Source: Puia sp. (lineage in GTDB: Bacteria > Bacteroidota > Bacteroidia > Chitinophagales > Chitinophagaceae). From it: a DNA stretch of 64,000 bases. Position 1 is the first letter of the stretch; the number at the start of each line of letters is the position of its first letter. Positions 1 through 64,000 of this stretch are shown here, piece by piece. The notes below the pieces were generated by a model. The model was not told the DNA's origin. It did not search any database and saw nothing but the letters and a program-made list of their open reading frames with translations. The translations under genes and the position numbers were made by a program. The DNA is taken from contig JARLGZ010000172.1 in NCBI GenBank assembly GCA_031292515.1, positions 310,001-374,000 on the forward strand, given 5' to 3'.

Positions 1-290
1 CAAAAGAAGTGGGTATCCGTAAGGTCCTGGGAGCCTCGGTGGGCAGCATCATATATCTCTTTTCCCGGGAGTTCACCCGCCTGGTCGGCATCGCCTTCCT
101 CGTCGCCGCTCCCCTGGGATGGGCCGTCATGCATGGGTGGTTGAACGGATTCTATTACCGGACCGTGATCGGCTGGGAAATATTTGCGGGCGCCCTGGGA
201 TTATCGATCCTCGTCGCCTGGATCAGTGTAAGCTATAAAGCCGCGCGGGCCGCCCTGGCAAATCCTGTAAAGAGTTTGAAAACGGAATAA
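1..290 (+). CDS. ABC transporter permease, FtsX/MacB type (3' end only)
   Basis: The reading frame is open from the first base of the window, so only the C-terminal part (about 95 residues) is present. The visible stretch begins with KEVGIRKVLGAS, the conserved 'EIGIRKxLGA' motif that precedes the last transmembrane pair in FtsX-like permeases of the MacB family. Two hydrophobic segments follow, around IIYLFSREFTRLVGIAFLVAA and FAGALGLSILVAWISVSYKA, and the protein ends in the usual ARxANPVKSLKTE tail. Such proteins are inner-membrane subunits of mechanotransmission ABC systems; Bacteroidota carry many paralogs, so a substrate cannot be assigned. The upstream ATPase or sister permease genes lie outside the window. 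Confidence 0.88.
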   Translation, partial: KEVGIRKVLGASVGSIIYLFSREFTRLVGIAFLVAAPLGWAVMHGWLNGFYYRTVIGWEIFAGALGLSILVAWISVSYKAARAALANPVKSLKTE

Positions 291-318
291 AATCCTAAAG
301 GAGCCATCATCGACGAAG

Positions 319-354
319 TTCAATACATATTCCAATACATATTCAATACGTATA
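319..354. repeat. 12-nt tandem repeat, three degenerate units
   Basis: Units ttcaatacatat, tccaatacatat and tcaatacgtata follow one another directly in the 159-nt space between two convergent gene ends (290 and 450). No other feature is visible in this space. It is one of many short degenerate tandem arrays in the window. Confidence 0.6.
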
Positions 355-449
355 CCGGACTGTTCTCCTATATCCGGTAGTAAGAGATGCCGAAAAAAGT
401 GAAATTTGACCGATTATCCTGCATCTTAGATCGGATTAACCACAGGAAC

Positions 450-1160
450 TCATTCGGCAAAGGACACCCCGGCCTGCACCGCCACAGCCTGCAGAAACCC
501 GGTAACCAACGGATGAGGCGCCGCCGCTGTAGAACTGGCCTGGGGCACGAACAGCGTACCCACAAACCAGGGATGACCCTCCAGTTCAAGCACACGCACC
601 TCCCCGTTCGAATCGTCGGCGGCGACGCGGAAACCACCCCGGTCGATCGCATCCCGGTAATCAGGGTTCAGCCCGAAATTGCAATAATAGTTTTCGTTAA
701 GTACAGGTCCCGCCAACTGATAAGCCCGCGAGCCGGGGAAAAGACGGACCTCCAGACGTTGCCCGACGAGAGAACAGCTGAGCGGCGTGATCACCAGCCT
801 GGAGGCGTAAGGATCGGTTTCGGCATGTCCCGCGTCGGGAATACCCAACACATGACGCGCGAACTCGATGATCATATGCTGAAAGCCTCCGCAGGTGCCC
901 AACGCAGGTACCCCATTCACCCTGGCGTAGCGGATCACCGAAAGCACCCCTTCCATCGAAGCGTACGGACTCCCCGGCGCTATTAGAAAACCCTGATAAC
1001 CACCGGTCACGTCTTTCAACCGGTCCGGCAGGGTAGCCGTATCCACCCAATCGACCTCCATAGATGTTCCCAATTTGCCAAGCGAACGCCGGATCGCATC
1101 GTCGGTGGCGATATGGGTCGGATTGTGCTCCCGAAAGTCTCCGATAATGGCCAGTTTCAT
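450..1160 (-). CDS. CTP synthase C-terminal-like class I amidotransferase homolog, HPE motif lost
   Basis: This 236-residue protein matches the glutaminase half of CTP synthase (compare pyrG at 33528-35177), without the synthase domain. It keeps the nucleophile elbow as GTCGGFQ, with Cys near residue 90, and the following EFARHVLG helix. Where real CTP synthase has [12 protein letters not shown], this protein reads HPWFVGTLFVPQ, so the catalytic His and Glu are replaced by Val and Gln (about residues 205-207). Glutamine hydrolysis by the usual Cys-His-Glu triad therefore looks unlikely. I recall that databases hold a family named 'CTP synthase C-terminal region-related (seleno)protein' that this may belong to. 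It is transcribed divergently from the phosphoesterase at 1409, with a hexanucleotide array between the two starts. The function is unknown. Confidence 0.8.
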   Translation of the reverse strand: MKLAIIGDFREHNPTHIATDDAIRRSLGKLGTSMEVDWVDTATLPDRLKDVTGGYQGFLIAPGSPYASMEGVLSVIRYARVNGVPALGTCGGFQHMIIEFARHVLGIPDAGHAETDPYASRLVITPLSCSLVGQRLEVRLFPGSRAYQLAGPVLNENYYCNFGLNPDYRDAIDRGGFRVAADDSNGEVRVLELEGHPWFVGTLFVPQASSTAAAPHPLVTGFLQAVAVQAGVSFAE

Positions 1161-1283
1161 ACTTCGAAATTACGCACTAATTGGTCCCGGCAACAACCCT
1201 GCATCCCCGTGTCGCACCGCTGGTATAACTTAAAGAAAAGCTAATGAACGGTTTAACGGGAAATCGATAATTTCGGCAATACG

Positions 1284-1385
<102 letters not shown>

Positions 1386-1408
1386 AAGGCATTAAAACAT
1401 ACATTTCC

Positions 1409-4198
1409 ATGAAGAGACTCTTCCCGCTATTTTATATATCAGGCTTTTTTATGACTGTCCTGCACAACTTCGTTCTCCACGCACAAACAACCCACCAAAC
1501 CCCTCTTACTAATAAGCGATCCGCCTACAACCCGTCACCCGCGACAAATACCAAAGTCGCCCCGACACCACTGCCTTTTAATCGCCTCCTCCAGTCGGCA
1601 GGACAGGTCATCACCTATGGAGATCCCCGCCAGGAGAACCATACCCTCGATCTCGCCCTGCTGCCGGACAAACGCACATTCGTGGTCGAAGACCGGTATG
1701 GCATCGCCTTGCTCAGCAGCTCTACCCCGGACATCCTGTTCAGATGGTCTTTTTCCGATAGCGTGGCCTACAAAGACCTGATGAGCACCTATTCGGGCAT
1801 CTGCACCTTCCTTTTCGGAAACCGGACTTATATCGCCTGGAGCGCCGCCACCGGAAGCAAAGCCATGATCATGATCGCCGAATGGGACGGCCTCGTCATA
1901 AAAAATGTAGAAGCCATCAAAATTCCGGCCGTGTCGCCGGCGGCCACCGCGCTGCCCAATGCGATCGCCGTCCGGTTTGAACCCGCCACACCCCTGACAG
2001 CCGGGGGATCGGACAGTTCCATCCTCTCCACCCCATCCGACAGTTCCGCCGTCCCCTACCTGTACGCAGTCCTAAATGGCAACAACCAGTGTCTGAAGAT
2101 CCGTTTTACCGATAAATCAATCGTCTGGACAGCCAATACCGGCGTGGCGCCCTTTGGCATCTGCATCCTGCACAATAAGGCTTATGTCACCAACTGGGGC
2201 GGCGCCCTGGTCACCGACACCACCCGGGAATATGCGGGAACACCCTGGGGAAGCGCTTATACCAACCCCGTCACAGGCGCCACGGCCAATGGCAGCCTCT
2301 CCGTCATCGACCTCACGAGCGGCGCCGTTCTTAACGAATTGCCGTTGGGCCTGCACCCTACCGCCATCATCCACAGCCCCGACGATAGCCTGCTCTATGT
2401 GGCGAATGGCAACAGCGACTATATCAGCGTCGTCAATGTGAACAGCGAAACGGTCGTCGACTCCATCGACGTAGGTCTCTACTCGAAACAATACTCCTAC
2501 TATGGCAGCAGCCCCGGCGCCCTGCAAACGGATTCTTCAGGCTCGACGCTATACGTCGCAAACGGCCTGGACAATGCAGTAGCCGTCATCAGCCTTGCCG
2601 ACCACCGCCATCCCAGGATCAGCGGCTACATTCCAACGGAAGCCTACCCATCCGGGATCGTCTTGTCAAACAATAACTTGTATGTCACGAACCTCGAAGC
2701 CAAAGGGGCGGGCGTCCTGGCCGATGCATCGAAAGACCTGCCCGCCCCCCGTAACCCGAAACCGGCAATTGCCGCCACTGTACAAGCAGCAACCATGCGG
2801 GAGAATAGCGCCGACACCGGGCAAATCATGGCTTATTCCATTCATAGGCAACTGGCTTCCCTGAGCGTTATCCCCGTTCCTACGCCCCCGGTACTGGCCC
2901 GCTATACCGCCGAGGTGAGAAAATTGAACCTCTTCTACCGGATCGCGCTGACCAACCGGCCAGCCAGGACCGGCCGTCGCCCCCTGCCCGTACCCGAACG
3001 GATCGGCGAACCCTCCCTTTTCCGTCACGTGATCTATATCGTCAAAGAAAACAAAACCTACGACCAGGTATACGGCGACCTCAAACAGGGACGGGGAATG
3101 TCCCGCCTATGCATCTTCGGAGACAGCGTCACCCCCAATCAACACCGGATGGCCTCCGACTTTCCGCTGCTGGACAACTACTTTGCCTCCGGCAAATGTT
3201 CCGCCGAAGGGCATCAATGGGTAGACGCCGCCATGGTGTCTGACTATATCGAAAGGAACGTGCGCGCCTGGTTCAGAAGTTATCCTCACCGGCAGGAAGA
3301 CGCTCTCGTCTACAACAAGACCGGGCTGATCTGGAACAACGCCCTCGATCATGGCAAAAAAGTTCGCATATACGGAGAAGCCTGTTTGACACACTACGAT
3401 ACGAAACAAGGCTGGTTCGCGCTCTTCGATAAATACATGAACCGGGAAACTATCCCTCGCCATAACACCAGCACCATCGCCAGGATCAGACCCGTTATCT
3501 CGGCAGACTATCCCGACTGCGACAATATCGCTTTCACCGATCAGCTTCGTGCGGACGTCTTCATCGAAGAATTGAACAAAGCCGCAGCGAAGCCAGGTGA
3601 CAGCCTCCCGGATTTTATGGAACTCTCCCTCCCCGACGACCATACAGCCGGCACCTCCCCCAATTTTCCCACGCCCCGGGCCATGGTGGCGGACAACGAC
3701 CTGGCGCTGGGCAGGATCGTCGAAGCGGTTAGCCATAGCCGGTTCTGGGATTCCACCGTCATCTTCGTAACCGAAGACGATTCCCAGTCAGGCTGGGACC
3801 ATATCTCACCCTACCGTACCACCTGCCTGGTGATAAGCCCCTATTCGCATCTCAACAAAACGATCCATACAAACTACAACCAGACCTCCATGGTCAGGAC
3901 CATCGAACAGATTCTCGGGATCCCGCCTATGAATATTATCGATGCGACGGCGCTGCCCATGTTCGACTGTTTCTCGAACACCAGGTCTGTCGCTCCCTAT
4001 CACCTCGTCAGCAACAAGATCCCCCTTCGCGAGATGAACAGACCTTACAGCCAGCTCAGGGGGAAAGCATTGCAATATGCGAAGCTCTCCGCCAACTCCG
4101 CATTCAAGGAGGTCGACGGAGGTGACGACAGCCTGATGAACCGGATCCTGTGGTTTGCTGCAAAAGGACCGGAAAAATATCCATCGGCCGGGAACTAG
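1409..4198 (+). CDS. Secreted YVTN-type beta-propeller / phosphoesterase fusion protein
   Basis: The 929-residue product starts with a signal peptide (hydrophobic FYISGFFMTVLHNFVL, then HAQ). Residues of about 60-470 form a YncE/YVTN-like beta-propeller, shown by blades such as DDSLLYVANGNSDYISVVN and GSTLYVANGLDNAVAVISL. From about residue 540 comes a phosphoesterase/alkaline-phosphatase-like domain that opens with HVIYIVKENKTYDQVYGD and contains EGHQWVDAAMVSDYIE and, near the end, VIFVTEDDSQSGWDH. These are the metal-site and substrate-site regions of the PF04185-like phosphoesterase fold. The same two-domain arrangement is known from Bacteroidota as a bifunctional YncE/alkaline phosphatase-like family. 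It probably acts in the periplasm or at the surface on a phosphoester; the substrate is not known. Translation starts directly downstream of the hexanucleotide array. Confidence 0.85.
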   Translation: MKRLFPLFYISGFFMTVLHNFVLHAQTTHQTPLTNKRSAYNPSPATNTKVAPTPLPFNRLLQSAGQVITYGDPRQENHTLDLALLPDKRTFVVEDRYGIALLSSSTPDILFRWSFSDSVAYKDLMSTYSGICTFLFGNRTYIAWSAATGSKAMIMIAEWDGLVIKNVEAIKIPAVSPAATALPNAIAVRFEPATPLTAGGSDSSILSTPSDSSAVPYLYAVLNGNNQCLKIRFTDKSIVWTANTGVAPFGICILHNKAYVTNWGGALVTDTTREYAGTPWGSAYTNPVTGATANGSLSVIDLTSGAVLNELPLGLHPTAIIHSPDDSLLYVANGNSDYISVVNVNSETVVDSIDVGLYSKQYSYYGSSPGALQTDSSGSTLYVANGLDNAVAVISLADHRHPRISGYIPTEAYPSGIVLSNNNLYVTNLEAKGAGVLADASKDLPAPRNPKPAIAATVQAATMRENSADTGQIMAYSIHRQLASLSVIPVPTPPVLARYTAEVRKLNLFYRIALTNRPARTGRRPLPVPERIGEPSLFRHVIYIVKENKTYDQVYGDLKQGRGMSRLCIFGDSVTPNQHRMASDFPLLDNYFASGKCSAEGHQWVDAAMVSDYIERNVRAWFRSYPHRQEDALVYNKTGLIWNNALDHGKKVRIYGEACLTHYDTKQGWFALFDKYMNRETIPRHNTSTIARIRPVISADYPDCDNIAFTDQLRADVFIEELNKAAAKPGDSLPDFMELSLPDDHTAGTSPNFPTPRAMVADNDLALGRIVEAVSHSRFWDSTVIFVTEDDSQSGWDHISPYRTTCLVISPYSHLNKTIHTNYNQTSMVRTIEQILGIPPMNIIDATALPMFDCFSNTRSVAPYHLVSNKIPLREMNRPYSQLRGKALQYAKLSANSAFKEVDGGDDSLMNRILWFAAKGPEKYPSAGN

Positions 4199-4231
4199 CA
4201 TCCGGCACCCGGGAAGCAGCAATTTTTAACA

Positions 4232-4284
4232 ACCGGGAAAAAACTGCTTCTTCGAAAAACCGGAAAAACCGCTTCTTCAAACAA
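4232..4284. repeat. About 27-nt direct tandem repeat, two units
   Basis: Two adjacent units, both reading close to accggaaaaa followed by a gcttcttc block, lie 33 bases after the stop codon of the phosphoesterase gene. The rest of the 171-nt gap before the amidohydrolase start shows no clear hairpin. Confidence 0.6.
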
Positions 4285-4369
4285 CCCATAAATCTGCTGG
4301 CTAATGGTCGCCTAATAATCCCCTCAAACCGCCCTAACAAAATCGCCCTACCTCTGCAAAAAATCCACG

Positions 4370-6238
4370 ATGAAGGTTCCCGATTCATTTTTTTTGCCGC
4401 CGGCTTCTGCGAGGGCCGCGCTCTCCGGTTTTCTCATTCTCCTCGCAACCACCCGGCTCTCCGCCCAGCTGGCGTTTCTGCCTCCTACCGAGATAACCGA
4501 TCGCGAGGTCGCAGCACCCGGGATCGCCCAATCCACAGGCGGCCATGAAGCTCCCGCGATAAACCGCCCCGAGGCCGGTCAACCAGCCGGCTATAGACCG
4601 GATCCATCCGGGCTAGCCTCGCCTGCCATCGTTCCCGCCGACCTGGTCCTGACAAACGGCAATATCATCACCCTCGCCGCCAAAGGCGACCGCGCAGAAG
4701 CCTTAGCTATCCGGGGCAACAGGATCCTGGCGGTAGGAGACACGGCCTCGATCCGGAAATACATCGGACCCGCCACAAAAATCATCGATCTGCGGGGACA
4801 GACCCTGGTGCCGGGCTTCAACGATGTCCACCAGCACCCCGCCCCCATCTATGCCTGGGATAAGCCCTACGCGATCCTACGGCTCGATACCGTCAGCTCC
4901 ATGCAGAACCTCATAGACCTCCTGAAACGCAAAGCCGCGATCACCCCCAAAGGCATGCTGATAAGAGGAGTGGCCTATAACGAAATGAAGCTGGGTGGTC
5001 AGCCGACACGCGAATTCCTGGACAAAGCCTCCTCCGACCACCCCATCCTCATCACCCATGCCAGCGGACACCTCTCCGCCGCCAACTCTCTTCTGCTCCG
5101 GGAGAACGGCATCGGCAAAGACACAAAAGATCCCCCGGGCGGCGCCCTTGAACGCGATGCGAAAGGAGAACCGGATGGCATCATCAAAGAATCCGCGAGA
5201 TCATTGCTCCATGCCGGCAAGACCCTCTATCCGCCAAAACCCGGCCCGGAAGAAGAACTCGATGGCTATAGACTGTATTTCCACGCCCTGCTGGCCAGCG
5301 GCCTCACCAGCATCGGCGACTGCTGGACCACTCCCCAAAAAGTGGACATCTACCGTCAACTAGTAAGCGAAAAATTTCCCATGCGCTTCAACTGCTACAT
5401 AGGCTATGACTATCTTGACCAGGTGATCGACGGACGGATCAAAAGACAGTCGACCGATTTCCTCCGCATCGAAGGCATCAAGATCTTCCACGGCAATTCC
5501 CTTAGCGGCAAAACCTGCTGGCTCTATGATCCCTACGACACGATCAACCCCGTCAGCGGAAAAAAGGACTACTACGGCATCCCGCCGGCCCGTAGCCAGG
5601 CCGGCCTCGATAGCCTGGTGCTGAAGATCCACCAGGCCGGTTTGCAGATCGCCTGCCACTCCAACGGTGACCGCGAGATCGAAATGGTCATCGCCGCAAT
5701 CGAAAAAGCACAACTGACGGCGCCCCGCCCCGATGCAAGACACCGGATCGAACACTGCAGCATCACCAACACCGGCATCCTGGAGAGGATAAAAAAAGAC
5801 AGCATCATCCCGGTCTTCCACAGCTATGCCAATGAATTGGGCACACAACTCCTGGTCTATGGCCCCAAAAGGATCGCCATGCTCATGCCGACGAAGACAG
5901 CCCGGGACATGGGCATCGTATTCGCCATGCACTCGGACTACCCGATCTCCCGCTACGAGCCGATGCTGCGGCTCGACGGTGCGGTGAACAGGATGACAAA
6001 GAACGGCGTCGTCATCGGCGCCAACCAGCGGATCGACGCGGAAGACGCCATCAAAGCATACACTGTCGGCGGCGCCTGGACGACACACGAAGAACACAAC
6101 AAAGGCAGCATCGTCGCCGGACAGCTGGCCGATCTCGTCGTATTGGACCAGGATCCTACCACCATCGACCCGGGTAAGATCGCCTCGATACAGGTAAACA
6201 CGACCATCCTCGACGGACAGGTGGTTTATCAGAGATAA
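4370..6238 (+). CDS. Secreted metal-dependent amidohydrolase, YtcJ-like (Amidohydro_3)
   Basis: The 622-residue product carries a signal peptide (ALSGFLILLATTRLSAQ) and then a linker before the enzyme domain. The N-terminal beta-sandwich strand ADLVLTNGNIITL is followed by TLVPGFNDVHQHPAP, where HQH is the metal-binding pair of the amidohydrolase barrel. Further expected sites are ACHSNGDREIE, RIEHCS and MHSDYPIS, the last supplying the catalytic Asp region. The C-terminus ADLVVLDQDPTTI closes the second sandwich, as in YtcJ-type enzymes. These enzymes hydrolyse amide or cyclic C-N bonds, but the family is too broad for a substrate call. The export signal indicates periplasmic or surface action. 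The gene follows the phosphoesterase on the same strand with a 171-nt gap containing a repeat. Confidence 0.87.
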   Translation: MKVPDSFFLPPASARAALSGFLILLATTRLSAQLAFLPPTEITDREVAAPGIAQSTGGHEAPAINRPEAGQPAGYRPDPSGLASPAIVPADLVLTNGNIITLAAKGDRAEALAIRGNRILAVGDTASIRKYIGPATKIIDLRGQTLVPGFNDVHQHPAPIYAWDKPYAILRLDTVSSMQNLIDLLKRKAAITPKGMLIRGVAYNEMKLGGQPTREFLDKASSDHPILITHASGHLSAANSLLLRENGIGKDTKDPPGGALERDAKGEPDGIIKESARSLLHAGKTLYPPKPGPEEELDGYRLYFHALLASGLTSIGDCWTTPQKVDIYRQLVSEKFPMRFNCYIGYDYLDQVIDGRIKRQSTDFLRIEGIKIFHGNSLSGKTCWLYDPYDTINPVSGKKDYYGIPPARSQAGLDSLVLKIHQAGLQIACHSNGDREIEMVIAAIEKAQLTAPRPDARHRIEHCSITNTGILERIKKDSIIPVFHSYANELGTQLLVYGPKRIAMLMPTKTARDMGIVFAMHSDYPISRYEPMLRLDGAVNRMTKNGVVIGANQRIDAEDAIKAYTVGGAWTTHEEHNKGSIVAGQLADLVVLDQDPTTIDPGKIASIQVNTTILDGQVVYQR

Positions 6239-6302
6239 AAAATATTCATCGAAAGGCGGCTGCATTTGGTCGAAATCATTTTTCATTTCCTGCCGGTAGT
6301 CG

Positions 6303-6310
6303 TAGCTTTA
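6303..6310 (+). promoter_or_regulatory. Possible -7 element of the lytS/lytTR operon
   Basis: TAGCTTTA lies 27 bases before the ATG of the histidine kinase and fits the Bacteroidota -7 consensus TAnnTTTG except for the last base. No convincing TTTG is seen at the expected upstream distance, so this is weak. Confidence 0.35.
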
Positions 6311-6336
6311 AAGGAAACAACTGCGAACGGCCAAAA

Positions 6337-7512
6337 ATGGAATACGACAATGACAGGATCAAAAAACCGCCCCCCCGTGCCGGCAACCTTTACTGGCTAT
6401 TGCTGGCCTTGCTCGGCCCCCTGACGAACAGCACGGCGTCCTTCCCCACGGATGGCCCCGGCTGGTTCCTGGCTTTCCTGACCGGCGGCCTGGTCCTCCC
6501 CTTCTATATCGCCTATTCGCACATCATGGGCACCGTATTCCTCGTTCAGAAACGGAATCTGCTGTCCGCCCTGATGAGCCTGCTCTCCTTCCTCGTAATC
6601 CTGGTCTTTATCTTCACCCTCTATTCGCTCTACCTCAAATTTGACCTCCGGCCGGTGGAACGCGTCTACCTGGGCTTCGGCATCCGCACCGGGGTCCGGG
6701 AAGGGCTTTGGGTGATCGTCAATATGTGTCTCTCCCTGGTGATCTTTTATATTCATCGGACGACAGAAGAGAAGGACCTGTTGGCCGCCATCCAAAAGGA
6801 CAACGCCTTTTTAAAATTGCGTTACCTGCGGGCACAGCTGAACCCCCATTTCCTGTTCAACACCCTGAACAGCATCTACTCGCTCAGCCTCCAGAAATCG
6901 GATAGGGCGCCGGAAGTGGTGATAAAACTGGCGGATATCATGCGCTACCTGATCTATGAGTGCAACCAGGAGAGGATCCCGCTGGAGAAGGAAATCGCCT
7001 TCATCCGGAACTATATAGAGATCGAAAAGACGCGTCATCAGGCCGATATCCGTTTCACCGTAGAAGGCGAGACGGCAGGGATCGAGATAGAACCCTTTAT
7101 GTTCATCTCCTTTATCGAAAACGGCTTTAAACATGCGATGGACAATTCCTTCGACGAACCCTTTATCTATATCACCCTGAAAATATCGGAAGACACCCTG
7201 GTATTGAATGTTGTGAACAGCACGAGCGCAGATCTGGGAACCCAAGCCAAAAGGATGTACGGCAAGGGGATCACCCATAGCAGGAGCCTGCTGGAACTGC
7301 TCTACCCCGATTCCTATTCGCTCGATATCATCCAGACCGACCGGGAAGAGGCCCGGAGGAGCAGCATCAGGATGCGCAACGCCAGGGAACGGCTGGAAAG
7401 CCTCTACCCGGACTCCTATACGCTCGATGTCATCCTCAACAAGAATGCGTTTACCGTATCGCTGATCCTCCGGTCCATTCTGAGAGTCACCACAAAACCG
7501 GGCCTGGCATGA
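6337..7512 (+). CDS. LytS-type sensor histidine kinase with duplicated ATP-lid segment
   Basis: The 391-residue protein has about four hydrophobic segments in its first 140 residues, then a short linker and a His_kinase domain. The phospho-acceptor site is LRAQLNPHFLFNTLNS, with His near residue 171. The N-box reads FIENGFKHAM near residue 260. The C-terminal ATP-binding part is unusual: a segment of about 34 residues is present twice in tandem, LELLYPDSYSLDII and LESLYPDSYTLDVI. The family normally has one GIGLxNxRxRLExLYP block. The first copy keeps GKGI but loses the helix pattern, and the second keeps RNARERLE but has lost the glycines. It overlaps the response regulator gene by four bases (ATGA), so the two are translationally coupled. 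Confidence 0.88.
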   Translation: MEYDNDRIKKPPPRAGNLYWLLLALLGPLTNSTASFPTDGPGWFLAFLTGGLVLPFYIAYSHIMGTVFLVQKRNLLSALMSLLSFLVILVFIFTLYSLYLKFDLRPVERVYLGFGIRTGVREGLWVIVNMCLSLVIFYIHRTTEEKDLLAAIQKDNAFLKLRYLRAQLNPHFLFNTLNSIYSLSLQKSDRAPEVVIKLADIMRYLIYECNQERIPLEKEIAFIRNYIEIEKTRHQADIRFTVEGETAGIEIEPFMFISFIENGFKHAMDNSFDEPFIYITLKISEDTLVLNVVNSTSADLGTQAKRMYGKGITHSRSLLELLYPDSYSLDIIQTDREEARRSSIRMRNARERLESLYPDSYTLDVILNKNAFTVSLILRSILRVTTKPGLA

Positions 7513-8231
7513 TCAGGTGTATCATCATCGAAGACGAGATCCTCGCGCAGGACGTGATAAAAAGCCACCTGCGGAAGATCGGCGGCTTTGAGCTGGTAGG
7601 GGTCTACCGGAACGGACCGGAAGCGATAAAAGCGCTCGACTGCCTGGATGTGGATGTGATGTTCCTTGACATCCGGCTGCCGGGAATGACCGGTCTCCAT
7701 CTTTTAAGCACGCTCGCCAATCCCCCGTTGGTAGTCCTTACAACAGCCTATGCGGAATATGCGCTCGAGAGCTATGAATTCAGCGTGATAGACTATCTTT
7801 TGAAACCGATCTCCTTCGAGCGGTTCTCGAAGGCCGTCGCCAAGATCACCGACGGCAGGCTGTTTTCCCTGGCCGGTAAGGAACAGGACACGCAGAGCCC
7901 CTCCCCCTCGCCAAAAGACCACTTCTTCATCAAGTCGAACAGTAAATTCTTCAAGGTCCGCTTCTCCGAAATTCTCTATATCGGCGGACTGAAAGACTAC
8001 CTGAAGATCCATACACCGGACTATACCCTCGTGACCCACCAGACTATGAATGAAATGGAGAAACTATTGCCGTCCGGCCAGTTTATCCGCGTACACAGAT
8101 CCTATATCGTAGCGGTCGCACACATCAAAGCCATTGCCGGCGCCACCATCGAAACAGGACAGGTCACGATCCCCATCGGCATCAGCTACAAAGACGCCGT
8201 CAGAAACCTGATAAACCCGTCGGAAACCTGA
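7509..8231 (+). CDS. LytTR-family DNA-binding response regulator
   Basis: The protein has 240 residues. The receiver domain (about 1-118) shows the acidic pair in IIIEDEILA, the phospho-acceptor in DVMFLDIRLPGMTG (Asp near residue 54), the Thr in LTTAYAEYALES and the Lys in YLLKPIS. A LytTR DNA-binding domain (about 138-235) follows, with FFIKSNSKFFKVRFSEILYI and FIRVHRSYIVA. It is the partner of the overlapping LytS-type kinase. LytTR regulators bind direct repeats upstream of target promoters; none is obvious next to this operon. The last 20 nt before the stop are partly repeated across the stop codon: gaaacctgata occurs at 8203 and again at 8223. Confidence 0.92.
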   Translation: MIRCIIIEDEILAQDVIKSHLRKIGGFELVGVYRNGPEAIKALDCLDVDVMFLDIRLPGMTGLHLLSTLANPPLVVLTTAYAEYALESYEFSVIDYLLKPISFERFSKAVAKITDGRLFSLAGKEQDTQSPSPSPKDHFFIKSNSKFFKVRFSEILYIGGLKDYLKIHTPDYTLVTHQTMNEMEKLLPSGQFIRVHRSYIVAVAHIKAIAGATIETGQVTIPIGISYKDAVRNLINPSET

Positions 8232-8260
8232 TATCGGAATAATAAAAGACAATAAAAATA

Positions 8261-8299
8261 GCCTGCAAGTCCGGGGAGGAGTCCCCCTTCCTTGCAGGC
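8261..8299 (-). terminator. Hairpin terminator downstream of susD
   Basis: GCCTGCAAG pairs with CTTGCAGGC, with an inner ggggag/ctcccc-like stem. On the minus strand the hairpin is followed by tatttttattg, so it best serves the SusC/SusD operon, about 190 nt after the susD stop. It may also stop transcripts coming from the response regulator on the plus strand. Confidence 0.6.
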
Positions 8300-8401
8300 A
8301 TCGCCAAAACTACTGCTTACGTCCTACTGAAAACTATTGCTCGTCTTTCGATTTATGATCTATCTGATGATTCTACCAACTACTCATCTTTATTCTCCCA
8401 T

Positions 8402-8492
8402 CTCAATTCTCAATTCTCCATTCTCAATTCTCTCATCTCCCATCTCTTCACTACTCATCTTCACTACTCACTACTCACTACTCACCACCACT
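8402..8492. repeat. Heptanucleotide tandem array running into the susD stop codon
   Basis: On the plus strand thirteen consecutive seven-base units can be read: ctcaatt, ctcaatt, ctccatt, ctcaatt, ctctcat, ctcccat, ctcttca, ctactca, tcttcac and then three tactcac and caccact. In the sense direction of susD the proximal part is repeated TAGTGAG, which begins at the stop codon itself. Because seven is not a multiple of three and the unit contains TAG and TGA, stops occur in all three frames. A related array follows pyrG. Confidence 0.85.
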
Positions 8493-10188
8493 ACTGCCCT
8501 CCCCCGAAATCCGGAGCCGCCTTGTCATACCATACTCTTTGCGTACTCAGCGTCTGCAAATCCTGTGCGTTGGGCGTAAATCCTTCTTCAGTCATCGCCG
8601 ACAGCCAATTTTCGCTATTGGGTTGTCCCGGATCGGTTAACCACCAACGACGTGGGATGGTCTCGTTAAACGTCTCTCTGGAATAATAAGAGGAACCGTA
8701 TTTGGGATAACCTGTTCTGCGACAGAAAACAAACCCCTCATTCATGTTCCGGAAGAAATTTAAATATTCCTGTACGTAAATTCTTTCGAGGTCGTTCGTG
8801 CCATTTAGCTGTACCTGGCTATTGCCTAAATAAGCATTGACCGTGGTGGCTCCATCATCGGAAAATGCGGTGGTGCTGACAGCCGCCTGTGCAATACTGT
8901 TCATCGTTTTTATGGAAGAAGTCACTCCTTTCACATACCAATCGTTGGCCGAGCCATTCGTGTTGATGCCGGCACCATAACCCTTTTGGATCAGCTCGGC
9001 CACCATCAGGCAGCTTTCTGCATTTGACACCAATAGTTCGGTATAAGCTCCCACATTGGTCCTGTTATAATTTGGCGCCATAAACCAACGATTGATCGTC
9101 GACAGCAGAAAATACTGCGTGGAACCCACCACAAAAGGGTTGCTGCGAAAAGCCGCCGTTGAAGGGTCCGTGGTAAAATCCGCCGGGCAACCCTGGTACA
9201 TGATCAGGGGATCGTTTGTATTAACAAACGAGGGCGCCGTCACGTTATATTTCGCCAGGGAATCCCCGAACGAAGGGGTGAGGCTGTTGGGGCTGAAATA
9301 AATGCCGATCCGGGGGTCTCCGGATGCCTTCATGAAACCGATAATGGACTTAGTGGCATAGCGGATGGATCTGTAATTGATGTTTCCACCCGGGCCATAA
9401 TAGGTATTGTTGCCTGTCACATAGGCCAGTTGTGCCGCATCGGTGCTGATCGGCCCCGTGGGATCAGTCATAACCTCTTGAAAAATTGTCTTAGTCATGC
9501 CCGGGTTCTGATTCTCCCAACGTACGGCTATTCTAAGCTTCAATGTGTTCGCGAGGTTTATCCATTTTGCCCAATCACTGCCATAGTAAATATCCGCACT
9601 GCCATAACTGTGTTGGGTCGTTCCTGTCGCAGACAAGGTTGCAATAGCGGCATTCAGCTCGCTGATCCACGTATTGAACAATGTCTCCTGTGTGTCATAT
9701 ACAGGATTGAACACACCGGCGGAGCGGCCTTGTTCGGCTTGCGTGTAAGGAATGGAGCCATTCACATCGGTTACCTTAATAGCTTGCAAAATTTGCAGGA
9801 TATAAGTGACCGCAGCCGCATTCGCATAAGAGGCGGAATCCGCCTTCATGCTTATTTGCTGCCTGATCGCCACCAAATTGGGCATAATATTCAGGTAGAA
9901 GGCCGAATACCGGGTGTTCACATTACTGGTAATATCATAAGGATCCGATGCGATGTGCTGCGTGAAACGCCAGAACTGCTCCATGGTTTCATATACATAT
10001 TCATTTTGATTTCCCATATAAGCTGTCAACTGATCCTCCGAATAGGTAAGCAAAAAATCGATATTCGGATTTACGACGACGCTGGGGTCGGTATTAATGG
10101 GGCCAAAATTCTTTTTGCATGATGAAGCCAATCCCATTGTGCCTGCAAGGCCCAACAGCATTAAATATCTCGATATTGCCTTTCTCAT
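8491..10188 (-). CDS. SusD/RagB-family nutrient-binding outer-membrane lipoprotein
   Basis: The 565-residue product has a lipoprotein signal ending in LASSC, with the modified Cys near residue 24, followed by KKNFGPINTDPSVV, a typical start for the SusD-like_2 group. The body is helix-rich with TPR-like content, and the C-terminal region reads IYVQEYLNFFRNMNEGFVFCRRTGYP, which resembles the conserved end of these proteins. SusD proteins act as lids on SusC transporters at the cell surface and bind oligosaccharides or peptides. The gene lies 87 nt downstream of susC on the same strand. Nothing in the locus (no glycosidase or peptidase next to it) identifies the substrate. Confidence 0.93.
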   Translation of the reverse strand: MRKAISRYLMLLGLAGTMGLASSCKKNFGPINTDPSVVVNPNIDFLLTYSEDQLTAYMGNQNEYVYETMEQFWRFTQHIASDPYDITSNVNTRYSAFYLNIMPNLVAIRQQISMKADSASYANAAAVTYILQILQAIKVTDVNGSIPYTQAEQGRSAGVFNPVYDTQETLFNTWISELNAAIATLSATGTTQHSYGSADIYYGSDWAKWINLANTLKLRIAVRWENQNPGMTKTIFQEVMTDPTGPISTDAAQLAYVTGNNTYYGPGGNINYRSIRYATKSIIGFMKASGDPRIGIYFSPNSLTPSFGDSLAKYNVTAPSFVNTNDPLIMYQGCPADFTTDPSTAAFRSNPFVVGSTQYFLLSTINRWFMAPNYNRTNVGAYTELLVSNAESCLMVAELIQKGYGAGINTNGSANDWYVKGVTSSIKTMNSIAQAAVSTTAFSDDGATTVNAYLGNSQVQLNGTNDLERIYVQEYLNFFRNMNEGFVFCRRTGYPKYGSSYYSRETFNETIPRRWWLTDPGQPNSENWLSAMTEEGFTPNAQDLQTLSTQRVWYDKAAPDFGGGQ

Positions 10189-10275
10189 TTGTTTATACTT
10201 TTTTGATAACTGAACTCACATTAATAATACGGAACTCACACTAATGATTGAATGAACCTCATCGTTTTCTATCCG

Positions 10276-13200
10276 TCAAAAAGCGGCTTTTATCGAAAAC
10301 GAAATATTGCGTGTCATCGGCAGGTTCGTTATTGATCCGGAATAAGCTGTATTGCTTGCCCCATTGTCTGCAGGATTGAAATCGTAAGGCAATGTTTTAT
10401 ACAAATACAACAAGTCGCGGCCAATCAATGAAACGGACAACCCATTCAATTTCAATTTCTGGTATATACTTCTTTGAAGACTGTAACTAAGCGCTACCTG
10501 GCGCAGCGCTATCCAGGTGTTTTTGAAGATCCAATAATCGGATACCGCCGTCGAAGAAGAACCATAACGATAAAAGAATTGCGGTGTATGCGTCGGCTCT
10601 ACGTAACCTGCTTTATACGCATCTTCAAAACTCATTCCGCCCACATCCACCACGGTGCCATTTGCCTGCGTAATGGTTTGCCCCGGCGCGAAGACGCCGC
10701 TCACGATCCTTCCATCGCTATAATTCTGGCCGTCGAAAGCACTTGTCCATGAAATGCCGCCGGTCTGTGCATCTCTGCCGGCAACTGTGTTGGGAAGCAC
10801 TCCCGTATGGGTACCGTATCTATAGGTCAGCGCAGCAAAGTCGCCGCCTATTTTGGCATCGATCAATACGTTTAAAGTAAAGCTCTTATATGTAAAAGTG
10901 TTATTAAACCCACCACGCCATTTGGCATTGATATCGCCTACCGTCTGCCAGGTATTGCTGCGGGCAGGGAAAGCCGCTCTGGCATCTGAGCGCCAGGCAA
11001 GTATCGGCAAGCCATTGTTGGGGCTGCTTATATTATTGCCATTGCCATCTTTGGCCTGATAAGCTGCCGAATGGGTCTGGCTCCTCAACTGGCCATACGC
11101 CCCGCCGACTACAGCCCAGCTGCTCACATCATTGTTCCCAGGCCCGATGCCGGCTCCTGTCAATTGGAATTCCGTTATACCGGGTGTCAGCGATATTATC
11201 TTGTTTTGATTTTTTGAGAAAGTAAACATGGTGGTCCACATAAAGCGTCCCGTTTTCACGGGGGTCGCGTCTATCGCTAATTCTATCCCCCTGTTCTGTA
11301 TATTTCCTGCATTGATAAACAGGGAATTAACGCCGGATTCGAGAGGAACGCCGATGGGAAGAAGCTGGTTTTTGGTGTTATCCTGGTATAGGCTCACATC
11401 CATCCCCAGCCGGCTTTTCAGGAACCTCATCTCCAATCCCAATTCTCTTGAGAATTTGTTTTGCGGTTTTAAATTTTTCTGCAGCACGGAAATAGCTCCG
11501 GTTGTAGGATCCGTAGTAAACGTAGACATGGGAGCCGTGCCACCGTTGGCATAAGAAAACTGATTAAACCCAAACCCCGGGTTAATCCGGAAAGGATCGG
11601 TGCCACCACCCAGGAAGGCCAGGTTCCCTCTTAACTTACCGTAACTGAGCCAGTCCGGGTGTCTGAGCGATTCTGTAAATATCCAGGACAAACTCAGAGA
11701 AGGATATTGATATACATTATTACCAGTGCCATTCGAATAGGTCAATGCAGAATTCCAATCGGCGCGGTAAGTAGCCTGCAAAAACAGCCTGTTCCTATAC
11801 GCTAAATCGGCGCTGGCCAATGCTGAATTAAGCTTAAAATTGTCCGATATTCCCGCATTTGTAGTTACCGGTGAGGCGCTATTGCCTAAAAAATAATTAC
11901 CGGGATAAAGCAGACCGCCGTTGGTAGTGCTGTTCTCATAAGTCGTTTGTCTGCGCTGCTGCGATACACCTACATACCCGTTAAGGTCCAGGTCTTTGTT
12001 TAAACCTTTGTTGACCATCAGCATCGCACTTAAGAAATGGGTGGTTTTATTTTGAAAGCCCAGGTAATAAGACCCGCCCATATAATTGATACCGGTGCCA
12101 AGTTGCTTATTCTCGTTTTTTGTATAGATATTGTTCAGGCTGCCATCCAATACCAGTTTGGCCCAACTTGTAAGATTCATGGTAAGAGCGAGCCTGCCCC
12201 GGACCAATTGCTGATCCTGCGAATTCACGTTATTAAACAAATTGAACCACTGGCTCGCCAAAGGCACTTTATTGGGTTCGTTTGGATTGGTAGGATCCGG
12301 CACACCGCCAAAAATGCTGGTATAATGCGCAGGCTGTTTCCAGTAGTCGGTATTATAATTGCGAGGCAAAAGCCACATAAAGGCATTGCCAAACACAGGC
12401 GGGTTTTGACCATTGAAATTTGAATAAGCGGCCGTCAAATCCGCACTGATGAATTTATTAAAAGTGTGCGTACCCCTGAAGTCAAAAGCGTCTTTTGTAA
12501 ATTTGTTTGTGAAAGTTATGCCCGTCGCCTGATTGTGGTTATAAGAAAACCGGAATGTCGATTTTTCCGTACCGCCTTCTAATGCCACATTGGTGTTGGT
12601 TCCTTTCCCTTTTTGAAACGACTGTAAAAAGTTATTGGGCTGCGGCGAATAAGTGGTGGGTGTGCCATCATAATTGGTAACTTTTTGACCCAGCATACGC
12701 GGTCCCCAGTTCTCCAATTCGCGGTTGATTCCCGCATCGATATAGGGCAAACCGGTAATGGGGTTTGTAGGGAATACCTGGGTTATAAAGTTTTGAGTAG
12801 GCAGATAATTCGGGTCCCTGGTATCCGTAAAAAAAGCGCCTACGCTACCGCCACCATATTGGTTCTGAAACTGAGGCCCTTTATAAGGGTCCTGCAGGTT
12901 TAATGTCTGGTTCAGAGAAACGCCGATACCCTTTCTTGCAGCGCCTTTTTTCGTGGTAATCAATACCGCGCCATTGATGGCCTGTGTGCCATACAAAGCC
13001 GCGGCAGCAGAGCCTTTTAATACGGAAACACTTTCAAAGTCATCCATATTCAGGTTCTTTAAATCATTACCAAAATCCGGCGCACCGGCAACACTTGCAT
13101 CGTTATCCATGATGACTCCGTCAATGATAAAAATGGGCTGGTTATTACTGCCTAATGTACTGTTGCCACGAATAAGGATTTTGGTAGAGCCAAATAAGCC

Positions 13201-14010
13201 GCCGGCCCCCTGGTCAATTTGCACACCGGCAACACGACCTTGCAGGGCATTAATAGGGTTCACTTCATTGGTTTGCGCCAATTCAGATCCTTTAACTTCC
13301 GTAATGGAGAAGCCAAGCTGTCTTTTCTGCTTGGAAATGCCGAGAGCCGTGACGACCACTTCGCCCAGGTCTTTGCTGCCAGGCTGCAGTTGTACGGTAT
13401 AGACAGTGCTTGCGCCCACGGTTACCTCTACCGGCAGATAGCCGACGGCCGAGATCACCAGTACATCCCCTTCGACGGCGTCGATCGAAAAACGGCCCTC
13501 CGCATTGGTCGAGACCCCTTTACCGGAATTCTTCACCATGACGCTGGCTCCTTCGACGGCGGCTCCATCCTTCGAAGAGTGCACGATTCCCGATATCTTT
13601 TTAAATCGGGCATCCGGAGTATTCGTTGCGGCCGGCCCATTGGCGGGGACCCGGTGCAGGATGATCTGGGTTCCCGAAACTTCGAAGGAGAGGTCGAAAG
13701 GTTTCAGGATCTGCAGGAGGAGATCGCCCAGCTTCTCGTTATCGACTTTGAGTGAGATCCTCTTATTTTCAAAAGGGATTGTTTGAGAGAGATAGGCGAA
13801 TTTCACCTCGGCTTTTTTCTCGATCTGGGTCAATATGCTCTTAATCCCTTGTTTGTCAATGGAAAGAGATATTTTCTTATCGAGGACGTCCTGACCGCTG
13901 GCATTGTTGGCCAGGGTCGTGCTCATAAAACAGATCGCAATAAAAGCCTGTAGAAAACTTACCCGCATAGCAAAAAGGATGAATCGTTTCGATTCTGCTT
14001 TTTTGTTCAT
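10276..14010 (-). CDS. SusC/RagA-family TonB-dependent transporter with STN signalling domain
   Basis: The 1244-residue protein has a signal peptide (FLQAFIAICFMSTTLANNASGQ), an STN domain (about 45-115), a carboxypeptidase-regulatory-like domain (about 135-210, ISGIVHSSKDGAAVEGASV), a TonB-box-like stretch DLGEVVVTALG, the plug (VNPINALQGRVAGVQI and LIRGNSTLG) and a long beta-barrel ending in an aromatic residue (FSIKAAF). The STN domain is what links such transporters to a FecR anti-sigma factor, and fecR and the sigma gene lie just upstream on the same strand. The barrel part is visibly more AT-rich than the first 200 codons, so the gene may be a mosaic. An attenuator-like hairpin sits in its leader. 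Confidence 0.95.
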   Translation of the reverse strand: MNKKAESKRFILFAMRVSFLQAFIAICFMSTTLANNASGQDVLDKKISLSIDKQGIKSILTQIEKKAEVKFAYLSQTIPFENKRISLKVDNEKLGDLLLQILKPFDLSFEVSGTQIILHRVPANGPAATNTPDARFKKISGIVHSSKDGAAVEGASVMVKNSGKGVSTNAEGRFSIDAVEGDVLVISAVGYLPVEVTVGASTVYTVQLQPGSKDLGEVVVTALGISKQKRQLGFSITEVKGSELAQTNEVNPINALQGRVAGVQIDQGAGGLFGSTKILIRGNSTLGSNNQPIFIIDGVIMDNDASVAGAPDFGNDLKNLNMDDFESVSVLKGSAAAALYGTQAINGAVLITTKKGAARKGIGVSLNQTLNLQDPYKGPQFQNQYGGGSVGAFFTDTRDPNYLPTQNFITQVFPTNPITGLPYIDAGINRELENWGPRMLGQKVTNYDGTPTTYSPQPNNFLQSFQKGKGTNTNVALEGGTEKSTFRFSYNHNQATGITFTNKFTKDAFDFRGTHTFNKFISADLTAAYSNFNGQNPPVFGNAFMWLLPRNYNTDYWKQPAHYTSIFGGVPDPTNPNEPNKVPLASQWFNLFNNVNSQDQQLVRGRLALTMNLTSWAKLVLDGSLNNIYTKNENKQLGTGINYMGGSYYLGFQNKTTHFLSAMLMVNKGLNKDLDLNGYVGVSQQRRQTTYENSTTNGGLLYPGNYFLGNSASPVTTNAGISDNFKLNSALASADLAYRNRLFLQATYRADWNSALTYSNGTGNNVYQYPSLSLSWIFTESLRHPDWLSYGKLRGNLAFLGGGTDPFRINPGFGFNQFSYANGGTAPMSTFTTDPTTGAISVLQKNLKPQNKFSRELGLEMRFLKSRLGMDVSLYQDNTKNQLLPIGVPLESGVNSLFINAGNIQNRGIELAIDATPVKTGRFMWTTMFTFSKNQNKIISLTPGITEFQLTGAGIGPGNNDVSSWAVVGGAYGQLRSQTHSAAYQAKDGNGNNISSPNNGLPILAWRSDARAAFPARSNTWQTVGDINAKWRGGFNNTFTYKSFTLNVLIDAKIGGDFAALTYRYGTHTGVLPNTVAGRDAQTGGISWTSAFDGQNYSDGRIVSGVFAPGQTITQANGTVVDVGGMSFEDAYKAGYVEPTHTPQFFYRYGSSSTAVSDYWIFKNTWIALRQVALSYSLQRSIYQKLKLNGLSVSLIGRDLLYLYKTLPYDFNPADNGASNTAYSGSITNLPMTRNISFSIKAAF

Positions 14011-14093
14011 AAATTCGATGGGTTTTGCAGTTAATAAATAGATGGCAAAATCCTTCCCTTTGAAGTTGTCAGACCACGGGGGGAAGTCTAAAA

Positions 14094-14121
14094 GGTTGGC
14101 GGTGTTTGCCCACTGCCAATC
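14094..14121 (-). terminator. Hairpin between fecR and susC
   Basis: GGTTGGCGGTG and CACTGCCAATC can form an 11-bp stem with two G-U pairs and a six-base loop. On the minus strand it is followed by cctttt, and on the plus strand by a long T-rich run. It lies in the 214-nt leader of susC, so it may end the sigma-fecR transcript or attenuate readthrough, leaving susC under its own sigma-dependent promoter. Confidence 0.5.
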
Positions 14122-14224
14122 TTTTTTATTTTTAATCTTCGTACGGTTTGGTAACTATAAAAGAATGTTCATCTGCATAAGCGAAAAAGTTTTGGTTAAT
14201 AATTGAAAAAATCTTTATCCGTTC

Positions 14225-15367
14225 TCATTGACAACCCTTCCCTTCCATATAAACTTTGTCATCTTCAATCCTGTATCTTACGCCCAGGATCTTACAGAGC
14301 AGGTCCAGTTTCTCCGTCAGTGACAGCGCGTCCAGCGAGACGGTAACCTGGCATTTGCTGAAGGATTGTTTGTCATAGACGATCGTCACCGAATACGTCT
14401 GCGACAGTTTGTTCAATATCGTGCCGACGGGTGCGTCCGAAAAGCTGAAGGAATTATCGGGCAGATCCGTTTTTTGCAATAGTTCGGAATCGGCGACGAC
14501 CGGTCTGCCGGCAGCCTGCAGATGCTGGTTGAATACGACTTCCTGGTTAGCCTGCAGGATATATTCCTGGTCTTTTGTATCCGGCTGTTCTGTGCGGACC
14601 CCTACCTTCCCGGTTTTCACCGCAACCGTGATCTTCTCGTCTTCCTTCCGGGCAATGATCCGGAAGCTGGTCCCGAGTACGCGGGTCACCAGGCCCCGGG
14701 TATGAACATAAAAAGGCCGCACGGCATCTTTTACAACATCGAAGAATGCTTCTCCTTCCAGGATGACCTCTCTTCTGTCCTTGTTCAGGAATTTTTCATA
14801 ACGCAGGCTGCTGTTGCCACCCAGCAGAATCCGGGTTCCGTCGACCAGGTAGACCGGCTGAGGCAAGGCGCCGGTATTGACACATTCCAGATTGGAATTG
14901 CCCGAGGCATGGACAACGAGTGCGGCCGCTTGTTTCGGGGTTTCATTTTTGTAAGAGGCGCCTCCCTGAAAAAGCCAGCCACCAGCCAGGATCAGACCGG
15001 CGATAGCCGCCGCAGCCACGCCGTAGTAAAGGAGGAGTTTTTTTCGCAAAGGCCGTTGGGAAGAGAACGAACCTGGATGCAAGGGGATGACCCTGCTTGG
15101 CGGCATCTCGTCGTCGATGCCGGTCTTGATCCGCTCCCATAGCCGGGGAGCGATATTTTTATTTTTTAAGGTCTCGCCATCCTGTTTTTCGGATCCATAA
15201 ACGAGGAGAACCCATTCCTTTGCTTTTTCCAGTATCCCCGCTTTCTCCGGGTATTGGCGCAACCAGGCCTCCCAAAAAAGGTCGCCCGCTTCGTCGGGCT
15301 TTAGTACCCAACGGACAAAGTCCTCATTTTCAAACAACTCCTCTATTCCGGACAAACGATTCGCCAT
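14225..15367 (-). CDS. FecR-family anti-sigma factor
   Basis: The 380-residue protein has a cytoplasmic N-terminus (IEELFENEDFVRWVLKPDEAGDLFWEAWL), a single transmembrane segment (LLYYGVAAAAIAGLILAGGWLF, about residues 110-131) and a periplasmic FecR domain containing DGTRILLGGNSSLRYE, VILEGEAFFDV and FYVHTRGLVTRVLGTSFRI. The C-terminal DUF4974-like region (SFSDAPVGTILNKLSQTYSVTIVYD) resembles the STN fold and should contact the STN domain of the neighbouring SusC. It is expected to hold the ECF sigma factor inactive until the transporter signals that substrate is present. It lies between sigma and susC on the same strand. Confidence 0.93.
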   Translation of the reverse strand: MANRLSGIEELFENEDFVRWVLKPDEAGDLFWEAWLRQYPEKAGILEKAKEWVLLVYGSEKQDGETLKNKNIAPRLWERIKTGIDDEMPPSRVIPLHPGSFSSQRPLRKKLLLYYGVAAAAIAGLILAGGWLFQGGASYKNETPKQAAALVVHASGNSNLECVNTGALPQPVYLVDGTRILLGGNSSLRYEKFLNKDRREVILEGEAFFDVVKDAVRPFYVHTRGLVTRVLGTSFRIIARKEDEKITVAVKTGKVGVRTEQPDTKDQEYILQANQEVVFNQHLQAAGRPVVADSELLQKTDLPDNSFSFSDAPVGTILNKLSQTYSVTIVYDKQSFSKCQVTVSLDALSLTEKLDLLCKILGVRYRIEDDKVYMEGKGCQ

Positions 15368-15449
15368 ATAATAAAACGATTATTATATACCATGTGTCAG
15401 CTAGCGCGGGGCGATACCCCTTTTTTCGGAAGTTTTTTTCAGGAGCTTT

Positions 15450-16049
15450 TTAAAAAAGGAGCAGGATGCAAAAAAACAGGTACAGCAGGGCATATCCCAG
15501 CTGTTTGCGGAGGGCGAGAATAGCTTTGTGTATGAGATTGCCGGCAGACTGGTAGTTGATATCCATGATCCCTGCGATCTGGTCGTTTGTGAATCCCTGG
15601 TAAAAACGGAGATTGATGACTTCCTGCTGCCGCCTCGGCAGTCGTTGGATCGCCCGGCGCACCTTTTGCTGGTTCAGGAGTTCTTCTTCCTTTAATATTT
15701 TTATCTCGATCGCGGAGTCCTGCAGGACAGGGTGATGGGCCGGAACATCCTCCATAAAATATTCCATGCGAGTCTTTTCATGGCGGAAGAGTTTATACCG
15801 GAGGGACTTGACCAGGTAAAAGGAGACAGACCGCACCGACTGCAGGTTCTCCCGGGAACGCCAGAGCTCCACAAACAGATCCTGGATGGCGTCCTCCACG
15901 ATCTGCTGCTTTTGAATGACTTTCATCCCATATAGCAGCAGGTTGTCGACATGATCATTATACAACTGGGCAAAAGCATGCCGGTCTCCATTTTTGAATC
16001 TTTCCCAGAGAGGATCCGGAACATATAGATATAGCTCTTCATCTGTCAT
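15450..16049 (-). CDS. ECF (sigma-70 family) sigma factor
   Basis: The product has 199 residues. Region 2 is seen in FAQLYNDHVDNLLLYGMKVIQKQQIVEDAIQDLFVELW, and region 4 in RRAIQRLPRRQQEVINLRFYQGFTNDQIAGIMDINYQSAGNLIHKAI, a helix-turn-helix that should bind the -35-like element of its targets. The C-terminus ends in a short hydrophobic run (LLYLFFCILLLF), which is uncommon for a soluble sigma factor and might tether it to the membrane or FecR. It is the first gene of the sigma-fecR-susC-susD locus and has a good Bacteroidota promoter at 16077-16107, so the regulator itself seems to be made by the housekeeping sigma factor. Confidence 0.92.
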   Translation of the reverse strand: MTDEELYLYVPDPLWERFKNGDRHAFAQLYNDHVDNLLLYGMKVIQKQQIVEDAIQDLFVELWRSRENLQSVRSVSFYLVKSLRYKLFRHEKTRMEYFMEDVPAHHPVLQDSAIEIKILKEEELLNQQKVRRAIQRLPRRQQEVINLRFYQGFTNDQIAGIMDINYQSAGNLIHKAILALRKQLGYALLYLFFCILLLF

Positions 16050-16076
16050 GCAGCGGCAAGGCGTTCAGGTTGCCCG

Positions 16077-16107
16077 GCAATTTAGCCAATTCTGCACAAA
16101 CCTCAAA
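16077..16107 (-). promoter_or_regulatory. Housekeeping promoter of the ECF sigma gene
   Basis: On the minus strand, TTTG (16104-16107), a 19-base spacer and TAAATTGC (16077-16084) match the Bacteroidota -33/-7 pattern with correct spacing. The start codon follows 27 bases downstream. The element sits in the 66-nt gap after the peptidase stop codon, which is read in the same direction. Confidence 0.6.
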
Positions 16108-16115
16108 GAAGCGTC

Positions 16116-18320
16116 TTATTTCCCTCCCGGTTCGCAGTGCGCCTTCAGAAAAGCCGTATAGATCGTGGAAAGGTGACGCCGGGTGCCCTCCCCTTCATGG
16201 ATCCCATGCGTCCGGTTAGGATAAGCCATAAATTGAAACACTTTGTTATTCCTGATGAGTTCGTTGAGCAGCAGCTCCGCATTCTGATAGTGCACGTTGT
16301 CGTCACCGGTCCCGTGGATAAACAGCAGGTTGCCTCTCAGATCCCTGGCATGCGTAACTGGCGAACCCGCAATATAATCGGCGCGGTTCTCCTGCGGCAG
16401 GCCCATATACCTCTCCTGGTAAATATTATCATAACGCGCCAGATCGCTCTCGGCAGCCACGGCGATCCCGGTCTTGTAGATGTCGGGATATTGAAACAGC
16501 AGGTTGAGCGTGCTCGATCCACCTCCACTCCAACCCCAAACCGCAATCCGGCTGCTGTCGACAAAAGGCCATTTCAGGATCTCCCGGGCGCCCATAGCCT
16601 GGTCCCGGATATTCAGCCTGCCGATCTGCCGGTAGATGGATTTTCTCCAGGCCCTTCCTTTGGGGGCCGGCGAGCCGCGGTTATCCAGGCTCATATAGAT
16701 ATACCCGTCCGCGCTGAGATTGGGATACAGGAAATCAAAACCGGTTCCGTACCTGTCTACTACAGTCTGGGCGGCAGGTTCGCCATAGACATAAAAAAGT
16801 ACGGGATATTTTTTGGTGCTGTCGAAATGCGGCGGCTTTACCATCCAGCCATCCATCGTGACTCCATCTGCCGTCGTGACGGTGAAGAACTCCACCCTTT
16901 TGTTCGCCTTCGTCTCCAGGACCTTCGGGGCGGCCTTTGCATCCGCACCCAGGACATTGTGTTTGGGCAGGCCGATCCATTCTTCTTCGGGCTCGGAATT
17001 TGCGCTGCTGAAGTCGTGCTGCGCATAGAGGCCACCGGGAGAAATATCGTAATCATGAACCCCTTCCTGTCCGGCCGGGGATAAACGCTCCGGCTTCCCT
17101 TTTCCATCCAGCCGGGTCCTGAACAGGTACTGCTGGGTAGCGTTATCCGGGGAAGCCATAAAATATACCCAGTTACTCTTCTCATCGATCAGCTTCACCG
17201 TTATGATATCATAGTCTCCCCGGGTAACCAGGGTCTCTTTTTTGCCGTCCCGGCTCAGCCGGTACAGGTGGCGCCAGCCGTCCTTCTCGGATACCCACAG
17301 GAATTCCTTGCCCGCGTTCAGCCAATCCCAACCCGCTACCACGCCTTCCTGCCAGGCGCCCTTGCATTCGATAAAGGCGCTGTCATGTTCTTCATAGATC
17401 GGAGTAGTTAAGCCCGTGGCGATGTCCGATACCAGGATCGTCGATTCGTTCTGCTTGCGGTTGAGTTGCTGCAGGATCAACTCCCCGGAGTTATGGGCCC
17501 ATTCCATCCTCGGAAGATAGGTCTGCCGGGGGTCGCCCGGTATGGACATCCACTTCGTATCCCCCGATGCCAGGTCGACTACGCCGATCTTATAGGGAGA
17601 AGGCAGTTCTCCGGCCAGGGGGTATTCGACGGGTACGACGAATGAATACAGGGAGTCGGTCGTATTCAACATCAGGTAGTCTTTGATCTGGTTGGCGTCT
17701 ATCTGCCAGTAAGCGATATGTTTCCCATCGGGGCTCCAGCGGAAGCCGTCCCGGCAATCCAGCTCTTCCTCATAGACCCAGTCGAAAGTCCCGTTGATCA
17801 GCTTGGGCGTACCATTGGTGGAAGTCAGGCAACGGGAAGCACCCGTGGCCAGGTCTTCCGAATAGACATTGTGTTCGCTGACATAGGCGACAGCGGACCC
17901 ATCGGGTGAAAATTTGGCGTATAGCAGGGAAGATGCGGGTCGCTGCGCGCCCACCTGTTTCAATACCCGGCTCTGCAGATCGAAGACCCAGTAATCGCCC
18001 CGGGTCTCATATCGCCAAACCCGTTTGCTGTTGGTGAACAATAGAAGCCTGGTATGATCGGTAGAGAAAGAGAAGCTTTTGAGAACGAGCGGCGCCGATT
18101 GTCCGGGCGGAATGAGTTGCTCCCTGGAAGCAATGACGGTCTCCCTGCCGTCGGGAAGAAAATGCTGAACGATATTACCCTCTTTCTCCTGGTAAAAAGA
18201 CTTCCCGTCGGCGGCCCATTTCAAATCGTCGGCTCCGGGTTGGGAATAAATATCCACAGTGATCAGCAGCAGGAAACAGGACAGGCAGACAGTCAAAAAA
18301 TACCGGACGGATAAGTGCAT
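16116..18320 (-). CDS. Secreted S9-family peptidase, dipeptidyl peptidase IV-like
   Basis: The 734-residue protein has a signal peptide (FLTVCLSCFLLLITVDIYSQ), a DPP-IV-type beta-propeller (about 30-480, for example FRWSPDGKHIAYWQID and EWAHNSGELILQQLNR) and a C-terminal prolyl oligopeptidase hydrolase domain. The catalytic triad is visible: Ser in VWGWSGGGSS (near 598), Asp in HGTGDDNVHYQ (near 673) and His in NRTHGIHEG (near 705). The EE pair in DWVYEEELDCRDGF corresponds to the substrate N-terminus-binding glutamates of DPP-IV. It should remove X-Pro or X-Ala dipeptides in the periplasm. It lies upstream of the sigma/fecR/susCD locus on the same strand, but nothing shows a functional link. 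Confidence 0.93.
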   Translation of the reverse strand: MHLSVRYFLTVCLSCFLLLITVDIYSQPGADDLKWAADGKSFYQEKEGNIVQHFLPDGRETVIASREQLIPPGQSAPLVLKSFSFSTDHTRLLLFTNSKRVWRYETRGDYWVFDLQSRVLKQVGAQRPASSLLYAKFSPDGSAVAYVSEHNVYSEDLATGASRCLTSTNGTPKLINGTFDWVYEEELDCRDGFRWSPDGKHIAYWQIDANQIKDYLMLNTTDSLYSFVVPVEYPLAGELPSPYKIGVVDLASGDTKWMSIPGDPRQTYLPRMEWAHNSGELILQQLNRKQNESTILVSDIATGLTTPIYEEHDSAFIECKGAWQEGVVAGWDWLNAGKEFLWVSEKDGWRHLYRLSRDGKKETLVTRGDYDIITVKLIDEKSNWVYFMASPDNATQQYLFRTRLDGKGKPERLSPAGQEGVHDYDISPGGLYAQHDFSSANSEPEEEWIGLPKHNVLGADAKAAPKVLETKANKRVEFFTVTTADGVTMDGWMVKPPHFDSTKKYPVLFYVYGEPAAQTVVDRYGTGFDFLYPNLSADGYIYMSLDNRGSPAPKGRAWRKSIYRQIGRLNIRDQAMGAREILKWPFVDSSRIAVWGWSGGGSSTLNLLFQYPDIYKTGIAVAAESDLARYDNIYQERYMGLPQENRADYIAGSPVTHARDLRGNLLFIHGTGDDNVHYQNAELLLNELIRNNKVFQFMAYPNRTHGIHEGEGTRRHLSTIYTAFLKAHCEPGGK

Positions 18321-18392
18321 ACAGTTTCTTTTATGAGCCGGAAATTAGGATTTATAGCACTTATATCAAAAGAAATCATATATCGAACAGAA

Positions 18393-18420
18393 GAGGCCGC
18401 CTCGTGCGTGAGGCGGCCTC
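18393..18420 (-). terminator. Strong GC-rich hairpin after the WXXGXW gene
   Basis: GAGGCCGCCTC and GAGGCGGCCTC form an 11-bp stem with a six-base loop. It is 45 nt after the stop of the small gene at 18466 and upstream of the peptidase start. The T-run on the minus strand is poor, while the plus strand has ttatcaaaaaa, so termination efficiency is uncertain. Confidence 0.55.
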
Positions 18421-18465
18421 TTATCAAAAAAGAAATTTTACAAAACAATCGAATGCGCGGATCGG

Positions 18466-18771
18466 CTAGCGCCTTGCCCAACGGCCGGGCATCCACCTGT
18501 CACCCCTGCGGCCATGATCCCAACGACCGGGAACCCAGATAAAACCGGGGCGGGGGGGAACGGCCCAATGACCGCCGATAGCCACATACCTTCCACCGCG
18601 ATAAGCCCAGTCTTCATCGATCCAGATATGTCTGGGACTGGGGGGAGGAGGTCTGCGGACGGGCGCCCATACCGGGTGTACGCTGACATAAACCTGTGCG
18701 GAAGCGGAATACGTGCCGGCCGCAAAAACTAAACAAGACAAAATCACCAGATTTAATACATACTTTTTCAT
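18466..18771 (-). CDS. Small secreted WXXGXW/YXWGXW repeat protein
   Basis: The 101-residue product has a signal peptide (LVILSCLVFAAGTYSASAQ) and a mature part rich in Trp, Gly, Arg and Pro. The motif W-x2-G-x-W recurs: YVAIGGHWAVPPRPGFIWVPGRWDHGRRGDRWMPGRWARR contains three copies, here cited as GGHW, VPGRW and MPGRW. This matches the YXWGXW repeat family found in many Gram-negative bacteria, whose function is not known. It stands alone between the peptidase and fusA and has its own hairpin downstream. Confidence 0.8.
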   Translation of the reverse strand: MKKYVLNLVILSCLVFAAGTYSASAQVYVSVHPVWAPVRRPPPPSPRHIWIDEDWAYRGGRYVAIGGHWAVPPRPGFIWVPGRWDHGRRGDRWMPGRWARR

Positions 18772-19011
18772 ATGTTGGTTTTTAAGTTTAAAAAAACAAC
18801 TGCTTATTGGATTTGCGGGAATAACAGAAGTTAAAAGACCCGTACAGTTTTAACAGACATTTTTGCGACTAAACGAGTTGTTTTCAGGCACTTCTTTTAT
18901 TCCGGGAACTAAATGTACAAATCTTATACCCCTCCGGGTTACCACTTATCATGCCACTACCCCGAGCATAAACCAATCCACGTGCAAATTTATTGTGTCC
19001 CCGTATTCTTC

Positions 19012-19118
19012 AAACCCCGGAGCCCGCTTCTGCTCCCTGCAGCCCTCTAAATCCCGGAACTCTGCTTCCCTCCGTAACCCTTTAAACCCCGGAACCCTCC
19101 TGACCGGTATCATCCTAT
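19012..19118. repeat. C-rich degenerate repeat, units of about 36 nt
   Basis: The block aaaccccgg/aaatcccgg recurs at 19012, 19049 and 19084, each followed by a cc/tt-rich stretch containing tgctccct or tgcttccct. A weaker copy may begin near 19135. The array lies in the 604-nt space between the small secreted gene and fusA, beyond the fusA terminator. The remainder of that space (18772-19011 and 19120-19270) is unstructured C/T-rich sequence in which I see no gene. Confidence 0.55.
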
Positions 19119-19281
19119 CCGGCATCCCATCAAATCCGGTCCCCGGACTCCCTGCATCCTCCCGTTCCCGCTCCCGGCATTCCCCTATTCTCTCCCGGGC
19201 CCTGCACTGTCTTCCGCCGGCTCCCTGTGTCCGTCAGATCACCCCAAACCATTTCAAATCGATCCCTGTCCCATAAAAAAA

Positions 19282-19305
19282 GCCCGCTTAGTGACTAAGC
19301 GGGGC
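19282..19305 (-). terminator. Rho-independent terminator of fusA
   Basis: On the minus strand GCCCCGCTTAG pairs with CTAAGCGGGC around a three-base loop and is followed by seven Ts (plus-strand run of A at 19275-19281). It is 71 nt after the fusA stop. Confidence 0.85.
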
Positions 19306-19375
19306 TATAAAAAGTAAGGTTGATAACGTTGAATGACGGGGAGCTGCCGGATCAGGACCGTTTCGGCTGTCCGAA

Positions 19376-21526
19376 CTAGGCGCTGACCTTCTTGCCGCCT
19401 TTCGCTTTGGCGATCACCTCTTCTGCGACATTATGGGGCGCAGGAGCATAGTGAGAGAACTCCATGGTAGAAGTGGCACGGCCGGAACTCATGGAACGCA
19501 GTTGGGTCACATACCCGAACATTTCGCTGAGCGGAACCTTGGCCTTGATGACCTGGAGGTTTGCACGGCTGTCCATGCCTTCCAGGACGCCGCGACGACG
19601 GTTAAGGTCACCGGTCACATCTCCCATGTACTGGTCAGGTGTCAGCACTTCTACTTTCATGATGGGCTCGAGCAAAATGGGTTTTGCCTTGCGTCCGCCT
19701 TCACGGAAACCGGACCGGGCACATATTTCGAAGCTCATAGCATCGGAATCCACATCGTGATAGCTACCGTCGAATATCCGCACCTTCATATTGGTCATCG
19801 GATAACCGGCCAATACGCCATTCACCATAGAAACTTCAAAACCCTTCGAAATGGCGGGAATTAATTCCTTAGGAACGGAACCCCCGAAAATATCGTTTAC
19901 AAACTGGAAACTCTTTCCTTCATTTTCCTTCAGCCATTCTTCGTCGGCAGGCCCGATTGCGAACTGGATATCCGCGAATTTACCACGGCCACCGGTCTGT
20001 TTCTTCAAAACTTCACGATGCTCGACCGTCGTATTGAATGCTTCCTTGTAAGCCACCTGGGGAGCACCCTGGTTCACTTCCACCTTAAACTCGCGGCGCA
20101 TACGATCGATGATGATTTCCAGGTGCAGTTCACCCATTCCACGAAGGATGGTCTGACCGGTATCTTCATCCGTATTCACACGGAGGGTAGGATCTTCTTC
20201 TACCAGTTTGGAGATCGCCAGACCCATCTTGTCCACGTCAACCTGTGTCTTGGGCTCAACCGCGATCGCGATAACCGGCTCGGGGATGAACATATTCTCC
20301 AATGTGATGGGATGATCTTCGTCGCAAAGCGTATCCCCGGTCTTGATTTCCTTGAAACCTACCGCAGCTCCGATATCGCCGGCTTCGATAAAGTCGATCG
20401 GGTTCTGCTTGTTGGCGAACATCTTCATGATACGGCTGATACGTTCTTTCCTGCCGCTCCTCACGTTCAATACATAGGAACCTGCATCGAGATGACCGCT
20501 GTAACACCGGAAGAAAGCCAGACGACCCACAAACGGATCGGTCATGATCTTAAAAGCCAGGGCCGCAAAGGGCTCTTTCGCATTCGCCTTGCGATAGATC
20601 GTTTCGCCGGTGTTGGGATCGGTGCCCGCTGTATCTTCGATATCCAGGGGAGAAGGCAGGTAACGGCAAACGGCATCGAGTGCAGTCTGCACGCCCTTAT
20701 TTTTAAAAGAAGAACCGCACATCATCGGAACGATGCTCAGATCCACCGTAGCCTTACGGATGGCCTCGTGCATTTCATCTTCGGTGATGCTGTTCGGATC
20801 TTCGAAGAACTTTTCGAGTAATTTGTCATCATATTCGGCAACGGCTTCGACCAGCTTGCCTCTCCATTCGTGCGCTTCTTCGAGCATGTCAGCCGGTACG
20901 GGGATCTCATCGAAGGTCATCCCTTCCGTTTCCATATGCCAGATGATACCCTTCATCTTGATCAGATCGACGACGCCTTTGAAATCGTCTTCGGCACCGA
21001 TCGGCAACTGCAGGGGCACCGCCTTGGCGCCCAACATCTCCCTGACCTGGTTTACCACCATCAGGAAGTCGGCGCCGGAACGATCCATCTTATTGACGAA
21101 ACCGATACGGGGTACTTTATAACGGTTAGCCTGGCGCCATACCGTCTCAGACTGCGGCTCTACGCCGTCAACAGCCGAGAACAGGGCAATCAGACCATCC
21201 AGTACACGCATGGAACGCTCTACCTCAACGGTAAAATCCACGTGACCCGGCGTATCGATGATGTTAAAATAATATTTCTTGGTATTGGCATCCACCTTAC
21301 CCTTGTCCGTAGGGAAATTCCATTGGCAGCTTACGGCAGCCGAGGTGATGGTGATCCCTCTCTCCTTCTCCTGCTCCATCCAGTCTGTGGTGGCTGCTCC
21401 GTCATGCACTTCCCCGATCTTGTGGATCATGCCGGTATAGCGCAAAATACGTTCGGTGGTGGTGGTTTTACCGGCGTCGATATGAGCCGCAATACCAAAG
21501 TTTCTCTGAAATCTTAAGTCTGCCAT
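19376..21526 (-). CDS. fusA: Translation elongation factor G
   Basis: The 716-residue protein is a complete EF-G. The G1 box is [16 protein letters not shown]2 is [14 protein letters not shown]3 is DTPGHVDF and G4 is NKMDRSGA. Domain II and the EF-G domains III-V follow, with [10 protein letters not shown] and [14 protein letters not shown]. It drives ribosomal translocation with GTP. It lies downstream of rpsL and rpsG in the classic str order, but a terminator and a separate promoter stand between rpsG and fusA. No tuf gene follows; the next gene is unrelated. Confidence 0.98.
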
Positions 21527-21663
21527 TTTTATTTATTAAAAAGTTAATGCCTTGTTTTCGTTCCTCGCCCGTATCTATTTGATAATCTGTCCATTAGGAC
21601 ATTCATCGATCCGGGTTTTTTCTATGTTCCATGGGCCACTACCCTCCTTTTAAATTAGGTGCG

Positions 21664-21671
21664 CAAAGGTA
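21664..21671 (-). promoter_or_regulatory. -7 element of a separate fusA promoter
   Basis: On the minus strand TACCTTTG is a perfect TAnnTTTG match, with TTTG about 15 bases upstream (slightly short spacing). It lies 138 nt before the fusA start and just downstream of the rpsG terminator, supporting independent fusA transcription. Confidence 0.6.
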
Positions 21672-21713
21672 ATTAATTTTTCGATGCAAAATGCCAGGAG
21701 AATCCTAAAAAAA

Positions 21714-21742
21714 CAGAGCCCCGCGAAAACTGCGGAGCTCTG
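21714..21742 (-). terminator. Rho-independent terminator of rpsL-rpsG
   Basis: CAGAGCTCCGC and GCGGGGCTCTG (minus-strand reading) pair around a short A/T loop and are followed by a run of seven Ts. It is 64 nt after the rpsG stop codon and separates rpsG from fusA. Confidence 0.85.
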
Positions 21743-21805
21743 AATATAATCCATTAAAAATTAACATATTAGGATGCGATTGCGACCGCGGCGCCCTCAG
21801 ACCTT

Positions 21806-22273
21806 TTAGATCTTGAAGTGAGCGAAAGCCTTATTGGCTTCAGCCATACGGTGGGTATCTTCCTTCTTCTTGAAAGCTGCGCCTTCACCCTTGCTGGCTG
21901 CTATGATCTCGCCGGCCAGTTTCTCGGCCATGCTGCGACCATTGCGCTCACGGCTGTAACGGATCAGCCATTTCATGCTGAGGGAGATCTTCCTGTCCGG
22001 GCGAACCTCGGAAGGGATCTGGAAGGTGGCGCCACCGATACGACGGCTGCGGACTTCTACGCCAGGCGTGATATTCGACAGAGCCCTTCTCCATATTTCA
22101 TAACCATCTTCGTTAGTCTGCTTCTGGATCCTGTCCATGGCATCGTAAAAAATAACGAAGGCGGTGTTTTTCTTGCCTTGCCACATCAGGTTATTTACAA
22201 AGCGGGTCACCAGGATGTCGTTATATCTTGCATCTGGGGCCAGCGGTAACTTTTTGGCTTGAGTCTTCCTCAT
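21806..22273 (-). CDS. rpsG: 30S ribosomal protein S7
   Basis: The 155-residue protein has the expected length and the family signature in the N-terminal half (DARYNDILVTRFVNNLMWQGKKNTA), plus VEVRSRRIGGATFQIP, which contacts 16S rRNA, and the C-terminal helix ending AFAHFKI. It nucleates assembly of the 30S head. It follows rpsL by 58 nt, and that spacer consists of an A/T-rich tandem repeat. Confidence 0.97.
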   Translation of the reverse strand: MRKTQAKKLPLAPDARYNDILVTRFVNNLMWQGKKNTAFVIFYDAMDRIQKQTNEDGYEIWRRALSNITPGVEVRSRRIGGATFQIPSEVRPDRKISLSMKWLIRYSRERNGRSMAEKLAGEIIAASKGEGAAFKKKEDTHRMAEANKAFAHFKI

Positions 22274-22283
22274 TGTTCGGTGG

Positions 22284-22340
22284 AATTACTATTACTATTT
22301 ATAACTATTACTACTATGAATAACTACTCGACTATTTCTT
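22284..22340. repeat. 19-nt degenerate tandem repeat filling the rpsL-rpsG spacer
   Basis: Three units can be aligned on the plus strand: aattactattactatttat, aactattactactatgaat and aactactcgactatttctt. The third contains the rpsL stop codon. In the sense direction the spacer is a run of TAG/TAA-containing units, so readthrough or frameshifted ribosomes would stop at once in any frame. Confidence 0.6.
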
Positions 22341-22742
22341 GCCGCCCTTTGCAGGTGCGCCCTTAGCGCCGGCTTTTTCCTTCTTCGTACCGTATTTGGA
22401 ACGGCTCTTCTTCCGGTCCTTCACACCAGCCGTATCCAGGCTGCCGCGAACGATATGATAACGTACACCCGGTAAGTCTTTTACACGACCTCCGCGGATC
22501 AGCACGATCGAGTGCTCCTGGAGATTATGCCCTTCACCCGGAATATAGGCGATCACCTCTACTTTATTGGTCAGACGCACCTTTGCCACCTTACGCAAAG
22601 CGGAGTTCGGTTTCTTGGGTGTCGTCGTGTACACGCGGGTACAAACACCGCGGCGCTGCGGACAGGCATCCAGGGCCCTCGACTTGCTTTTTGCGCGAAT
22701 AATCTCTCTTCCTTTTCTAACTAATTGCTGTATAGTAGGCAT
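22332..22742 (-). CDS. rpsL: 30S ribosomal protein S12
   Basis: The 136-residue protein contains [19 protein letters not shown], with the Lys associated with streptomycin sensitivity in the KKPNSALRK loop, and [28 protein letters not shown]. The end has an extended basic tail ([17 protein letters not shown]), longer than in E. coli. S12 controls decoding accuracy at the A site. It is the first gene of the str group, with a promoter at 22769-22776. Confidence 0.97.
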
Positions 22743-22768
22743 TCTGACCTAATTTTAATTTCGGACGG

Positions 22769-22776
22769 CAAAGGTA
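22769..22776 (-). promoter_or_regulatory. -7 element of the rpsL promoter
   Basis: On the minus strand TACCTTTG matches TAnnTTTG perfectly. A TTG occurs 24 bases upstream, a little beyond the usual spacing. The rpsL start codon is 27 bases downstream. Confidence 0.65.
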
Positions 22777-22902
22777 TGTTTTCTGAGTAAAATGAAAAAA
22801 CAATTTTGACAGATAATTTTCAATCTCCTGTATTCTCACAAAACAGGTTTTCAATTCAATGATATTCAGCTGATTGCATTCGGAGACTTTATTGGCTCTT
22901 TG

Positions 22903-23967
22903 CTAGATCCTGAACATCCAGCCCCGGGTATCGGCCTTCCGGCCTTCCCGGATGTCCGTCAGCAGCTTTTTGACGGCGGGCACCGCCTGCCAGCTGTGGA
23001 TATCGAATTTCATGACGAAATCTTTATACCGGAGCTCCTGGATCATCGATACGGTGGCAGCCGTTCCCGTCCCGAACACCTCTTTCAGCTCCCCGCTCTT
23101 ATAAGCGTCGATGATCTCGTCGATGGCGACAGGCCGTTCTTCGATCTCATAGCCCAGTTCCTTCAACACCTCGATGGCGCTGTCACGGGTGACACCCGCG
23201 AGGATGGTGCCGGCTTCCAGGTCGGGGGTGACGGCTTTGTTGCCGATGATAAAAAATACGTTCATCGTCCCGATCTCCTGCACATATTTATGTTCGAACG
23301 CATCGGTCCACAATACCTGGTCATACCCCTTGTCCTTTGCGATCGCCGTGGCCAGCATGCTGCTGCCATAGTTACCGGCGGCCTTGGCAAAACCGATCCC
23401 GCCCGGAGCCGCGCGCGTATAGTGCTCTTCGACATAGATCCGCATCGGCGCCGAATAGTAAGGACCCGTCGGGCTCAGCAGGATCATGAACTTGTATTTA
23501 TCCGAGGGTTTTACCCCGATCACCTCGTCCGTAGCGAACATGAAAGGACGGATGTACAGGGAATAATCGTCCTTCATGGGGATCCAGTTCCTGTCCAGCT
23601 CGATGAGCCGGCGCATCCCTTCCATGAAGATTTCTTCCGGCACCACCGGCATCCGCATACGCTCGGCGGTTACATTAAACCGTTTGAAATTATCGATAGG
23701 CCGGAAAATATAAGGATTCCCTTCCCGGTCGTTATAGGCCTTGATACCCTCGAAAATAGCCTGGCCATAATGAATGGCCGCCAGCGCGGGAGACAATTCC
23801 AGGTTCTGAAAGGGCTTGATCTCCACGACACCCCATTCCCCGTTGTCATAATCCACCTCCAGCATGTGATCTGTAAAATATTTACCGAAAGGCAGATTAT
23901 TAAAGTCGATTTCTTTGATCCGGCTCTTTGCAGTCTTTGTAACTTTTATATCCGACGCAGCGATCAT
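22903..23967 (-). CDS. ilvE: Branched-chain amino acid aminotransferase
   Basis: The 354-residue fold-type IV PLP enzyme belongs to the longer BCAT group (eukaryote-like/type II). The PLP lysine is in GIGFAKAAGNYGSS, near residue 195. HYGQAIFEGIKAY and SLYIRPFMFATDEVIGVKPS are conserved substrate-side segments, and GTGTAATVSMI near the C-terminus binds the cofactor phosphate. It transfers the amino group between glutamate and the keto acids of leucine, isoleucine and valine. It is monocistronic here, divergent from the gene at 24071. Confidence 0.95.
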   Translation of the reverse strand: MIAASDIKVTKTAKSRIKEIDFNNLPFGKYFTDHMLEVDYDNGEWGVVEIKPFQNLELSPALAAIHYGQAIFEGIKAYNDREGNPYIFRPIDNFKRFNVTAERMRMPVVPEEIFMEGMRRLIELDRNWIPMKDDYSLYIRPFMFATDEVIGVKPSDKYKFMILLSPTGPYYSAPMRIYVEEHYTRAAPGGIGFAKAAGNYGSSMLATAIAKDKGYDQVLWTDAFEHKYVQEIGTMNVFFIIGNKAVTPDLEAGTILAGVTRDSAIEVLKELGYEIEERPVAIDEIIDAYKSGELKEVFGTGTAATVSMIQELRYKDFVMKFDIHSWQAVPAVKKLLTDIREGRKADTRGWMFRI

Positions 23968-24070
23968 AAAACATTATTTTTGTGGGACAAAGAAACAAAC
24001 ATTCTTCGTGCCTGCAAAAAAAACTAACAATTGTTAGCATAATCGTTAGTCTATACCAAACGATAACTCA

Positions 24071-24736
24071 ATGAATCTCAACACAATTGAATTGTCCGGG
24101 TCCATCCTCGCAAAGCTGTACGGAGATTTGCTGGTCGCTCCCGGCGAGACATCCCTGCCAGCCGCCACACCAAAAACGACCACACCCAAAACGGCGCCGT
24201 CAGAGGCGACCCCGACCCCGGCACAGACAGTACCGGCTAAGACGAAACTGCCCGGAATAAGACCGGCGGAGAGCGTATCGCCAAAAACGACTCCTCCCGA
24301 ACCCGTTCCGGCGGAAACCGTACCACCCGTAACCGCCGTCTATAGATTCCTGGGCAAAAACACGCGAAGAATCAGCATCGTCGTACAGTCTCCCGGCAAC
24401 GCCTACCTGCCGGATGACCAGCTTGCCTTCCTGTCGAAGATGCTCGAAGCCTGCAAAATGAATATCGGGGACGTCGCGCTCGTCAACCATGCTTCGGCGC
24501 CCGTGGTGATCGCAGACTTCAAAACTCAGTTGAACCCATCCATCGTCATCCTGTTTGGCGTAGGTCCGGTCGATATCCGCCTGCCGATGAACTTCCCCCT
24601 GTTCAACATACAGCCTTACGACGAATGCAGGTACCTCTGCGCTCCCGGACTGGAAGAGCTGGTGAAGCCCACCGACGAAGGGAAACTGCTAAAAAGCAAG
24701 CTCTGGGTCTGTTTGAGAAACCTGTTTAACGTGTAA
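24071..24736 (+). CDS. Unrecognised conserved-looking protein with Pro/Thr five-residue repeat insert
   Basis: I do not recognise a named family. The 221-residue protein has a short N-terminal segment (MNLNTIELSGSILAKLYGDLLV), then about 60 residues of low-complexity Pro/Thr/Ala/Lys, then a compact alpha/beta-looking domain (YRFLGKNTRRISIVVQSPG, LAFLSKMLEACKM, IVILFGVGPVDI) ending in KSKLWVCLRNLF. The two ordered parts would join naturally if the insert were removed. The insert is an exact 15-nt-period array at DNA level. The gene lies 42 nt upstream of rdgB on the same strand and is probably cotranscribed with it. No signal peptide is seen, so it is cytoplasmic. Confidence 0.75.
   Translation: MNLNTIELSGSILAKLYGDLLVAPGETSLPAATPKTTTPKTAPSEATPTPAQTVPAKTKLPGIRPAESVSPKTTPPEPVPAETVPPVTAVYRFLGKNTRRISIVVQSPGNAYLPDDQLAFLSKMLEACKMNIGDVALVNHASAPVVIADFKTQLNPSIVILFGVGPVDIRLPMNFPLFNIQPYDECRYLCAPGLEELVKPTDEGKLLKSKLWVCLRNLFNV
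24167..24331 (+). repeat. 15-nt in-frame tandem array, 11 degenerate units
   Basis: The sequence divides without gaps into eleven 15-nt units, such as acaccaaaaacgacc, acacccaaaacggcg and accgtaccacccgta. They encode five-residue steps (TPKTT, TPKTA, PSEAT, PTPAQ, TVPAK, ... PVPAE, TVPPV). The array is inserted between the N-terminal segment and the main domain of the gene at 24071. Confidence 0.85.
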
Positions 24737-24778
24737 GACAATCCCGCTTCCATTCACTCCACTCAACCCATTCAGACC

Positions 24779-25387
24779 ATGAGCCAGCAACTCATCTTTG
24801 CCACTAACAACGATCATAAAGTAGAAGAGATCCAGGCCGCCATCGGCAGCCAGTTGCAGGTCATCAGCCTCCGGCAGGCCGGCATCGACATCGATATCCC
24901 CGAACCCCATGACACCCTGGAGGCAAACGCCTCCGAGAAATCCGGCGTCATCCACCGGCTTACCGGCAAGTCCTGTTTCAGCGAAGATACCGGGCTGGAG
25001 GTCTATGCCCTCAACGGCGAGCCCGGCGTAAAAAGCGCGCGTTACGCCGGTGAAGACAGGGCCTTCGAAAAGAATACCGAAAAACTGCTGCACAACCTCG
25101 AAGGCCAATCCGACAGGCGCGCCCGTTTCCGCACCGTCATCTCCCTGATCTTCGACGACCGGGAATACCTGTTCGAAGGCATCTGCGAAGGACGCATCCT
25201 CGCGGCCCCGACCGGCGGCAGAGGCTTCGGCTATGACCCCGTGTTCTCACCGGAAGGCGAGCAGCGCAGTTTTGCGGAGATGTCGCTGGAAGAGAAGAAC
25301 CGCTTCAGCCACCGCCGGAAAGCCGCCGATAAACTGGTCGACTTCCTGCAGCAACAGGCCAAACGTCAACAAAAAGCCCAACAGTAA
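24779..25387 (+). CDS. rdgB: Non-canonical purine NTP pyrophosphatase (RdgB/HAM1)
   Basis: The 202-residue protein begins QLIFATNNDHKVEEIQ, the substrate-binding TxNxxK motif of the HAM1 family. It contains ETDTGLEV-like SEDTGLEVYALNGEPGVKSARYAG and GRGFGYDPVF, which hold the metal and base contacts. It hydrolyses ITP, XTP and their deoxy forms to monophosphates, keeping them out of DNA and RNA. The C-terminus has a Gln-rich tail (LQQQAKRQQKAQQ). It sits between the unknown gene and a thioesterase, all on the plus strand. Confidence 0.95.
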   Translation: MSQQLIFATNNDHKVEEIQAAIGSQLQVISLRQAGIDIDIPEPHDTLEANASEKSGVIHRLTGKSCFSEDTGLEVYALNGEPGVKSARYAGEDRAFEKNTEKLLHNLEGQSDRRARFRTVISLIFDDREYLFEGICEGRILAAPTGGRGFGYDPVFSPEGEQRSFAEMSLEEKNRFSHRRKAADKLVDFLQQQAKRQQKAQQ

Positions 25388-25464
25388 AAACGAATGCCGG
25401 CCAGGCGCAAGAAAACAAAAATGACAGAGCCGGCAACAAACACACCTTCATCAATCACATCATT

Positions 25465-25941
25465 ATGCCCAGGATCCGCATCGAACTACCAGTGCATTTT
25501 TCCTTCACAGCCGCTATCCCCATCCGCATCACCGATCTCAACTACGGCGCCCATGTCGGAAACGACACCGTCCTCTCGCTGATCCATGAAGCCCGTGTGC
25601 AATTCCTCGCTCACTTCGGCTACACGGAACTAAACCTGGCCGGCGTATCCCTTATCATGGGCGACGTGGCCATCGAATTCAAAAAAGAGATCTTCTATGG
25701 GGATACCGTGCTGGCATCCGTCACTGCCGCCGATTTCTCGAGAGTAGGCTTCATCCTCTACTATAAACTGGAGAAGGAGGAAAAGCAGGAGACCAATCAG
25801 GGAGGCGGCAAACGCGTATTACTCGCCACCGCCCAGACCGGGATGGTATGTTATAATTATGAGCTTAAGAAAGTGGTGTCCGTGCCCGAAGAGTGTAAGA
25901 CGATATTCTCGTCACGGGAGAGTCCGGGTATGCAGGGTTGA
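25465..25941 (+). CDS. Hot-dog fold acyl-CoA thioesterase (YbgC/FadM-like)
   Basis: The 158-residue protein fits the 4HBT hot-dog fold: IRITDLNYGAHVGNDTVLSLIHEARVQFL is the catalytic loop and central helix, and IEFKKEIFYGDTVLASVTAADFSRVGFILYY is the beta-strand core. Asp in ITDLNYG is the likely catalytic residue. Enzymes of this group hydrolyse acyl-CoA esters in the cytoplasm; chain-length preference cannot be read from sequence. It follows rdgB after 77 nt and ends 15 nt from the convergent membrane-protein gene. Confidence 0.85.
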   Translation: MPRIRIELPVHFSFTAAIPIRITDLNYGAHVGNDTVLSLIHEARVQFLAHFGYTELNLAGVSLIMGDVAIEFKKEIFYGDTVLASVTAADFSRVGFILYYKLEKEEKQETNQGGGKRVLLATAQTGMVCYNYELKKVVSVPEECKTIFSSRESPGMQG

Positions 25942-25956
25942 CGACACCGCGCACCC

Positions 25957-26625
25957 CTACAACAACTTCCTGATACAAGCCAGATGCGACAGCAAGACCA
26001 GCGGCACGATGCAACAGGGGAGCCAGACAAAAGGAAAATATAGGATCGCCTGGTTCGGCTGGCTGAAGGCAAACCGCTGAAAGGAGAAGGGCGCCGATAA
26101 GATCGCGGTGATGACGATATTCGCCAGGAGCCCCAGGCAGACGATATTCCAGGCCAGGTAAGCCCCCTTGCTGAGTTTGTTTTTTACAAATCCGAAGTAA
26201 TAGACTATGGGCGCACTTACTCCCGAGAGGATATCGAAATTCCGGCCTTCAAAAGTCAACAGCGCCGGAACCTGGTGATAGAGATAGAGCCGGAACAGGG
26301 TCAGTTCCACCGGGATCCTCACGATGTGGAGCAGCGTCAATACCCGTATGTCCAGCCCGTCGAGCCAGGCCCTTCCGCGGGCCGTCAGAAACAGCAGGAG
26401 AATAAATAACAGCGGTGGTATGACGGCAAGGGCAAACCGTGGCGGCGCGCCGGCCGTCACCGTATAATATCCGTTGAAAGCCAGCACCCCCTGCAAGGCC
26501 AGCCACGCCAGCAATACCGACATCGCGACCACAGATCTGTACGTCGCCTGGTAAAAGAAGAGAACGGTCAGCAGTGTGGTTAGCATGAAGATCAGGCTGA
26601 CCAGGAAAGGGAGGTCCTGTATCAT
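25957..26625 (-). CDS. Polytopic membrane protein of unknown function
   Basis: The 222-residue product has about seven hydrophobic segments (for example FLVSLIFMLTTLLTVLFFY, FALAVIPPLLFILLLFLTA, WNIVCLGLLANIVITAIL and FPFVWLPCCIVPLVLLSHLACI). I do not recognise the family by function, although such small seven-helix proteins are common in Bacteroidota. It begins 16 nt after the aroE stop codon on the same strand, so it is probably the third gene of the comA-aroE operon. Confidence 0.75.
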   Translation of the reverse strand: MIQDLPFLVSLIFMLTTLLTVLFFYQATYRSVVAMSVLLAWLALQGVLAFNGYYTVTAGAPPRFALAVIPPLLFILLLFLTARGRAWLDGLDIRVLTLLHIVRIPVELTLFRLYLYHQVPALLTFEGRNFDILSGVSAPIVYYFGFVKNKLSKGAYLAWNIVCLGLLANIVITAILSAPFSFQRFAFSQPNQAILYFPFVWLPCCIVPLVLLSHLACIRKLL

Positions 26626-26641
26626 AGGTGTTTTTTATTTC

Positions 26642-27376
26642 TTATTCATTCCAGATCTTCCAGCTCTCTTCGGCCTGGATGATCAGCATCTCATAGCCGT
26701 TCTCGACAGTGGCGCCGTGCTCCTCGCCTTTTTGAAGGAAGAGGGTCCTGGCAGGGTTATAGACAAGATCATAAAGATAGTGCTTCGGAGACAGCACCTG
26801 GTATGGCAGGGGCGGACATTCTTCGGTACGGGGGTACATCCCCAGGGGAGTGGTATTGATGACAAGGGTATGGGTGAGCAGCAGCTCTTCGCTGACCTCT
26901 TCGTACCGCAGATCCGCAAAGCCGGTCCGGGGGGTCCGGGATACATACCGGTAGGAGATCCCCAACTGGCCCAACACGTATTCCACGGCTTTGGAAGCGC
27001 CGCCGGTACCCAGGATCAGGGCCCGGTCATGACCGGGTCCGAGTTTTTTGACAAGCGACCGCTGGAAGCCGATCGCGTCGGTATTATAGCCATACAGGCG
27101 CCCGTCGCGGATCCGGATGCAGTTACAGGCATTGATCCGCGCGACGATCTCGTTTTTAAAATCCAGGAAAGGGATCACCCTCTCTTTATAGGGGATGGTG
27201 ACGTTAAGCCCACACAGGTTCTTATCCAGCAGCATAGCCGGCAGCTCCGAAATATTTTCCAGCGGGTACAGTTCATAGAGACAATCGGTGATTCCCTCCG
27301 CTTCAAACTTCTCCGCGAAAAACCGCTTCGAAAACGAATGGCTCAAGGGGAATCCTATCAGGCCAAACTTCCTCAT
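26642..27376 (-). CDS. aroE: Shikimate 5-dehydrogenase
   Basis: The 244-residue protein begins FGLIGFPLSHSFSKRFF, the shikimate-binding SxS motif, followed by CGLNVTIPYKE with the catalytic Lys. The Asp of GYNTDAIGF completes the active site, and ILGTGGASKAVEYVL is the NADP-binding glycine loop. It reduces 3-dehydroshikimate in aromatic amino acid synthesis. It is slightly short of the usual 270 residues, as is common in Bacteroidota. Its ATG overlaps the comA stop by one base, so the two are coupled. Confidence 0.95.
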   Translation of the reverse strand: MRKFGLIGFPLSHSFSKRFFAEKFEAEGITDCLYELYPLENISELPAMLLDKNLCGLNVTIPYKERVIPFLDFKNEIVARINACNCIRIRDGRLYGYNTDAIGFQRSLVKKLGPGHDRALILGTGGASKAVEYVLGQLGISYRYVSRTPRTGFADLRYEEVSEELLLTHTLVINTTPLGMYPRTEECPPLPYQVLSPKHYLYDLVYNPARTLFLQKGEEHGATVENGYEMLIIQAEESWKIWNE

Positions 27377-28146
27377 CAGACTTTGCCTTTGTCCAGGAAC
27401 AGCTCGAAAGTGTCTCCGCGCAGACCGATCCGCATGGCTTCCAGGGCGATCACCTCGGTCGGGGCGATATTGCCCAGGTTCACATTACAGCCGATCAATT
27501 CGATAAAATACAGCTGCTGCGCCTTCTGAGGAGCCTCCCAGAGGATCTTCTCGGCGGGGATCTGCGTCAGGATCTCCTGAACCAGCCCCTCGCGCACCTC
27601 GCCGCTTCCACGATAGATACCGACATTGCCGGCTTCGCGGGCTTCGGCGATCACATAGGTCGCACCTGCACTCAGTTCGGCACGCATGAGTTCGATCCAT
27701 TTATAAGGGGGGATGATATGCGCCGCATCCTTGCTGCCTACTTCGCTCAATACCGTGGCGTGCCTGGTCAGCTTTTCGATATATCCGCATTTTTCGGCGT
27801 GGGGAATGGTGATGGAGCCGTCGCTGACCTCGATATAGGAGATCCCGTAGTCCTTGCAGACCGAGATGTAGTCATCGAACTGGTTGCGTATCAGGAAAGC
27901 CTCGAACAGGGTCCCGCCGAAATAGACCGGAAGGCCAAAAGACTGATAGACCTCGATCTTCTCCCGGAGCCTGGGGGTGACAAAAGCAGTGCCGAAACCG
28001 AGCTTTACCACGTCTACATGCGGATGGGCCACACTCAGGAAATTCTTCGCTTCATCGATGCTCAACCCCTTATCCATAACCATTGTAATACCATGCTGAC
28101 GGGGCCGTTCCATTCGTTCAGGGATCTGAGTAAGTTTAAAATTCAT
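27376..28146 (-). CDS. comA: Phosphosulfolactate synthase (ComA family)
   Basis: The 256-residue protein matches the ComA TIM-barrel family: GITMVMDKGLSIDEAKNFL, VDVVKLGFGTAFV, GLPVYFGGTLFEAFL, YIEVSDGSITIP and LIGCNVNLGNIAPTEVIALEAMRIGLRGDT. ComA adds sulfite to phosphoenolpyruvate to make (R)-2-phospho-3-sulfolactate, the first step to coenzyme M in methanogens. In Bacteroidota no coenzyme M is known, so sulfonate synthesis for another purpose, possibly sulfonolipid precursors, is my inference. It is the first gene of an operon with aroE and a membrane protein and has a promoter at 28206. Confidence 0.9.
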   Translation of the reverse strand: MNFKLTQIPERMERPRQHGITMVMDKGLSIDEAKNFLSVAHPHVDVVKLGFGTAFVTPRLREKIEVYQSFGLPVYFGGTLFEAFLIRNQFDDYISVCKDYGISYIEVSDGSITIPHAEKCGYIEKLTRHATVLSEVGSKDAAHIIPPYKWIELMRAELSAGATYVIAEAREAGNVGIYRGSGEVREGLVQEILTQIPAEKILWEAPQKAQQLYFIELIGCNVNLGNIAPTEVIALEAMRIGLRGDTFELFLDKGKV

Positions 28147-28205
28147 TCCTCTTAATTGTTGTTGGTAAATTAATAGCTGTCATCATGCCCAAACTCACAG
28201 GAGCG

Positions 28206-28213
28206 CAAAAATA
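28206..28213 (-). promoter_or_regulatory. -7 element upstream of comA
   Basis: On the minus strand TATTTTTG is a full TAnnTTTG match, 60 nt before the comA start. The 175-nt gap between the TPR gene and comA holds no other clear feature except the repeat at its far end. Confidence 0.55.
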
Positions 28214-28302
28214 GGAAACTATCCGATACTAAAGATTGTCTCTCAGTATGGTACAATAAATTCTAATGTGAATCTAATAAAAAGCGGGAAATCACGCACC
28301 TG

Positions 28303-28346
28303 AATCGACTGTTTTTCATGCTTAAATCGACCTGTTTTTCTTGTAC
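28303..28346. repeat. 22-nt tandem duplication across the TPR gene stop codon
   Basis: aatcgactgtttttcatg at 28303 and aatcgacctgtttttcttg at 28325 are offset by 22 nt. In the sense direction the last codons of the TPR gene (KKNRSI-stop) are copied immediately downstream, with the stop TAA changed to CAG in the copy. Confidence 0.65.
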
Positions 28347-29743
28347 CGGGCGATAATATCGACCACCGGCTGGTATTGCAGTATGACGGGATTCAGTTCC
28401 AGTAGTTTTTTCAACAGCCGCGGAGCCTTCTGCATGGCCTTCTCCAATTGCAGTTGCCCCTCCTTGGACCTGCCCAGGGCAAAATATACCGCACAGAGAT
28501 AAAAGCCGAAAAGCGGCTTGCCGCCCGTCATCCGGATCGCTGCGTTGACCTGCTCCAGGGCTTCCTCAAAGAACTCCGCGTTATACAAACACCGGATCAG
28601 CGCCTCCCAACTTGAAATATTCCGGGGACGCATCCTGACCACATTGGAAAAATATTGGATCGCTTCCTTGTATTCCCCCAGCTGCATCTTGCATTCGCCC
28701 ATGGCCAGGTTGTATTCCGGTTGTTTGGCATGGATCCGCATGGCAGCCTCCAGTTGTTTCACGGCATGGGACCACTGCCCCTCGTTGAGATACGTGCAGG
28801 CCAGCTTATAATAGAGTTTGCTGTCGTCGGGATTCAGATGACTGGCCTTGCGATAATAGAACCGTGCCTGGGCATAGTTGTCGAGCTTGTCGTAGCAATG
28901 CCCGATCGCCTCGAAGATCACATCCTCAGGACGGGAGAGTTCGAGCACTTTTTCCAGCGACTCGATGGCATCCTTGTATTTGCGGAGACGGATGAACGCG
29001 TCACCCATATTCCGGTAGGCATAATCGAACTTTTCGTCGATCGCAATGGCATACTTGTAAGCGTCGATGGACTTTTCGTACAGTTTCAGTCCCTGGAAAG
29101 CCGCGGCCAGGTTGAACCAGGCCAGCTCGCTGTAGGGGTGATTGTCGATGATCTGCTGGTGCAGCCGGATACTCTCTTCGTTACGCCCCGTAAAATCAGT
29201 CCAGAAACAGATCTTATACAAAGCCTCCTCGCTGGTAGGGTCCTGCTCCAGGATCAGTTTCAGACAGTCGAAGATCTTATCGAACTCCTCGTAGTCGTCA
29301 TAAACGTCCGCCAGCTCGAAAAGCAGCTCGATCCGCTCATTGCCCTCAAAATGCTGGAGCGCATTCTCCAGGAGATCCACCGCCTTCTCCTGCTGGTCGA
29401 GCGCCAGGTAGGCATCGGTCTTCAGGATGAACAAGTTGATATCGGCCCCATCCAGCAGTTCCGCCTGCTCCAGGATCACCAGGGCCTCCTGATAACGGCG
29501 GGTGGCTATGAACAGGTCCGCCTTCCGGATAAGCAGGGTGGCCGAATAGGGATACTGTCCCACCCCGATCTCCACTGCCTCTATGGCCTGGGGCATATCC
29601 TCCAGGTCGTCATAATAATCGATAATCTTTTCAAATGCATCTTCTTCGAGGAAGGAATGATGACGTCCATTACGCAGATTCTGGTATTGCTTCAGCAACT
29701 CTTTCATCTCCTCGCGGTCCGGGTGGTATGGATTTTCTTTCAT
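28322..29743 (-). CDS. Tetratricopeptide-repeat protein
   Basis: The 473-residue protein is almost entirely TPR helices. Clear units include SELAWFNLAAAFQGLKLYEKSIDAYKYAIAI, YAYRNMGDAFIRLRKYKDAIESLEKVLEL and SKLYYKLACTYLNEGQWSHAVKQLEAAMRI (each about 34 residues), about eleven in total by eye. No signal peptide or transmembrane segment is seen, so it is cytoplasmic. TPR arrays bind protein partners; the partner here cannot be inferred from the neighbours. It is monocistronic. Confidence 0.9.
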   Translation of the reverse strand: MKENPYHPDREEMKELLKQYQNLRNGRHHSFLEEDAFEKIIDYYDDLEDMPQAIEAVEIGVGQYPYSATLLIRKADLFIATRRYQEALVILEQAELLDGADINLFILKTDAYLALDQQEKAVDLLENALQHFEGNERIELLFELADVYDDYEEFDKIFDCLKLILEQDPTSEEALYKICFWTDFTGRNEESIRLHQQIIDNHPYSELAWFNLAAAFQGLKLYEKSIDAYKYAIAIDEKFDYAYRNMGDAFIRLRKYKDAIESLEKVLELSRPEDVIFEAIGHCYDKLDNYAQARFYYRKASHLNPDDSKLYYKLACTYLNEGQWSHAVKQLEAAMRIHAKQPEYNLAMGECKMQLGEYKEAIQYFSNVVRMRPRNISSWEALIRCLYNAEFFEEALEQVNAAIRMTGGKPLFGFYLCAVYFALGRSKEGQLQLEKAMQKAPRLLKKLLELNPVILQYQPVVDIIARYKKNRSI

Positions 29744-29977
29744 CCGTATGTTTGAAGGTTATTGTAAGTTAGCACATATAACCAACCCTGCAAATTTTTT
29801 AGACACCCCAAGCCAACCAATTTGCCTGAAAAAGCGTATATATCAACAGACAACGGTGAAATGTGGATAATTCCCGGCCATTACTTTAGGTGTAAAGTGT
29901 AACTTTCTATATCTCAGACCGTTAAAGGTTTATTAAAATTTGTGACGGACGGTTAAAAAAAACCCAATTTTATTTGG

Positions 29978-29985
29978 TATCTTTG
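29978..29985 (+). promoter_or_regulatory. -7 element upstream of the small exported protein
   Basis: TATCTTTG matches TAnnTTTG. It is only ten bases before the first ATG at 29995, so if used that start would be almost leaderless. No good TTTG lies at the right distance. Confidence 0.4.
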
Positions 29986-29994
29986 CTTCGTTAA

Positions 29995-30390
29995 ATGTTA
30001 AGACTGACTACCATAAAAGGAGAAAAATTAGTAAAACGGACGCTTTTGAGTGTGTTGCTGGTCAGCGCGGTCGTCTTCACCTTTGCAAGCAAAGGAGGAG
30101 GGGGAGGAGACAAGAAGAAGAACAACAGCATGACGTTTAAGACGGATTTCACTCCCATTCGTACGGCAGGCGGATTCACCCTGAAAAGTGGTCCCGCCTA
30201 CAGTGGCAGTTTTATGCTGGGCCGCGAAAAAGACACCCGGGGTATGGTATCCGTCAATTCGCTGGTCACTTATCAGAAAGGCAATACTATCTTCATCATG
30301 CCTTACCGGTATAAAATATCTACAGACTATCTGTCCGCCCCGAAGAACAATCTTCGGCTGTTGGATCTGAAGATCAATATGCACAAATAG
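29995..30390 (+). CDS. Small exported protein of unknown function
   Basis: The 131-residue product has a hydrophobic segment (LLSVLLVSAVVFTFA) followed by SKGGGGGDKKKNN and a beta-rich mature part (FTLKSGPAYSGSFMLG, TIFIMPYRYKIS). It is probably secreted or anchored by an uncleaved N-terminal segment. I recognise no family. The first 14 residues may not be translated, since the probable promoter lies very close to the ATG; no better in-frame ATG exists before the hydrophobic segment. Convergent with the GLPGLI-like gene. Confidence 0.65.
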   Translation: MLRLTTIKGEKLVKRTLLSVLLVSAVVFTFASKGGGGGDKKKNNSMTFKTDFTPIRTAGGFTLKSGPAYSGSFMLGREKDTRGMVSVNSLVTYQKGNTIFIMPYRYKISTDYLSAPKNNLRLLDLKINMHK

Positions 30391-30441
30391 CCGGAATCTT
30401 CTTTCGTCCTAAATATCTATTCACAACTGACTATATTTCCC

Positions 30442-30540
30442 CTCACTCACCATTTCTGTCACTACTGATTACTCACAACTCACTATTTCTGTCCCTACTG
30501 ACTACTCACCACTCACCATTACTGTCCCCACTGACTACTC
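30442..30540. repeat. 33-nt tandem repeat, three units, each with an in-frame stop
   Basis: In the sense direction of the gene at 30535, three units start gagtagtcagtg, gagtagtcagta and gagtaatcagta at 30540, 30507 and 30474. Each has a stop codon at the same place (TAG, TAG, TAA), all in the reading frame of the gene, and a ggacagaaat-like block further on. The first stop is the real end of the gene. The sequence is related to the 3' flank of pyrG. Confidence 0.85.
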
Positions 30541-31218
30541 ACTCTTCCTGCTCTCATCATAAGTCATTTCGCGATACCCCCCCTTCGGAATGTCAAACTT
30601 CGAAGCGGGCACGGGATTCTGAATCAACTTCGTCAACGTATACCTGATCTTCATATTCCCGTTGGCGATCTCATACTCCAGCGGAAGCCCATCGAGGTTT
30701 TTGAACTGGGGATCATAATCCTTGTTCTCAGGCAGGAGCTCCCGCGTATAGTATACCGTCAGCTTATACCCGTCGTTTCTCTCTGCGACAGCCTGCTGGC
30801 AGGTATATCCCGCGATCACCTTTGTGCCGGGAACATTCTTGAACACCATCCCGTTGTAACGTTTGTTTTTCTCCCGCCAGTTATCCGCCGACAGCCTGAT
30901 CAGCAGTTTCTGGCCGCTGACTTCCTTCAAAATGACCGCGGTATTGGTCTTTGCGTCCAGGATGGTGGTAGAGCTGAACAGAGGGCTGGTGATTTCAGAA
31001 CGGCTCTTAAACCCTTTGATATAGACCGTATTCATAGCGCCTTCGGAACCGCCTGCGGAAGAAGGAAGCGCAGCGGGGTCTCCGTTGAGGATGACGAATT
31101 CGTAGACCAGGGTAAGCTCCGAGAGCACTTTCTGGGCAAAGAGAGACTGCGGGAAGCCCATGAACAATGCCGGGCACACAGCCAGCATTCTGAATACAGC
31201 ACGTCGGAGTTGGTTCAT
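30535..31218 (-). CDS. Secreted GLPGLI/DUF4412-like protein
   Basis: The 227-residue product has a signal peptide (FRMLAVCPALFMGFPQSLFAQ) and a beta-rich mature domain. Segments VPGTKVIAGYTCQQAVAE and KLTVYYTRELLPENKDYDPQFKNLDGLPLEYEI resemble DUF4412/GLPGLI proteins, which are lipoprotein-localisation (LolA)-like folds common in Bacteroidota. The function is unknown. It lies 88 nt downstream of yidC on the same strand but behind a strong terminator. The 3' end carries a stop-containing 33-nt repeat. Confidence 0.75.
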   Translation of the reverse strand: MNQLRRAVFRMLAVCPALFMGFPQSLFAQKVLSELTLVYEFVILNGDPAALPSSAGGSEGAMNTVYIKGFKSRSEITSPLFSSTTILDAKTNTAVILKEVSGQKLLIRLSADNWREKNKRYNGMVFKNVPGTKVIAGYTCQQAVAERNDGYKLTVYYTRELLPENKDYDPQFKNLDGLPLEYEIANGNMKIRYTLTKLIQNPVPASKFDIPKGGYREMTYDESRKSE

Positions 31219-31251
31219 TCTTATGTGGTTTGTTAGGTACCGTAAAATAAG

Positions 31252-31288
31252 AAAGACCTCTTAATATCGAGAATATTAAGAGGTCTTT
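31252..31288 (-). terminator. Perfect 16-bp hairpin terminator after yidC
   Basis: AAAGACCTCTTAATAT and ATATTAAGAGGTCTTT are perfect complements around cgaga. The minus strand continues with ttcttatttt and the plus strand with tttttg. It is 18 nt after the yidC stop. Confidence 0.85.
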
Positions 31289-31305
31289 TTTGTTAAAGCA
31301 AAGCC

Positions 31306-33135
31306 TTATTTCCCACGCGGCGGCTGCTGGGCCTTCTTCTGCGCTTCCTGCATCTGCTCCAGCCGTTCCTGCCATTTCGATTTTGCCTTCGGCTTGCCCC
31401 GGTTCTCCTGCAATTTTGCGAGGATCTTCGCATGATCGATGATATAGTTCTGGATCACGAATTGCAGGACCAGGGTGATGGCGTTGGATACGGTATAATA
31501 CCAGGTCAGCGCCGCCGGCAGCTTGTTAAAAAATATCAGCAGCATCACCGGCATGATATAGGGCATATATTTCATGGCCGGGTTGCTCTGATCCGGCGTC
31601 ATACTCATACCATAAAGAGAGATCAGGAAACTGGTGGCAACCGCCAGCAACGCAAAAAGGCTGACATGATCTCCATAGCCCGGTATCGAAAATCCAAAAT
31701 GCACCACCGTATCGAAAATAGAAAGGTCCTTGGACCAGAGGAAATGCTGGCCGCGGAGGGCGATATTCGAGTTGAAGAAACTATACAAGGCAAAGAAGAT
31801 CGGGATCTGCAGCAAAGCCGGGATACAACCGCCCAGCGGGTTCACACCTGCCTCCCGGAACAATTTCATTTGCTCCATACCTACCTGTTGCTGGTCGTTA
31901 CCCACCCTCTTTTTCATCGCCTCTATCTCCGGGCGGAGCGCCTTCATCTTGGCCCCGCTGAGATAACTGCTATATACAAGCGGTGAAGTGAGCAGTCGTA
32001 TGAAAAGCGTCAGCAGAAGGATGGCGATCCCATAGCTGGTGATGAACTGTTTGAAGAAATTGAATACCGGCATGATCACATAGACGTTCAATGGCCGGAC
32101 AAAAGAATACATGTCTCTTCCCAGGTTGACGATCTTATCCATTCCCGCCGCCTGCTTCTTCAGGATGTTGAAGTCGTTGGGACCATAATACAACTGAAAG
32201 GAGAGGGACGATGCTGATCCCGCCGGCAACTTTGCCTGCAGGTTGATGTCGGCGACGCCGATTGTATTGGATGTATCTCCCGGCTCGAGCTTCCAGTGGA
32301 TCTCGCCGGATGAAAAATTATTTTTTGCGATCAGCGTATTGTTGAAGAACTGGCTCGCGACAGACACCCATTGCACGGATTTCTCGAACTTCTTCTCCGT
32401 CTTGGAACGGATATAGTCGAAAGCGTTGTCTTCATAGAAGCCGACATTCGACAGCTGTTTCTCATAAATGATACTCTGCTGGGTCCGCGTAACCTGGTTA
32501 TGCCAGTCGAGGTTGAAATTGTTCTGGCTGAAAAGCCTGGATGGATTCTCGGTCGTCACATCCCAATCCACCGCATAGGAATCGGGATGAAGCGTATAGC
32601 GGTGTACAATAGACAGACCCGCGGGAGCAGGCAGCCGGAAACTCACGGTCTGCGTGCCATCCGCCTGCTTGACGAGCTCTCCTTCCTTGAAAAACAGCTC
32701 CGCCGAGGCAGCGATCTGGTTGTTCCCCAGCGTGATCGGGTAGGTGAACCGGTCTCCGTCAGACGCATTGACCAGCTTCACGGGCGTACTGTCGTAGGAG
32801 TTGAATTTCTTCAGCTCTACGGAAACAGGCTGCCCCCCTTTATTCGAAAAGACGATCTTTAATACGTCGTTCTCTGCAGTCAGCAGATGCTCCCTCCCGT
32901 TCAGGGCGCCGTTAAAACCCGTCGTATCCCTCCGGACGGTATCCAGCGTGTGAACGGACGAATCCTGCAGCCTGGCCAAAGCCTCCTGGCGCGCCTTTAC
33001 CACGGCAATGGAATCCTCCTCTATCTTGCGTTGCCGCTGCAACTCCTGGCTATTCCTCGTGGAAGTAAAAAGATAAATGAACAATAAGACCCCCAACAGC
33101 ACAAAACCTATCACTGTATTACGATCCGTACCCAT
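31306..33135 (-). CDS. yidC: Membrane protein insertase YidC
   Basis: The 609-residue protein has the Gram-negative YidC layout: an N-terminal transmembrane helix (TVIGFVLLGVLLFIYLFT), a large periplasmic beta domain (about 75-340) and the C-terminal Oxa1-like core with helices at YGIAILLLTLFIRLLTSPLVYSS, PIFFALYSFFNSN, SLFALLAVATSFLISLYGM and MLLIFFNKLPAALTWYYTVSNAITLVLQ. Arg in the first core helix (LFIRLL) is the conserved positive residue of the insertion groove. The tail is basic (KPKAKSKWQERLEQMQEAQKK). It inserts proteins with or without Sec. A -7 element lies at 33160. Confidence 0.96.
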   Translation of the reverse strand: MGTDRNTVIGFVLLGVLLFIYLFTSTRNSQELQRQRKIEEDSIAVVKARQEALARLQDSSVHTLDTVRRDTTGFNGALNGREHLLTAENDVLKIVFSNKGGQPVSVELKKFNSYDSTPVKLVNASDGDRFTYPITLGNNQIAASAELFFKEGELVKQADGTQTVSFRLPAPAGLSIVHRYTLHPDSYAVDWDVTTENPSRLFSQNNFNLDWHNQVTRTQQSIIYEKQLSNVGFYEDNAFDYIRSKTEKKFEKSVQWVSVASQFFNNTLIAKNNFSSGEIHWKLEPGDTSNTIGVADINLQAKLPAGSASSLSFQLYYGPNDFNILKKQAAGMDKIVNLGRDMYSFVRPLNVYVIMPVFNFFKQFITSYGIAILLLTLFIRLLTSPLVYSSYLSGAKMKALRPEIEAMKKRVGNDQQQVGMEQMKLFREAGVNPLGGCIPALLQIPIFFALYSFFNSNIALRGQHFLWSKDLSIFDTVVHFGFSIPGYGDHVSLFALLAVATSFLISLYGMSMTPDQSNPAMKYMPYIMPVMLLIFFNKLPAALTWYYTVSNAITLVLQFVIQNYIIDHAKILAKLQENRGKPKAKSKWQERLEQMQEAQKKAQQPPRGK

Positions 33136-33159
33136 TATGATTGTTTTTTAAAAGAGGTG

Positions 33160-33167
33160 CAAATATA
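33160..33167 (-). promoter_or_regulatory. -7 element of the yidC promoter
   Basis: On the minus strand TATATTTG matches TAnnTTTG, 25 nt before the yidC start. Confidence 0.5.
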
Positions 33168-33289
33168 GGGAATCGCCGGCTGCCGCACACTATATGCCTC
33201 CGGCCCGGCGCCATACATCGGTTAATTTTCGGTAAAGACAAGAATACTCATCCCTGCCGGAGATGGCAAGAATATCTAAATATATAACA

Positions 33290-33527
33290 ATCAATTACTT
33301 ACAGATTGTCGCGCAACTATCGCCCTCTTCACACTATCCTTCCCGGTCCCCTGGTTTACTCACATCTTCCCCCACTCACTCCCTTCAACTTACCAAACGC
33401 CCTACTCACCGCTTACTACTCACTACTCTTTCTCACCGGCCTCCCCCTTTAGTCTGTCTGCCCCACTCACTTCCCAACACTCACTCCTCGACATTTTCTG
33501 TCCCCACTCCCCACTCACTACTCACCA

Positions 33528-33529
<2 letters not shown>
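33290..33529. repeat. C/T-rich array with seven-base periodicity after pyrG
   Basis: Next to the pyrG stop, ccccact, ccccact, cactact and caccact follow one another (33502-33529). Further on, ccctact, caccgct, tactact and cactact recur around 33400. On the sense strand this is tgagtagtgag-like and contains the block gtggggacagaaaatg shared with the 33-nt repeat at 30442. This occupies most of the 392-nt gap between pyrG and yidC; I see no gene in it. Confidence 0.7.
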
Positions 33530-35192
<1,663 letters not shown>

Positions 35193-35302
35193 TTATCTGA
35201 TTTATAGAGCTTTCTTAATATTATTTTAGGCCAGGCGGCAGGTTTACGTGCCTGTTTTGACCTGTTGAAAACCAACAAGGGAAGAAATTCCAAGAGGTCA
35301 TG

Positions 35303-35310
35303 CAAAGCTA
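35303..35310 (-). promoter_or_regulatory. -7 element of the pyrG promoter
   Basis: On the minus strand TAGCTTTG matches TAnnTTTG, 126 nt before the pyrG start. The rest of the 295-nt gap to the divergent gene at 35473 shows no other clear feature. Confidence 0.5.
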
Positions 35311-35472
35311 CGCCAAATTTTTAACCCGGGAAAACGGGGCTTTGGGGATGTGGATAAAACGCAGTTTGCTGTCAATTCATAACCCCTTAAATTATTCGTA
35401 AAAAATGATTTTTTTCTATCGAACTTCGGCTTTTATTGCAGGTTTGCCCGATTAACACAAAAAAAATTCAAT

Positions 35473-36315
35473 ATGAAAAATTTCGCGATCCTGGCCTTGT
35501 CTCTCTTTGCAGGGGTCGTGGCGAAAGCACAGCAAAAGATGAGTTGCTGCGCCCCTTCAGCCACCGAGGCTTTTTCTATGCTTGCATCCGACAAAAGTTT
35601 TGTAAACAGCCACGCCGAACCCCTCCCCTTCACCTACCACAGCGCGGTTGGAAAAGAGATCGTCTTCCACGCCACCGACGGCAGCGACGCCTACGGCTGG
35701 GAAATCCATTCCGTCAGTCCCAGTAACGACTATATCTTCGTGATCCATGAATGGTGGGGCCTCAACGACTATATCAAACAGGAAACCGAAAAACTCTGGA
35801 AAGACATCGGCCATGTGAATGTCATCGCCATAGACCTCTATGACAGGAAAGTCGCCGCCACCCGCGATGATGCCGCCAAACTGGTGCAGGAAGTCAGGGA
35901 AGACAGGATCATCTCGATCCTGAAAGGCGCCATCAACTATGTCGGGCCGCGCGCAAAGATCTATACCATCGGCTGGTGCTTCGGCGGCGGCTGGAGCCTG
36001 CAAACGACCCTGATGGCCGGAAAACAGGCGGCAGGCTGCGTCATGTATTATGGAATGCCCGAAAAAGATGTGGAAAAACTCAAAACCCTTCACGCGGACG
36101 TCCTGGGCATCTTTGCCAACAAAGACGATCACATCACGCCAAAAATAGTCGATGATTTTGCAGCCAATATGACCCTGGCGGGGAAAAAACTGACGCTGAA
36201 ACGCTATGACGCCGTCCATGCCTTCGCCAACCCAAGTAACCCCGACTACGACAAGGCCGCCGGAGACGATGCCTACAAAGCAACACTGGCGTTCTTCAAA
36301 GCCCGGACCCGCTAG
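35473..36315 (+). CDS. Secreted dienelactone hydrolase-family protein
   Basis: The 280-residue product has a signal peptide (FAILALSLFAGVVAKAQ) and an alpha/beta-hydrolase domain of the dienelactone hydrolase type. FVIHEWWGLNDYI is the oxyanion-side motif, the nucleophile is Cys in TIGWCFGGGWS (near residue 169), the acid is in FANKDDHIT (near 218) and the His in AVHAFANPS (near 249). Cys as nucleophile is characteristic of this family. Export is unusual for classic chlorocatechol enzymes and suggests another ester substrate. Short repeats aatgctaaaatgctaaag follow the stop codon. Confidence 0.9.
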   Translation: MKNFAILALSLFAGVVAKAQQKMSCCAPSATEAFSMLASDKSFVNSHAEPLPFTYHSAVGKEIVFHATDGSDAYGWEIHSVSPSNDYIFVIHEWWGLNDYIKQETEKLWKDIGHVNVIAIDLYDRKVAATRDDAAKLVQEVREDRIISILKGAINYVGPRAKIYTIGWCFGGGWSLQTTLMAGKQAAGCVMYYGMPEKDVEKLKTLHADVLGIFANKDDHITPKIVDDFAANMTLAGKKLTLKRYDAVHAFANPSNPDYDKAAGDDAYKATLAFFKARTR

Positions 36316-36430
36316 CCCCGTCGCCGGAATGCTAAAATGCTAAAGCCAGGATTATCCTGCCTGCACAATCCGGGAACCCGGCTCAGAGGCTGCATAAACA
36401 CATAAACAAAAAAACACATAAGCAAAAAAG

Positions 36431-36459
36431 ACGAGGCGCCATTCGAAATGGCGCCTCGT
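36431..36459 (-). terminator. Hairpin terminator after the small membrane protein gene
   Basis: ACGAGGCGCCAT and ATGGCGCCTCGT form a 12-bp stem around a five-base loop, followed on the minus strand by cttttttgc. It is 60 nt after the stop at 36520 and could also serve the convergent hydrolase gene. Confidence 0.8.
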
Positions 36460-36519
36460 TCTATTAGATGTCTTATGATTGTTTCGATCCTGTGAGGATC
36501 AGCCTCGCATTGCCGCCGA

Positions 36520-36708
36520 TCAAAGCCCGGCAAAAGAATAAAAACGCTGATTTTTTACACTGGGCTCTTGCTGCCCATTGACCATGTTTTTGGTCATGTC
36601 CTTGGCGTTCAGCATTTTGCCATGATTGATCTTGATCGCATGAAGGGCCACGATGGTCGCAATTTCAAGAACCAATACGATCAATGTGGTCGTTTTCCTC
36701 TGTTTCAT
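36520..36708 (-). CDS. Small single-pass membrane protein, unknown
   Basis: A start at 36708 gives 62 residues: a basic N-terminus (MKQRKTTTLI), one hydrophobic helix (LIVLVLEIATIVALHAI) and a polar tail (MTKNMVNGQQEPSVKNQRFYSFAGL). An earlier ATG at 36786 would add 26 polar residues and is less likely. It is followed by a strong terminator, which supports a real transcript. No family is recognised. Confidence 0.55.
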   Translation of the reverse strand: MKQRKTTTLIVLVLEIATIVALHAIKINHGKMLNAKDMTKNMVNGQQEPSVKNQRFYSFAGL

Positions 36709-36984
36709 AGTAAAACTGGATTGTGATTTTGATTTATTTTCTTTAGGATGTGTTCGGCAAGAATCTAAGGTGCAAGTTAAAGTCAAAACGAAAAATAATA
36801 AAATTTATTTTTGCCAGCTACGTAAAAATCAACCTTTTATGCGGATAAATCCCCTCGTAGATTTACGAAGGTCTTCCAAATTACAATGCGTTTACAACCA
36901 GATACATATATTCAAAAACAAATATTAGAGAAAGAAAATTTTTTTACTATTTTACCGGTATATTACGTACCCTACATTGTATCC

Positions 36985-38172
36985 ATGAAAAAAATCATCC
37001 TCGCATCCCTTTGTATTGCGCTGTTATCCAAAGCATTCGCCCGGACGGCCCAGTCGGACCCCGGTCAGCGCACTGCCCTCAGCCATAAAATAGTAGAGAT
37101 AGAATTGCCCAATCCGCAAAGAACGGAGGCCATGCCCGGTCCCTTTAACCATTTCGAGGTGATTGACGCGCGGCCGGATACCTCTTATATCGGAGCGCAT
37201 ACCGAGAACTTATGGGTACCGATGACCCGGATGAGGCAGCTGGTCCTCAAAGGGTCCGTCACGCGGACGATACCGGACTACCTGAACAACCATTTCTCCG
37301 ATCCCGAAGCTCCTTATAAAGTGCTGGTAGTCATTCGCAAACTCTGGATTTCCGACATAGCCTATTCCTACCGGCAGGAGGAACAAAAAGACGAAATCTA
37401 CCAAAAAGATGATAAGATCAATTGCAGGTTCCGGGCCGAAATCTATGTCTCGGGCGGCAACCAGCCGGCGGGTGATAATTCATCCGGCAACAAGTCGCTG
37501 TATACACCCGTGCTCCGTTTCGATTCGCTCCTGGTACTGGACAAAAATGGATATGACCGGATCGGCGGCTTTTTGTCGGACCTGCTGCAAAGCATGGCCG
37601 ACACCCTCGCGACCTTCGATATCGACAGGAAATGGGAGACCGGCAGGCAACTCAGCCTGGCAGATATCAGGCGCTTCAGCAACTCGCTCTACGACTTCCC
37701 CATTTTCAGGGACACCGCACTCGTAAAAGGCGTGTATGCCAGCTTCGACGAATTCCGCAACAACGCGCCTTCCATCCGGGATTTCGAGATCGCCACGGAA
37801 AACAAGAGGTCGCTCCTCTATACAAAAGACCCTTCCGGGAATTCCTTCTACAACCACAAAGCCTGGGGCCTCTGTGACGGCAAGAACCTGTACGTGATGC
37901 TGGAAGGGTTCCTTTTCCCCATTTTCAGGGAACAAAATGCATTTTATCTTTCGGGATTTATAGAAAGCAAGACAAACGCGGAGAATGTCAGGGAGGACAG
38001 GGATGAATACCTGTACGGACCACAGGACGGCGGAGCCACCTGGTTTCCCGGCACGGCCAGCCAAAACAACGCCGTCATTGCCCGGGCCGACTACGCGATA
38101 AAACACAAAAACACGGTAAAAAGAGAGACCCGCGTCTTCCTGGTGGATCCGGACACGGGGGCCATCTATTAG
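36985..38172 (+). CDS. Secreted protein of unknown function ending in a 21-nt repeat
   Basis: The start at 36985 is chosen because a clean signal peptide begins there (MKKIILASLCIALLSKAFA); the frame is open further upstream, but that part is AT-rich and not signal-like. The 395-residue product is soluble-looking after cleavage, with segments NHFEVIDARPDTSYIGAH, KVLVVIRKLWISDIAYSY and RLSLADIRR-like QLSLADIRRFSNSLYDF. I recognise no domain. It ends DTGAIY, and this segment is repeated twice more beyond the stop codon. It stands alone, convergent with proC. Confidence 0.75.
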   Translation: MKKIILASLCIALLSKAFARTAQSDPGQRTALSHKIVEIELPNPQRTEAMPGPFNHFEVIDARPDTSYIGAHTENLWVPMTRMRQLVLKGSVTRTIPDYLNNHFSDPEAPYKVLVVIRKLWISDIAYSYRQEEQKDEIYQKDDKINCRFRAEIYVSGGNQPAGDNSSGNKSLYTPVLRFDSLLVLDKNGYDRIGGFLSDLLQSMADTLATFDIDRKWETGRQLSLADIRRFSNSLYDFPIFRDTALVKGVYASFDEFRNNAPSIRDFEIATENKRSLLYTKDPSGNSFYNHKAWGLCDGKNLYVMLEGFLFPIFREQNAFYLSGFIESKTNAENVREDRDEYLYGPQDGGATWFPGTASQNNAVIARADYAIKHKNTVKRETRVFLVDPDTGAIY

Positions 38173-38214
38173 AACACGGGAGCTATCAATTGGGACACGG
38201 GGGCTATCTGTAAA
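38152..38214. repeat. 21-nt tandem repeat, three units, spanning a stop codon
   Basis: The units begin gacacgggggccatctat, aacacgggagctatcaat and gacacgggggctatctgt at 38152, 38173 and 38194. The first ends with the TAG stop of the gene at 36985. Because 21 is a multiple of three, readthrough would give DTGAIY-stop-NTGAINW-DTGAIC. Confidence 0.85.
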
Positions 38215-38229
38215 GGGTCTTTTTCGAGG

Positions 38230-39027
38230 CTATCCTTTCCCGATCTTCTCATAGCTCGCGACCAGCCCCTTTATCAGCGAAGAGCTGAAGCCCTGGTGTT
38301 CCATCTCGTTGAGCCCCGCGATGGTACAGCCCTTGGGAGTGGTCACCTTGTCGATCTCCTGTTCGGGGTGGGAACCCTTCTTCAGCAATAGCTCGGCGGC
38401 TCCCTTGACAGTCTGGGCCACGATCAGGTTGGCCGTAGCCGCATCGAAGCCGATCTCGATACCGCCTTGTATATTGGCCCGGATATAGCGCATGGCAAAG
38501 GCCGTACCGCAAGCGCCCAGCACGGTAGCGGCATCCATCAGCTTTTCATCGATCCGGACGGTCCTGCCCAACTGGTTGAAAATATCATGGACATATTGCA
38601 ACTGCTCCTCACTCGCATCTTCGGCTGCGATACAGGTCATGCTCTCCTGGATGGCGATGGCCGTATTGGGCATGGCCCGCATGATCGGGATCTTCTTGCC
38701 GAGCACACCCGAAATATGGTTGATGCTGACCCCGGTGATCACGGAGACCAGCATATGCCGGTCTTCGCGGAACTCATCCTTCAACGACCGGATGATTTCA
38801 TTGACCTGGAATGGCTTCACCGCGAGGATGACCAGGTCCGCATAACGGACGGCCTCTTCGTTCTTGTCGCTGACCAGCACCCCCATCCTCTCAAGCCCAT
38901 GCAGGGTCTGGATATTCCGCTTCGTGATCAGGATATGTTTGGGCGCTACGAATCCACTCTGTATGAGCCCTTCCGCAATCGCAGTCCCGAGATTCCCCCC
39001 GCCGATAATAGCAATTCTTTTATTCAT
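38230..39027 (-). CDS. proC: Pyrroline-5-carboxylate reductase
   Basis: The 265-residue protein starts IAIIGGGNLGTAIAEGLI, an NADP-binding loop, and has ADLVILAVKPFQ, IPIMRAMPNTAI and GCTIAGLNEMEHQGFSSSLIKG, the family signature at the C-terminus. It reduces pyrroline-5-carboxylate to proline. It lies 19 nt downstream of hldD on the same strand, so the two are probably cotranscribed, although no functional link is known. Confidence 0.95.
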   Translation of the reverse strand: MNKRIAIIGGGNLGTAIAEGLIQSGFVAPKHILITKRNIQTLHGLERMGVLVSDKNEEAVRYADLVILAVKPFQVNEIIRSLKDEFREDRHMLVSVITGVSINHISGVLGKKIPIMRAMPNTAIAIQESMTCIAAEDASEEQLQYVHDIFNQLGRTVRIDEKLMDAATVLGACGTAFAMRYIRANIQGGIEIGFDAATANLIVAQTVKGAAELLLKKGSHPEQEIDKVTTPKGCTIAGLNEMEHQGFSSSLIKGLVASYEKIGKG

Positions 39028-39046
39028 AACGTTCGATTAAATCTCG

Positions 39047-40033
39047 CTAATAATATTCCTTCCTCGCCAGGTAGTTCCTTACGTAATCATCCACCCCGGC
39101 CTCCAGGGAATAGAACTCATCCGTATAGCCCGCATTCCGCAATTTTTGCATATTGGCTTCCGTAAAATACTGGTACTTATCCCTGATGTCTTCCGGCATA
39201 TCGATATAGACGATATGCGCGGGCTTGTCCAGCCCTGCATAGGTTGCCTTGACCAGGTCTTCAAAGCTCCTGGCCTTGCCCGTACCCAGGTTATAAATAC
39301 CCGAAGCCGGCTGGTTTTTCATCAGCCAGAAGCAGACTTTCAGCACATCCTTCACATACACGAAATCGCGCAGCTGCTGCCCATCCTTATAATCGGGGCG
39401 ATGAGACCTGAACAGCTTCACCTCCCCTTCCTTTCCGATCTGGTTGAAGGAATGAAAGATCACGCTGGCCATCCTGCCCTTGTGAGACTCATTGGGACCA
39501 TAGACATTAAAGAACTTCAGACCGGCCCAGAACGGGGGATGATGATCCTTTTGCTGCAGCGCCCATTTATCGAATTCATTCTTGGAGACGCCATAGGGAT
39601 TGAGCGGCTTCAGCAGGCTGATGCCCGCATGGTCGTCGTCGTAACCGGCTTCCCCATTTCCATAGGTGGCGGCCGAGGAAGCATAGACCAGCGGAATATG
39701 ATGCAGGGTACAATAGTTCCAGACCTTCTGGGAATACTCCACATTCAGATGCTGGTGGATGGCATAGTTGAACTCCGTGGTATCCGTCCTCGCCCCGATG
39801 TGGAAGAACATGCTGATACGCGGCTTCTCCGAAAAGAGCCATTCGAAGAACTCCTCCCGCTCGATCTTATAGTCAAACGCTTTATCTTCCAGGTTGGGCG
39901 TCTTATCGATACGACTGAATTCATCCACCAGGATGAGGTTACGATACCCGTTCTGATTGAGATAGCCGGCCAGACAACTGCCGATGAAGCCGGCCGCGCC
40001 TGTAACTACGATATATTCTTTGGGAGAACTCAT
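39047..40033 (-). CDS. rfaD: ADP-L-glycero-D-manno-heptose-6-epimerase
   Basis: The start at 40033 (MSSPKEYIVVTGAAG) gives 328 residues; an in-frame ATG at 40087 would overlap the divergent acyltransferase gene and is rejected. GAAGFIGSCLAGYLN is the NADP-binding loop, YASSAATYG and NPYGVSKNEFD hold the Ser/Thr and Tyr-x3-Lys of short-chain dehydrogenases, and FFNVYGPNESHKGRMASV matches HldD/RfaD. It makes the L-glycero heptose donor for lipopolysaccharide core, or for related glycans. The neighbourhood with an acyltransferase and glycosyltransferases fits envelope biosynthesis. Confidence 0.92.
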   Translation of the reverse strand: MSSPKEYIVVTGAAGFIGSCLAGYLNQNGYRNLILVDEFSRIDKTPNLEDKAFDYKIEREEFFEWLFSEKPRISMFFHIGARTDTTEFNYAIHQHLNVEYSQKVWNYCTLHHIPLVYASSAATYGNGEAGYDDDHAGISLLKPLNPYGVSKNEFDKWALQQKDHHPPFWAGLKFFNVYGPNESHKGRMASVIFHSFNQIGKEGEVKLFRSHRPDYKDGQQLRDFVYVKDVLKVCFWLMKNQPASGIYNLGTGKARSFEDLVKATYAGLDKPAHIVYIDMPEDIRDKYQYFTEANMQKLRNAGYTDEFYSLEAGVDDYVRNYLARKEYY

Positions 40034-40070
40034 ATATTTGAATCGGGCTTTGCCCTTTTTACAAAGATAG

Positions 40071-41150
40071 ATGAAACTACGATCCATTCAGTTACTGCGC
40101 GCAGTTGCCATCATTTTGGTAGTGTATGCCCATTCGATCGATCTTCAGATGCGTTTCAGCCATTCATTCCAGCAGGATTTTTTTTACCTGCAAAACTTCG
40201 GGGCCTTTGGCGTAGACCTCTTCTTCGTCGTGTCGGGTTTTGTCATTAGCATGGCAGCCGAACGGTATGCAGGTCCCGGCCCGGGTTTCCGGTTTCTTGC
40301 CAGGCGATTCATACGGCTGAACCCGGTTTACTACCTGGTCAGCGGTTTTGTGTTGCTCATGAATCTTTGGAGGCCTCATGCAATAACGGGAACCGCCAGC
40401 CAAACCGGCGCCATTTGGAAGACGATCCTGCTGCTGCCCTTCTTTGACAAGGTGTCGTGGATCGATCCGCTGCTATACGTTGGATGGACCCTCGCGTTCG
40501 AATGGTTGTTCTATATACAGTTCTTCATTGCCATCCTTTGCGCGCCGGAAAAAAAAGAATGGCTGACAGTCACGCTGATTACAGGGATGGTGTTATTGGG
40601 GATCTTATTCAAAAGCGGGGACCCGCGATGGATATTCCTGACAGCGCCTATCCAGTTGGAGTTCCTGCTGGGCATGATGATCTATCGTCTTTTTACACTG
40701 GATGTCCGGCCCGAGCTGGCAGCAACGATCTCCCGGTTCTGCCTGTTAACCGGCGTGGGCTTCTGCGTATGGCTGATCTTCACCGGTTTCGGAAACGACC
40801 TCGAAATGGGCGTCATCCTTAATCAGCCCGGCAATTTTACCCGCATCATCCATTGGGCGACGGCATCGGGCCTGCTCGTAGCCGGGTTCACGTTCATGGA
40901 GAAAAACCACCGGAAGATTCATCCCCCTGCCTGGCTGCTACGTTGCGGCGACGCCTCTTATTCCATATACCTCACCCATACCATCGTTTTTCGGATAGCC
41001 GTCCCGGTTTATCTGAGGGCAGGTTTTCCACCCGCGCCCGATGGGGTCGTTTTTTTGCAATTGCTGGCGGCCCTGCTCGTCGGAATCGGGTTCTATCAAT
41101 GGGTGGAAGCCCCCCTTCTGCATCGGCTCAGGATCCTCTTTCGGCTATGA
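40071..41150 (+). CDS. Acyltransferase 3-family membrane protein (OafA/YrhL-like)
   Basis: The 359-residue protein starts RSIQLLRAVAIILVVYAHSID, the conserved RxxQ-LRAxAxxxVxxxH motif with catalytic His, followed by FGAFGVDLFFVVSGFVI, the second family motif. About ten transmembrane helices follow. Enzymes of this group transfer acyl groups (often acetyl) to sugars of surface polysaccharides. It is divergent from hldD with a 37-nt gap. The substrate glycan is unknown. Confidence 0.9.
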   Translation: MKLRSIQLLRAVAIILVVYAHSIDLQMRFSHSFQQDFFYLQNFGAFGVDLFFVVSGFVISMAAERYAGPGPGFRFLARRFIRLNPVYYLVSGFVLLMNLWRPHAITGTASQTGAIWKTILLLPFFDKVSWIDPLLYVGWTLAFEWLFYIQFFIAILCAPEKKEWLTVTLITGMVLLGILFKSGDPRWIFLTAPIQLEFLLGMMIYRLFTLDVRPELAATISRFCLLTGVGFCVWLIFTGFGNDLEMGVILNQPGNFTRIIHWATASGLLVAGFTFMEKNHRKIHPPAWLLRCGDASYSIYLTHTIVFRIAVPVYLRAGFPPAPDGVVFLQLLAALLVGIGFYQWVEAPLLHRLRILFRL

Positions 41151-41223
41151 CGCTCCGTTGTGAACCCTACCGTCTTCCGTAGCGCAGGTCCTGTTTCGCC
41201 GGTTCCCTATCCTGACACCTCCT

Positions 41224-43449
41224 TTATGACAGTTCCATCTCCACCAGTCCGTTTACGAGCCTTTCGATGGCCGTATCGTACTGCTCTTTCCAGCTCTCTA
41301 TCTTACCCCAATCCATTCCATCCACTTCCACGCTGCCCGCCGTAACGAATCCCAGCTCTTCATAAGGATGGTCTCCCAGCGCCTTCTTAAAGGCCTCCGC
41401 CTGACCGGCTTTTACGCTGACCACGACGCGGCTCTGGCTCTCCCCGAACCAATAAGCATCCTTGCGGATATGGAAATCGGCCGCGACCACATCGAAACCG
41501 AACCCGCCCGGGAAAGCCGATTCCAACAGGGTGACAAACAACCCGCCCTCGCTGACATCATGCGCCGACGCCACCAGCCTCTTGCCTATCAACTCCGCCA
41601 GCTTGCGCTGCAGCCGGTATTCCTCTTCGATGTCGAAATGAGGAGCCGGGCTATATTCTACCCCGCAGATCTTATGGAGATATTCGGAGGAATGGATATC
41701 GTTATTGCTTTTGCCGAGCAGGAACAGGAGATCTCCTGTCTCTTTAAAATCCAGGGTCATCTTGTCTTTCACATTCTCCAGCAGCCCCACCATCCCGATC
41801 GTCGGCGTCGGATAGACGGCGCCTTCCGGGTGCTGATTATAGAAGCTGACATTGCCGCCGGTCACCGGCGTATCGAATTTTTTGCAGGCATCACCCATGC
41901 CTTTGATGGCGTTGACAAATTGATAGTAGACCTCGGGCAGGTAAGGGTTCCCGAAATTGAGACAGTTGGTGACGCCCAGGGGCTGTCCCCCGCTGCACAC
42001 GATATTCCTCGCCGCTTCCGCCACGGCAATCATAGCGCCCTTGTAAGGGTCGGCCAGCACATAACGGCTATTGCAGTCCGTCGTCACGGCCAGTGCTTTT
42101 GTCGTTCCTTTTACCAGGACGACGGCCGCATCGCTGGGCTGGTTCGTCGAGGTATTGGCGGCTCCCACCGTGCTGTCATACTGCATGGCTATCCATCTTT
42201 TTGAAGCGATATTGGGAATATTGACGAGCTTTTCGGCAATGCCCCTGAGATCATCCGGCACCTCTATCGTCCCGGCGTCGAATGCACGGACCTGTTTTAG
42301 ATAGGCCGGCTCGGAATAGGAGCGTTCATATTGCGGCGCCCCTCCGCCAAGTACCAACTCATAGGCGGGGATCTCCGCCTCCAGTAGCCCATTCATATAG
42401 AAATGCAGCAACCCGTCATCGGTGACCTGGCCGATCTCCGCCACCGGGAGGTCCCATTTTTCGAATATCCGGACTACTTCGTCTTCCTTTCCTTTCTCTA
42501 CGACCATCAGCATGCGCTCCTGGCTTTCGCTCAGCAGGAGCTCCCAGGCCTTCATATGCTGCTGGCGGGCCGGGACCTTGTCAAGGTCGATACGCATGCC
42601 GACTTCGCCTTTGGCACTCATTTCCGCGGTAGAACAGATGATGCCGGCGGCGCCCATATCCTGCATGCCTACAACGGCACCGGTTTTGATTACCTCCAGG
42701 CAGGCTTCCAGCAGTTTCTTCTCCTGGAAGGGGTCTCCAACCTGGACAGCCGGCAATTCTTCGGTACTCTCCTTGGTGATATTCGCGGAGGCAAAGGAAG
42801 CGCCGCCGATCCCATCCTTGCCGGTAGCGCTGCCGACAAAGATCACCGGGTTGCCCTTGCCTTTCGCGGTGGCCGATATGGTGTCCCCGCTCTTCAGGAT
42901 GCCAACGCTCCTGGCGTTGACCAGCGGGTTGGTATGATTGCAGTCTTCAAAATAGATCTCGCCGCCCACGGTAGGCACCCCGAAACAATTGCCGTAATGG
43001 CCGATGCCATGCACGACACCCGCCAGCAGATGCTGGGTCTTTGCCTCTTTAAGATTGCCAAAACGCAGGGAGTTGAGCGAGGCGATGGGCCGTGCGCCCA
43101 TGGTGAAAATATCGCGATGGATGCCGCCGACGCCGGTGGCCGCCCCCTGAAAGGGCTCGATGGCGGAAGGGTGGTTATGGGATTCTATCTTGAAAACGAC
43201 CCCCAGACCATCGCCGATGTCCATGAGACCGGCATTTTCTTCGCCGGCCTTTACCAGCATCTTGCTGCCGTCACGGGGCAGGGTCTTTAACCATTTGATG
43301 GAGTTCTTATAACTGCAATGCTCGCTCCACATGGCGCTGAAAGCGCACAGTTCGGTAAAATTGGGAGTGCGGCCTAGTTTATTTTTGATGGATTCGAATT
43401 CTTCTGCTGTCAGCCGAAGTTGTTCAGCGGTCTTTACGGTTATTTCCAT
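41224..43449 (-). CDS. purL: Phosphoribosylformylglycinamidine synthase subunit PurL
   Basis: The start at 43449 (MEITVKTAEQLRLTAEEF) gives 741 residues, the usual length of small PurL. SAMWSEHCSYKNSIKWLK is the N-terminal signature, and VVFKIESHNHPSAIEPFQGAATGVGGIHRD holds the catalytic His and ATP site. The C-terminal half repeats the fold (YKGAMIAVAEAARNIVCSGGQPLGVTNCLNFGNP and ASAHDVSEGGL). It converts FGAR to FGAM in purine synthesis and needs PurQ and PurS, which are not in the window. Confidence 0.96.
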   Translation of the reverse strand: MEITVKTAEQLRLTAEEFESIKNKLGRTPNFTELCAFSAMWSEHCSYKNSIKWLKTLPRDGSKMLVKAGEENAGLMDIGDGLGVVFKIESHNHPSAIEPFQGAATGVGGIHRDIFTMGARPIASLNSLRFGNLKEAKTQHLLAGVVHGIGHYGNCFGVPTVGGEIYFEDCNHTNPLVNARSVGILKSGDTISATAKGKGNPVIFVGSATGKDGIGGASFASANITKESTEELPAVQVGDPFQEKKLLEACLEVIKTGAVVGMQDMGAAGIICSTAEMSAKGEVGMRIDLDKVPARQQHMKAWELLLSESQERMLMVVEKGKEDEVVRIFEKWDLPVAEIGQVTDDGLLHFYMNGLLEAEIPAYELVLGGGAPQYERSYSEPAYLKQVRAFDAGTIEVPDDLRGIAEKLVNIPNIASKRWIAMQYDSTVGAANTSTNQPSDAAVVLVKGTTKALAVTTDCNSRYVLADPYKGAMIAVAEAARNIVCSGGQPLGVTNCLNFGNPYLPEVYYQFVNAIKGMGDACKKFDTPVTGGNVSFYNQHPEGAVYPTPTIGMVGLLENVKDKMTLDFKETGDLLFLLGKSNNDIHSSEYLHKICGVEYSPAPHFDIEEEYRLQRKLAELIGKRLVASAHDVSEGGLFVTLLESAFPGGFGFDVVAADFHIRKDAYWFGESQSRVVVSVKAGQAEAFKKALGDHPYEELGFVTAGSVEVDGMDWGKIESWKEQYDTAIERLVNGLVEMELS

Positions 43450-43508
43450 ATTATTCCTGAAAGATATGAGGGGGCAAAAGTACAAAAAAGGGAGGGCCCG
43501 TTCCGTCG

Positions 43509-46097
43509 TTAACCGGTAATTATTTCATAAATAGCCTGGTATCGTTCGGCCGTGGTCTCCAGCGAATAATGCCGGATCACCCGTTCCCGCGCCTTCAGAC
43601 CCGGTTTCCCGCGCTGATCCGGGACCGCTTCCGACAGGGTCTCCAACGTTCCCGCGAGTGTCTCCAGTGCTCCTGCCAGGGCTTCCGGATCATGCGGGGC
43701 GACAGATAACCCGGTGTCTCCCACCATATCGGCGGCGTCTCCGACGTCGGTCGTCACGCAGGGAACGCCACAAGCCATCGCCTCCGTCAACACCAGGGGC
43801 GAAGCCTCCGAGCGGGAACTCAGGCAGAAAAGGTCCAGTCCGGCCAGCAGTTTTTCGATAGCCGTCCGCGCGCCCAGCAGGTGGATGCGCCCCCTGATAC
43901 CCAGCTGCTCTGCCAACGTGATAAGCTCTTTGTTGCCGTCATCGACACCGCTTCCCGCCAGCACAAAATGCGCCTGGGGATATCTTCCGGATAACAGCGC
44001 GGCGGCCTGCAGGAAGTTTGCGTGATCTTTCAGCGGGTGGTAACGGGCGACATGACCGATCAGCAGCGGGCGTTCTAAAGAGGGCCCCAGCTCCGCCAGC
44101 AGCCGTCCGCGGGCCTCCGGGTCCGGTCTGAAAAGGGTGGTATCGATGCCATTGGGTATGGTGACAGCCTTTGTGTCGCGGTAGCCGAGCGCAATATGCT
44201 GCCTCCGGCTGGCTTCGGAGACATATATAATGCGGTCTGCCCGGGCAGAAAACCGGGCGCCGAGCCGGATCAGCAATCGGGTCATCCGTTTTTCGTCGGG
44301 CAGGTGTGCGATGGAATGGTGGATTCCCCACAGTACCGCGGGTCGCCCGGGCAGCCAGGGCCTCGCAAAACTGGCAGCCAGGTTGCCATGATACATCCAC
44401 CCCTGTATTTGCTGCGGGCGTATCCGCCGCAAAAGCCCGATCAGGCGCCGCATCGCCCGCATGGAAGGCAGACGGCCCGGCCGGATTCCCAAAAAATGAA
44501 CCGGGATATCCAGTTCGGCGAGTTTACCGGCAAGACCTCCGTCAAAGCGCCCACCCCGTTCACCGTTCGCCCGATCACCATCCGCCCTATCAACGTTCCC
44601 CCAATCACCGCTCGCCCTATTAACGCCCGCCCAATCACGGCGCACCGGCTCCTCCGCACCCAGGCAGACTACTTCGTGGCGGAAGCGACCATTTTTTTTA
44701 TCGTTTTTGCCGTTCCTCCCGTTTGGGTCATTCAGCATCGATAACAGGTTGTAAAGCATCTGCTCGGCGCCTCCCTGTCTCAGCCCGCTTATAATGTGCA
44801 CGATGGTCTGCAGGCGTCCCGCACCTGCCCCGTCCCGGAGGGCATGCCCATTTATCAAAGATGTATAAGCGGCTATGGATTTTTCGAGAGAGAAGTCTTT
44901 CGCACGGCTTCTTCGTCTTTTCCGGTCCGCATCCGATTCTGTCACGACCGCCGTCGGCGCAGCCGATACCGGCACAACCTGTGTCGGCGCAACCTTTGTC
45001 TGGACAGCCTGTGTCTGGGCAGCCGTTGTCGGCGCCCCCTCAGCCCTATTGGCGATCCGCAACATGGCCGACGCCATCGCGTCGATATCCCCCACCGGCA
45101 CGAGATCACCGTACTCACCATTCCCGAGGATGCCCGCCGTTCCGCCCGGACAATCCGTGGCGATGACCGGACACCCGCAGGCCAGTGCCTCTATCAGCAC
45201 GCCCGGCAAAGCCTCCCACCTGGAAGAGAGGATGAAGGCATCGCAGCGGGCCATATACGCATAGGGATTCCCGGTAAACCCGGGCAACCGTGTATCTTCG
45301 CCGATGCCAAGCGCCGCAATCGTTCTTTCAAGCTCTGCCCGCTGGCTTCCTTCGCCCAATATCATCAGCCGGGCAGGACGCTGCTGCCTGACCCTGGCAA
45401 ACGCCTGCAGGAGTTCGACGAACCCCTTCTCCGGCGACAATCTGCCCACCGCGAGGAATACGGGCCAGCCATTCCTTTTGGCAAGCGGAGGCGCATCCGT
45501 TCCGCCAAACCCCGATGCATCCGGCGCGCCGGCAAACCATTCATGGTCGGGCGGCGACTGCGCCATCGTCGTAATCTTCGCATCGATCACAGGATTATAA
45601 AGGGTGTGCACCCGCCTCTTATTCAACGAGAGCTTTACCACAAGATCGATGGCCACCTCATCCGAAACGGCGACGACGGGATCCTGTCCCGGGTATAATT
45701 TCTTCATAAGCCATAACACGCTCCTCTCCCTGCGGGACGCGAGCCGGTCGGGTGTGAGCAAGGCATGCTCGACCACGATCAGCCGGGTCTTCCGGGAAAA
45801 GAGGCGCTTCGCCAGCAACGCGATCGTATTGGCATGGCTGAGATGAGAGATTAATACATCGGGCTTCTCCCGCCGAAGATAGCGGGCCAGGGGCAGCAGA
45901 GCCCCGAAAGTCGAACGGCAACCCAGATCTATGATCCGTACGCCCGCGGGAACCTCTCGCAGGAATACCCCACGCGCCTTCACCAGGACCAGGTCGAGGT
46001 GATATTCCCGCTCCGGCATTCCATTCAGCAAACGAACCAGGGTTCGTTCGGCGCCGCCGCCTTCGAGATCCGGTATAAAAAAGGCGATCCGCTGCAT
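43509..46097 (-). CDS. Fusion of two GT4-family glycosyltransferases
   Basis: The start at 46097 (MQRIAFFIPDLEGGGAERTL) gives 862 residues. The first GT4 enzyme spans about 1-395, with the donor-site motifs FLAVGRLSPEKGFVELLQAF and SSRWEALPGVLIEALACGCPVI. The second begins at about 430 with IVHIISGLRQGGAEQMLYNLL and has IGHVARYHPLKDHANFLQAA and SSRSEASPLVLTEAMACGVPCV. Both keep the EX7E-type donor site (E in EALPGVLIE and EASPLVLTE). Two low-complexity 15-nt-period inserts are present: one in the C-terminal domain of the first enzyme, one in the N-terminal domain of the second. The enzyme probably adds two sugars of a surface glycan in the cytoplasm. It is divergent from another GT4 gene. Confidence 0.88.
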   Translation of the reverse strand: MQRIAFFIPDLEGGGAERTLVRLLNGMPEREYHLDLVLVKARGVFLREVPAGVRIIDLGCRSTFGALLPLARYLRREKPDVLISHLSHANTIALLAKRLFSRKTRLIVVEHALLTPDRLASRRERSVLWLMKKLYPGQDPVVAVSDEVAIDLVVKLSLNKRRVHTLYNPVIDAKITTMAQSPPDHEWFAGAPDASGFGGTDAPPLAKRNGWPVFLAVGRLSPEKGFVELLQAFARVRQQRPARLMILGEGSQRAELERTIAALGIGEDTRLPGFTGNPYAYMARCDAFILSSRWEALPGVLIEALACGCPVIATDCPGGTAGILGNGEYGDLVPVGDIDAMASAMLRIANRAEGAPTTAAQTQAVQTKVAPTQVVPVSAAPTAVVTESDADRKRRRSRAKDFSLEKSIAAYTSLINGHALRDGAGAGRLQTIVHIISGLRQGGAEQMLYNLLSMLNDPNGRNGKNDKKNGRFRHEVVCLGAEEPVRRDWAGVNRASGDWGNVDRADGDRANGERGGRFDGGLAGKLAELDIPVHFLGIRPGRLPSMRAMRRLIGLLRRIRPQQIQGWMYHGNLAASFARPWLPGRPAVLWGIHHSIAHLPDEKRMTRLLIRLGARFSARADRIIYVSEASRRQHIALGYRDTKAVTIPNGIDTTLFRPDPEARGRLLAELGPSLERPLLIGHVARYHPLKDHANFLQAAALLSGRYPQAHFVLAGSGVDDGNKELITLAEQLGIRGRIHLLGARTAIEKLLAGLDLFCLSSRSEASPLVLTEAMACGVPCVTTDVGDAADMVGDTGLSVAPHDPEALAGALETLAGTLETLSEAVPDQRGKPGLKARERVIRHYSLETTAERYQAIYEIITG
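44563..44637 (-). repeat. 15-nt in-frame array in the second GT4 domain, five units
   Basis: Plus-strand units are ccgttcgcccgatca, ccatccgccctatca, acgttcccccaatca, ccgctcgccctatta and acgcccgcccaatca. They encode Asp/Arg/Ala/Gly/Asn-rich five-residue steps (VNRAS, GDWGN, VDRAD, GDRAN). Confidence 0.85.
44944..45033 (-). repeat. 15-nt in-frame array in the first GT4 domain, six units
   Basis: Plus-strand units are acgaccgccgtcggc, gcagccgataccggc, acaacctgtgtcggc, gcaacctttgtctgg, acagcctgtgtctgg and gcagccgttgtcggc. They encode an Ala/Thr/Gln/Val/Pro-rich insert (QTQAV, QTKVA, PTQVV, PVSAA). Confidence 0.88.
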
Positions 46098-46182
46098 AGA
46101 CACAAAAATAAGCATCCCATCCGGATTCATGGGATAATGGAAATAGCGTAGGTTTGTCCGATAAATTTTTTTATACTTGGGC

Positions 46183-47376
46183 ATGCCGATAAAGAGAACC
46201 ATTGCTTTTGTTGCGAATTCTGGTTGGAGTGTGTATAAATTCAGGCTTAACCTCATAAAAAAACTACTGGCACGAGGCTTCTCCATATATGTTCTGACTC
46301 CACGGGACTCCTATACCGCACAATTCGAAGGGCTCGACGGACTGACTTATATAGAACTGCACCATCTGAAAAGCAGGAGCATCTCCCCCTTTGAAGATGC
46401 GTTGTTATACCAGGAACTACTGGGACATTACCGTGCCCTGAACCCGGAGCTCATCTTTCATTACACCATTAAGGCGAATATTTTTGGCGCCCTGGCGGCG
46501 GCCCGCGCCCGGGTTCCCTCGATCAGCGTCATTACCGGGCTGGGATACACGTTCACAGGCAGTGGCCTGCTCAAAGCGGCGGTAAAGCTTCTCTACAAAC
46601 AGGCGCTGCGGAAGAGCAGGGAAGTATGGCTCCTCAACAGGGATGACCGGGAGACGCTGGTATCGGAAAAGCTGGTGGACCCCGCAAAAACCTTTCTCCT
46701 GCCCGGAGAGGGTGTCGACCCGGATGCATTTTTCGCCTCCCCCCGGGAAGCCGGGAAAAAGGAGTGTACTTTCCTGTTCATCGGGCGCATGATCCGGCAC
46801 AAAGGCGTCTACGAATTTGTACAGGCCGCCGAACTGCTGCGGCAACGTGGTCTCGCCGTCAAATGCCAGCTCCTGGGCTTCTTTGACGATAACCCCGCAG
46901 CCATCCCGCGGCGCCAGGTGGAAGAGTGGAATGGCAAAAAGACAGTAGACTATCTCGGATCCACCGACCAGGTCGCCGGCTTTATCGAAAAGGCGGACTG
47001 TATCGTGCTCCCTTCCTATTACGGGGAGGGCATGCCCCTAAGCCTGCTGGAAGGAGCCAGCATGTGCAAAGCCCTGATCGCAGCCCGCACCCCGGGATGC
47101 AGGGATCTGATCGAAGACGGCGTCAACGGCTATCTCTGCCGGCAGAAGGACGGCAGGGACCTGGCCGAAAAGATGGAGGCCTATTACCGGCTGCCGGAAA
47201 CGGCCAAAAAGCAGATGGGCATCGAAGGGAGAAACAAAGTATTGCGCTATTACACACAGGATATCATTGCCGGCATCTACCTGGATAAGATAGATAGTCT
47301 CCGGGGAGATAGTCTCCTGACAATGGCTGACGGGGATCGACAAACGACCGACAGGGATTGGGAAATACAAGATTGA
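46183..47376 (+). CDS. GT4-family glycosyltransferase
   Basis: The start is ATG at 46183 (MPIKRTIAFVANSGWSVYKF); a TTG two codons earlier is less likely. The 397-residue product has the N-terminal acceptor domain (IFHYTIKANIFGALAAARARVP and SVITGLGYTFTG) and the C-terminal donor domain (FLFIGRMIRHKGVYEFVQAA and YYGEGMPLSLLEGASMCKALIA, with the EX7E pair). It resembles PglA/WbnH-type transferases acting on lipid-linked oligosaccharides. The last 25 residues after YLDKI are a five-residue-periodic tail (DSLRG, DSLLT, MADGD). It is followed after 7 nt by a membrane protein gene. Confidence 0.92.
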   Translation: MPIKRTIAFVANSGWSVYKFRLNLIKKLLARGFSIYVLTPRDSYTAQFEGLDGLTYIELHHLKSRSISPFEDALLYQELLGHYRALNPELIFHYTIKANIFGALAAARARVPSISVITGLGYTFTGSGLLKAAVKLLYKQALRKSREVWLLNRDDRETLVSEKLVDPAKTFLLPGEGVDPDAFFASPREAGKKECTFLFIGRMIRHKGVYEFVQAAELLRQRGLAVKCQLLGFFDDNPAAIPRRQVEEWNGKKTVDYLGSTDQVAGFIEKADCIVLPSYYGEGMPLSLLEGASMCKALIAARTPGCRDLIEDGVNGYLCRQKDGRDLAEKMEAYYRLPETAKKQMGIEGRNKVLRYYTQDIIAGIYLDKIDSLRGDSLLTMADGDRQTTDRDWEIQD

Positions 47377-47383
47377 GAAAACC

Positions 47384-48697
47384 ATGCACGCATTGCTGTT
47401 CCTTTTCTATAGCCTCCTGCTGGGCTGGCTGGTGACCCGGATGCGGTTCTTCCGGGACAGTGGCGTCCGCCCGGTCTTCCTGTTGCTATTCTTCGGATCG
47501 CATGTGCTCGCGGGCTGTTTTGAAAATTGGGTGTCCTGGCATTTTTTCCCGGGGCATGGTGACGTGTGGACGGTCTTCCAGCTGAGCTTCGTGACCCGTC
47601 ATGAACTGTTGACCGACTTTTCCCTTTTCGTGGCGCATAATTCCACCTGGGTCTACCTGCCGCACAATATCCTGGCGATCATCCATGTGGTACTCAACTG
47701 GCTCTCTGCAGACAATCTTTATATCAATACCCTGCTTTTCTCTTTTCCGCTGTTCCTGGGCTCCTTTGCCTTATTCCGGACCTTCCGTCTTGTCTTCCCC
47801 GGCGATCCGCTGACGGCACTCAGCGCCCTCTTTTTCCCATCCGCCTTGTTCTGGGCCAGCAGCGTGTATACCGAGGGAGTGGTGTATGCGCTGACCGGAT
47901 GGCTTCTCTACATCCTGTACGCCAGTCCGGGCCGGGGATGGAACGTTCGAAGGGTCGGCTGTTGCGTTTTTATATTCCTGCTGGCGGCTTTTTTCCGCGC
48001 CACGAGCTGGGTCACCCTATTACCCGCACTCGTGTTTTGGGGGTTCCCGGTCCGGAGACCGAAGCTCCGGGGACTCACGGCCCGGGGGGACGCAGGCCAG
48101 AAGCTCCCTGTGGAAGGCCCCTTGCCCGGCAGACTAACTCCGCGCAACCGGATGTCGATACTCGTCGGGATTGTGATCCTCCTCCTGGTGCTGTCGGCGT
48201 GGCTCTTCCCGGACTGGTTCGGCAGGCTGCCCCGCTTTTTGATAGCCCGCCAACACGATTTCCAGCAACTGGAAGGCAGTTCGAGGCTTTATCTCCCGGT
48301 GCTGGAGAAGTCCTGGAGCAGCTTTTTCCATACGCTGCCCTGGGCGCTGCTTAACGGATTTTTCGAACCCTTGCCGGGGTCGGGAGGCAAGACCTTGTAC
48401 CTGGCTTTCTCCGCGGAGCTGTTGGCAACATGGGGAGTCATAGTGGCCTATGGGTTTAGGCGACTGTCCGGCAGGCCCGGAAATCCACCCGTGCGTGTTT
48501 CATCGTTTTGTTTGTATTATGCGTTCTCGGGCATCTTGCTGGTGGGACTGATCGTTCCATTTGCCGGCGCCATCGTCCGGTACCGAAGCATCTACCTGCC
48601 CTTTCTGCTGGCTCCCTTTCTCCACGCCATCCGTCTGTCGGGTCCGGCAAAAAAAATAAATGACAAATTGAACAAATATATATTCTCGCGTATCTGA
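47384..48697 (+). CDS. Polytopic membrane protein of unknown function, paralog 1
   Basis: The 437-residue protein has about ten hydrophobic segments. It is homologous along its length to the next gene: both start MHAxLFxxY, contain NLYIN/NFYIN-TLLFSF or SLLFSF, NGFFEPLPGSGG or NGFIEPLPGHGG, and RYRSIYLPFLLxPF near the end. I do not recognise a named family; the topology and position suggest a polysaccharide polymerase, flippase-associated protein or membrane glycosyltransferase, which is inference only. A basic loop of about 30 residues encoded by a 15-nt array (48050-48139) is present here and absent from the paralog. It is 7 nt after the GT4 gene. Confidence 0.75.
   Translation: MHALLFLFYSLLLGWLVTRMRFFRDSGVRPVFLLLFFGSHVLAGCFENWVSWHFFPGHGDVWTVFQLSFVTRHELLTDFSLFVAHNSTWVYLPHNILAIIHVVLNWLSADNLYINTLLFSFPLFLGSFALFRTFRLVFPGDPLTALSALFFPSALFWASSVYTEGVVYALTGWLLYILYASPGRGWNVRRVGCCVFIFLLAAFFRATSWVTLLPALVFWGFPVRRPKLRGLTARGDAGQKLPVEGPLPGRLTPRNRMSILVGIVILLLVLSAWLFPDWFGRLPRFLIARQHDFQQLEGSSRLYLPVLEKSWSSFFHTLPWALLNGFFEPLPGSGGKTLYLAFSAELLATWGVIVAYGFRRLSGRPGNPPVRVSSFCLYYAFSGILLVGLIVPFAGAIVRYRSIYLPFLLAPFLHAIRLSGPAKKINDKLNKYIFSRI
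48050..48139 (+). repeat. 15-nt in-frame array in paralog 1, six units
   Basis: Units are gtccggagaccgaag, ctccggggactcacg, gcccggggggacgca, ggccagaagctccct, gtggaaggccccttg and cccggcagactaact. They encode VRRPK, LRGLT, ARGDA, GQKLP, VEGPL and PGRLT in a loop between two membrane helices. The period is degenerate but the paralog lacks the whole block, which identifies it as an insertion. Confidence 0.7.
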
Positions 48698-48746
48698 AAA
48701 CTTTCCGTATTTATTTATCTTCATTGAAAAGACTAACCTTACTACG

Positions 48747-50015
48747 ATGCATGCCATCCTCTTTTTTATATACTTTGCCTTACTATGCTTACTCATCAAA
48801 AAAATAAAATTCTTCAGGGACAGCGAAATCAGGCTCAGCTGGCTGCTGGTCTTTTTTACCCTGCGGGTGCTGGCATCGTGTATAAATACCTGGCTGGCTG
48901 AAAAATACTTTCCCAACCAACGGGATATCTGGTCTTATTTCAGGGAAGGCCTCGTCATGAAAGGGGATCTGCTCAGAGCCCCCCTCCACTGCTTCAAAAC
49001 CCTGTTACCGCCCTTCAACGAGTTTAGCTTTTTTGACATGCACTCTTCCTGGTATCTGCTCGAGTTCAAGTTCATTTCCGGGATCAATACTTTCTTCGAT
49101 TTCCTCTCCTTTGATAATTTTTACATCAATTCGCTGCTATTCTCCTTCTTTGTCTATTGGGGAAGCATCGCTTTATTCCGCGTCTTCAGGAATATCCTTC
49201 ATAACAATGGCCTGCTCTGCTCGCTGCTGAGCCTGCTGATCCCTTCGACCCTTTTCTGGACTGCCTGTATCAATAAAGAAGGGGTCATCTATATGTCCCT
49301 GGGATTTTTCTCTTACTATCTGCACCGGGCCCTCACGGAACGGCCAAACTGGCGGTTGATAGTCGCCTGTATCCTGTTCCTGGCACTCGGCCTCTTCAGC
49401 AGGCCTTTTCTGATCTTCGGGCTGTTCCCGTTCATCCTCTTTTGGATTGCCGGGGAAAAAATACCGTTCAGCATCCCGGCTGTGGCGGCGCTCACCCTGA
49501 TCGTCATTCTTATCGTCTATTACTTTATCGGAACCTTCTATCCGAATGCCGATCCTTTCCTGATCATCAGCGACCGGCAACAGGATATCCTGGTAATGAG
49601 CGGCCGCTCCAGGATCCATCTCCCCTCGCTTGAACCCAATCCCGGCAGTTTCCTGGCTATACTGCCCACGGCCTTTTTAAATGGCTTTATCGAGCCCTTG
49701 CCGGGCCATGGGGGACACCCCATCTATCTGCTGATGACCCTGGAAATGCTCGCGATCTGGACCATCATCCTGACGGCGGTATCGCGGAAATTCTTCAGGA
49801 CCCCCAAGGTCCGGATGGGGGTCTATGACATCTCCTGCCTGTTCATGGCCATTCCCTGCATTCTCCTGGCCGGCTATTCCACCCCCTTTATAAGTTCTAT
49901 CTCCCGGTACAGAAGCATCTATCTCCCCTTTCTGCTGGTTCCGTTCGTACATACTCTTAGCGGGCTTCCCTTTGTCAGCAAGATCAACAAATCATTAAGC
50001 AAAATAATCGCATAA
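48747..50015 (+). CDS. Polytopic membrane protein of unknown function, paralog 2
   Basis: The 422-residue protein has about ten hydrophobic segments and is the tandem paralog of the preceding gene. Shared conserved points are KFFRDSEIR (FFRDSGVR in the other), PSTLFWTACINKEGVIY (PSALFWASSVYTEGVVY), NGFIEPLPGHGG and SRYRSIYLPFLLVPFVH. The conserved Glu in the KEGV/TEGV segment and the EPLPG loop are candidates for functional residues. Where paralog 1 has the repeat loop, this protein has a short AGEKIPFSIP turn. The lower GC and greater divergence suggest an old duplication. Function unknown. Confidence 0.75.
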   Translation: MHAILFFIYFALLCLLIKKIKFFRDSEIRLSWLLVFFTLRVLASCINTWLAEKYFPNQRDIWSYFREGLVMKGDLLRAPLHCFKTLLPPFNEFSFFDMHSSWYLLEFKFISGINTFFDFLSFDNFYINSLLFSFFVYWGSIALFRVFRNILHNNGLLCSLLSLLIPSTLFWTACINKEGVIYMSLGFFSYYLHRALTERPNWRLIVACILFLALGLFSRPFLIFGLFPFILFWIAGEKIPFSIPAVAALTLIVILIVYYFIGTFYPNADPFLIISDRQQDILVMSGRSRIHLPSLEPNPGSFLAILPTAFLNGFIEPLPGHGGHPIYLLMTLEMLAIWTIILTAVSRKFFRTPKVRMGVYDISCLFMAIPCILLAGYSTPFISSISRYRSIYLPFLLVPFVHTLSGLPFVSKINKSLSKIIA

Positions 50016-50030
50016 ATCATTCGCATAAAT
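50008..50030. repeat. 13-nt duplication across a stop codon
   Basis: tcgcataaat occurs at 50008 and again at 50021. The first copy contains the last codons and the TAA stop of the gene at 48747. The remaining 50031-50265 stretch is AT-rich, with no gene seen. Confidence 0.5.
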
Positions 50031-50267
50031 TCCTCCGGCAGTCAGGAATTTGAAAACCGGCGCCCTATTAATAGCTCTTTGATAGCAGATAAAATACCGC
50101 TTGCCCACATTAAATAATATTTACATATATGACCTCCCATCTGAGATTAAAATTATTTGATATAAATAGAAAATTTGTAATCAAACCGGTCCAACAAATA
50201 ATTTGACCCCGGCTTTTTATATTTATTCTCAAAATTTTTCAAATCCCGGGGCTGGTATGAAGGAAAA

Positions 50268-50298
50268 TTGTTTTATTTATGGTAATCATTTAGTTTCG
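50268..50298 (+). promoter_or_regulatory. Promoter of the glutamine synthetase gene
   Basis: TTG (50268-50270), a 20-base spacer and TAGTTTCG (50291-50298) approximate the Bacteroidota -33/-7 pattern. The chosen start ATG is 16 nt downstream of the -7 element, giving a short leader and arguing against the longer open frame from 50203. Confidence 0.5.
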
Positions 50299-50313
50299 CT
50301 AAAATTTTACAGC

Positions 50314-52506
50314 ATGTCATCATTAAGATTAAAAGCTATAGACAACCTAACCACTGCCCCTGAGGAGAAACTGGTAGGATCCCAAAAGATCACTGCCATA
50401 TTCGGTGAAAATGTTTTCACGCTGAAAACCGCCCGTGAGTTCCTGAGCGATGAAGCCTACAAAAGCCTGGCGGCTTCTGTAAAGGGCGGGAAAAAGATCG
50501 ATCGCAGCCAGGCCAACCAGATTGCTGCTGGTTTGCGTCATTGGGCCGAGGCAAAAGGTGTCACCCATTTTACACATTGGTTCCAGCCGCTGACCGGGAC
50601 CACCGCCGAAAAACATGATTCTTTCTTTACGCTGAAAAGCGATGGCACTGCAATAGAAGAGTTTGACGGAGCCGCCCTGATCCAACAGGAGCCCGATGCC
50701 TCTTCCTTCCCCAGCGGCGGTCTTCGCGCCACTTTCGAAGCCCGTGGATATACCGCCTGGGATCCTTCCTCCCCTGCTTTCGTCATGGAGATCGGCGCCG
50801 GCAGGACCCTGTGCATCCCCACTATTTTCGTTTCCTATACCGGTGAATCCCTGGACTATAAAGCGCCCCTGTTGAAAGCGCTCGCCGCCCTGGACAAAGC
50901 CGCCGTCGAAGTCTGTCATTATTTCGACAAAAATGTCACCAAAGTGACCCCGACTCTGGGATGGGAACAGGAGTATTTCATCGTCGACGAAGGCCTGTTC
51001 AACGCCCGTCCCGACCTGGTGTTGAGCGGAAGGACCGTCTTCGGTCATTCTCCCGCCAAAGGCCAGCAGCTCGAAGATCATTATTTCGGCAGCATCCCCG
51101 AAAGAGTCTATGCTTTCATGAGGGACTACGAAAACGAAGCCTATAAACTGGGTATCCCCCTGCGTACGCGTCACAACGAGGTAGCGCCCGCACAGTTCGA
51201 GTGCGCTCCTATCTTCGAAGAAGTCAGCGTAGCCGTGGATCACAATATCTTGCTGATGGATATCATGGATCGTGTTGCCCGCCGCCACAAACTGCGCGTA
51301 CTTCTACATGAAAAACCCTTCGCCGGCATCAACGGTAGCGGGAAGCACAACAACTGGAGCATGGCTACCGACACTGGTGTCAACCTCCTGGCTCCCGGCA
51401 AGACCCCGAAGACCAACCTGATGTTCCTGACCTTCTTCGTCAACACCATCAAGGCGGTACACGATTATTCCGACGTATTGAGAGCTTCTATCGCCTCTGC
51501 CGGCAATGACTTCCGTCTCGGCGCCAACGAAGCGCCTCCTGCCATCATCTCCGTTTTCATCGGCGAGTACCTGAGCAAGGTCCTGGCAGACGTAAAAGAG
51601 CGCGTTGGCGATAAATTCGACGAGCAGGACGAAGCGATCCTGAAGCTGGATCTGCACCGCAGCATCCCTGAACTGCTGCTGGACAACACCGACCGCAACC
51701 GTACTTCTCCTTTCGCCTTCACCGGTAATAAATTCGAGTTCCGCGCCGTAGGCAGCAACGCCAACTGTGCCAACGCGATGATCGCCCTCAACACCATCAT
51801 GGCCGAGACCCTGAAGAAATTCAAGAAAGAAGTCGATGCACTGATCGAAAAAGGCGACAAAAAAGAAATCGCCATCATGCATGTTATCCGCGAATCCATC
51901 GTCGGCAGCGAAAAAGTGCTGTTCGAAGGCGACGGCTATAGCGACGAATGGCACCATGAAGCCGAAAGACGCGGTCTGCCGAACGTCCGCACCACCCCGC
52001 TGGCGCTGGATGCCGTCGTAACCGACAAAGCCAAGCACCTCTTCGAATCGAACGGTGTCTACACCCATGTCGAACTGGAAGCCCGTCATGAGATCGAGCT
52101 GGAGAAATACATCAAGAGAGTTCAGATAGAAGCCCGCATCATGGGTGAGCTGGCCACCAGCCACATCCTGCCCGCGGCCATCAAGTATCAGAACATCCTG
52201 ATCGAAAATATCAAGGGGCTCAAGGAGATCGGTCTGAAAGACAGTGCCTATGCCAACCAGAAGGCGATCCTTGAGAAGATCTCCGAACACATCAGCAAAG
52301 TCAGCGGCCTGGTGGAAAAGATGATCGAAGCCCGCAAGATCGCCAACGCGATCAGCGACACCCGTACGAAGGCCATCGCCTACGAGAGCCAGGTGAAGGA
52401 ACCTTTCTTCGACCCGATCCGCTACAGCGTAGACAAGCTGGAGCTGCTGGTAGACGACAACCAATGGGTGCTGTCGAAGTACAGGGAACTGCTGTTCCTG
52501 CGCTAG
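50314..52506 (+). CDS. glnN: Glutamine synthetase type III
   Basis: The start at 50314 (MSSLRLKAIDNLTT) gives 730 residues, the GSIII length; the frame is open to 50203 but would include the likely promoter. The GSIII features are WFQPLTGTTAEKHDSFF, PTLGWEQEYFIVDEGLF (metal-binding Glu), GIPLRTRHNEVAPAQFE and EKPFAGINGSGKHNNWSM, the ATP and glutamate sites. The long C-terminal helical region (about 560-730) is typical of this dodecameric type. It makes glutamine from glutamate and ammonia. Codon use is strongly biased toward C/G-ending codons, consistent with high expression. A terminator follows. Confidence 0.96.
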   Translation: MSSLRLKAIDNLTTAPEEKLVGSQKITAIFGENVFTLKTAREFLSDEAYKSLAASVKGGKKIDRSQANQIAAGLRHWAEAKGVTHFTHWFQPLTGTTAEKHDSFFTLKSDGTAIEEFDGAALIQQEPDASSFPSGGLRATFEARGYTAWDPSSPAFVMEIGAGRTLCIPTIFVSYTGESLDYKAPLLKALAALDKAAVEVCHYFDKNVTKVTPTLGWEQEYFIVDEGLFNARPDLVLSGRTVFGHSPAKGQQLEDHYFGSIPERVYAFMRDYENEAYKLGIPLRTRHNEVAPAQFECAPIFEEVSVAVDHNILLMDIMDRVARRHKLRVLLHEKPFAGINGSGKHNNWSMATDTGVNLLAPGKTPKTNLMFLTFFVNTIKAVHDYSDVLRASIASAGNDFRLGANEAPPAIISVFIGEYLSKVLADVKERVGDKFDEQDEAILKLDLHRSIPELLLDNTDRNRTSPFAFTGNKFEFRAVGSNANCANAMIALNTIMAETLKKFKKEVDALIEKGDKKEIAIMHVIRESIVGSEKVLFEGDGYSDEWHHEAERRGLPNVRTTPLALDAVVTDKAKHLFESNGVYTHVELEARHEIELEKYIKRVQIEARIMGELATSHILPAAIKYQNILIENIKGLKEIGLKDSAYANQKAILEKISEHISKVSGLVEKMIEARKIANAISDTRTKAIAYESQVKEPFFDPIRYSVDKLELLVDDNQWVLSKYRELLFLR

Positions 52507-52530
52507 TGTAGTCAGTAGTAGTGAGTGCTT
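52507..52530. repeat. Heptad-like TAGTGAG sequence after glnN
   Basis: The stop TAG is followed by tgtagtcagtagtagtgagtg, here cited as tagtcagtag and tagtgag. This is a short version of the arrays after susD, pyrG and the GLPGLI-like gene, in the same orientation relative to the gene. Confidence 0.55.
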
Positions 52531-52601
52531 AAGAAGACAGTTTCCAGCCGGGAAAGAGAGCTGACAACCAAAAAATAGTCGACCATTAAAGACGGTCAAT
52601 A

Positions 52602-52633
52602 AAAAAGGCCCTTCGTAAGAGGGGCCTTTTTAT
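52602..52633 (+). terminator. Rho-independent terminator of glnN
   Basis: GGCCCTTC and GAGGGGCC pair around a GTAA tetraloop, flanked by a run of As upstream and ttttttattttt downstream. It is 96 nt after the stop codon. Confidence 0.88.
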
Positions 52634-52658
52634 TTTTAAAAGATTTTTACGATCAAAC

Positions 52659-52697
52659 TCCCGATACTCCCGGTACTCCCGGTACTCCTGGTACTCC
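52659..52697. repeat. 9-nt tandem repeat, four units
   Basis: tcccgatac, tcccggtac, tcccggtac and tcctggtac follow directly. They lie between the glnN terminator and the cmk terminator. Confidence 0.8.
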
Positions 52698-52790
52698 ATT
52701 TTCAGGTTGTTTACAGGGTTGATCAGACAAAACTACCAGGTCTGGCAATTCAGGCTCCCCGGGACGGGTATCTCTTTTTCCGGAAAAAAA

Positions 52791-52808
52791 CGATTTACAT
52801 GTAAATCG
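52791..52808 (-). terminator. Perfect 18-bp palindrome in an A-tract, probable cmk terminator
   Basis: cgatttacatgtaaatcg is its own reverse complement and is flanked by As on both sides, so on the minus strand a hairpin is followed by seven Ts. It is about 180 nt past the cmk stop, beyond the 17-nt repeat array. A protein-binding operator is the alternative reading, but no start codon is nearby. Confidence 0.55.
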
Positions 52809-52866
52809 AAAAAAATAAAAAAAAGACTCCCCCGTTCCCGGGAAAGCATTTTATCGTGCTGCAGGC

Positions 52867-52984
52867 AGGGAGCCCTGGCAGGTAGCCAGCTGTTACAGGC
52901 AGCCAGTCGTTGCAGCCAGTGAGCCCTGGCAGGAAGTGAGCCGTTGCAAGCAGCCGGCCATAACAGGAGCCCGTCGTTTGTGAG
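52867..52984. repeat. 17-nt tandem array, seven degenerate units, next to the cmk stop
   Basis: Units read agggagccctggcaggt, agccagctgttacaggc, agccagtcgttgcagcc, agtgagccctggcagga, agtgagccgttgcaagc, agccggccataacagga and gcccgtcgtttgtgag. The array ends three bases from the cmk stop codon. It is not a CRISPR array because the units are contiguous and have no spacers. The wider gap 52534-52987 otherwise holds only the terminators and the 9-nt repeat. Confidence 0.85.
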
Positions 52985-52987
52985 AAC

Positions 52988-53674
52988 TTAATGCAGCCTT
53001 TCCCGCACCCAGTCCATCGCAATATCCAGTTGCTGTTTCATCGTCAGGTGAGAATTATCCAGCACGATGGCGTCTTCCGCCTGGCGCAGCGGGCTGACTT
53101 CCCGGTGGGAGTCGATATAGTCGCGCATTTCAAGGTTGTTCTTCACCTCGTCGAGTGTGATATTGGGATTCTTGACAAAGAGTTCCTTGAACCTCCGCTC
53201 CACCCGGATGGCGTTGTCGGCGGTCATAAAGATCTTTAGCTCCGCCTTGGGGAATACCACCGTGCCGATATCCCTGCCGTCCATGACGATTCCTTTCTTT
53301 TTGCCCATCTGCTGCTGCTGGTGCACCGCAAATTCCCGAACGGCCTTTACCGCCGCCACGTCGCTGACTTTCTCGGCGACGACCAGGTCACGGATGACGT
53401 ATTCCACATTTTCTCCATTCAAATAGATCTCTGCCTGCCCGCTCTTTTCGTTGGAGATGAATTCAAGCGAGATATTTGCCAGCGCCTTTTCGACGGCGGC
53501 GGATTTGGTCCAGTCCACATGGTTACGCAGAAAATACAGGGTGATGGCGCGATACATGGCCCCGCTGTCGATATACACATAATCCAATTCCTTGGCAAGT
53601 TGCTTGGCCAGCGTGCTCTTTCCACAAGAGGACCAGCCATCGATGGTGATAATGATCTTTTTCCTTCGTTCCAT
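52988..53674 (-). CDS. cmk: Cytidylate kinase
   Basis: The start at 53674 (MERRKKIIITIDGWSSCGKSTLA) gives 228 residues. The P-loop is DGWSSCGKSTLAKQLA, followed by LDYVYIDSGAMYRAITLYFL, VMDGRDIGTVVFP and the LID-side Arg in RVERRFKEL, all typical of bacterial CMP kinase. It phosphorylates CMP and dCMP. An in-frame ATG at 53713 would add 13 polar residues and is less likely. It is monocistronic. Confidence 0.93.
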   Translation of the reverse strand: MERRKKIIITIDGWSSCGKSTLAKQLAKELDYVYIDSGAMYRAITLYFLRNHVDWTKSAAVEKALANISLEFISNEKSGQAEIYLNGENVEYVIRDLVVAEKVSDVAAVKAVREFAVHQQQQMGKKKGIVMDGRDIGTVVFPKAELKIFMTADNAIRVERRFKELFVKNPNITLDEVKNNLEMRDYIDSHREVSPLRQAEDAIVLDNSHLTMKQQLDIAMDWVRERLH

Positions 53675-53817
53675 ATTTTTGTCGCGCTGCTTATCCGGTT
53701 GCCCCGGGGTCATTTCCGCGTGGCTGTGTGGGTCCGGTCCTACAAAAATGCGGAAAAAAAATTACATTATTCCTTAGCTTTACCGGAATGACGGGATTTG
53801 ATACAAAAGATATTCGT

Positions 53818-56178
53818 ATGACAAAAAAGACAGGCACTACTATGACACTCCTTAAAATGACACTCTCTAAGCCCCTCTTTGTAAAGAGGTCCCCCACCTC
53901 AAAGACATCTCCGGCAAAAATCTGCACCCCGAAAATATTTCACACACGCCCGCTCGCATGGATTCTCTTCTGGATGCCAGCTCTTTTCGCCTCGCTCCCA
54001 GCGGGATCCGTCCTGGCACAAGCATCTTCTCAGGCATCGTCGCAGACGCCGCTGCCTGTCTATAAAGAGCGTACGGCCACCGGCGACACACCCGACTGGC
54101 TGCTCGATGCCAGCAGCTTTAAAGCAGGCGTCTACAAGAGCCCGGACGGCAAAGATATCATCCTGGACAATGGCTTGTCCCGCAGGGTGTTCCGGGTCAG
54201 CCCCAACCTCGCCTGCATCGACTATAAAAACCTCCGATCGGGTCAGCAATTGCTGCGCGCCGTCTCCCCCGAGGCCCGTGTGACTATTGGAGGCACTACC
54301 TATAATATAGGAGGCCTCTATGGCCAGCAGGAGAAAGCCTATCTCTTGACGAACTGGGTAGACGGGTACACCGCTCACGACAGCGATTTTGTATTTCGTT
54401 CGTATACCGTGTCTCCGGTAAAACCCTTTATCGCCTATAAACAATCGGGCTGGTCCGGCAATGACAAGCCGCCAACCGGCAAAACCCTGTCTTTGGTCTT
54501 TGGCTCGAAGCTCGAAGCCTTGAAAGATATCGCCGTCACCGTCAACTATGAACTGTATGACGGGCTGCCCCTGATCGTAAAATGGGTGGGCGTAGAGAAT
54601 CACTCCGCAAAGGCCATCGTCATCGACCGGATGGTCAGCGAGACACTCGCCGTCGTGGAAGAGGAGAGCGCCGTAGTGGGTACGCCGGAGCAGATGAAGA
54701 AGCAGCACGGCATCTACATAGAAACAAACTACGCCTTCAACAATTCGATGCGCTACGACCTGAGCGACCAGACGACGCATTGGCTGACGGATCGAAGCTA
54801 TACTTCCCAGGTCAACTATGACTATACCACCCCCTGCGTACTGGAGGTTTATCCAGGCAAAGTCACTTCGATAGAAGTGGCCCCGGGCGAAACATTCCGT
54901 TCCGTGCGTACGCATGAGTTGCTGATGGATAGCTATGACCGGGAGAGAAGGGGCATGGCCATCCGGAAGATGTATTGGACGATAGCACCCTGGACCAACG
55001 AGAACCCCATCTTTATGCATCTCGTCAGCAAAGACGACGAACAGGTCCGTACAGCCATCGCGCAATGTCTCGCGACCGGCTATGAGGCGCTGATACTGAG
55101 CTTTGGAAGCCATTGCAACATAGAGGATACTTCGGCCGCCAATATCCGGAAGTGGAGGGAACTCGCGGACCTGGCACATGCCCGTGGATTGAAGATCGGC
55201 GGCTATTCCCTGTTCAGTTCCCGCCGCATCAGCGACGAAGACGACGTGATAGACCCCGTGACGGGCAAACCCGACAAGGCCGCCCTGTTTGGCGCCGCCC
55301 CCTGTCTCGGAAGCAATTGGGGACTTAGCTATATCGCGAAACTGAAGTACTTCTTCACAGCCACCGGCTTCGACATCTTCGAAAACGACGGGCCTTACCC
55401 CGGCGATGTCTGCGCCTCCACCACCCATCCCGGCCACAAGGGCCTGGGCGACTCGCAATGGCGGCAGATGGAGTTGCAGAAGGAGATGTATCACTGGTGC
55501 AGCGAGCATGGCATCTATATAAATGCGCCGGATTGGTATTTCCTCGACGGGACCAACAAGATCGCGCTTGGCTATCGCGAGGTGAACTTCTCGCTGTCGC
55601 GCGACCAGCAGAAGATCCTGAACCGTCAGAATATCTTCGACGGCACCTGGGAGAAGGGGTCTTCCATGAGCTGGGGTTTTGTGCCCCTCACCCACTACCA
55701 GGGCGGAGGCGAAGACGCGATCCTGGAGCCACTTTCGGAGCATCTGAAAGATTACGAACAGCTGATGGTACAATATTATGGCGCCGGCGTGCAGGCCTGC
55801 TACCGCGGACCTCGCCTCTACGATACGGAAGAGACGCGGCAACTGGTAAGCAAGACCATCTCCTGGTATAAGGAATACCGCTACATCCTCAATGCCCCGC
55901 TGATCCATCTCCGTCGCGCCGACGGCCGCGACTGGGACGGCTGGCTGCATGTGGACCCTACCTTGAAGAACCGGGGCATGGCGCTGCTCTATAACCCGTT
56001 AAAGGAGGCCATCACCCGCACGATCACCTTGCCGGTCTATTATACCGGGATCACCACGACCGCTACCGTACGGGAGAAGGAAGGCGCTCCCCGCTCTTAT
56101 AAGGTCAGCAGGGATTATGAGATCCGGGTGCCGGTGACAATCCCCGCGGGATCTTTTACCTGGCTTGTGATAGAATGA
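53818..56178 (+). CDS. Putative secreted glycoside hydrolase, alpha-galactosidase-like
   Basis: The product is about 786 residues from this start; the frame is open to 53728 and several ATGs are possible (53788, 53818, 53842, 53857). The export signal is WILFWMPALFASLPAGSVLAQ, preceded by an unusually long basic N-region made of 15-nt repeats. A beta-sandwich part (about 90-330) precedes a TIM-barrel-like part with ALILSFGSHCNIEDT, ARGLKIGGYSLFSSRR and TGFDIFENDGPYPGD, reminiscent of clan GH-D alpha-galactosidase-type enzymes in which an Asp on strand 4 is the nucleophile. The C-terminal beta domain contains LYNPLKEAITRTITLPVYY. Substrate not known; the family call is tentative. It is divergent from cmk. 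Confidence 0.72.
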   Translation: MTKKTGTTMTLLKMTLSKPLFVKRSPTSKTSPAKICTPKIFHTRPLAWILFWMPALFASLPAGSVLAQASSQASSQTPLPVYKERTATGDTPDWLLDASSFKAGVYKSPDGKDIILDNGLSRRVFRVSPNLACIDYKNLRSGQQLLRAVSPEARVTIGGTTYNIGGLYGQQEKAYLLTNWVDGYTAHDSDFVFRSYTVSPVKPFIAYKQSGWSGNDKPPTGKTLSLVFGSKLEALKDIAVTVNYELYDGLPLIVKWVGVENHSAKAIVIDRMVSETLAVVEEESAVVGTPEQMKKQHGIYIETNYAFNNSMRYDLSDQTTHWLTDRSYTSQVNYDYTTPCVLEVYPGKVTSIEVAPGETFRSVRTHELLMDSYDRERRGMAIRKMYWTIAPWTNENPIFMHLVSKDDEQVRTAIAQCLATGYEALILSFGSHCNIEDTSAANIRKWRELADLAHARGLKIGGYSLFSSRRISDEDDVIDPVTGKPDKAALFGAAPCLGSNWGLSYIAKLKYFFTATGFDIFENDGPYPGDVCASTTHPGHKGLGDSQWRQMELQKEMYHWCSEHGIYINAPDWYFLDGTNKIALGYREVNFSLSRDQQKILNRQNIFDGTWEKGSSMSWGFVPLTHYQGGGEDAILEPLSEHLKDYEQLMVQYYGAGVQACYRGPRLYDTEETRQLVSKTISWYKEYRYILNAPLIHLRRADGRDWDGWLHVDPTLKNRGMALLYNPLKEAITRTITLPVYYTGITTTATVREKEGAPRSYKVSRDYEIRVPVTIPAGSFTWLVIE
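53842..53946 (+). repeat. 15-nt in-frame array in the glycosidase N-terminus, seven units
   Basis: Units are atgacactccttaaa, atgacactctctaag, cccctctttgtaaag, aggtcccccacctca, aagacatctccggca, aaaatctgcaccccg and aaaatatttcacaca, encoding MTLLK, MTLSK, PLFVK, RSPTS, KTSPA, KICTP and KIFHT. A possible start codon is itself duplicated by the first two units. Confidence 0.65.
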
Positions 56179-56193
56179 CTCGTGACAGAATAA
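56164..56193. repeat. 15-nt duplication across the glycosidase stop codon
   Basis: cttgtgatagaatga, the last four codons plus the stop, is followed directly by ctcgtgacagaataa, which would encode LVTE and another stop in the same frame. Confidence 0.75.
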
Positions 56194-56206
56194 AAGAGTA
56201 AACTGC

Positions 56207-56260
56207 CTTTAGCGGGATGCAAGTCTTTAGCAATATGTAAATCTCTAGCAAGATGCGGCC
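56207..56260. repeat. 18-nt tandem repeat, three units
   Basis: ctttagcgggatgcaagt, ctttagcaatatgtaaat and ctctagcaagatgcggcc are contiguous in the 87-nt space between two convergent genes. Confidence 0.8.
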
Positions 56261-56265
56261 CGCGT

Positions 56266-56781
56266 TTATAACTGCAGCAGCTGGCGGGAGACAGTCTGCC
56301 ACCGCGGGCCGCCCGGGTGGCTATTCAAAGCCCAGTTGTCGGTGACGACATATTTTTCGGAGGCGTCGCTGTGGTTGGGTTTCACGAACAGACAAAGCCG
56401 GTATACGACGACGGCGGCATATTCGTGGATCCTGGTGGCCAGGAAATCGATCTCATAGTCTTCCAGCGAATACAACTCGACCGCCATACGCAGCCACTCC
56501 ATTTTGCCGACGCACATGCTCTTTACCCGCCGGCTGACATAGCAGAACTCTTCGGCCAGCAGCTCATCGAGTGCCGGCAGGTCGCGTGCTTTCCAGGCTT
56601 CCATCCAGTCGACGGTAAGCTTCCTGAAAAACTCATGGGTTGCGCGCCGGGTATCCAGAGGCAGATTCAACTGCGGCGGGGATATGGCTTCAGATTGAAA
56701 CAGGGTGCCTGCGAGGACTTCGCTGGCTGAGATGGATACCGCCCCGGATCTTGCGGAGTCTTCGGGTGAACTGGAATGCAT
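56266..56781 (-). CDS. NTF2-like (SnoaL/DUF4440-type) protein
   Basis: The 171-residue protein has a disordered-looking first 45 residues (MHSSSPEDSARSGAVSISASEV...) and then an NTF2-like cone: ATHEFFRKLTVDWMEAWKARDLPALDELLAEEFCYVS, YEIDFLATRIHEYAAVVVYRLCL and YVVTDNWALNSHPGGPRWQTVSRQLLQL. Proteins of this fold are enzymes or ligand-binding domains of many kinds. It has no signal peptide. It stands 111 nt from the end of clpC on the same strand and may be read from the clpC promoter, but the gap holds a repeat and no clear promoter. Confidence 0.8.
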   Translation of the reverse strand: MHSSSPEDSARSGAVSISASEVLAGTLFQSEAISPPQLNLPLDTRRATHEFFRKLTVDWMEAWKARDLPALDELLAEEFCYVSRRVKSMCVGKMEWLRMAVELYSLEDYEIDFLATRIHEYAAVVVYRLCLFVKPNHSDASEKYVVTDNWALNSHPGGPRWQTVSRQLLQL

Positions 56782-56834
56782 TCGTTGAAATTAAATAGAA
56801 ATGCCGACAAAACTGCCGGCATTTCCTTATCAAA

Positions 56835-56909
56835 TTGCTATTGAATACTTCTTTTGCTATAGAACACTTGTTGCTATTCAAGACTTGAATTGTTATACAA
56901 TCCCTGTCC
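56835..56909. repeat. 17-19-nt tandem repeat around the clpC stop codon, four units
   Basis: On the plus strand ttgctattgaatacttctt, ttgctatagaacacttg, ttgctattcaagacttgaa and ttgttatacaatcc start at 56835, 56854, 56871 and 56890. In the clpC sense direction each unit has a stop triplet before CAA: TAA (the real stop), TAG, TAG and TAG. Confidence 0.8.
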
Positions 56910-59439
56910 CGGGTGCTTCGGATTTCTCCGTAGCTTCCTGTTCCTTCAGCGAGAACCGGATCCTGGAGTTTTCCTTGTCCAGGTCGGCGATCAGGATATC
57001 CCCGTTCTTGATATTCATGTTCAGGATCTCTTCTGCAAGGGGATCTTCCAGGTATTTCTGGATGGCCCTGTGCAGGGGACGTGCGCCGAACTGCTGATCG
57101 TAACCCTTGTCTGCGATAAAGCTCTTGGCTTCTTCGGTCAGCTCGAGGGCGAAGCCCAGGTTGCTCAGGCGTTTCAGCACGCCCTTCATCAGGATATCGA
57201 TGATCTGGAAGATATGCTCCTTGTTGAGGGAGTTGAAGATCACGATATCGTCGATCCTGTTCAGGAATTCGGGGCTAAAGGTCCTCTTCAGCGCTTTCTC
57301 GATGACGGCTTTGTTGTTTTCGTCAGCGTTCTGCGTCCTGGAGGCGGTGGCGAAACCGACGCCGTCCCCGAAGTCCTTCAACTGCCGGACCCCGATATTG
57401 GAAGTCATGATGATCAGTGTGTTCTTGAAATCCACTTTCCTGCCGAGACCATCCGTCAACTGGCCGTCGTCGAGCACCTGCAACAGGATGTTATAGATAT
57501 CCGGGTGTGCCTTTTCGATTTCGTCCAGGAGGATCACGGAGTAAGGTTTCCTTCTCACCCTTTCCGTCAGCTGGCCGCCTTCTTCATAGCCTACATATCC
57601 CGGAGGGGCGCCGATGAGACGGCTCACCGTGAACTTCTCCATGTATTCGCTCATGTCTATGCGGATCAGCGAATCTTCCGAGTCGAACATATAACGCGAG
57701 AGCGCACGTGCCAGCTCCGTCTTGCCTACGCCTGTAGGGCCCAGGAAGATAAAGGTGCCGATCGGCTTCTTTGGATCTTTCAGGCCGACGCGGTTACGCT
57801 GGATGGCTTTCACCACTTTCTGGATCGCATCATCCTGGCCGACCACCATCCCGCGCATGCCTACCGACATGTTGCGGAGCTTCTCGCTTTCCGCCTGCAC
57901 CATGCGTTTGACGGGAATCCCCGTCATCATGCTGACGACTTCGGCGATATTGTCTTCATCGATGGGATAGCGTTTGTGTTTGCTTTCTTCCTCCCATTCG
58001 TTCTTTGCCTTCTCGAGTTCTTCCTGCAGACGTTTTTCCGTGTCGCGGAGAGAAGCGGCTTCTTCGAACTTCTGGCTCTTGACCACTTTGTTCTTTTCGT
58101 TCTTCACGTCTTCTATCTTCTTCTCCAGTTCCACGATGTTCTGCGGCACGTTGATATTCTTCAGGTGGACGCGGGCGCCTACCTCGTCGAGTACGTCGAT
58201 GGCTTTGTCGGGCAGCAGGCGGTCCGTCATATAACGGTCGCTGAGCTTTACGCAGGCTTCGATCGCGTCGTCGGAATACGTGACGTTGTGATAATCCTCA
58301 TATTTGGATTTGATATTGATCAGGATCTGGATGGTCTCATCCACGCTGGGCGGATCTACCATTACCTTCTGGAAGCGGCGGTCCAGGGCTCCGTCCTTCT
58401 CGATATACATCCTGTATTCATCGAGGGTGGAGGCGCCGATGCACTGCAGTTCGCCACGTGCCAGGGCAGGTTTGAATATATTGGAAGCATCGAGCGATCC
58501 GCTGGCGCCACCTGCTCCGACGATCGTATGGATCTCGTCGATGAACAGTATCACGTCACGGTTCTTTTCGAGCTCGTTCATGATTGCTTTCATGCGCTCT
58601 TCAAACTGGCCACGGTATTTGGTACCGGCCACCAGGGCGGCGAGGTCCAGTGAGATGACGCGTTTGTCGAAGAGCACGCGGGATACCTTCCTTTGAACAA
58701 TGCGCAGGGCCAGACCTTCCACGATGGCAGTCTTACCCACGCCGGGTTCTCCGATCAGGATCGGGTTGTTCTTCTTGCGGCGGGAAAGGATCTGCGAGAC
58801 CCTTTCGATCTCTTCTTCCCGGCCTACGATCGGGTCGAGTGCGCCCATCTCGGCAAGGCGGGTGATATCCCTGCCGAAGTTATCCAGGACCGGCGTCTTG
58901 CTTTTCGCGGTACCGGCGGCCCGGGCCTTCTGCTGGGAGTATTTTTTCTCTTCGTCGAAATCGTCGTCATTTTCTTCGGCGTATTCGCTCCGGATGTCAT
59001 TGCTTTTCACGACACCCAGTTCATTGCGGAAAAGATCGTAGTCCACGTCAAACTGATTTAAGATTTGAGTCGCAATATTTTCTTTGTTCTTCAGGATCGA
59101 GAGCATTAGGTGTTCAGTCTCAACTGTCGGGCTCTTCAAGGCTTTCGCTTCCAATACGGTCACGCGGATCACCTTTTCTGCCTGTTTGGTCAATGGAAGG
59201 CTATTGATATTAGCGATGTTCTTACCGGTTTTGTCCTTGACTGCCATCTCCACTTCTTTCCGCAATTCATAAAGGTCTACATTGAAACTCTTTAAGATGC
59301 GAACCGCGGTGTTATCCCCCTCACGGATCAGACCCAGCAACAAGTGCTCCGTACCGATAAAATCATTCCCCAGACGCAACGCTTCCTCCCTACTGAAAGA
59401 TATAATCTCCTTTACCTGGGCTGAAAAATTATTATCCAT
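56893..59439 (-). CDS. clpC: ATP-dependent Clp protease ATP-binding subunit ClpC
   Basis: The start at 59439 ([36 protein letters not shown] is cited in part as [13 protein letters not shown]) gives 848 residues. The two N-terminal Clp repeats are followed by AAA domain 1 ([28 protein letters not shown]), a middle coiled-coil with a UVR-like segment ([19 protein letters not shown]) and AAA domain 2 ([29 protein letters not shown]). This is the ClpC type that unfolds substrates for ClpP. No ctsR or mcsAB is present. The longer frame to 59499 runs through the promoter region. It is divergent from the STAS gene, with a perfect palindrome between. Confidence 0.96.
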
Positions 59440-59501
59440 TTTTAAGTTATTGAGCTTTATACAATAATAACGAATATTTTTGACTTTTGGTTTACCCATT
59501 A

Positions 59502-59515
59502 TTAACGGCCGTTAA
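59502..59515. promoter_or_regulatory. 14-bp perfect palindrome between clpC and the STAS gene
   Basis: TTAACGGCCGTTAA is its own reverse complement and lies in the 92-nt space between the two divergent start codons, 62 nt from clpC and 16 nt from the STAS start. It is a plausible dimeric-repressor operator. It does not match the CIRCE or HrcA site I know, nor a CtsR heptad. Confidence 0.5.
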
Positions 59516-59531
59516 CAATCTTTAAGTGTAT

Positions 59532-59909
59532 ATGCATGTCAAAATTGATACCAAGGAGAAATTCCATGCCATTACGATACTGGAACCCGTTCTGGCTGCT
59601 AATATGACAGAAGAGCTCGACGCACTCCTTCTTCCATTCCTCACACCCGAACCCAGGAGTGTGATCGTCATCCTGAAAGGCGTTCAAAGCGTCGAAGAAG
59701 AAGCCGGCGAACGTCTCGTGAAGATACAGGATTCCTTCTACGAGAACGCGCTCTCCTTCGTCATCTGCGAGCTGGAACCCGCTGTAGAAGAGGCTTTGGA
59801 GACGAACGGGCTACTCGAAGTCATGAACGTCGTGCCTACCGAAACCGAAGCAGGAGACATCGTATTGATGGAAGAAGTAGAAAGGGAATTATTGAACGGG
59901 GAAGAGTAA
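59532..59909 (+). CDS. STAS-domain protein (anti-sigma factor antagonist-like)
   Basis: The start ATG at 59532 gives 125 residues; a GTG two codons earlier is possible. The fold matches STAS: a first strand pair (VKIDTKEKFHAITILEPVL), helix NMTEELDALLLPFL, strand SVIVILKGVQSVEEEAGERLVKIQDSFYENA, strand LSFVICELEP and helix AVEEALETNGLLEVM. The phospho-acceptor Ser/Thr of SpoIIAA-type proteins would sit in the KGVQSVEEE loop (Ser). Partners are unknown. In this group the gene often precedes RNase Z; here an extra kinase gene and 672 nt of repeats separate the two. Confidence 0.8.
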   Translation: MHVKIDTKEKFHAITILEPVLAANMTEELDALLLPFLTPEPRSVIVILKGVQSVEEEAGERLVKIQDSFYENALSFVICELEPAVEEALETNGLLEVMNVVPTETEAGDIVLMEEVERELLNGEE

Positions 59910-60080
59910 CGCACTCCTCCCCGCAGCATCTCGTGCAACGTTTTTGGAAGCTTACCTCGGCCTTTCGCAACCCACCACAACTTTTCGCGGTCCTGCCCGC
60001 AGCATTGGCAGTAATTGACCAGGATCAACTAACTTCGGGTATCTTAATCGGCTATCTGAACGAGTTTACCTGGACACAAA

Positions 60081-60170
60081 CGACCAAACCGGGCAAACCG
60101 GCCCAACTGAGCAAACCGACCCAATCGGCAGCATTGGCCCAATTGGCCCAGCCCGCCCGATCGGCCAGAC
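60081..60170. repeat. 9-nt tandem array, ten degenerate units
   Basis: Units from 60081 are cgaccaaac, cgggcaaac, cggcccaac, tgagcaaac, cgacccaat, cggcagcat, tggcccaat, tggcccagc, ccgcccgat and cggccagac. An open frame of 100 codons passes through, but it has no recognisable start context and its sequence is just the repeat, so I do not call a gene. Confidence 0.75.
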
Positions 60171-60269
60171 GTGCTGACCCCGACCGGGCAATATCCCTTG
60201 AATATCCAGCAATAGCAATCGTTATTCGACTGTGAATCCCATACACCCGGCAAAAAGGCCCAATCCAAT

Positions 60270-60459
60270 TACCTAATCAGGCTTACCCATCAAACCAGCC
60301 GATCAAACCGCCTGATCAGACCACTTGATCAGACCAACTGATCCCACTTGATCAAGCCACCTGACGACACTATTTGATCAAACTATTTAATCAGGCTACC
60401 CGATCAAACGATCGGTCAGATTACCGGCCAGGCTACCCGATCCGCCACCCGGTCAAAAT
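60270..60459. repeat. 13-nt tandem array with TGATCA core, about 15 units
   Basis: Examples are tacctaatcaggc, cagccgatcaaac, cgcctgatcagac, cacttgatcagac, tatttgatcaaac, tatttaatcaggc and tacccgatcaaac; a few units are 11 or 12 nt. The core tgatca/cgatca recurs with 13-base spacing. It fills most of the 672-nt gap between the STAS and kinase genes; the last stretch (60460-60580) has weaker aatg/caat-rich repeats and no gene. Confidence 0.85.
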
Positions 60460-60581
60460 GCAATATCCACCAAGTTTACCCGGTAACTCATTGATTCAAT
60501 GGCCAGTGCAAACAATGATGGGTGCCAAACAACGATCGGAGCAATACGTAATACAATGATCAGTTCAATGCAAAGACACAT

Positions 60582-61760
60582 ATGATACCCAGACAGATAC
60601 GGGAAGAAGTGGAGCTGATCCTCTCAAAAGAGGCGGGCATCCCGGAGCGAGAAGGCCCCCGGGCGGTAAAATGGGAGACCATTGGCGGCGGCTCTATCAA
60701 CAACACCTACCGGCTGCAGCTGATGCAAGCCCCCAGACCCTTCTCCCTGCGATTGAACCCGGAACAGGCCGGACAGGAAACGCAGCCGGAAACCCTGCCG
60801 GGCAAAACACCCGAGACCCTCGCCCCGGCGACACCTCATAGCAGCGCGTTTCACCGGTTCTTCCACAATCCGTTCAAAGGCCAGTCCCACAGCCTTTCCC
60901 AGCCGAAGTCGCCCGCGCAGCCTGCCAGCTGGTTCTGCAAACTCAATACCACTGATGAATTCCCGGAGATGTTCGAAAAAGAGATCCGGGGCCTGGCCCT
61001 GTTGAAAAGCCGGGGCGGGATGCAGGTGCCGCGGGTCATCGGTCTTGCCGAAGCGGCGGGTTACCAGGTTCTCGTGCTGGAATGGATAGAGGAAGGCCCG
61101 CGGAGGATAGCCTATGAAGCTCCTGCCGGCGGGAGAGGCGGCGACAGGATCGGCAAAAAAGAGAGGCGGGACAAGGAGAAGGCGGAAGCCGCCGACAATG
61201 AGTTCTGGACGGGCTTCGGCGAAAGCCTCGCAAAGATGCACCGCGTCACGAATCCCTTCTTCGGGCTCGAAGAAGACAACTATATGGGCGCCCTCCCCCA
61301 GTCGAATAGTCCATCTGACAAGTGGACAGATTTCTTTGTGAGCCAGCGACTGGAGCCCCAGGTGAAGCTGGCCGTCGACAAATCCCTGCTCGACATGCCC
61401 CTGGCCTTCACTTTCGAGCGACTGTACAGGCGATTACCGGCCATTTTCCCCGAAGAGCCTCCCGCGTTGCTGCACGGTGACTGCTGGGGTGGCAATTACC
61501 TGCGCAAAAAGGATGGGCAGGTCATGCTGATCGACCCGGCCGCCTACTATGGGCATCGCAGCATGGACCTGGCGATGACAACCCTTTTCGGCGGCTTCAG
61601 CCAGCGTTTTTACGACTCCTATAATGAGCACTATCCTTTCCCGGACAACCATCTGGAGCAATGGGAGGTCTGCAACCTCTACCCGCTGCTGATCCACCTG
61701 AACCTCTTCGGGGAAGGTTATCTGCCGGACGTCGTGGAGAGCCTGAGAAGTTTTGTGTGA
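60582..61760 (+). CDS. Fructosamine kinase-family protein with two inserts
   Basis: The 392-residue protein is longer than the usual 290. ALLHGDCWGGNYLRKKDGQVMLIDPAAYYGHRSMDLAMTTLFGGF is the kinase signature of the fructosamine kinase/APH-like family, cited here as LLHGDCWGGNY and MLIDPAAYYGHR. The N-lobe Lys is in ASWFCKLN and the hinge in YQVLVLEWIEEG. Two inserts explain the length: about 70 residues (NPEQAGQETQPE ... SPAQPASW) splitting the N-lobe hairpin, and about 25 charged residues (GGRGGDRIGKKERRDKEKAE) after the hinge. Fructosamine kinases phosphorylate glycated amines and aid their repair. It lies between the STAS and RNase Z genes. Confidence 0.88.
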   Translation: MIPRQIREEVELILSKEAGIPEREGPRAVKWETIGGGSINNTYRLQLMQAPRPFSLRLNPEQAGQETQPETLPGKTPETLAPATPHSSAFHRFFHNPFKGQSHSLSQPKSPAQPASWFCKLNTTDEFPEMFEKEIRGLALLKSRGGMQVPRVIGLAEAAGYQVLVLEWIEEGPRRIAYEAPAGGRGGDRIGKKERRDKEKAEAADNEFWTGFGESLAKMHRVTNPFFGLEEDNYMGALPQSNSPSDKWTDFFVSQRLEPQVKLAVDKSLLDMPLAFTFERLYRRLPAIFPEEPPALLHGDCWGGNYLRKKDGQVMLIDPAAYYGHRSMDLAMTTLFGGFSQRFYDSYNEHYPFPDNHLEQWEVCNLYPLLIHLNLFGEGYLPDVVESLRSFV

Positions 61761-61885
61761 AACCTGCCCCTCTTTTCAGCGAATCACTTGAACCGTTTCG
61801 GCTTTTTTGCTTAATTTTCAGTGAAATGCAGCAGATTTGCGTTGCCTGTCGTCTTTACCCGTATCGTAACCTTTAAAATCGAATA

Positions 61886-63028
61886 ATGCTGGCCGTCACC
61901 ATATTAGGCAATAACTCTGCTCTTCCCGCTTTTGATCGTCATCCGACAGCCCAGGTGGTCACGATGGACGATCATGTCTTCCTGGTCGATTGTGGCGAAG
62001 GCACCCAGATGCAGATGTCGCGGTACAAGATCCGTCGCAGCAAGATCAATCATATCTTCATCTCTCACCTGCATGGGGATCATTACTTCGGGCTCATCGG
62101 GCTTATTACGAGCATGGGGCTGCTGGGCCGTACGCTGGACCTGAACCTTTATGCCAGTCCCGCCCTCGAAGACATCATCAACCTGCAATTGCGGGTGGCG
62201 GATATACAACTTCCATTCAAACTTCATTTTCATCCCCTGGTGGCGCAAGGCGTCATCCTCAAAGAAGCCAAACTCGAGGTACTCTGCTTTCCCGTCTATC
62301 ATCGCATCGAATGCTGGGGTTTCCGTTTCCAGGAGATCCGGCCTGTGCGGCGTGTCAATCCCGAAAAAGCCAGGATCCTCGGCGTACCTTCTTCTTTCTT
62401 CGAGCGCCTGAAATGGGGGGAAGACTATATCACCAAAGAGGGGAACACCATCCTCAATGCCGATGCCACCGACCCCGGTACACCCGCAAAATCCTATGCC
62501 TACGCCGCCGACACCGCCTATGACGAAAGGCTGATCGAGTGCGTACGAGGTGTAGACTTATTATACCACGAAACGACCTATCTCAAGGACCTGGAAGCCC
62601 GGGCAATCAATCGTTTTCACAGCACCACCACCCAGGCCGCCACCATCGCCAAACGCGCCGGCGTACGACACCTGCTGATCGGTCATTTCAGCTCCAAATA
62701 CGAGAAACTGGACGATTTCGAGGTGCAGGCCCGTGAGCTGTTCCCCAATACGGATCTGGCGCTGGAGGGCGTCACCTATCGGGCCGGAGGGCCTGCGAGT
62801 GCAGCGACGACTCCCACAGAACCGGCGACGCCTCCCCTGTCGAATACGGCGACGACATCTTCCGCAGATACGCGAGCCGCCGCACCAAAAGCCGGTACAG
62901 CAAAGGACGCTGCTCCGAAAAAGGCTGCAGAAAGAGATACCGCAGCAAAAGGCGCTGCGTCAAAAGATGGTGCTCCGAAAGACGGTGTATCAAAGGAAAC
63001 GCCGAAAGCATCTTCGGAAGGCGCGTAG
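61886..63028 (+). CDS. rnz: Ribonuclease Z with repeat tail
   Basis: The 380-residue protein has the metallo-beta-lactamase core of RNase Z: VTILGNNSALPAFDRHPTAQV, FLVDCGEGTQMQM, the metal motif FISHLHGDHYFGLIGL (HxHxDH), YAADTAYDERL and HLLIGHFSSKYE. The core ends at about residue 295, the usual length. The last 80 residues are low-complexity, Ala/Lys/Thr/Pro-rich, and encoded in large part by a 15-nt array, so the tail is an expansion with no family counterpart. The enzyme makes the 3' end of tRNA precursors. Confidence 0.95.
   Translation: MLAVTILGNNSALPAFDRHPTAQVVTMDDHVFLVDCGEGTQMQMSRYKIRRSKINHIFISHLHGDHYFGLIGLITSMGLLGRTLDLNLYASPALEDIINLQLRVADIQLPFKLHFHPLVAQGVILKEAKLEVLCFPVYHRIECWGFRFQEIRPVRRVNPEKARILGVPSSFFERLKWGEDYITKEGNTILNADATDPGTPAKSYAYAADTAYDERLIECVRGVDLLYHETTYLKDLEARAINRFHSTTTQAATIAKRAGVRHLLIGHFSSKYEKLDDFEVQARELFPNTDLALEGVTYRAGGPASAATTPTEPATPPLSNTATTSSADTRAAAPKAGTAKDAAPKKAAERDTAAKGAASKDGAPKDGVSKETPKASSEGA
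62887..63006 (+). repeat. 15-nt in-frame array in the rnz tail, eight units
   Basis: Units are aaaagccggtacagc, aaaggacgctgctcc, gaaaaaggctgcaga, aagagataccgcagc, aaaaggcgctgcgtc, aaaagatggtgctcc, gaaagacggtgtatc and aaaggaaacgccgaa, encoding KAGTA, KDAAP, KKAAE, RDTAA, KGAAS, KDGAP, KDGVS and KETPK. Confidence 0.9.
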
Positions 63029-63049
63029 CCAGCAAGACAATATTACCTT

Positions 63050-63093
63050 CTGATTTTCTTCTGATTCCCTGCTGATTTTCTCCTGATTTTGCC
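63050..63093. repeat. 11-nt tandem repeat, four units, after rnz
   Basis: ctgattttctt, ctgattccctg, ctgattttctc and ctgattttgcc are contiguous. They start 21 nt after the rnz stop codon and occupy the space before the convergent dapA. Confidence 0.85.
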
Positions 63094-63127
63094 ACTGGAG
63101 GCGCTATACATCATCCTCCATACCTCT

Positions 63128-64000
63128 TTATTTCGCCAGGTAAGCCTTCAGCTTGGCGTGGAGACCCGTGCTGATGGGCACGACGGGCAGGCGCAGATAG
63201 TTCTCGATCAGTCTCATCTCAAACATCGCGGCTTTGACACCGGCGGGGTTGTTCTCGGCAAAGAAGATCTCATAGGCGCCGATCAGCTCGTCATTGAGCT
63301 TTTTCGCGGCCTTAAAATCGCCTTTCAGACAGAGGCGGACCATGTCGGATAAGAGGCGGGGGAAGCTGTTGGCGGCGACGCTGATGATGCCGTCCATGCC
63401 GCAGGCGATCTGGGGCAAAGCCAGGGCGTCGTCGCCGCTGACGACCAGGAAGTCTTCGGGCCGGTCGCGGAGGATATGCATGCATTGCGCCATGTCCCCG
63501 CTGGCTTCTTTGATGCCGGCGATATTGTCTACCTCTTTGGCGAGGCGGAGCGTCGTCGCGGCTTCCAGGTTACGGCCGGTGCGGCCGGGGACGTTGTATA
63601 ATAAGATGGGCTTGGGCGAAGCCAGTGCAAGCGCTTTATAGTGCTGGTACAGGCCTTCCTGCGAGGGTTTACTGTAATAGGGGCTGGCGCTGAGCACAGC
63701 CGTGGCCTTGTCCAGTGGGAAGCTTTCCAGTTCTTTTACCAGTTCATGGGTGTTGTTGCCACCGATGCCTACGACGACGGGTACCCTGCCGGCTACTTTG
63801 TCGTAGGTGAAGTCTGCGATCAGCAGCTTCTCTTCCTTGGAGAGGGTCGGTGTCTCTCCCGTCGTTCCGAGGGAGACGAGGTATTCCACGCCACCCCTGA
63901 TGGTATAGTTGATGACTTTTTCGAGCGATTCGTAATCTACTGAGCTGTCTGCTTTGAAAGGTGTGACCAATGCTACTCCTGTTCCCCGGAGTTGTTCCCT
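63128..64000 (-). CDS. dapA: 4-hydroxy-tetrahydrodipicolinate synthase (5' end outside window)
   Basis: The frame stays open to the window edge, reading EQLRGTGVALVTPFKADSSVD at its visible start (cited as GTGVALVTPF), so only the first few codons are missing. About 290 residues are present. GTTGETPTLS binds the pyruvate carboxylate, VGIGGNNTHE and YYSKPSQEGLYQHY follow, and the Schiff-base Lys is in NIAGIKEASGD. It condenses pyruvate and aspartate semialdehyde in lysine and diaminopimelate synthesis. It is convergent with rnz. Confidence 0.95.
   Translation of the reverse strand, partial: REQLRGTGVALVTPFKADSSVDYESLEKVINYTIRGGVEYLVSLGTTGETPTLSKEEKLLIADFTYDKVAGRVPVVVGIGGNNTHELVKELESFPLDKATAVLSASPYYSKPSQEGLYQHYKALALASPKPILLYNVPGRTGRNLEAATTLRLAKEVDNIAGIKEASGDMAQCMHILRDRPEDFLVVSGDDALALPQIACGMDGIISVAANSFPRLLSDMVRLCLKGDFKAAKKLNDELIGAYEIFFAENNPAGVKAAMFEMRLIENYLRLPVVPISTGLHAKLKAYLAK

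What the first reader, a model, noticed from the sequence alone, without database searches (positions are those of the whole stretch)
8261..63093. Window-wide pattern: degenerate tandem repeats at gene 3' ends, often copying the stop codon
At many gene ends the last few codons or the stop itself are the first unit of a short tandem array running into the 3' flank: susD (7 nt), GLPGLI-like gene (33 nt, three in-frame stops), clpC (17-19 nt, four stops), glycosidase (15 nt, two stops), the gene at 36985 (21 nt), the TPR gene (22 nt), the gene at 48747 (13 nt), and rpsL (19 nt). Unit length and sequence differ from gene to gene, so this is not one mobile repeat but a repeated process. Two ideas: local slippage duplication tolerated just past genes, or selection for back-up stop codons that limit readthrough and ribosome run-on. 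I do not know of a published description.
Basis: partly seen in the sequence, partly recalled or inferred. Interest (0 to 1): 0.85.

Follow-up and report, generated by a model that had tools for sequence, protein, structure and literature searches.

The report
Stop-codon-anchored repeats at gene ends
Many genes in this soil Bacteroidota genome end in short repeated DNA that starts at the stop codon; most of it looks like harmless copying slips, but one seven-letter repeat sits at gene ends with a strict position and direction that back-up stop signals do not explain.

Summary
In 1.194 Mb of the window's own genome (Puia-like, Chitinophagaceae) a tandem array covers the stop codon at 74 of 878 gene ends; with intergenic DNA shuffled, 3 of 878. 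Class B arrays are gene-specific. They behave like tolerated slippage: unit length is not biased to multiples of 3, copies of the stop decay like other triplets (30 of 76 kept against 484 of 1215), and left edges are only mildly enriched at stops. Class A is one dispersed heptamer family, T[A/G]GT[C/G][A/G]G: 38 of 47 intergenic arrays start at a stop, in sense (random placement: mean 5.6). Units are purest next to the stop, and in clearly skewed contigs arrays lie on the G-skew (leading) strand (30 of 30; check set 18 of 22). The family occurs in 1 of 32 congeners, yet recurs, stop-anchored in 10 of 18 arrays, in Mucilaginibacter sp. OK283, where the strand rule does not clearly hold. Back-up stops are not supported: in-frame stops are not favoured and some arrays lack stops. 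The closest published case, G-rich heptamers of Xanthomonas and Nostoc, follows nearly the same position rule. How one heptamer reached dozens of gene ends is unexplained.

The parts
8392..8495 (-). Array starting at the TAG stop of the susD-like gene (8491-10188, minus): TAGTGAG-type heptamers grading into GAGAATT-type units; formally counted as class B
   Evidence: TRF rows; sequence; period-7 row; class B row; 1 of 400 shuffles reaches the best score
30445..30542 (-). 33-nt array built of the heptamer family (class A); three units each with an in-frame stop; DUF4412/GLPGLI-like gene (30535-31218, minus)
   Evidence: TRF score 154; sequence; class A; 0 of 400 shuffles
33504..33529 (-). Heptamer array beginning in the TAG stop of pyrG (33528-35177, minus); further degenerate heptamers at 33402-33428; below the class A score threshold
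   Evidence: TRF score 38; congeners end at or near the same codon without this array; the score alone is not significant (42 of 400 shuffles)
52504..52525 (+). Short degenerate heptamer run (TAGTGTAGTCAGTAGTAGTGAG) at the stop of glutamine synthetase III (50314-52506, plus); a lagging-strand gene, so against the strand trend
   Evidence: Sequence; no TRF row at the stop, so below threshold
22293..22337 (-). Degenerate 19-nt/6-nt array over the TAG stop of rpsL (22332-22742, minus)
   Evidence: TRF score 53; 10 of 400 shuffles
38153..38209 (+). 21-nt array, 2.7 copies, spanning the TAG stop of the gene at 36985-38172; later copies lose the stop
   Evidence: TRF score 79; 0 of 400 shuffles; sequence
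49989..50030 (+). 13-nt array, 3.3 copies, spanning the TAA stop of the gene at 48747-50015
   Evidence: TRF score 47; 3 of 400 shuffles
56854..56900 (-). 17-nt degenerate array over the TAA stop of clpC (56893-59499, minus); weak
   Evidence: TRF score 48 on the + strand, none in gene orientation
56167..56196 (+).
   Evidence: No TRF row; 26 of 400 shuffles reach score 20; no Pfam match at E 1e-5
63042..63090 (+). 22-nt array in the 3' flank of the metallo-beta-lactamase-fold gene 61886-63028 (reader: TPR); starts about 13 nt after the stop
   Evidence: TRF score 73; 0 of 400 shuffles; Pfam
36393..36429 (+).
   Evidence: TRF score 61; 0 of 400 shuffles; sequence; Pfam

Best explanation
Two overlapping phenomena. 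(1) Gene-specific arrays (class B) are ordinary slippage duplications in non-coding DNA. Past a stop they are tolerated, because a duplication that takes in the last codons leaves the protein unchanged. (Shown: statistics. Inferred: slippage as the event.) (2) The heptamer arrays (class A) are a lineage-specific burst of heptameric simple-sequence repeats of the kind known from Xanthomonas and Nostoc. Seen along the G-rich strand, an array tends to begin at the 5' edge of the intergenic region: on the stop codon of a co-directional gene, or some tens of nt short of the start of an oppositely read gene. (Shown.) I infer that these arrays arise and grow by replication slippage mainly when the G-rich strand is the lagging-strand template. 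New units would be added at the gene-side end, where the lagging polymerase leaves the array, and older units decay distally. Coding constraint stops them at the stop codon, which becomes part of the first unit. They are not selected as back-up stops. How one heptamer sequence came to sit at dozens of gene ends is not explained by slippage alone.
For: Class B: no 3n bias (13 of 47 against 83 of 94 in genes); stop copies decay like any triplet (30 of 76 against 484 of 1215); left edges about 1.5x denser at -15..-1 than at 0..+59; no strand bias (20 of 32 against 223 of 353 available). Class A: of 47 intergenic arrays 40 are sense to the upstream (or, between convergent genes, the nearer) gene; 38 of 47 start within -18..+13 of the stop against a mean of 5.6 and maximum of 15 in 2000 random placements. 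Check set: 18 of 18 sense arrays lie at -15..+11 and 10 of 10 antisense arrays >=28 nt away; 6 more of the 34 had no assignable end. Stop-associated arrays lie on leading genes 22 of 22 and 14 of 15, against 223 of 353 and 98 of 143 available ends (pooled Fisher p 6e-6). Purity falls from 0.81 perfect units per 7 nt at the stop to 0.06 at 70 nt, with a degenerate tail. Orthologs in congeners mostly end at or near the same codon without this array.
Against: Pure local slippage does not explain why one heptamer consensus sits at dozens of unrelated loci and again in Mucilaginibacter sp. OK283 (184 matches; 0 in the 7 other genomes of that call). Some arrays share a following GATGAAGA-like motif (6 of 35 against 2 of 446; picked after seeing the data), which suggests copying of a longer piece. 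The strand rule was first noticed in the data and is not universal. In OK283 three convergent gene pairs carry arrays on both strands, and 8 of its 18 arrays seen are not stop-anchored in sense. Contig C137, with weak skew, has 7 on + and 13 on -. Rehm et al. report no leading/lagging preference in Xanthomonas. Leading strand is inferred from GC skew in a draft assembly with 3.2% estimated contamination. The purity gradient could also reflect varied array lengths or purifying selection on the first units.
Confidence: 0.45

Rival explanations
1. Transcription-coupled expansion: past the stop codon the RNA is free of ribosomes, a G-rich sense transcript forms an R-loop, and the exposed non-template strand slips. 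Arrays head-on to replication are purged, which gives the leading-strand bias.
For: Sense orientation and start where translation ends; 43% G and 6.5% C in the first 60 nt of class A flanks against about 23% and 22% in other tandem flanks; leading-strand genes in skewed contigs; at three convergent pairs in OK283 each gene has its own sense array.
Against: Antisense heptamer arrays nearer the next start than the stop (5 of 5 tandem cases; 8 of 10 by arithmetic on its rows) are not explained. In congener G006 A-rich GTAAAAA units are anchored in the same way.
Confidence: 0.2
2. A selected 3'-UTR or polar DNA element: binding site for a protein, G-quadruplex, transcript end or mRNA protector.
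For: Tight position and orientation. In congener G006 a different heptamer forms palindromes shortly past stops that fold strongly (10 of 12 with z < -2). Class A flanks here also fold somewhat better than others (16 of 35 against 15 of 80 with z < -2). Rehm et al. find transcripts starting or stopping more often at G-quadruplex-forming repeats than at control repeats.
Against: This array is absent at the orthologous gene ends examined in congeners. Only 5 of 35 class A ends have an antisense partner, so few hairpins of the G006 type. Single heptamers in coding DNA show ordinary strand skew, so it is not a KOPS/Chi-like motif. Dependence on replication strand is not expected of an RNA element.
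Confidence: 0.15
3. A dispersed or transferable element: array plus flank is copied from locus to locus (gene conversion, a mobile factor), and the heptamer moved between Puia and Mucilaginibacter lineages.
For: Same four unit variants in this genome and in Mucilaginibacter sp. OK283, absent from most relatives (13 of 118 genomes with any match, this one included; 1 of 8). A GATGAAGA-like motif follows some arrays (6 of 35 against 2 of 446). MacGregor 2015 inferred horizontal transfer for TAACTGA heptamers (abstract and passages).
Against: The intergenic k-mer survey (top 60 words shown) is dominated by the heptamer and A/T runs, with no longer conserved element in sight. Y1/REP-type transposase has a single match in the own genome. 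Register with each gene's own stop is hard for a plain insertion.
Confidence: 0.12
4. Back-up stop codons selected against readthrough or frameshift.
For: Heptamers such as TAGTGAG put stops in all three frames; 15 of 35 class A ends have a stop as the next codon.
Against: In-frame stops are not commoner than in other frames. Stop triplets in class B copies are not conserved. The stopless unit TGGTCAG is seen 18 times against about 22 expected (my calculation from the counts), and pure stopless (TGGTCAG)n arrays follow stops at two gene ends in OK283. Xanthomonas GGGAATC, which has no stop, obeys nearly the same rule (PMC4692102). PMC6764699 finds no such selection in bacteria.
Confidence: 0.03

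Closest known systems
GGGAATC / GGGGA(C/T)T heptameric repeats of Xanthomonas and Nostoc (Rehm et al. 2015, PMC4692102; abstract, sections 13, 15, 16 and passages read)
   Same: 7-nt unit, degenerate, dispersed, intergenic, G-rich. Preferred between aligned ORFs and under-represented between divergent ones. Sense strand close to or overlapping the stop, antisense strand just upstream of starts; usually nearer the 5' neighbouring ORF.
   Different: Unit is T[A/G]GT[C/G][A/G]G, whose commonest forms carry stop codons and whose consensus lacks GGG. In 24 of 35 ends the stop is in register with the units. On the G-skew strand in this genome, whereas Rehm et al. found no leading/lagging preference in Xanthomonas. 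Different phylum.
TAACTGA heptamer direct repeats of marine Beggiatoaceae, Cyanobacteria and a few Bacteroidetes (MacGregor 2015, PMC4679880; abstract and passages read)
   Same: Stop-containing heptamers, patchy distribution across distant lineages, some overlapping stops of upstream genes (13 cases reported in BOGUAY).
   Different: In BOGUAY mostly just upstream of start codons; different sequence; no stop anchoring as the main rule.
Tandem repeats of archaeal Borg elements (PMC9879509; passages read)
   Same: Rapidly evolving, independently arising arrays; units in ORFs divisible by three while most intergenic ones are not; [quoted passage not shown]
   Different: Perfect, A-rich units on extrachromosomal elements; about half lie in ORFs; no shared heptamer or stop register reported in the passages read.
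Tandemly repeated heptanucleotides of the cyanobacterium Calothrix (known to me here only from the introduction of PMC4692102)
   Same: Heptanucleotide tandem repeats.
   Different: Sequences and position relative to stops not checked here.

Membership tests
Bacterial heptameric simple-sequence repeats (Xanthomonas/Nostoc type) | Unit of 7 nt, tandem, dispersed at many intergenic loci | tested here: met
   50 class A arrays in 1.194 Mb, 47 intergenic; 297 genome-wide matches of the 3-unit pattern
Bacterial heptameric simple-sequence repeats (Xanthomonas/Nostoc type) | Sense near stop, antisense upstream of starts, rare between divergent genes | tested here: met
   40 sense, 6 antisense, 1 divergent of 47; check set 18 sense and 10 antisense of 34, 6 unassigned
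Bacterial heptameric simple-sequence repeats (Xanthomonas/Nostoc type) | GGG tracts in the consensus unit, as needed for quadruplexes | tested here: not met
   Commonest units TAGTGAG, TGGTGAG, TAGTCAG, TGGTCAG lack GGG; minor variants such as GAGTGGG have it. The four-unit preference was not tested.
Bacterial heptameric simple-sequence repeats (Xanthomonas/Nostoc type) | No leading/lagging preference (as reported for Xanthomonas) | tested here: not met
TAACTGA repeats (MacGregor) | TAACTGA unit, mostly just upstream of start codons | tested here: not met
   Unit is TRGTSRG; class A covers 0 of 874 start codons and 29 of 878 stop codons
Fail-safe additional stop codons | In-frame stops enriched over other frames downstream | tested here: not met
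   Non-array ends 294, 299, 297 of 6756; class A 64, 77, 59 of 420; class B 42, 33, 41 of 564
Polar motifs such as KOPS or Chi | Single copies strongly skewed to the leading strand, also in coding DNA (criterion recalled) | tested here: not met
   TAGTGAG 13 against 8, TGGTGAG 33 against 23 in coding DNA; ordinary percentiles (0.49, 0.35) among comparable 7-mers
REP/palindromic elements with Y1 transposase | Conserved palindrome plus RAYT-type transposase | tested here: inconclusive
   5 of 35 class A ends have an antisense partner, against 49 of 843 other ends; one Y1_Tnp match in the own genome, 2, 2, 2, 0 and 1 in five congeners
Neutral slippage duplications (class B) | No frame bias, no conservation of stop copies, no strand bias | tested here: met

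The most novel reading that the evidence does not exclude
An unknown agent or process starts heptamer arrays at stop codons. The unit is the stop codon plus four nucleotides (TAG+TGAG, TGA+GTRG; in a congener TAA+AAAG and TGA+TGGT). Arrays keep the gene's own direction, prefer one replication strand in this genome, and the trait is gained and lost as a whole, possibly by transfer between distant Bacteroidota such as Puia and Mucilaginibacter.
Probability: 0.12. Interest if true: 0.85.

Novelty: new variant of a known kind. Interest (0 to 1): 0.55.

Why it matters
Heptameric repeats in bacteria still lack an established mechanism (Rehm et al. 2015 close on that note). Here they mostly begin on stop codons, are polar, purest at the gene side and tied to replication strand in one genome, yet anchored in a similar way with other sequences in relatives. 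This makes competing explanations (replication slippage, R-loops, selected 3'-UTR element, transferable factor) separable by strain comparison and simple genetics. It also argues against reading stop-rich arrays as back-up stops.

Tried and rejected
Back-up stop selection: rejected on frame, conservation, stopless-array and strand tests.

Genes running on into pre-existing arrays: mostly rejected. For class A, 8 of the 10 genes tried, plus pyrG, gave usable orthologs in G002, G007 or G014 (pyrG in 16 congeners); most end within a few codons of the ancestral end. C137:311917 ends about 8-12 codons earlier and C137:288108 about 5 later; C148:47289 had no ortholog locus and C148:182805 only a weak one. 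For class B, 9 of 10 gave orthologs; clpC ends 6 codons later here. Some congener flanks hold other short repeats, such as CAAGCTN units after rpsL in G002.

Hairpins as the common structure: seen for the GGTTGAT elements of congener G006, not for most arrays here (5 of 35 with antisense partner; fold z below -2 in 16 of 35 class A, 2 of 34 class B, 15 of 80 other ends, 10 of 12 G006 heptamer ends).

KOPS/Chi-like polar motif: rejected.

Mismatch-repair or SbcD loss as cause of the burst: mutS over the cut-off in 6 of 6 genomes and sbcD over the cut-off here, though missing or weak in 4 of 5 congeners, so no lead. Y1 transposase: one match.

Does the burst exist elsewhere? Stop covered 2 of 139 (G002), 2 of 154 (G007), 3 of 87 in the 12 closest named loci (shuffled 2 of 87); G006 11 of 206, but its stretches were chosen for holding arrays. 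The check set was likewise chosen because it holds TAGTGAGTAGTGAG, so its array density is not a fair estimate; its position and strand counts are the test. Class B still holds a few heptamer arrays that failed my density rule (susD among them), which slightly blurs the class contrast.

No strain-level comparison was possible (one genome per species).

Literature: eight answered searches (one search found nothing) led to Rehm 2015, MacGregor 2015, Ho & Hurst 2019 and the Borg paper; no title or abstract start listed there describes stop-anchored heptamers in Chitinophagaceae or Mucilaginibacter. Only open-licence papers are held.

Full report
What was examined. The window is G000:C28:310001-374000 of a 7.34 Mb draft genome. 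Relatives found with a conserved protein include Puia dinghuensis at 85% identity, and most congeners with a full-length pyrG match share 86-91% identity, so the genome is Puia-like (Chitinophagaceae). I fetched 1.194 Mb of it, called 881 genes with a dicodon ORF caller of my own, and ran Tandem Repeats Finder (TRF) with intergenic dinucleotide shuffles as control. Gene ends are first in-frame stops, so they do not depend on the caller's start choice.

The observation. At score >=40 there are 349 merged arrays. The stop codon is inside an array at 74 of 878 ends (shuffled 3 of 878), the start codon at 11 of 874 (shuffled 1). Array coverage rises from about 1% at 30-60 nt inside the gene to about 14% at 20-60 nt past the stop. 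It is far lower upstream of divergent starts (10 of 282 ends against 84 of 373 tandem and 35 of 180 convergent 3' ends).

Two classes. Class A is arrays made of the heptamer T[A/G]GT[C/G][A/G]G by a density rule: 50 arrays, 47 of them intergenic. Class B is everything else: 299 arrays, of which 94 lie inside genes. Class A coverage is 6.0% within 50 nt of stops, 0.4% within 50 nt of starts and 0.3% deeper than 100 nt. Class B is 9.1%, 4.3% and 3.3%. Class B is thus only moderately concentrated at 3' ends, whereas class A is sharply so. In the window only the DUF4412 array passes the class A rule; susD (class B by the rule), pyrG and glutamine synthetase III (both below the score threshold) show the heptamer by eye.

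Class B looks neutral. Stop-spanning class B periods are 13, 15 and 19 of 47 in the three residues mod 3, while arrays inside genes are 83 of 94 multiples of 3. Copies of the stop are identical in 30 of 76 cases and another stop in 5; other triplets are identical in 484 of 1215. In-frame stops downstream are not enriched. Left edges at -15..-1 are about 1.5 times as dense as further downstream. Stop-associated class B arrays lie on leading-strand genes 20 of 32 times, as available.

Class A is anchored and oriented. Of 47 intergenic arrays 40 are sense to the upstream (between convergent genes, the nearer) gene, 6 antisense and 1 divergent. 38 of 47 start within -18..+13 of a stop in sense; random placement in the same intergenic regions gives mean 5.6, maximum 15. 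Among 35 stop-associated arrays the stop is TAG in 22 and TGA in 13, never TAA (genome 277, 268 and 336), and in 24 of 35 the first full unit follows in register at +4 or +1 (counted). In a check set of 20 further loci (chosen for holding TAGTGAGTAGTGAG) 18 of 18 sense arrays lie at -15..+11 and 10 of 10 antisense arrays are >=28 nt away; 6 of 34 arrays had no assignable gene end. Perfect units fall from 0.81 per 7 nt at the stop to 0.06 at 70 nt, while one-mismatch units stay at 0.11-0.23 per 7 nt out to about 160 nt, against 0.02-0.05 at other ends.

Replication strand. In contigs with clear GC skew the class A arrays have their G-rich strand on the G-skew strand: C28 11 of 11, C148 15 of 15, C211 4 of 4; C137, with weak negative skew, has 7 on + and 13 on -. 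Stop-associated arrays lie on leading genes 22 of 22 against 223 of 353 available ends; check set 14 of 15 against 98 of 143, p 0.069 by itself; pooled 36 of 37 against 321 of 496, p 6e-6. Single heptamers in coding DNA are not unusually skewed. The short run at the plus-strand glutamine synthetase gene in the window is an exception.

Relatives. The 3-unit pattern occurs 297 times here, in 13 of 118 genomes searched including this one, and in 1 of 32 congeners (two matches). Orthologous gene ends in congeners mostly end at or near the same codon without this array. Congener G006 carries other heptamers, GGTTGAT and GTAAAAA, many sense and close to stops; of 14 sense GGTTGAT-type arrays 10 start 4-15 nt past the stop, and several form palindromes around a TGCGAATTCGCA-like core. 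Mucilaginibacter sp. OK283 (family Sphingobacteriaceae, recalled) has 184 matches of the same pattern while the 7 other genomes of that call have none. In eleven stretches of it, ten chosen for holding arrays, 10 of 18 arrays start at -20..-1 of stops in sense, including both sides of three convergent pairs and two stopless (TGGTCAG)n arrays; the other 8 are antisense, upstream, divergent, in a gene or far away. So stop anchoring recurs, but the replication-strand rule does not clearly extend to that genome.

Known work. Rehm et al. 2015 report that G-rich heptamers in Xanthomonas and Nostoc lie near or over stops on the sense strand, upstream of starts on the antisense strand, and are under-represented between divergent genes; in Xanthomonas they saw no leading/lagging preference. 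That is nearly the same positional rule with a different, stopless unit. MacGregor 2015 describes TAACTGA heptamers with patchy distribution. Ho and Hurst 2019 find no selection for additional stops in bacteria. The polymerase-footprint idea for heptamers is known to me only as cited by Rehm et al..

Reading. Class B is tolerated slippage. Class A is a new variant of the known heptameric repeats. I favour lagging-template slippage with growth at the gene-side end, at 0.45, because it accounts for strand, polarity and gradient together. It does not explain why one sequence is shared by dozens of loci and by OK283, nor the both-strand arrays at convergent pairs there; those facts favour a transcription-linked or transferable process. 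Limits: a draft genome, replichores inferred from skew, my own gene calls, TRF thresholds, no strains and no transcripts.

I corrected the class of the susD and pyrG arrays, replaced 'always in register' by 24 of 35, gave 10 of 18 for OK283 with the misses, added the shuffled control, and mended two coordinates in the parts list.

Noticed in passing
G006 stretches L128-L141 (same genus), shortly past stops: Palindromic elements (GGTTGAT)n - core like TGCGAATTCGCA - (ATCAACC)n, apparently a dispersed hairpin family that can fill the gap between convergent genes; a second heptamer, GTAAAAA, also begins at stops.
   Followed up: partly
Ends of contigs C143 and C198 of the own genome, C106 of G048, C20 of G015, C15 and C16 of G124: Long perfect heptamer arrays lie at or near contig ends, so assemblies seem to break in them and the longest arrays are probably undercounted.
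   Followed up: no
window 60289-60393 and the intergenic region 59910-60581: A long non-coding stretch full of degenerate GATCAAACCACCT-type tandem units (periods 13, 23, 26), well away from the nearest stop.
   Followed up: no
window 1284-1364: About thirteen copies of CCAGAA just upstream of the gene at 1409/1451.
   Followed up: no
own genome C28:112054, 196013, 197804: Genes with near-identical C-termini (RAADYAV.ELKKGN-L/I) carry different arrays after the same stop position, so the arrays seem to have arisen after the gene copies diverged.
   Followed up: partly
own genome, several class A loci such as the 3' flank of C137:311917-315456 (+): A GATGAAGA-like motif follows the heptamer array in 6 of 35 class A ends against 2 of 446 others (post hoc), a hint that more than the heptamer is copied.
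   Followed up: partly
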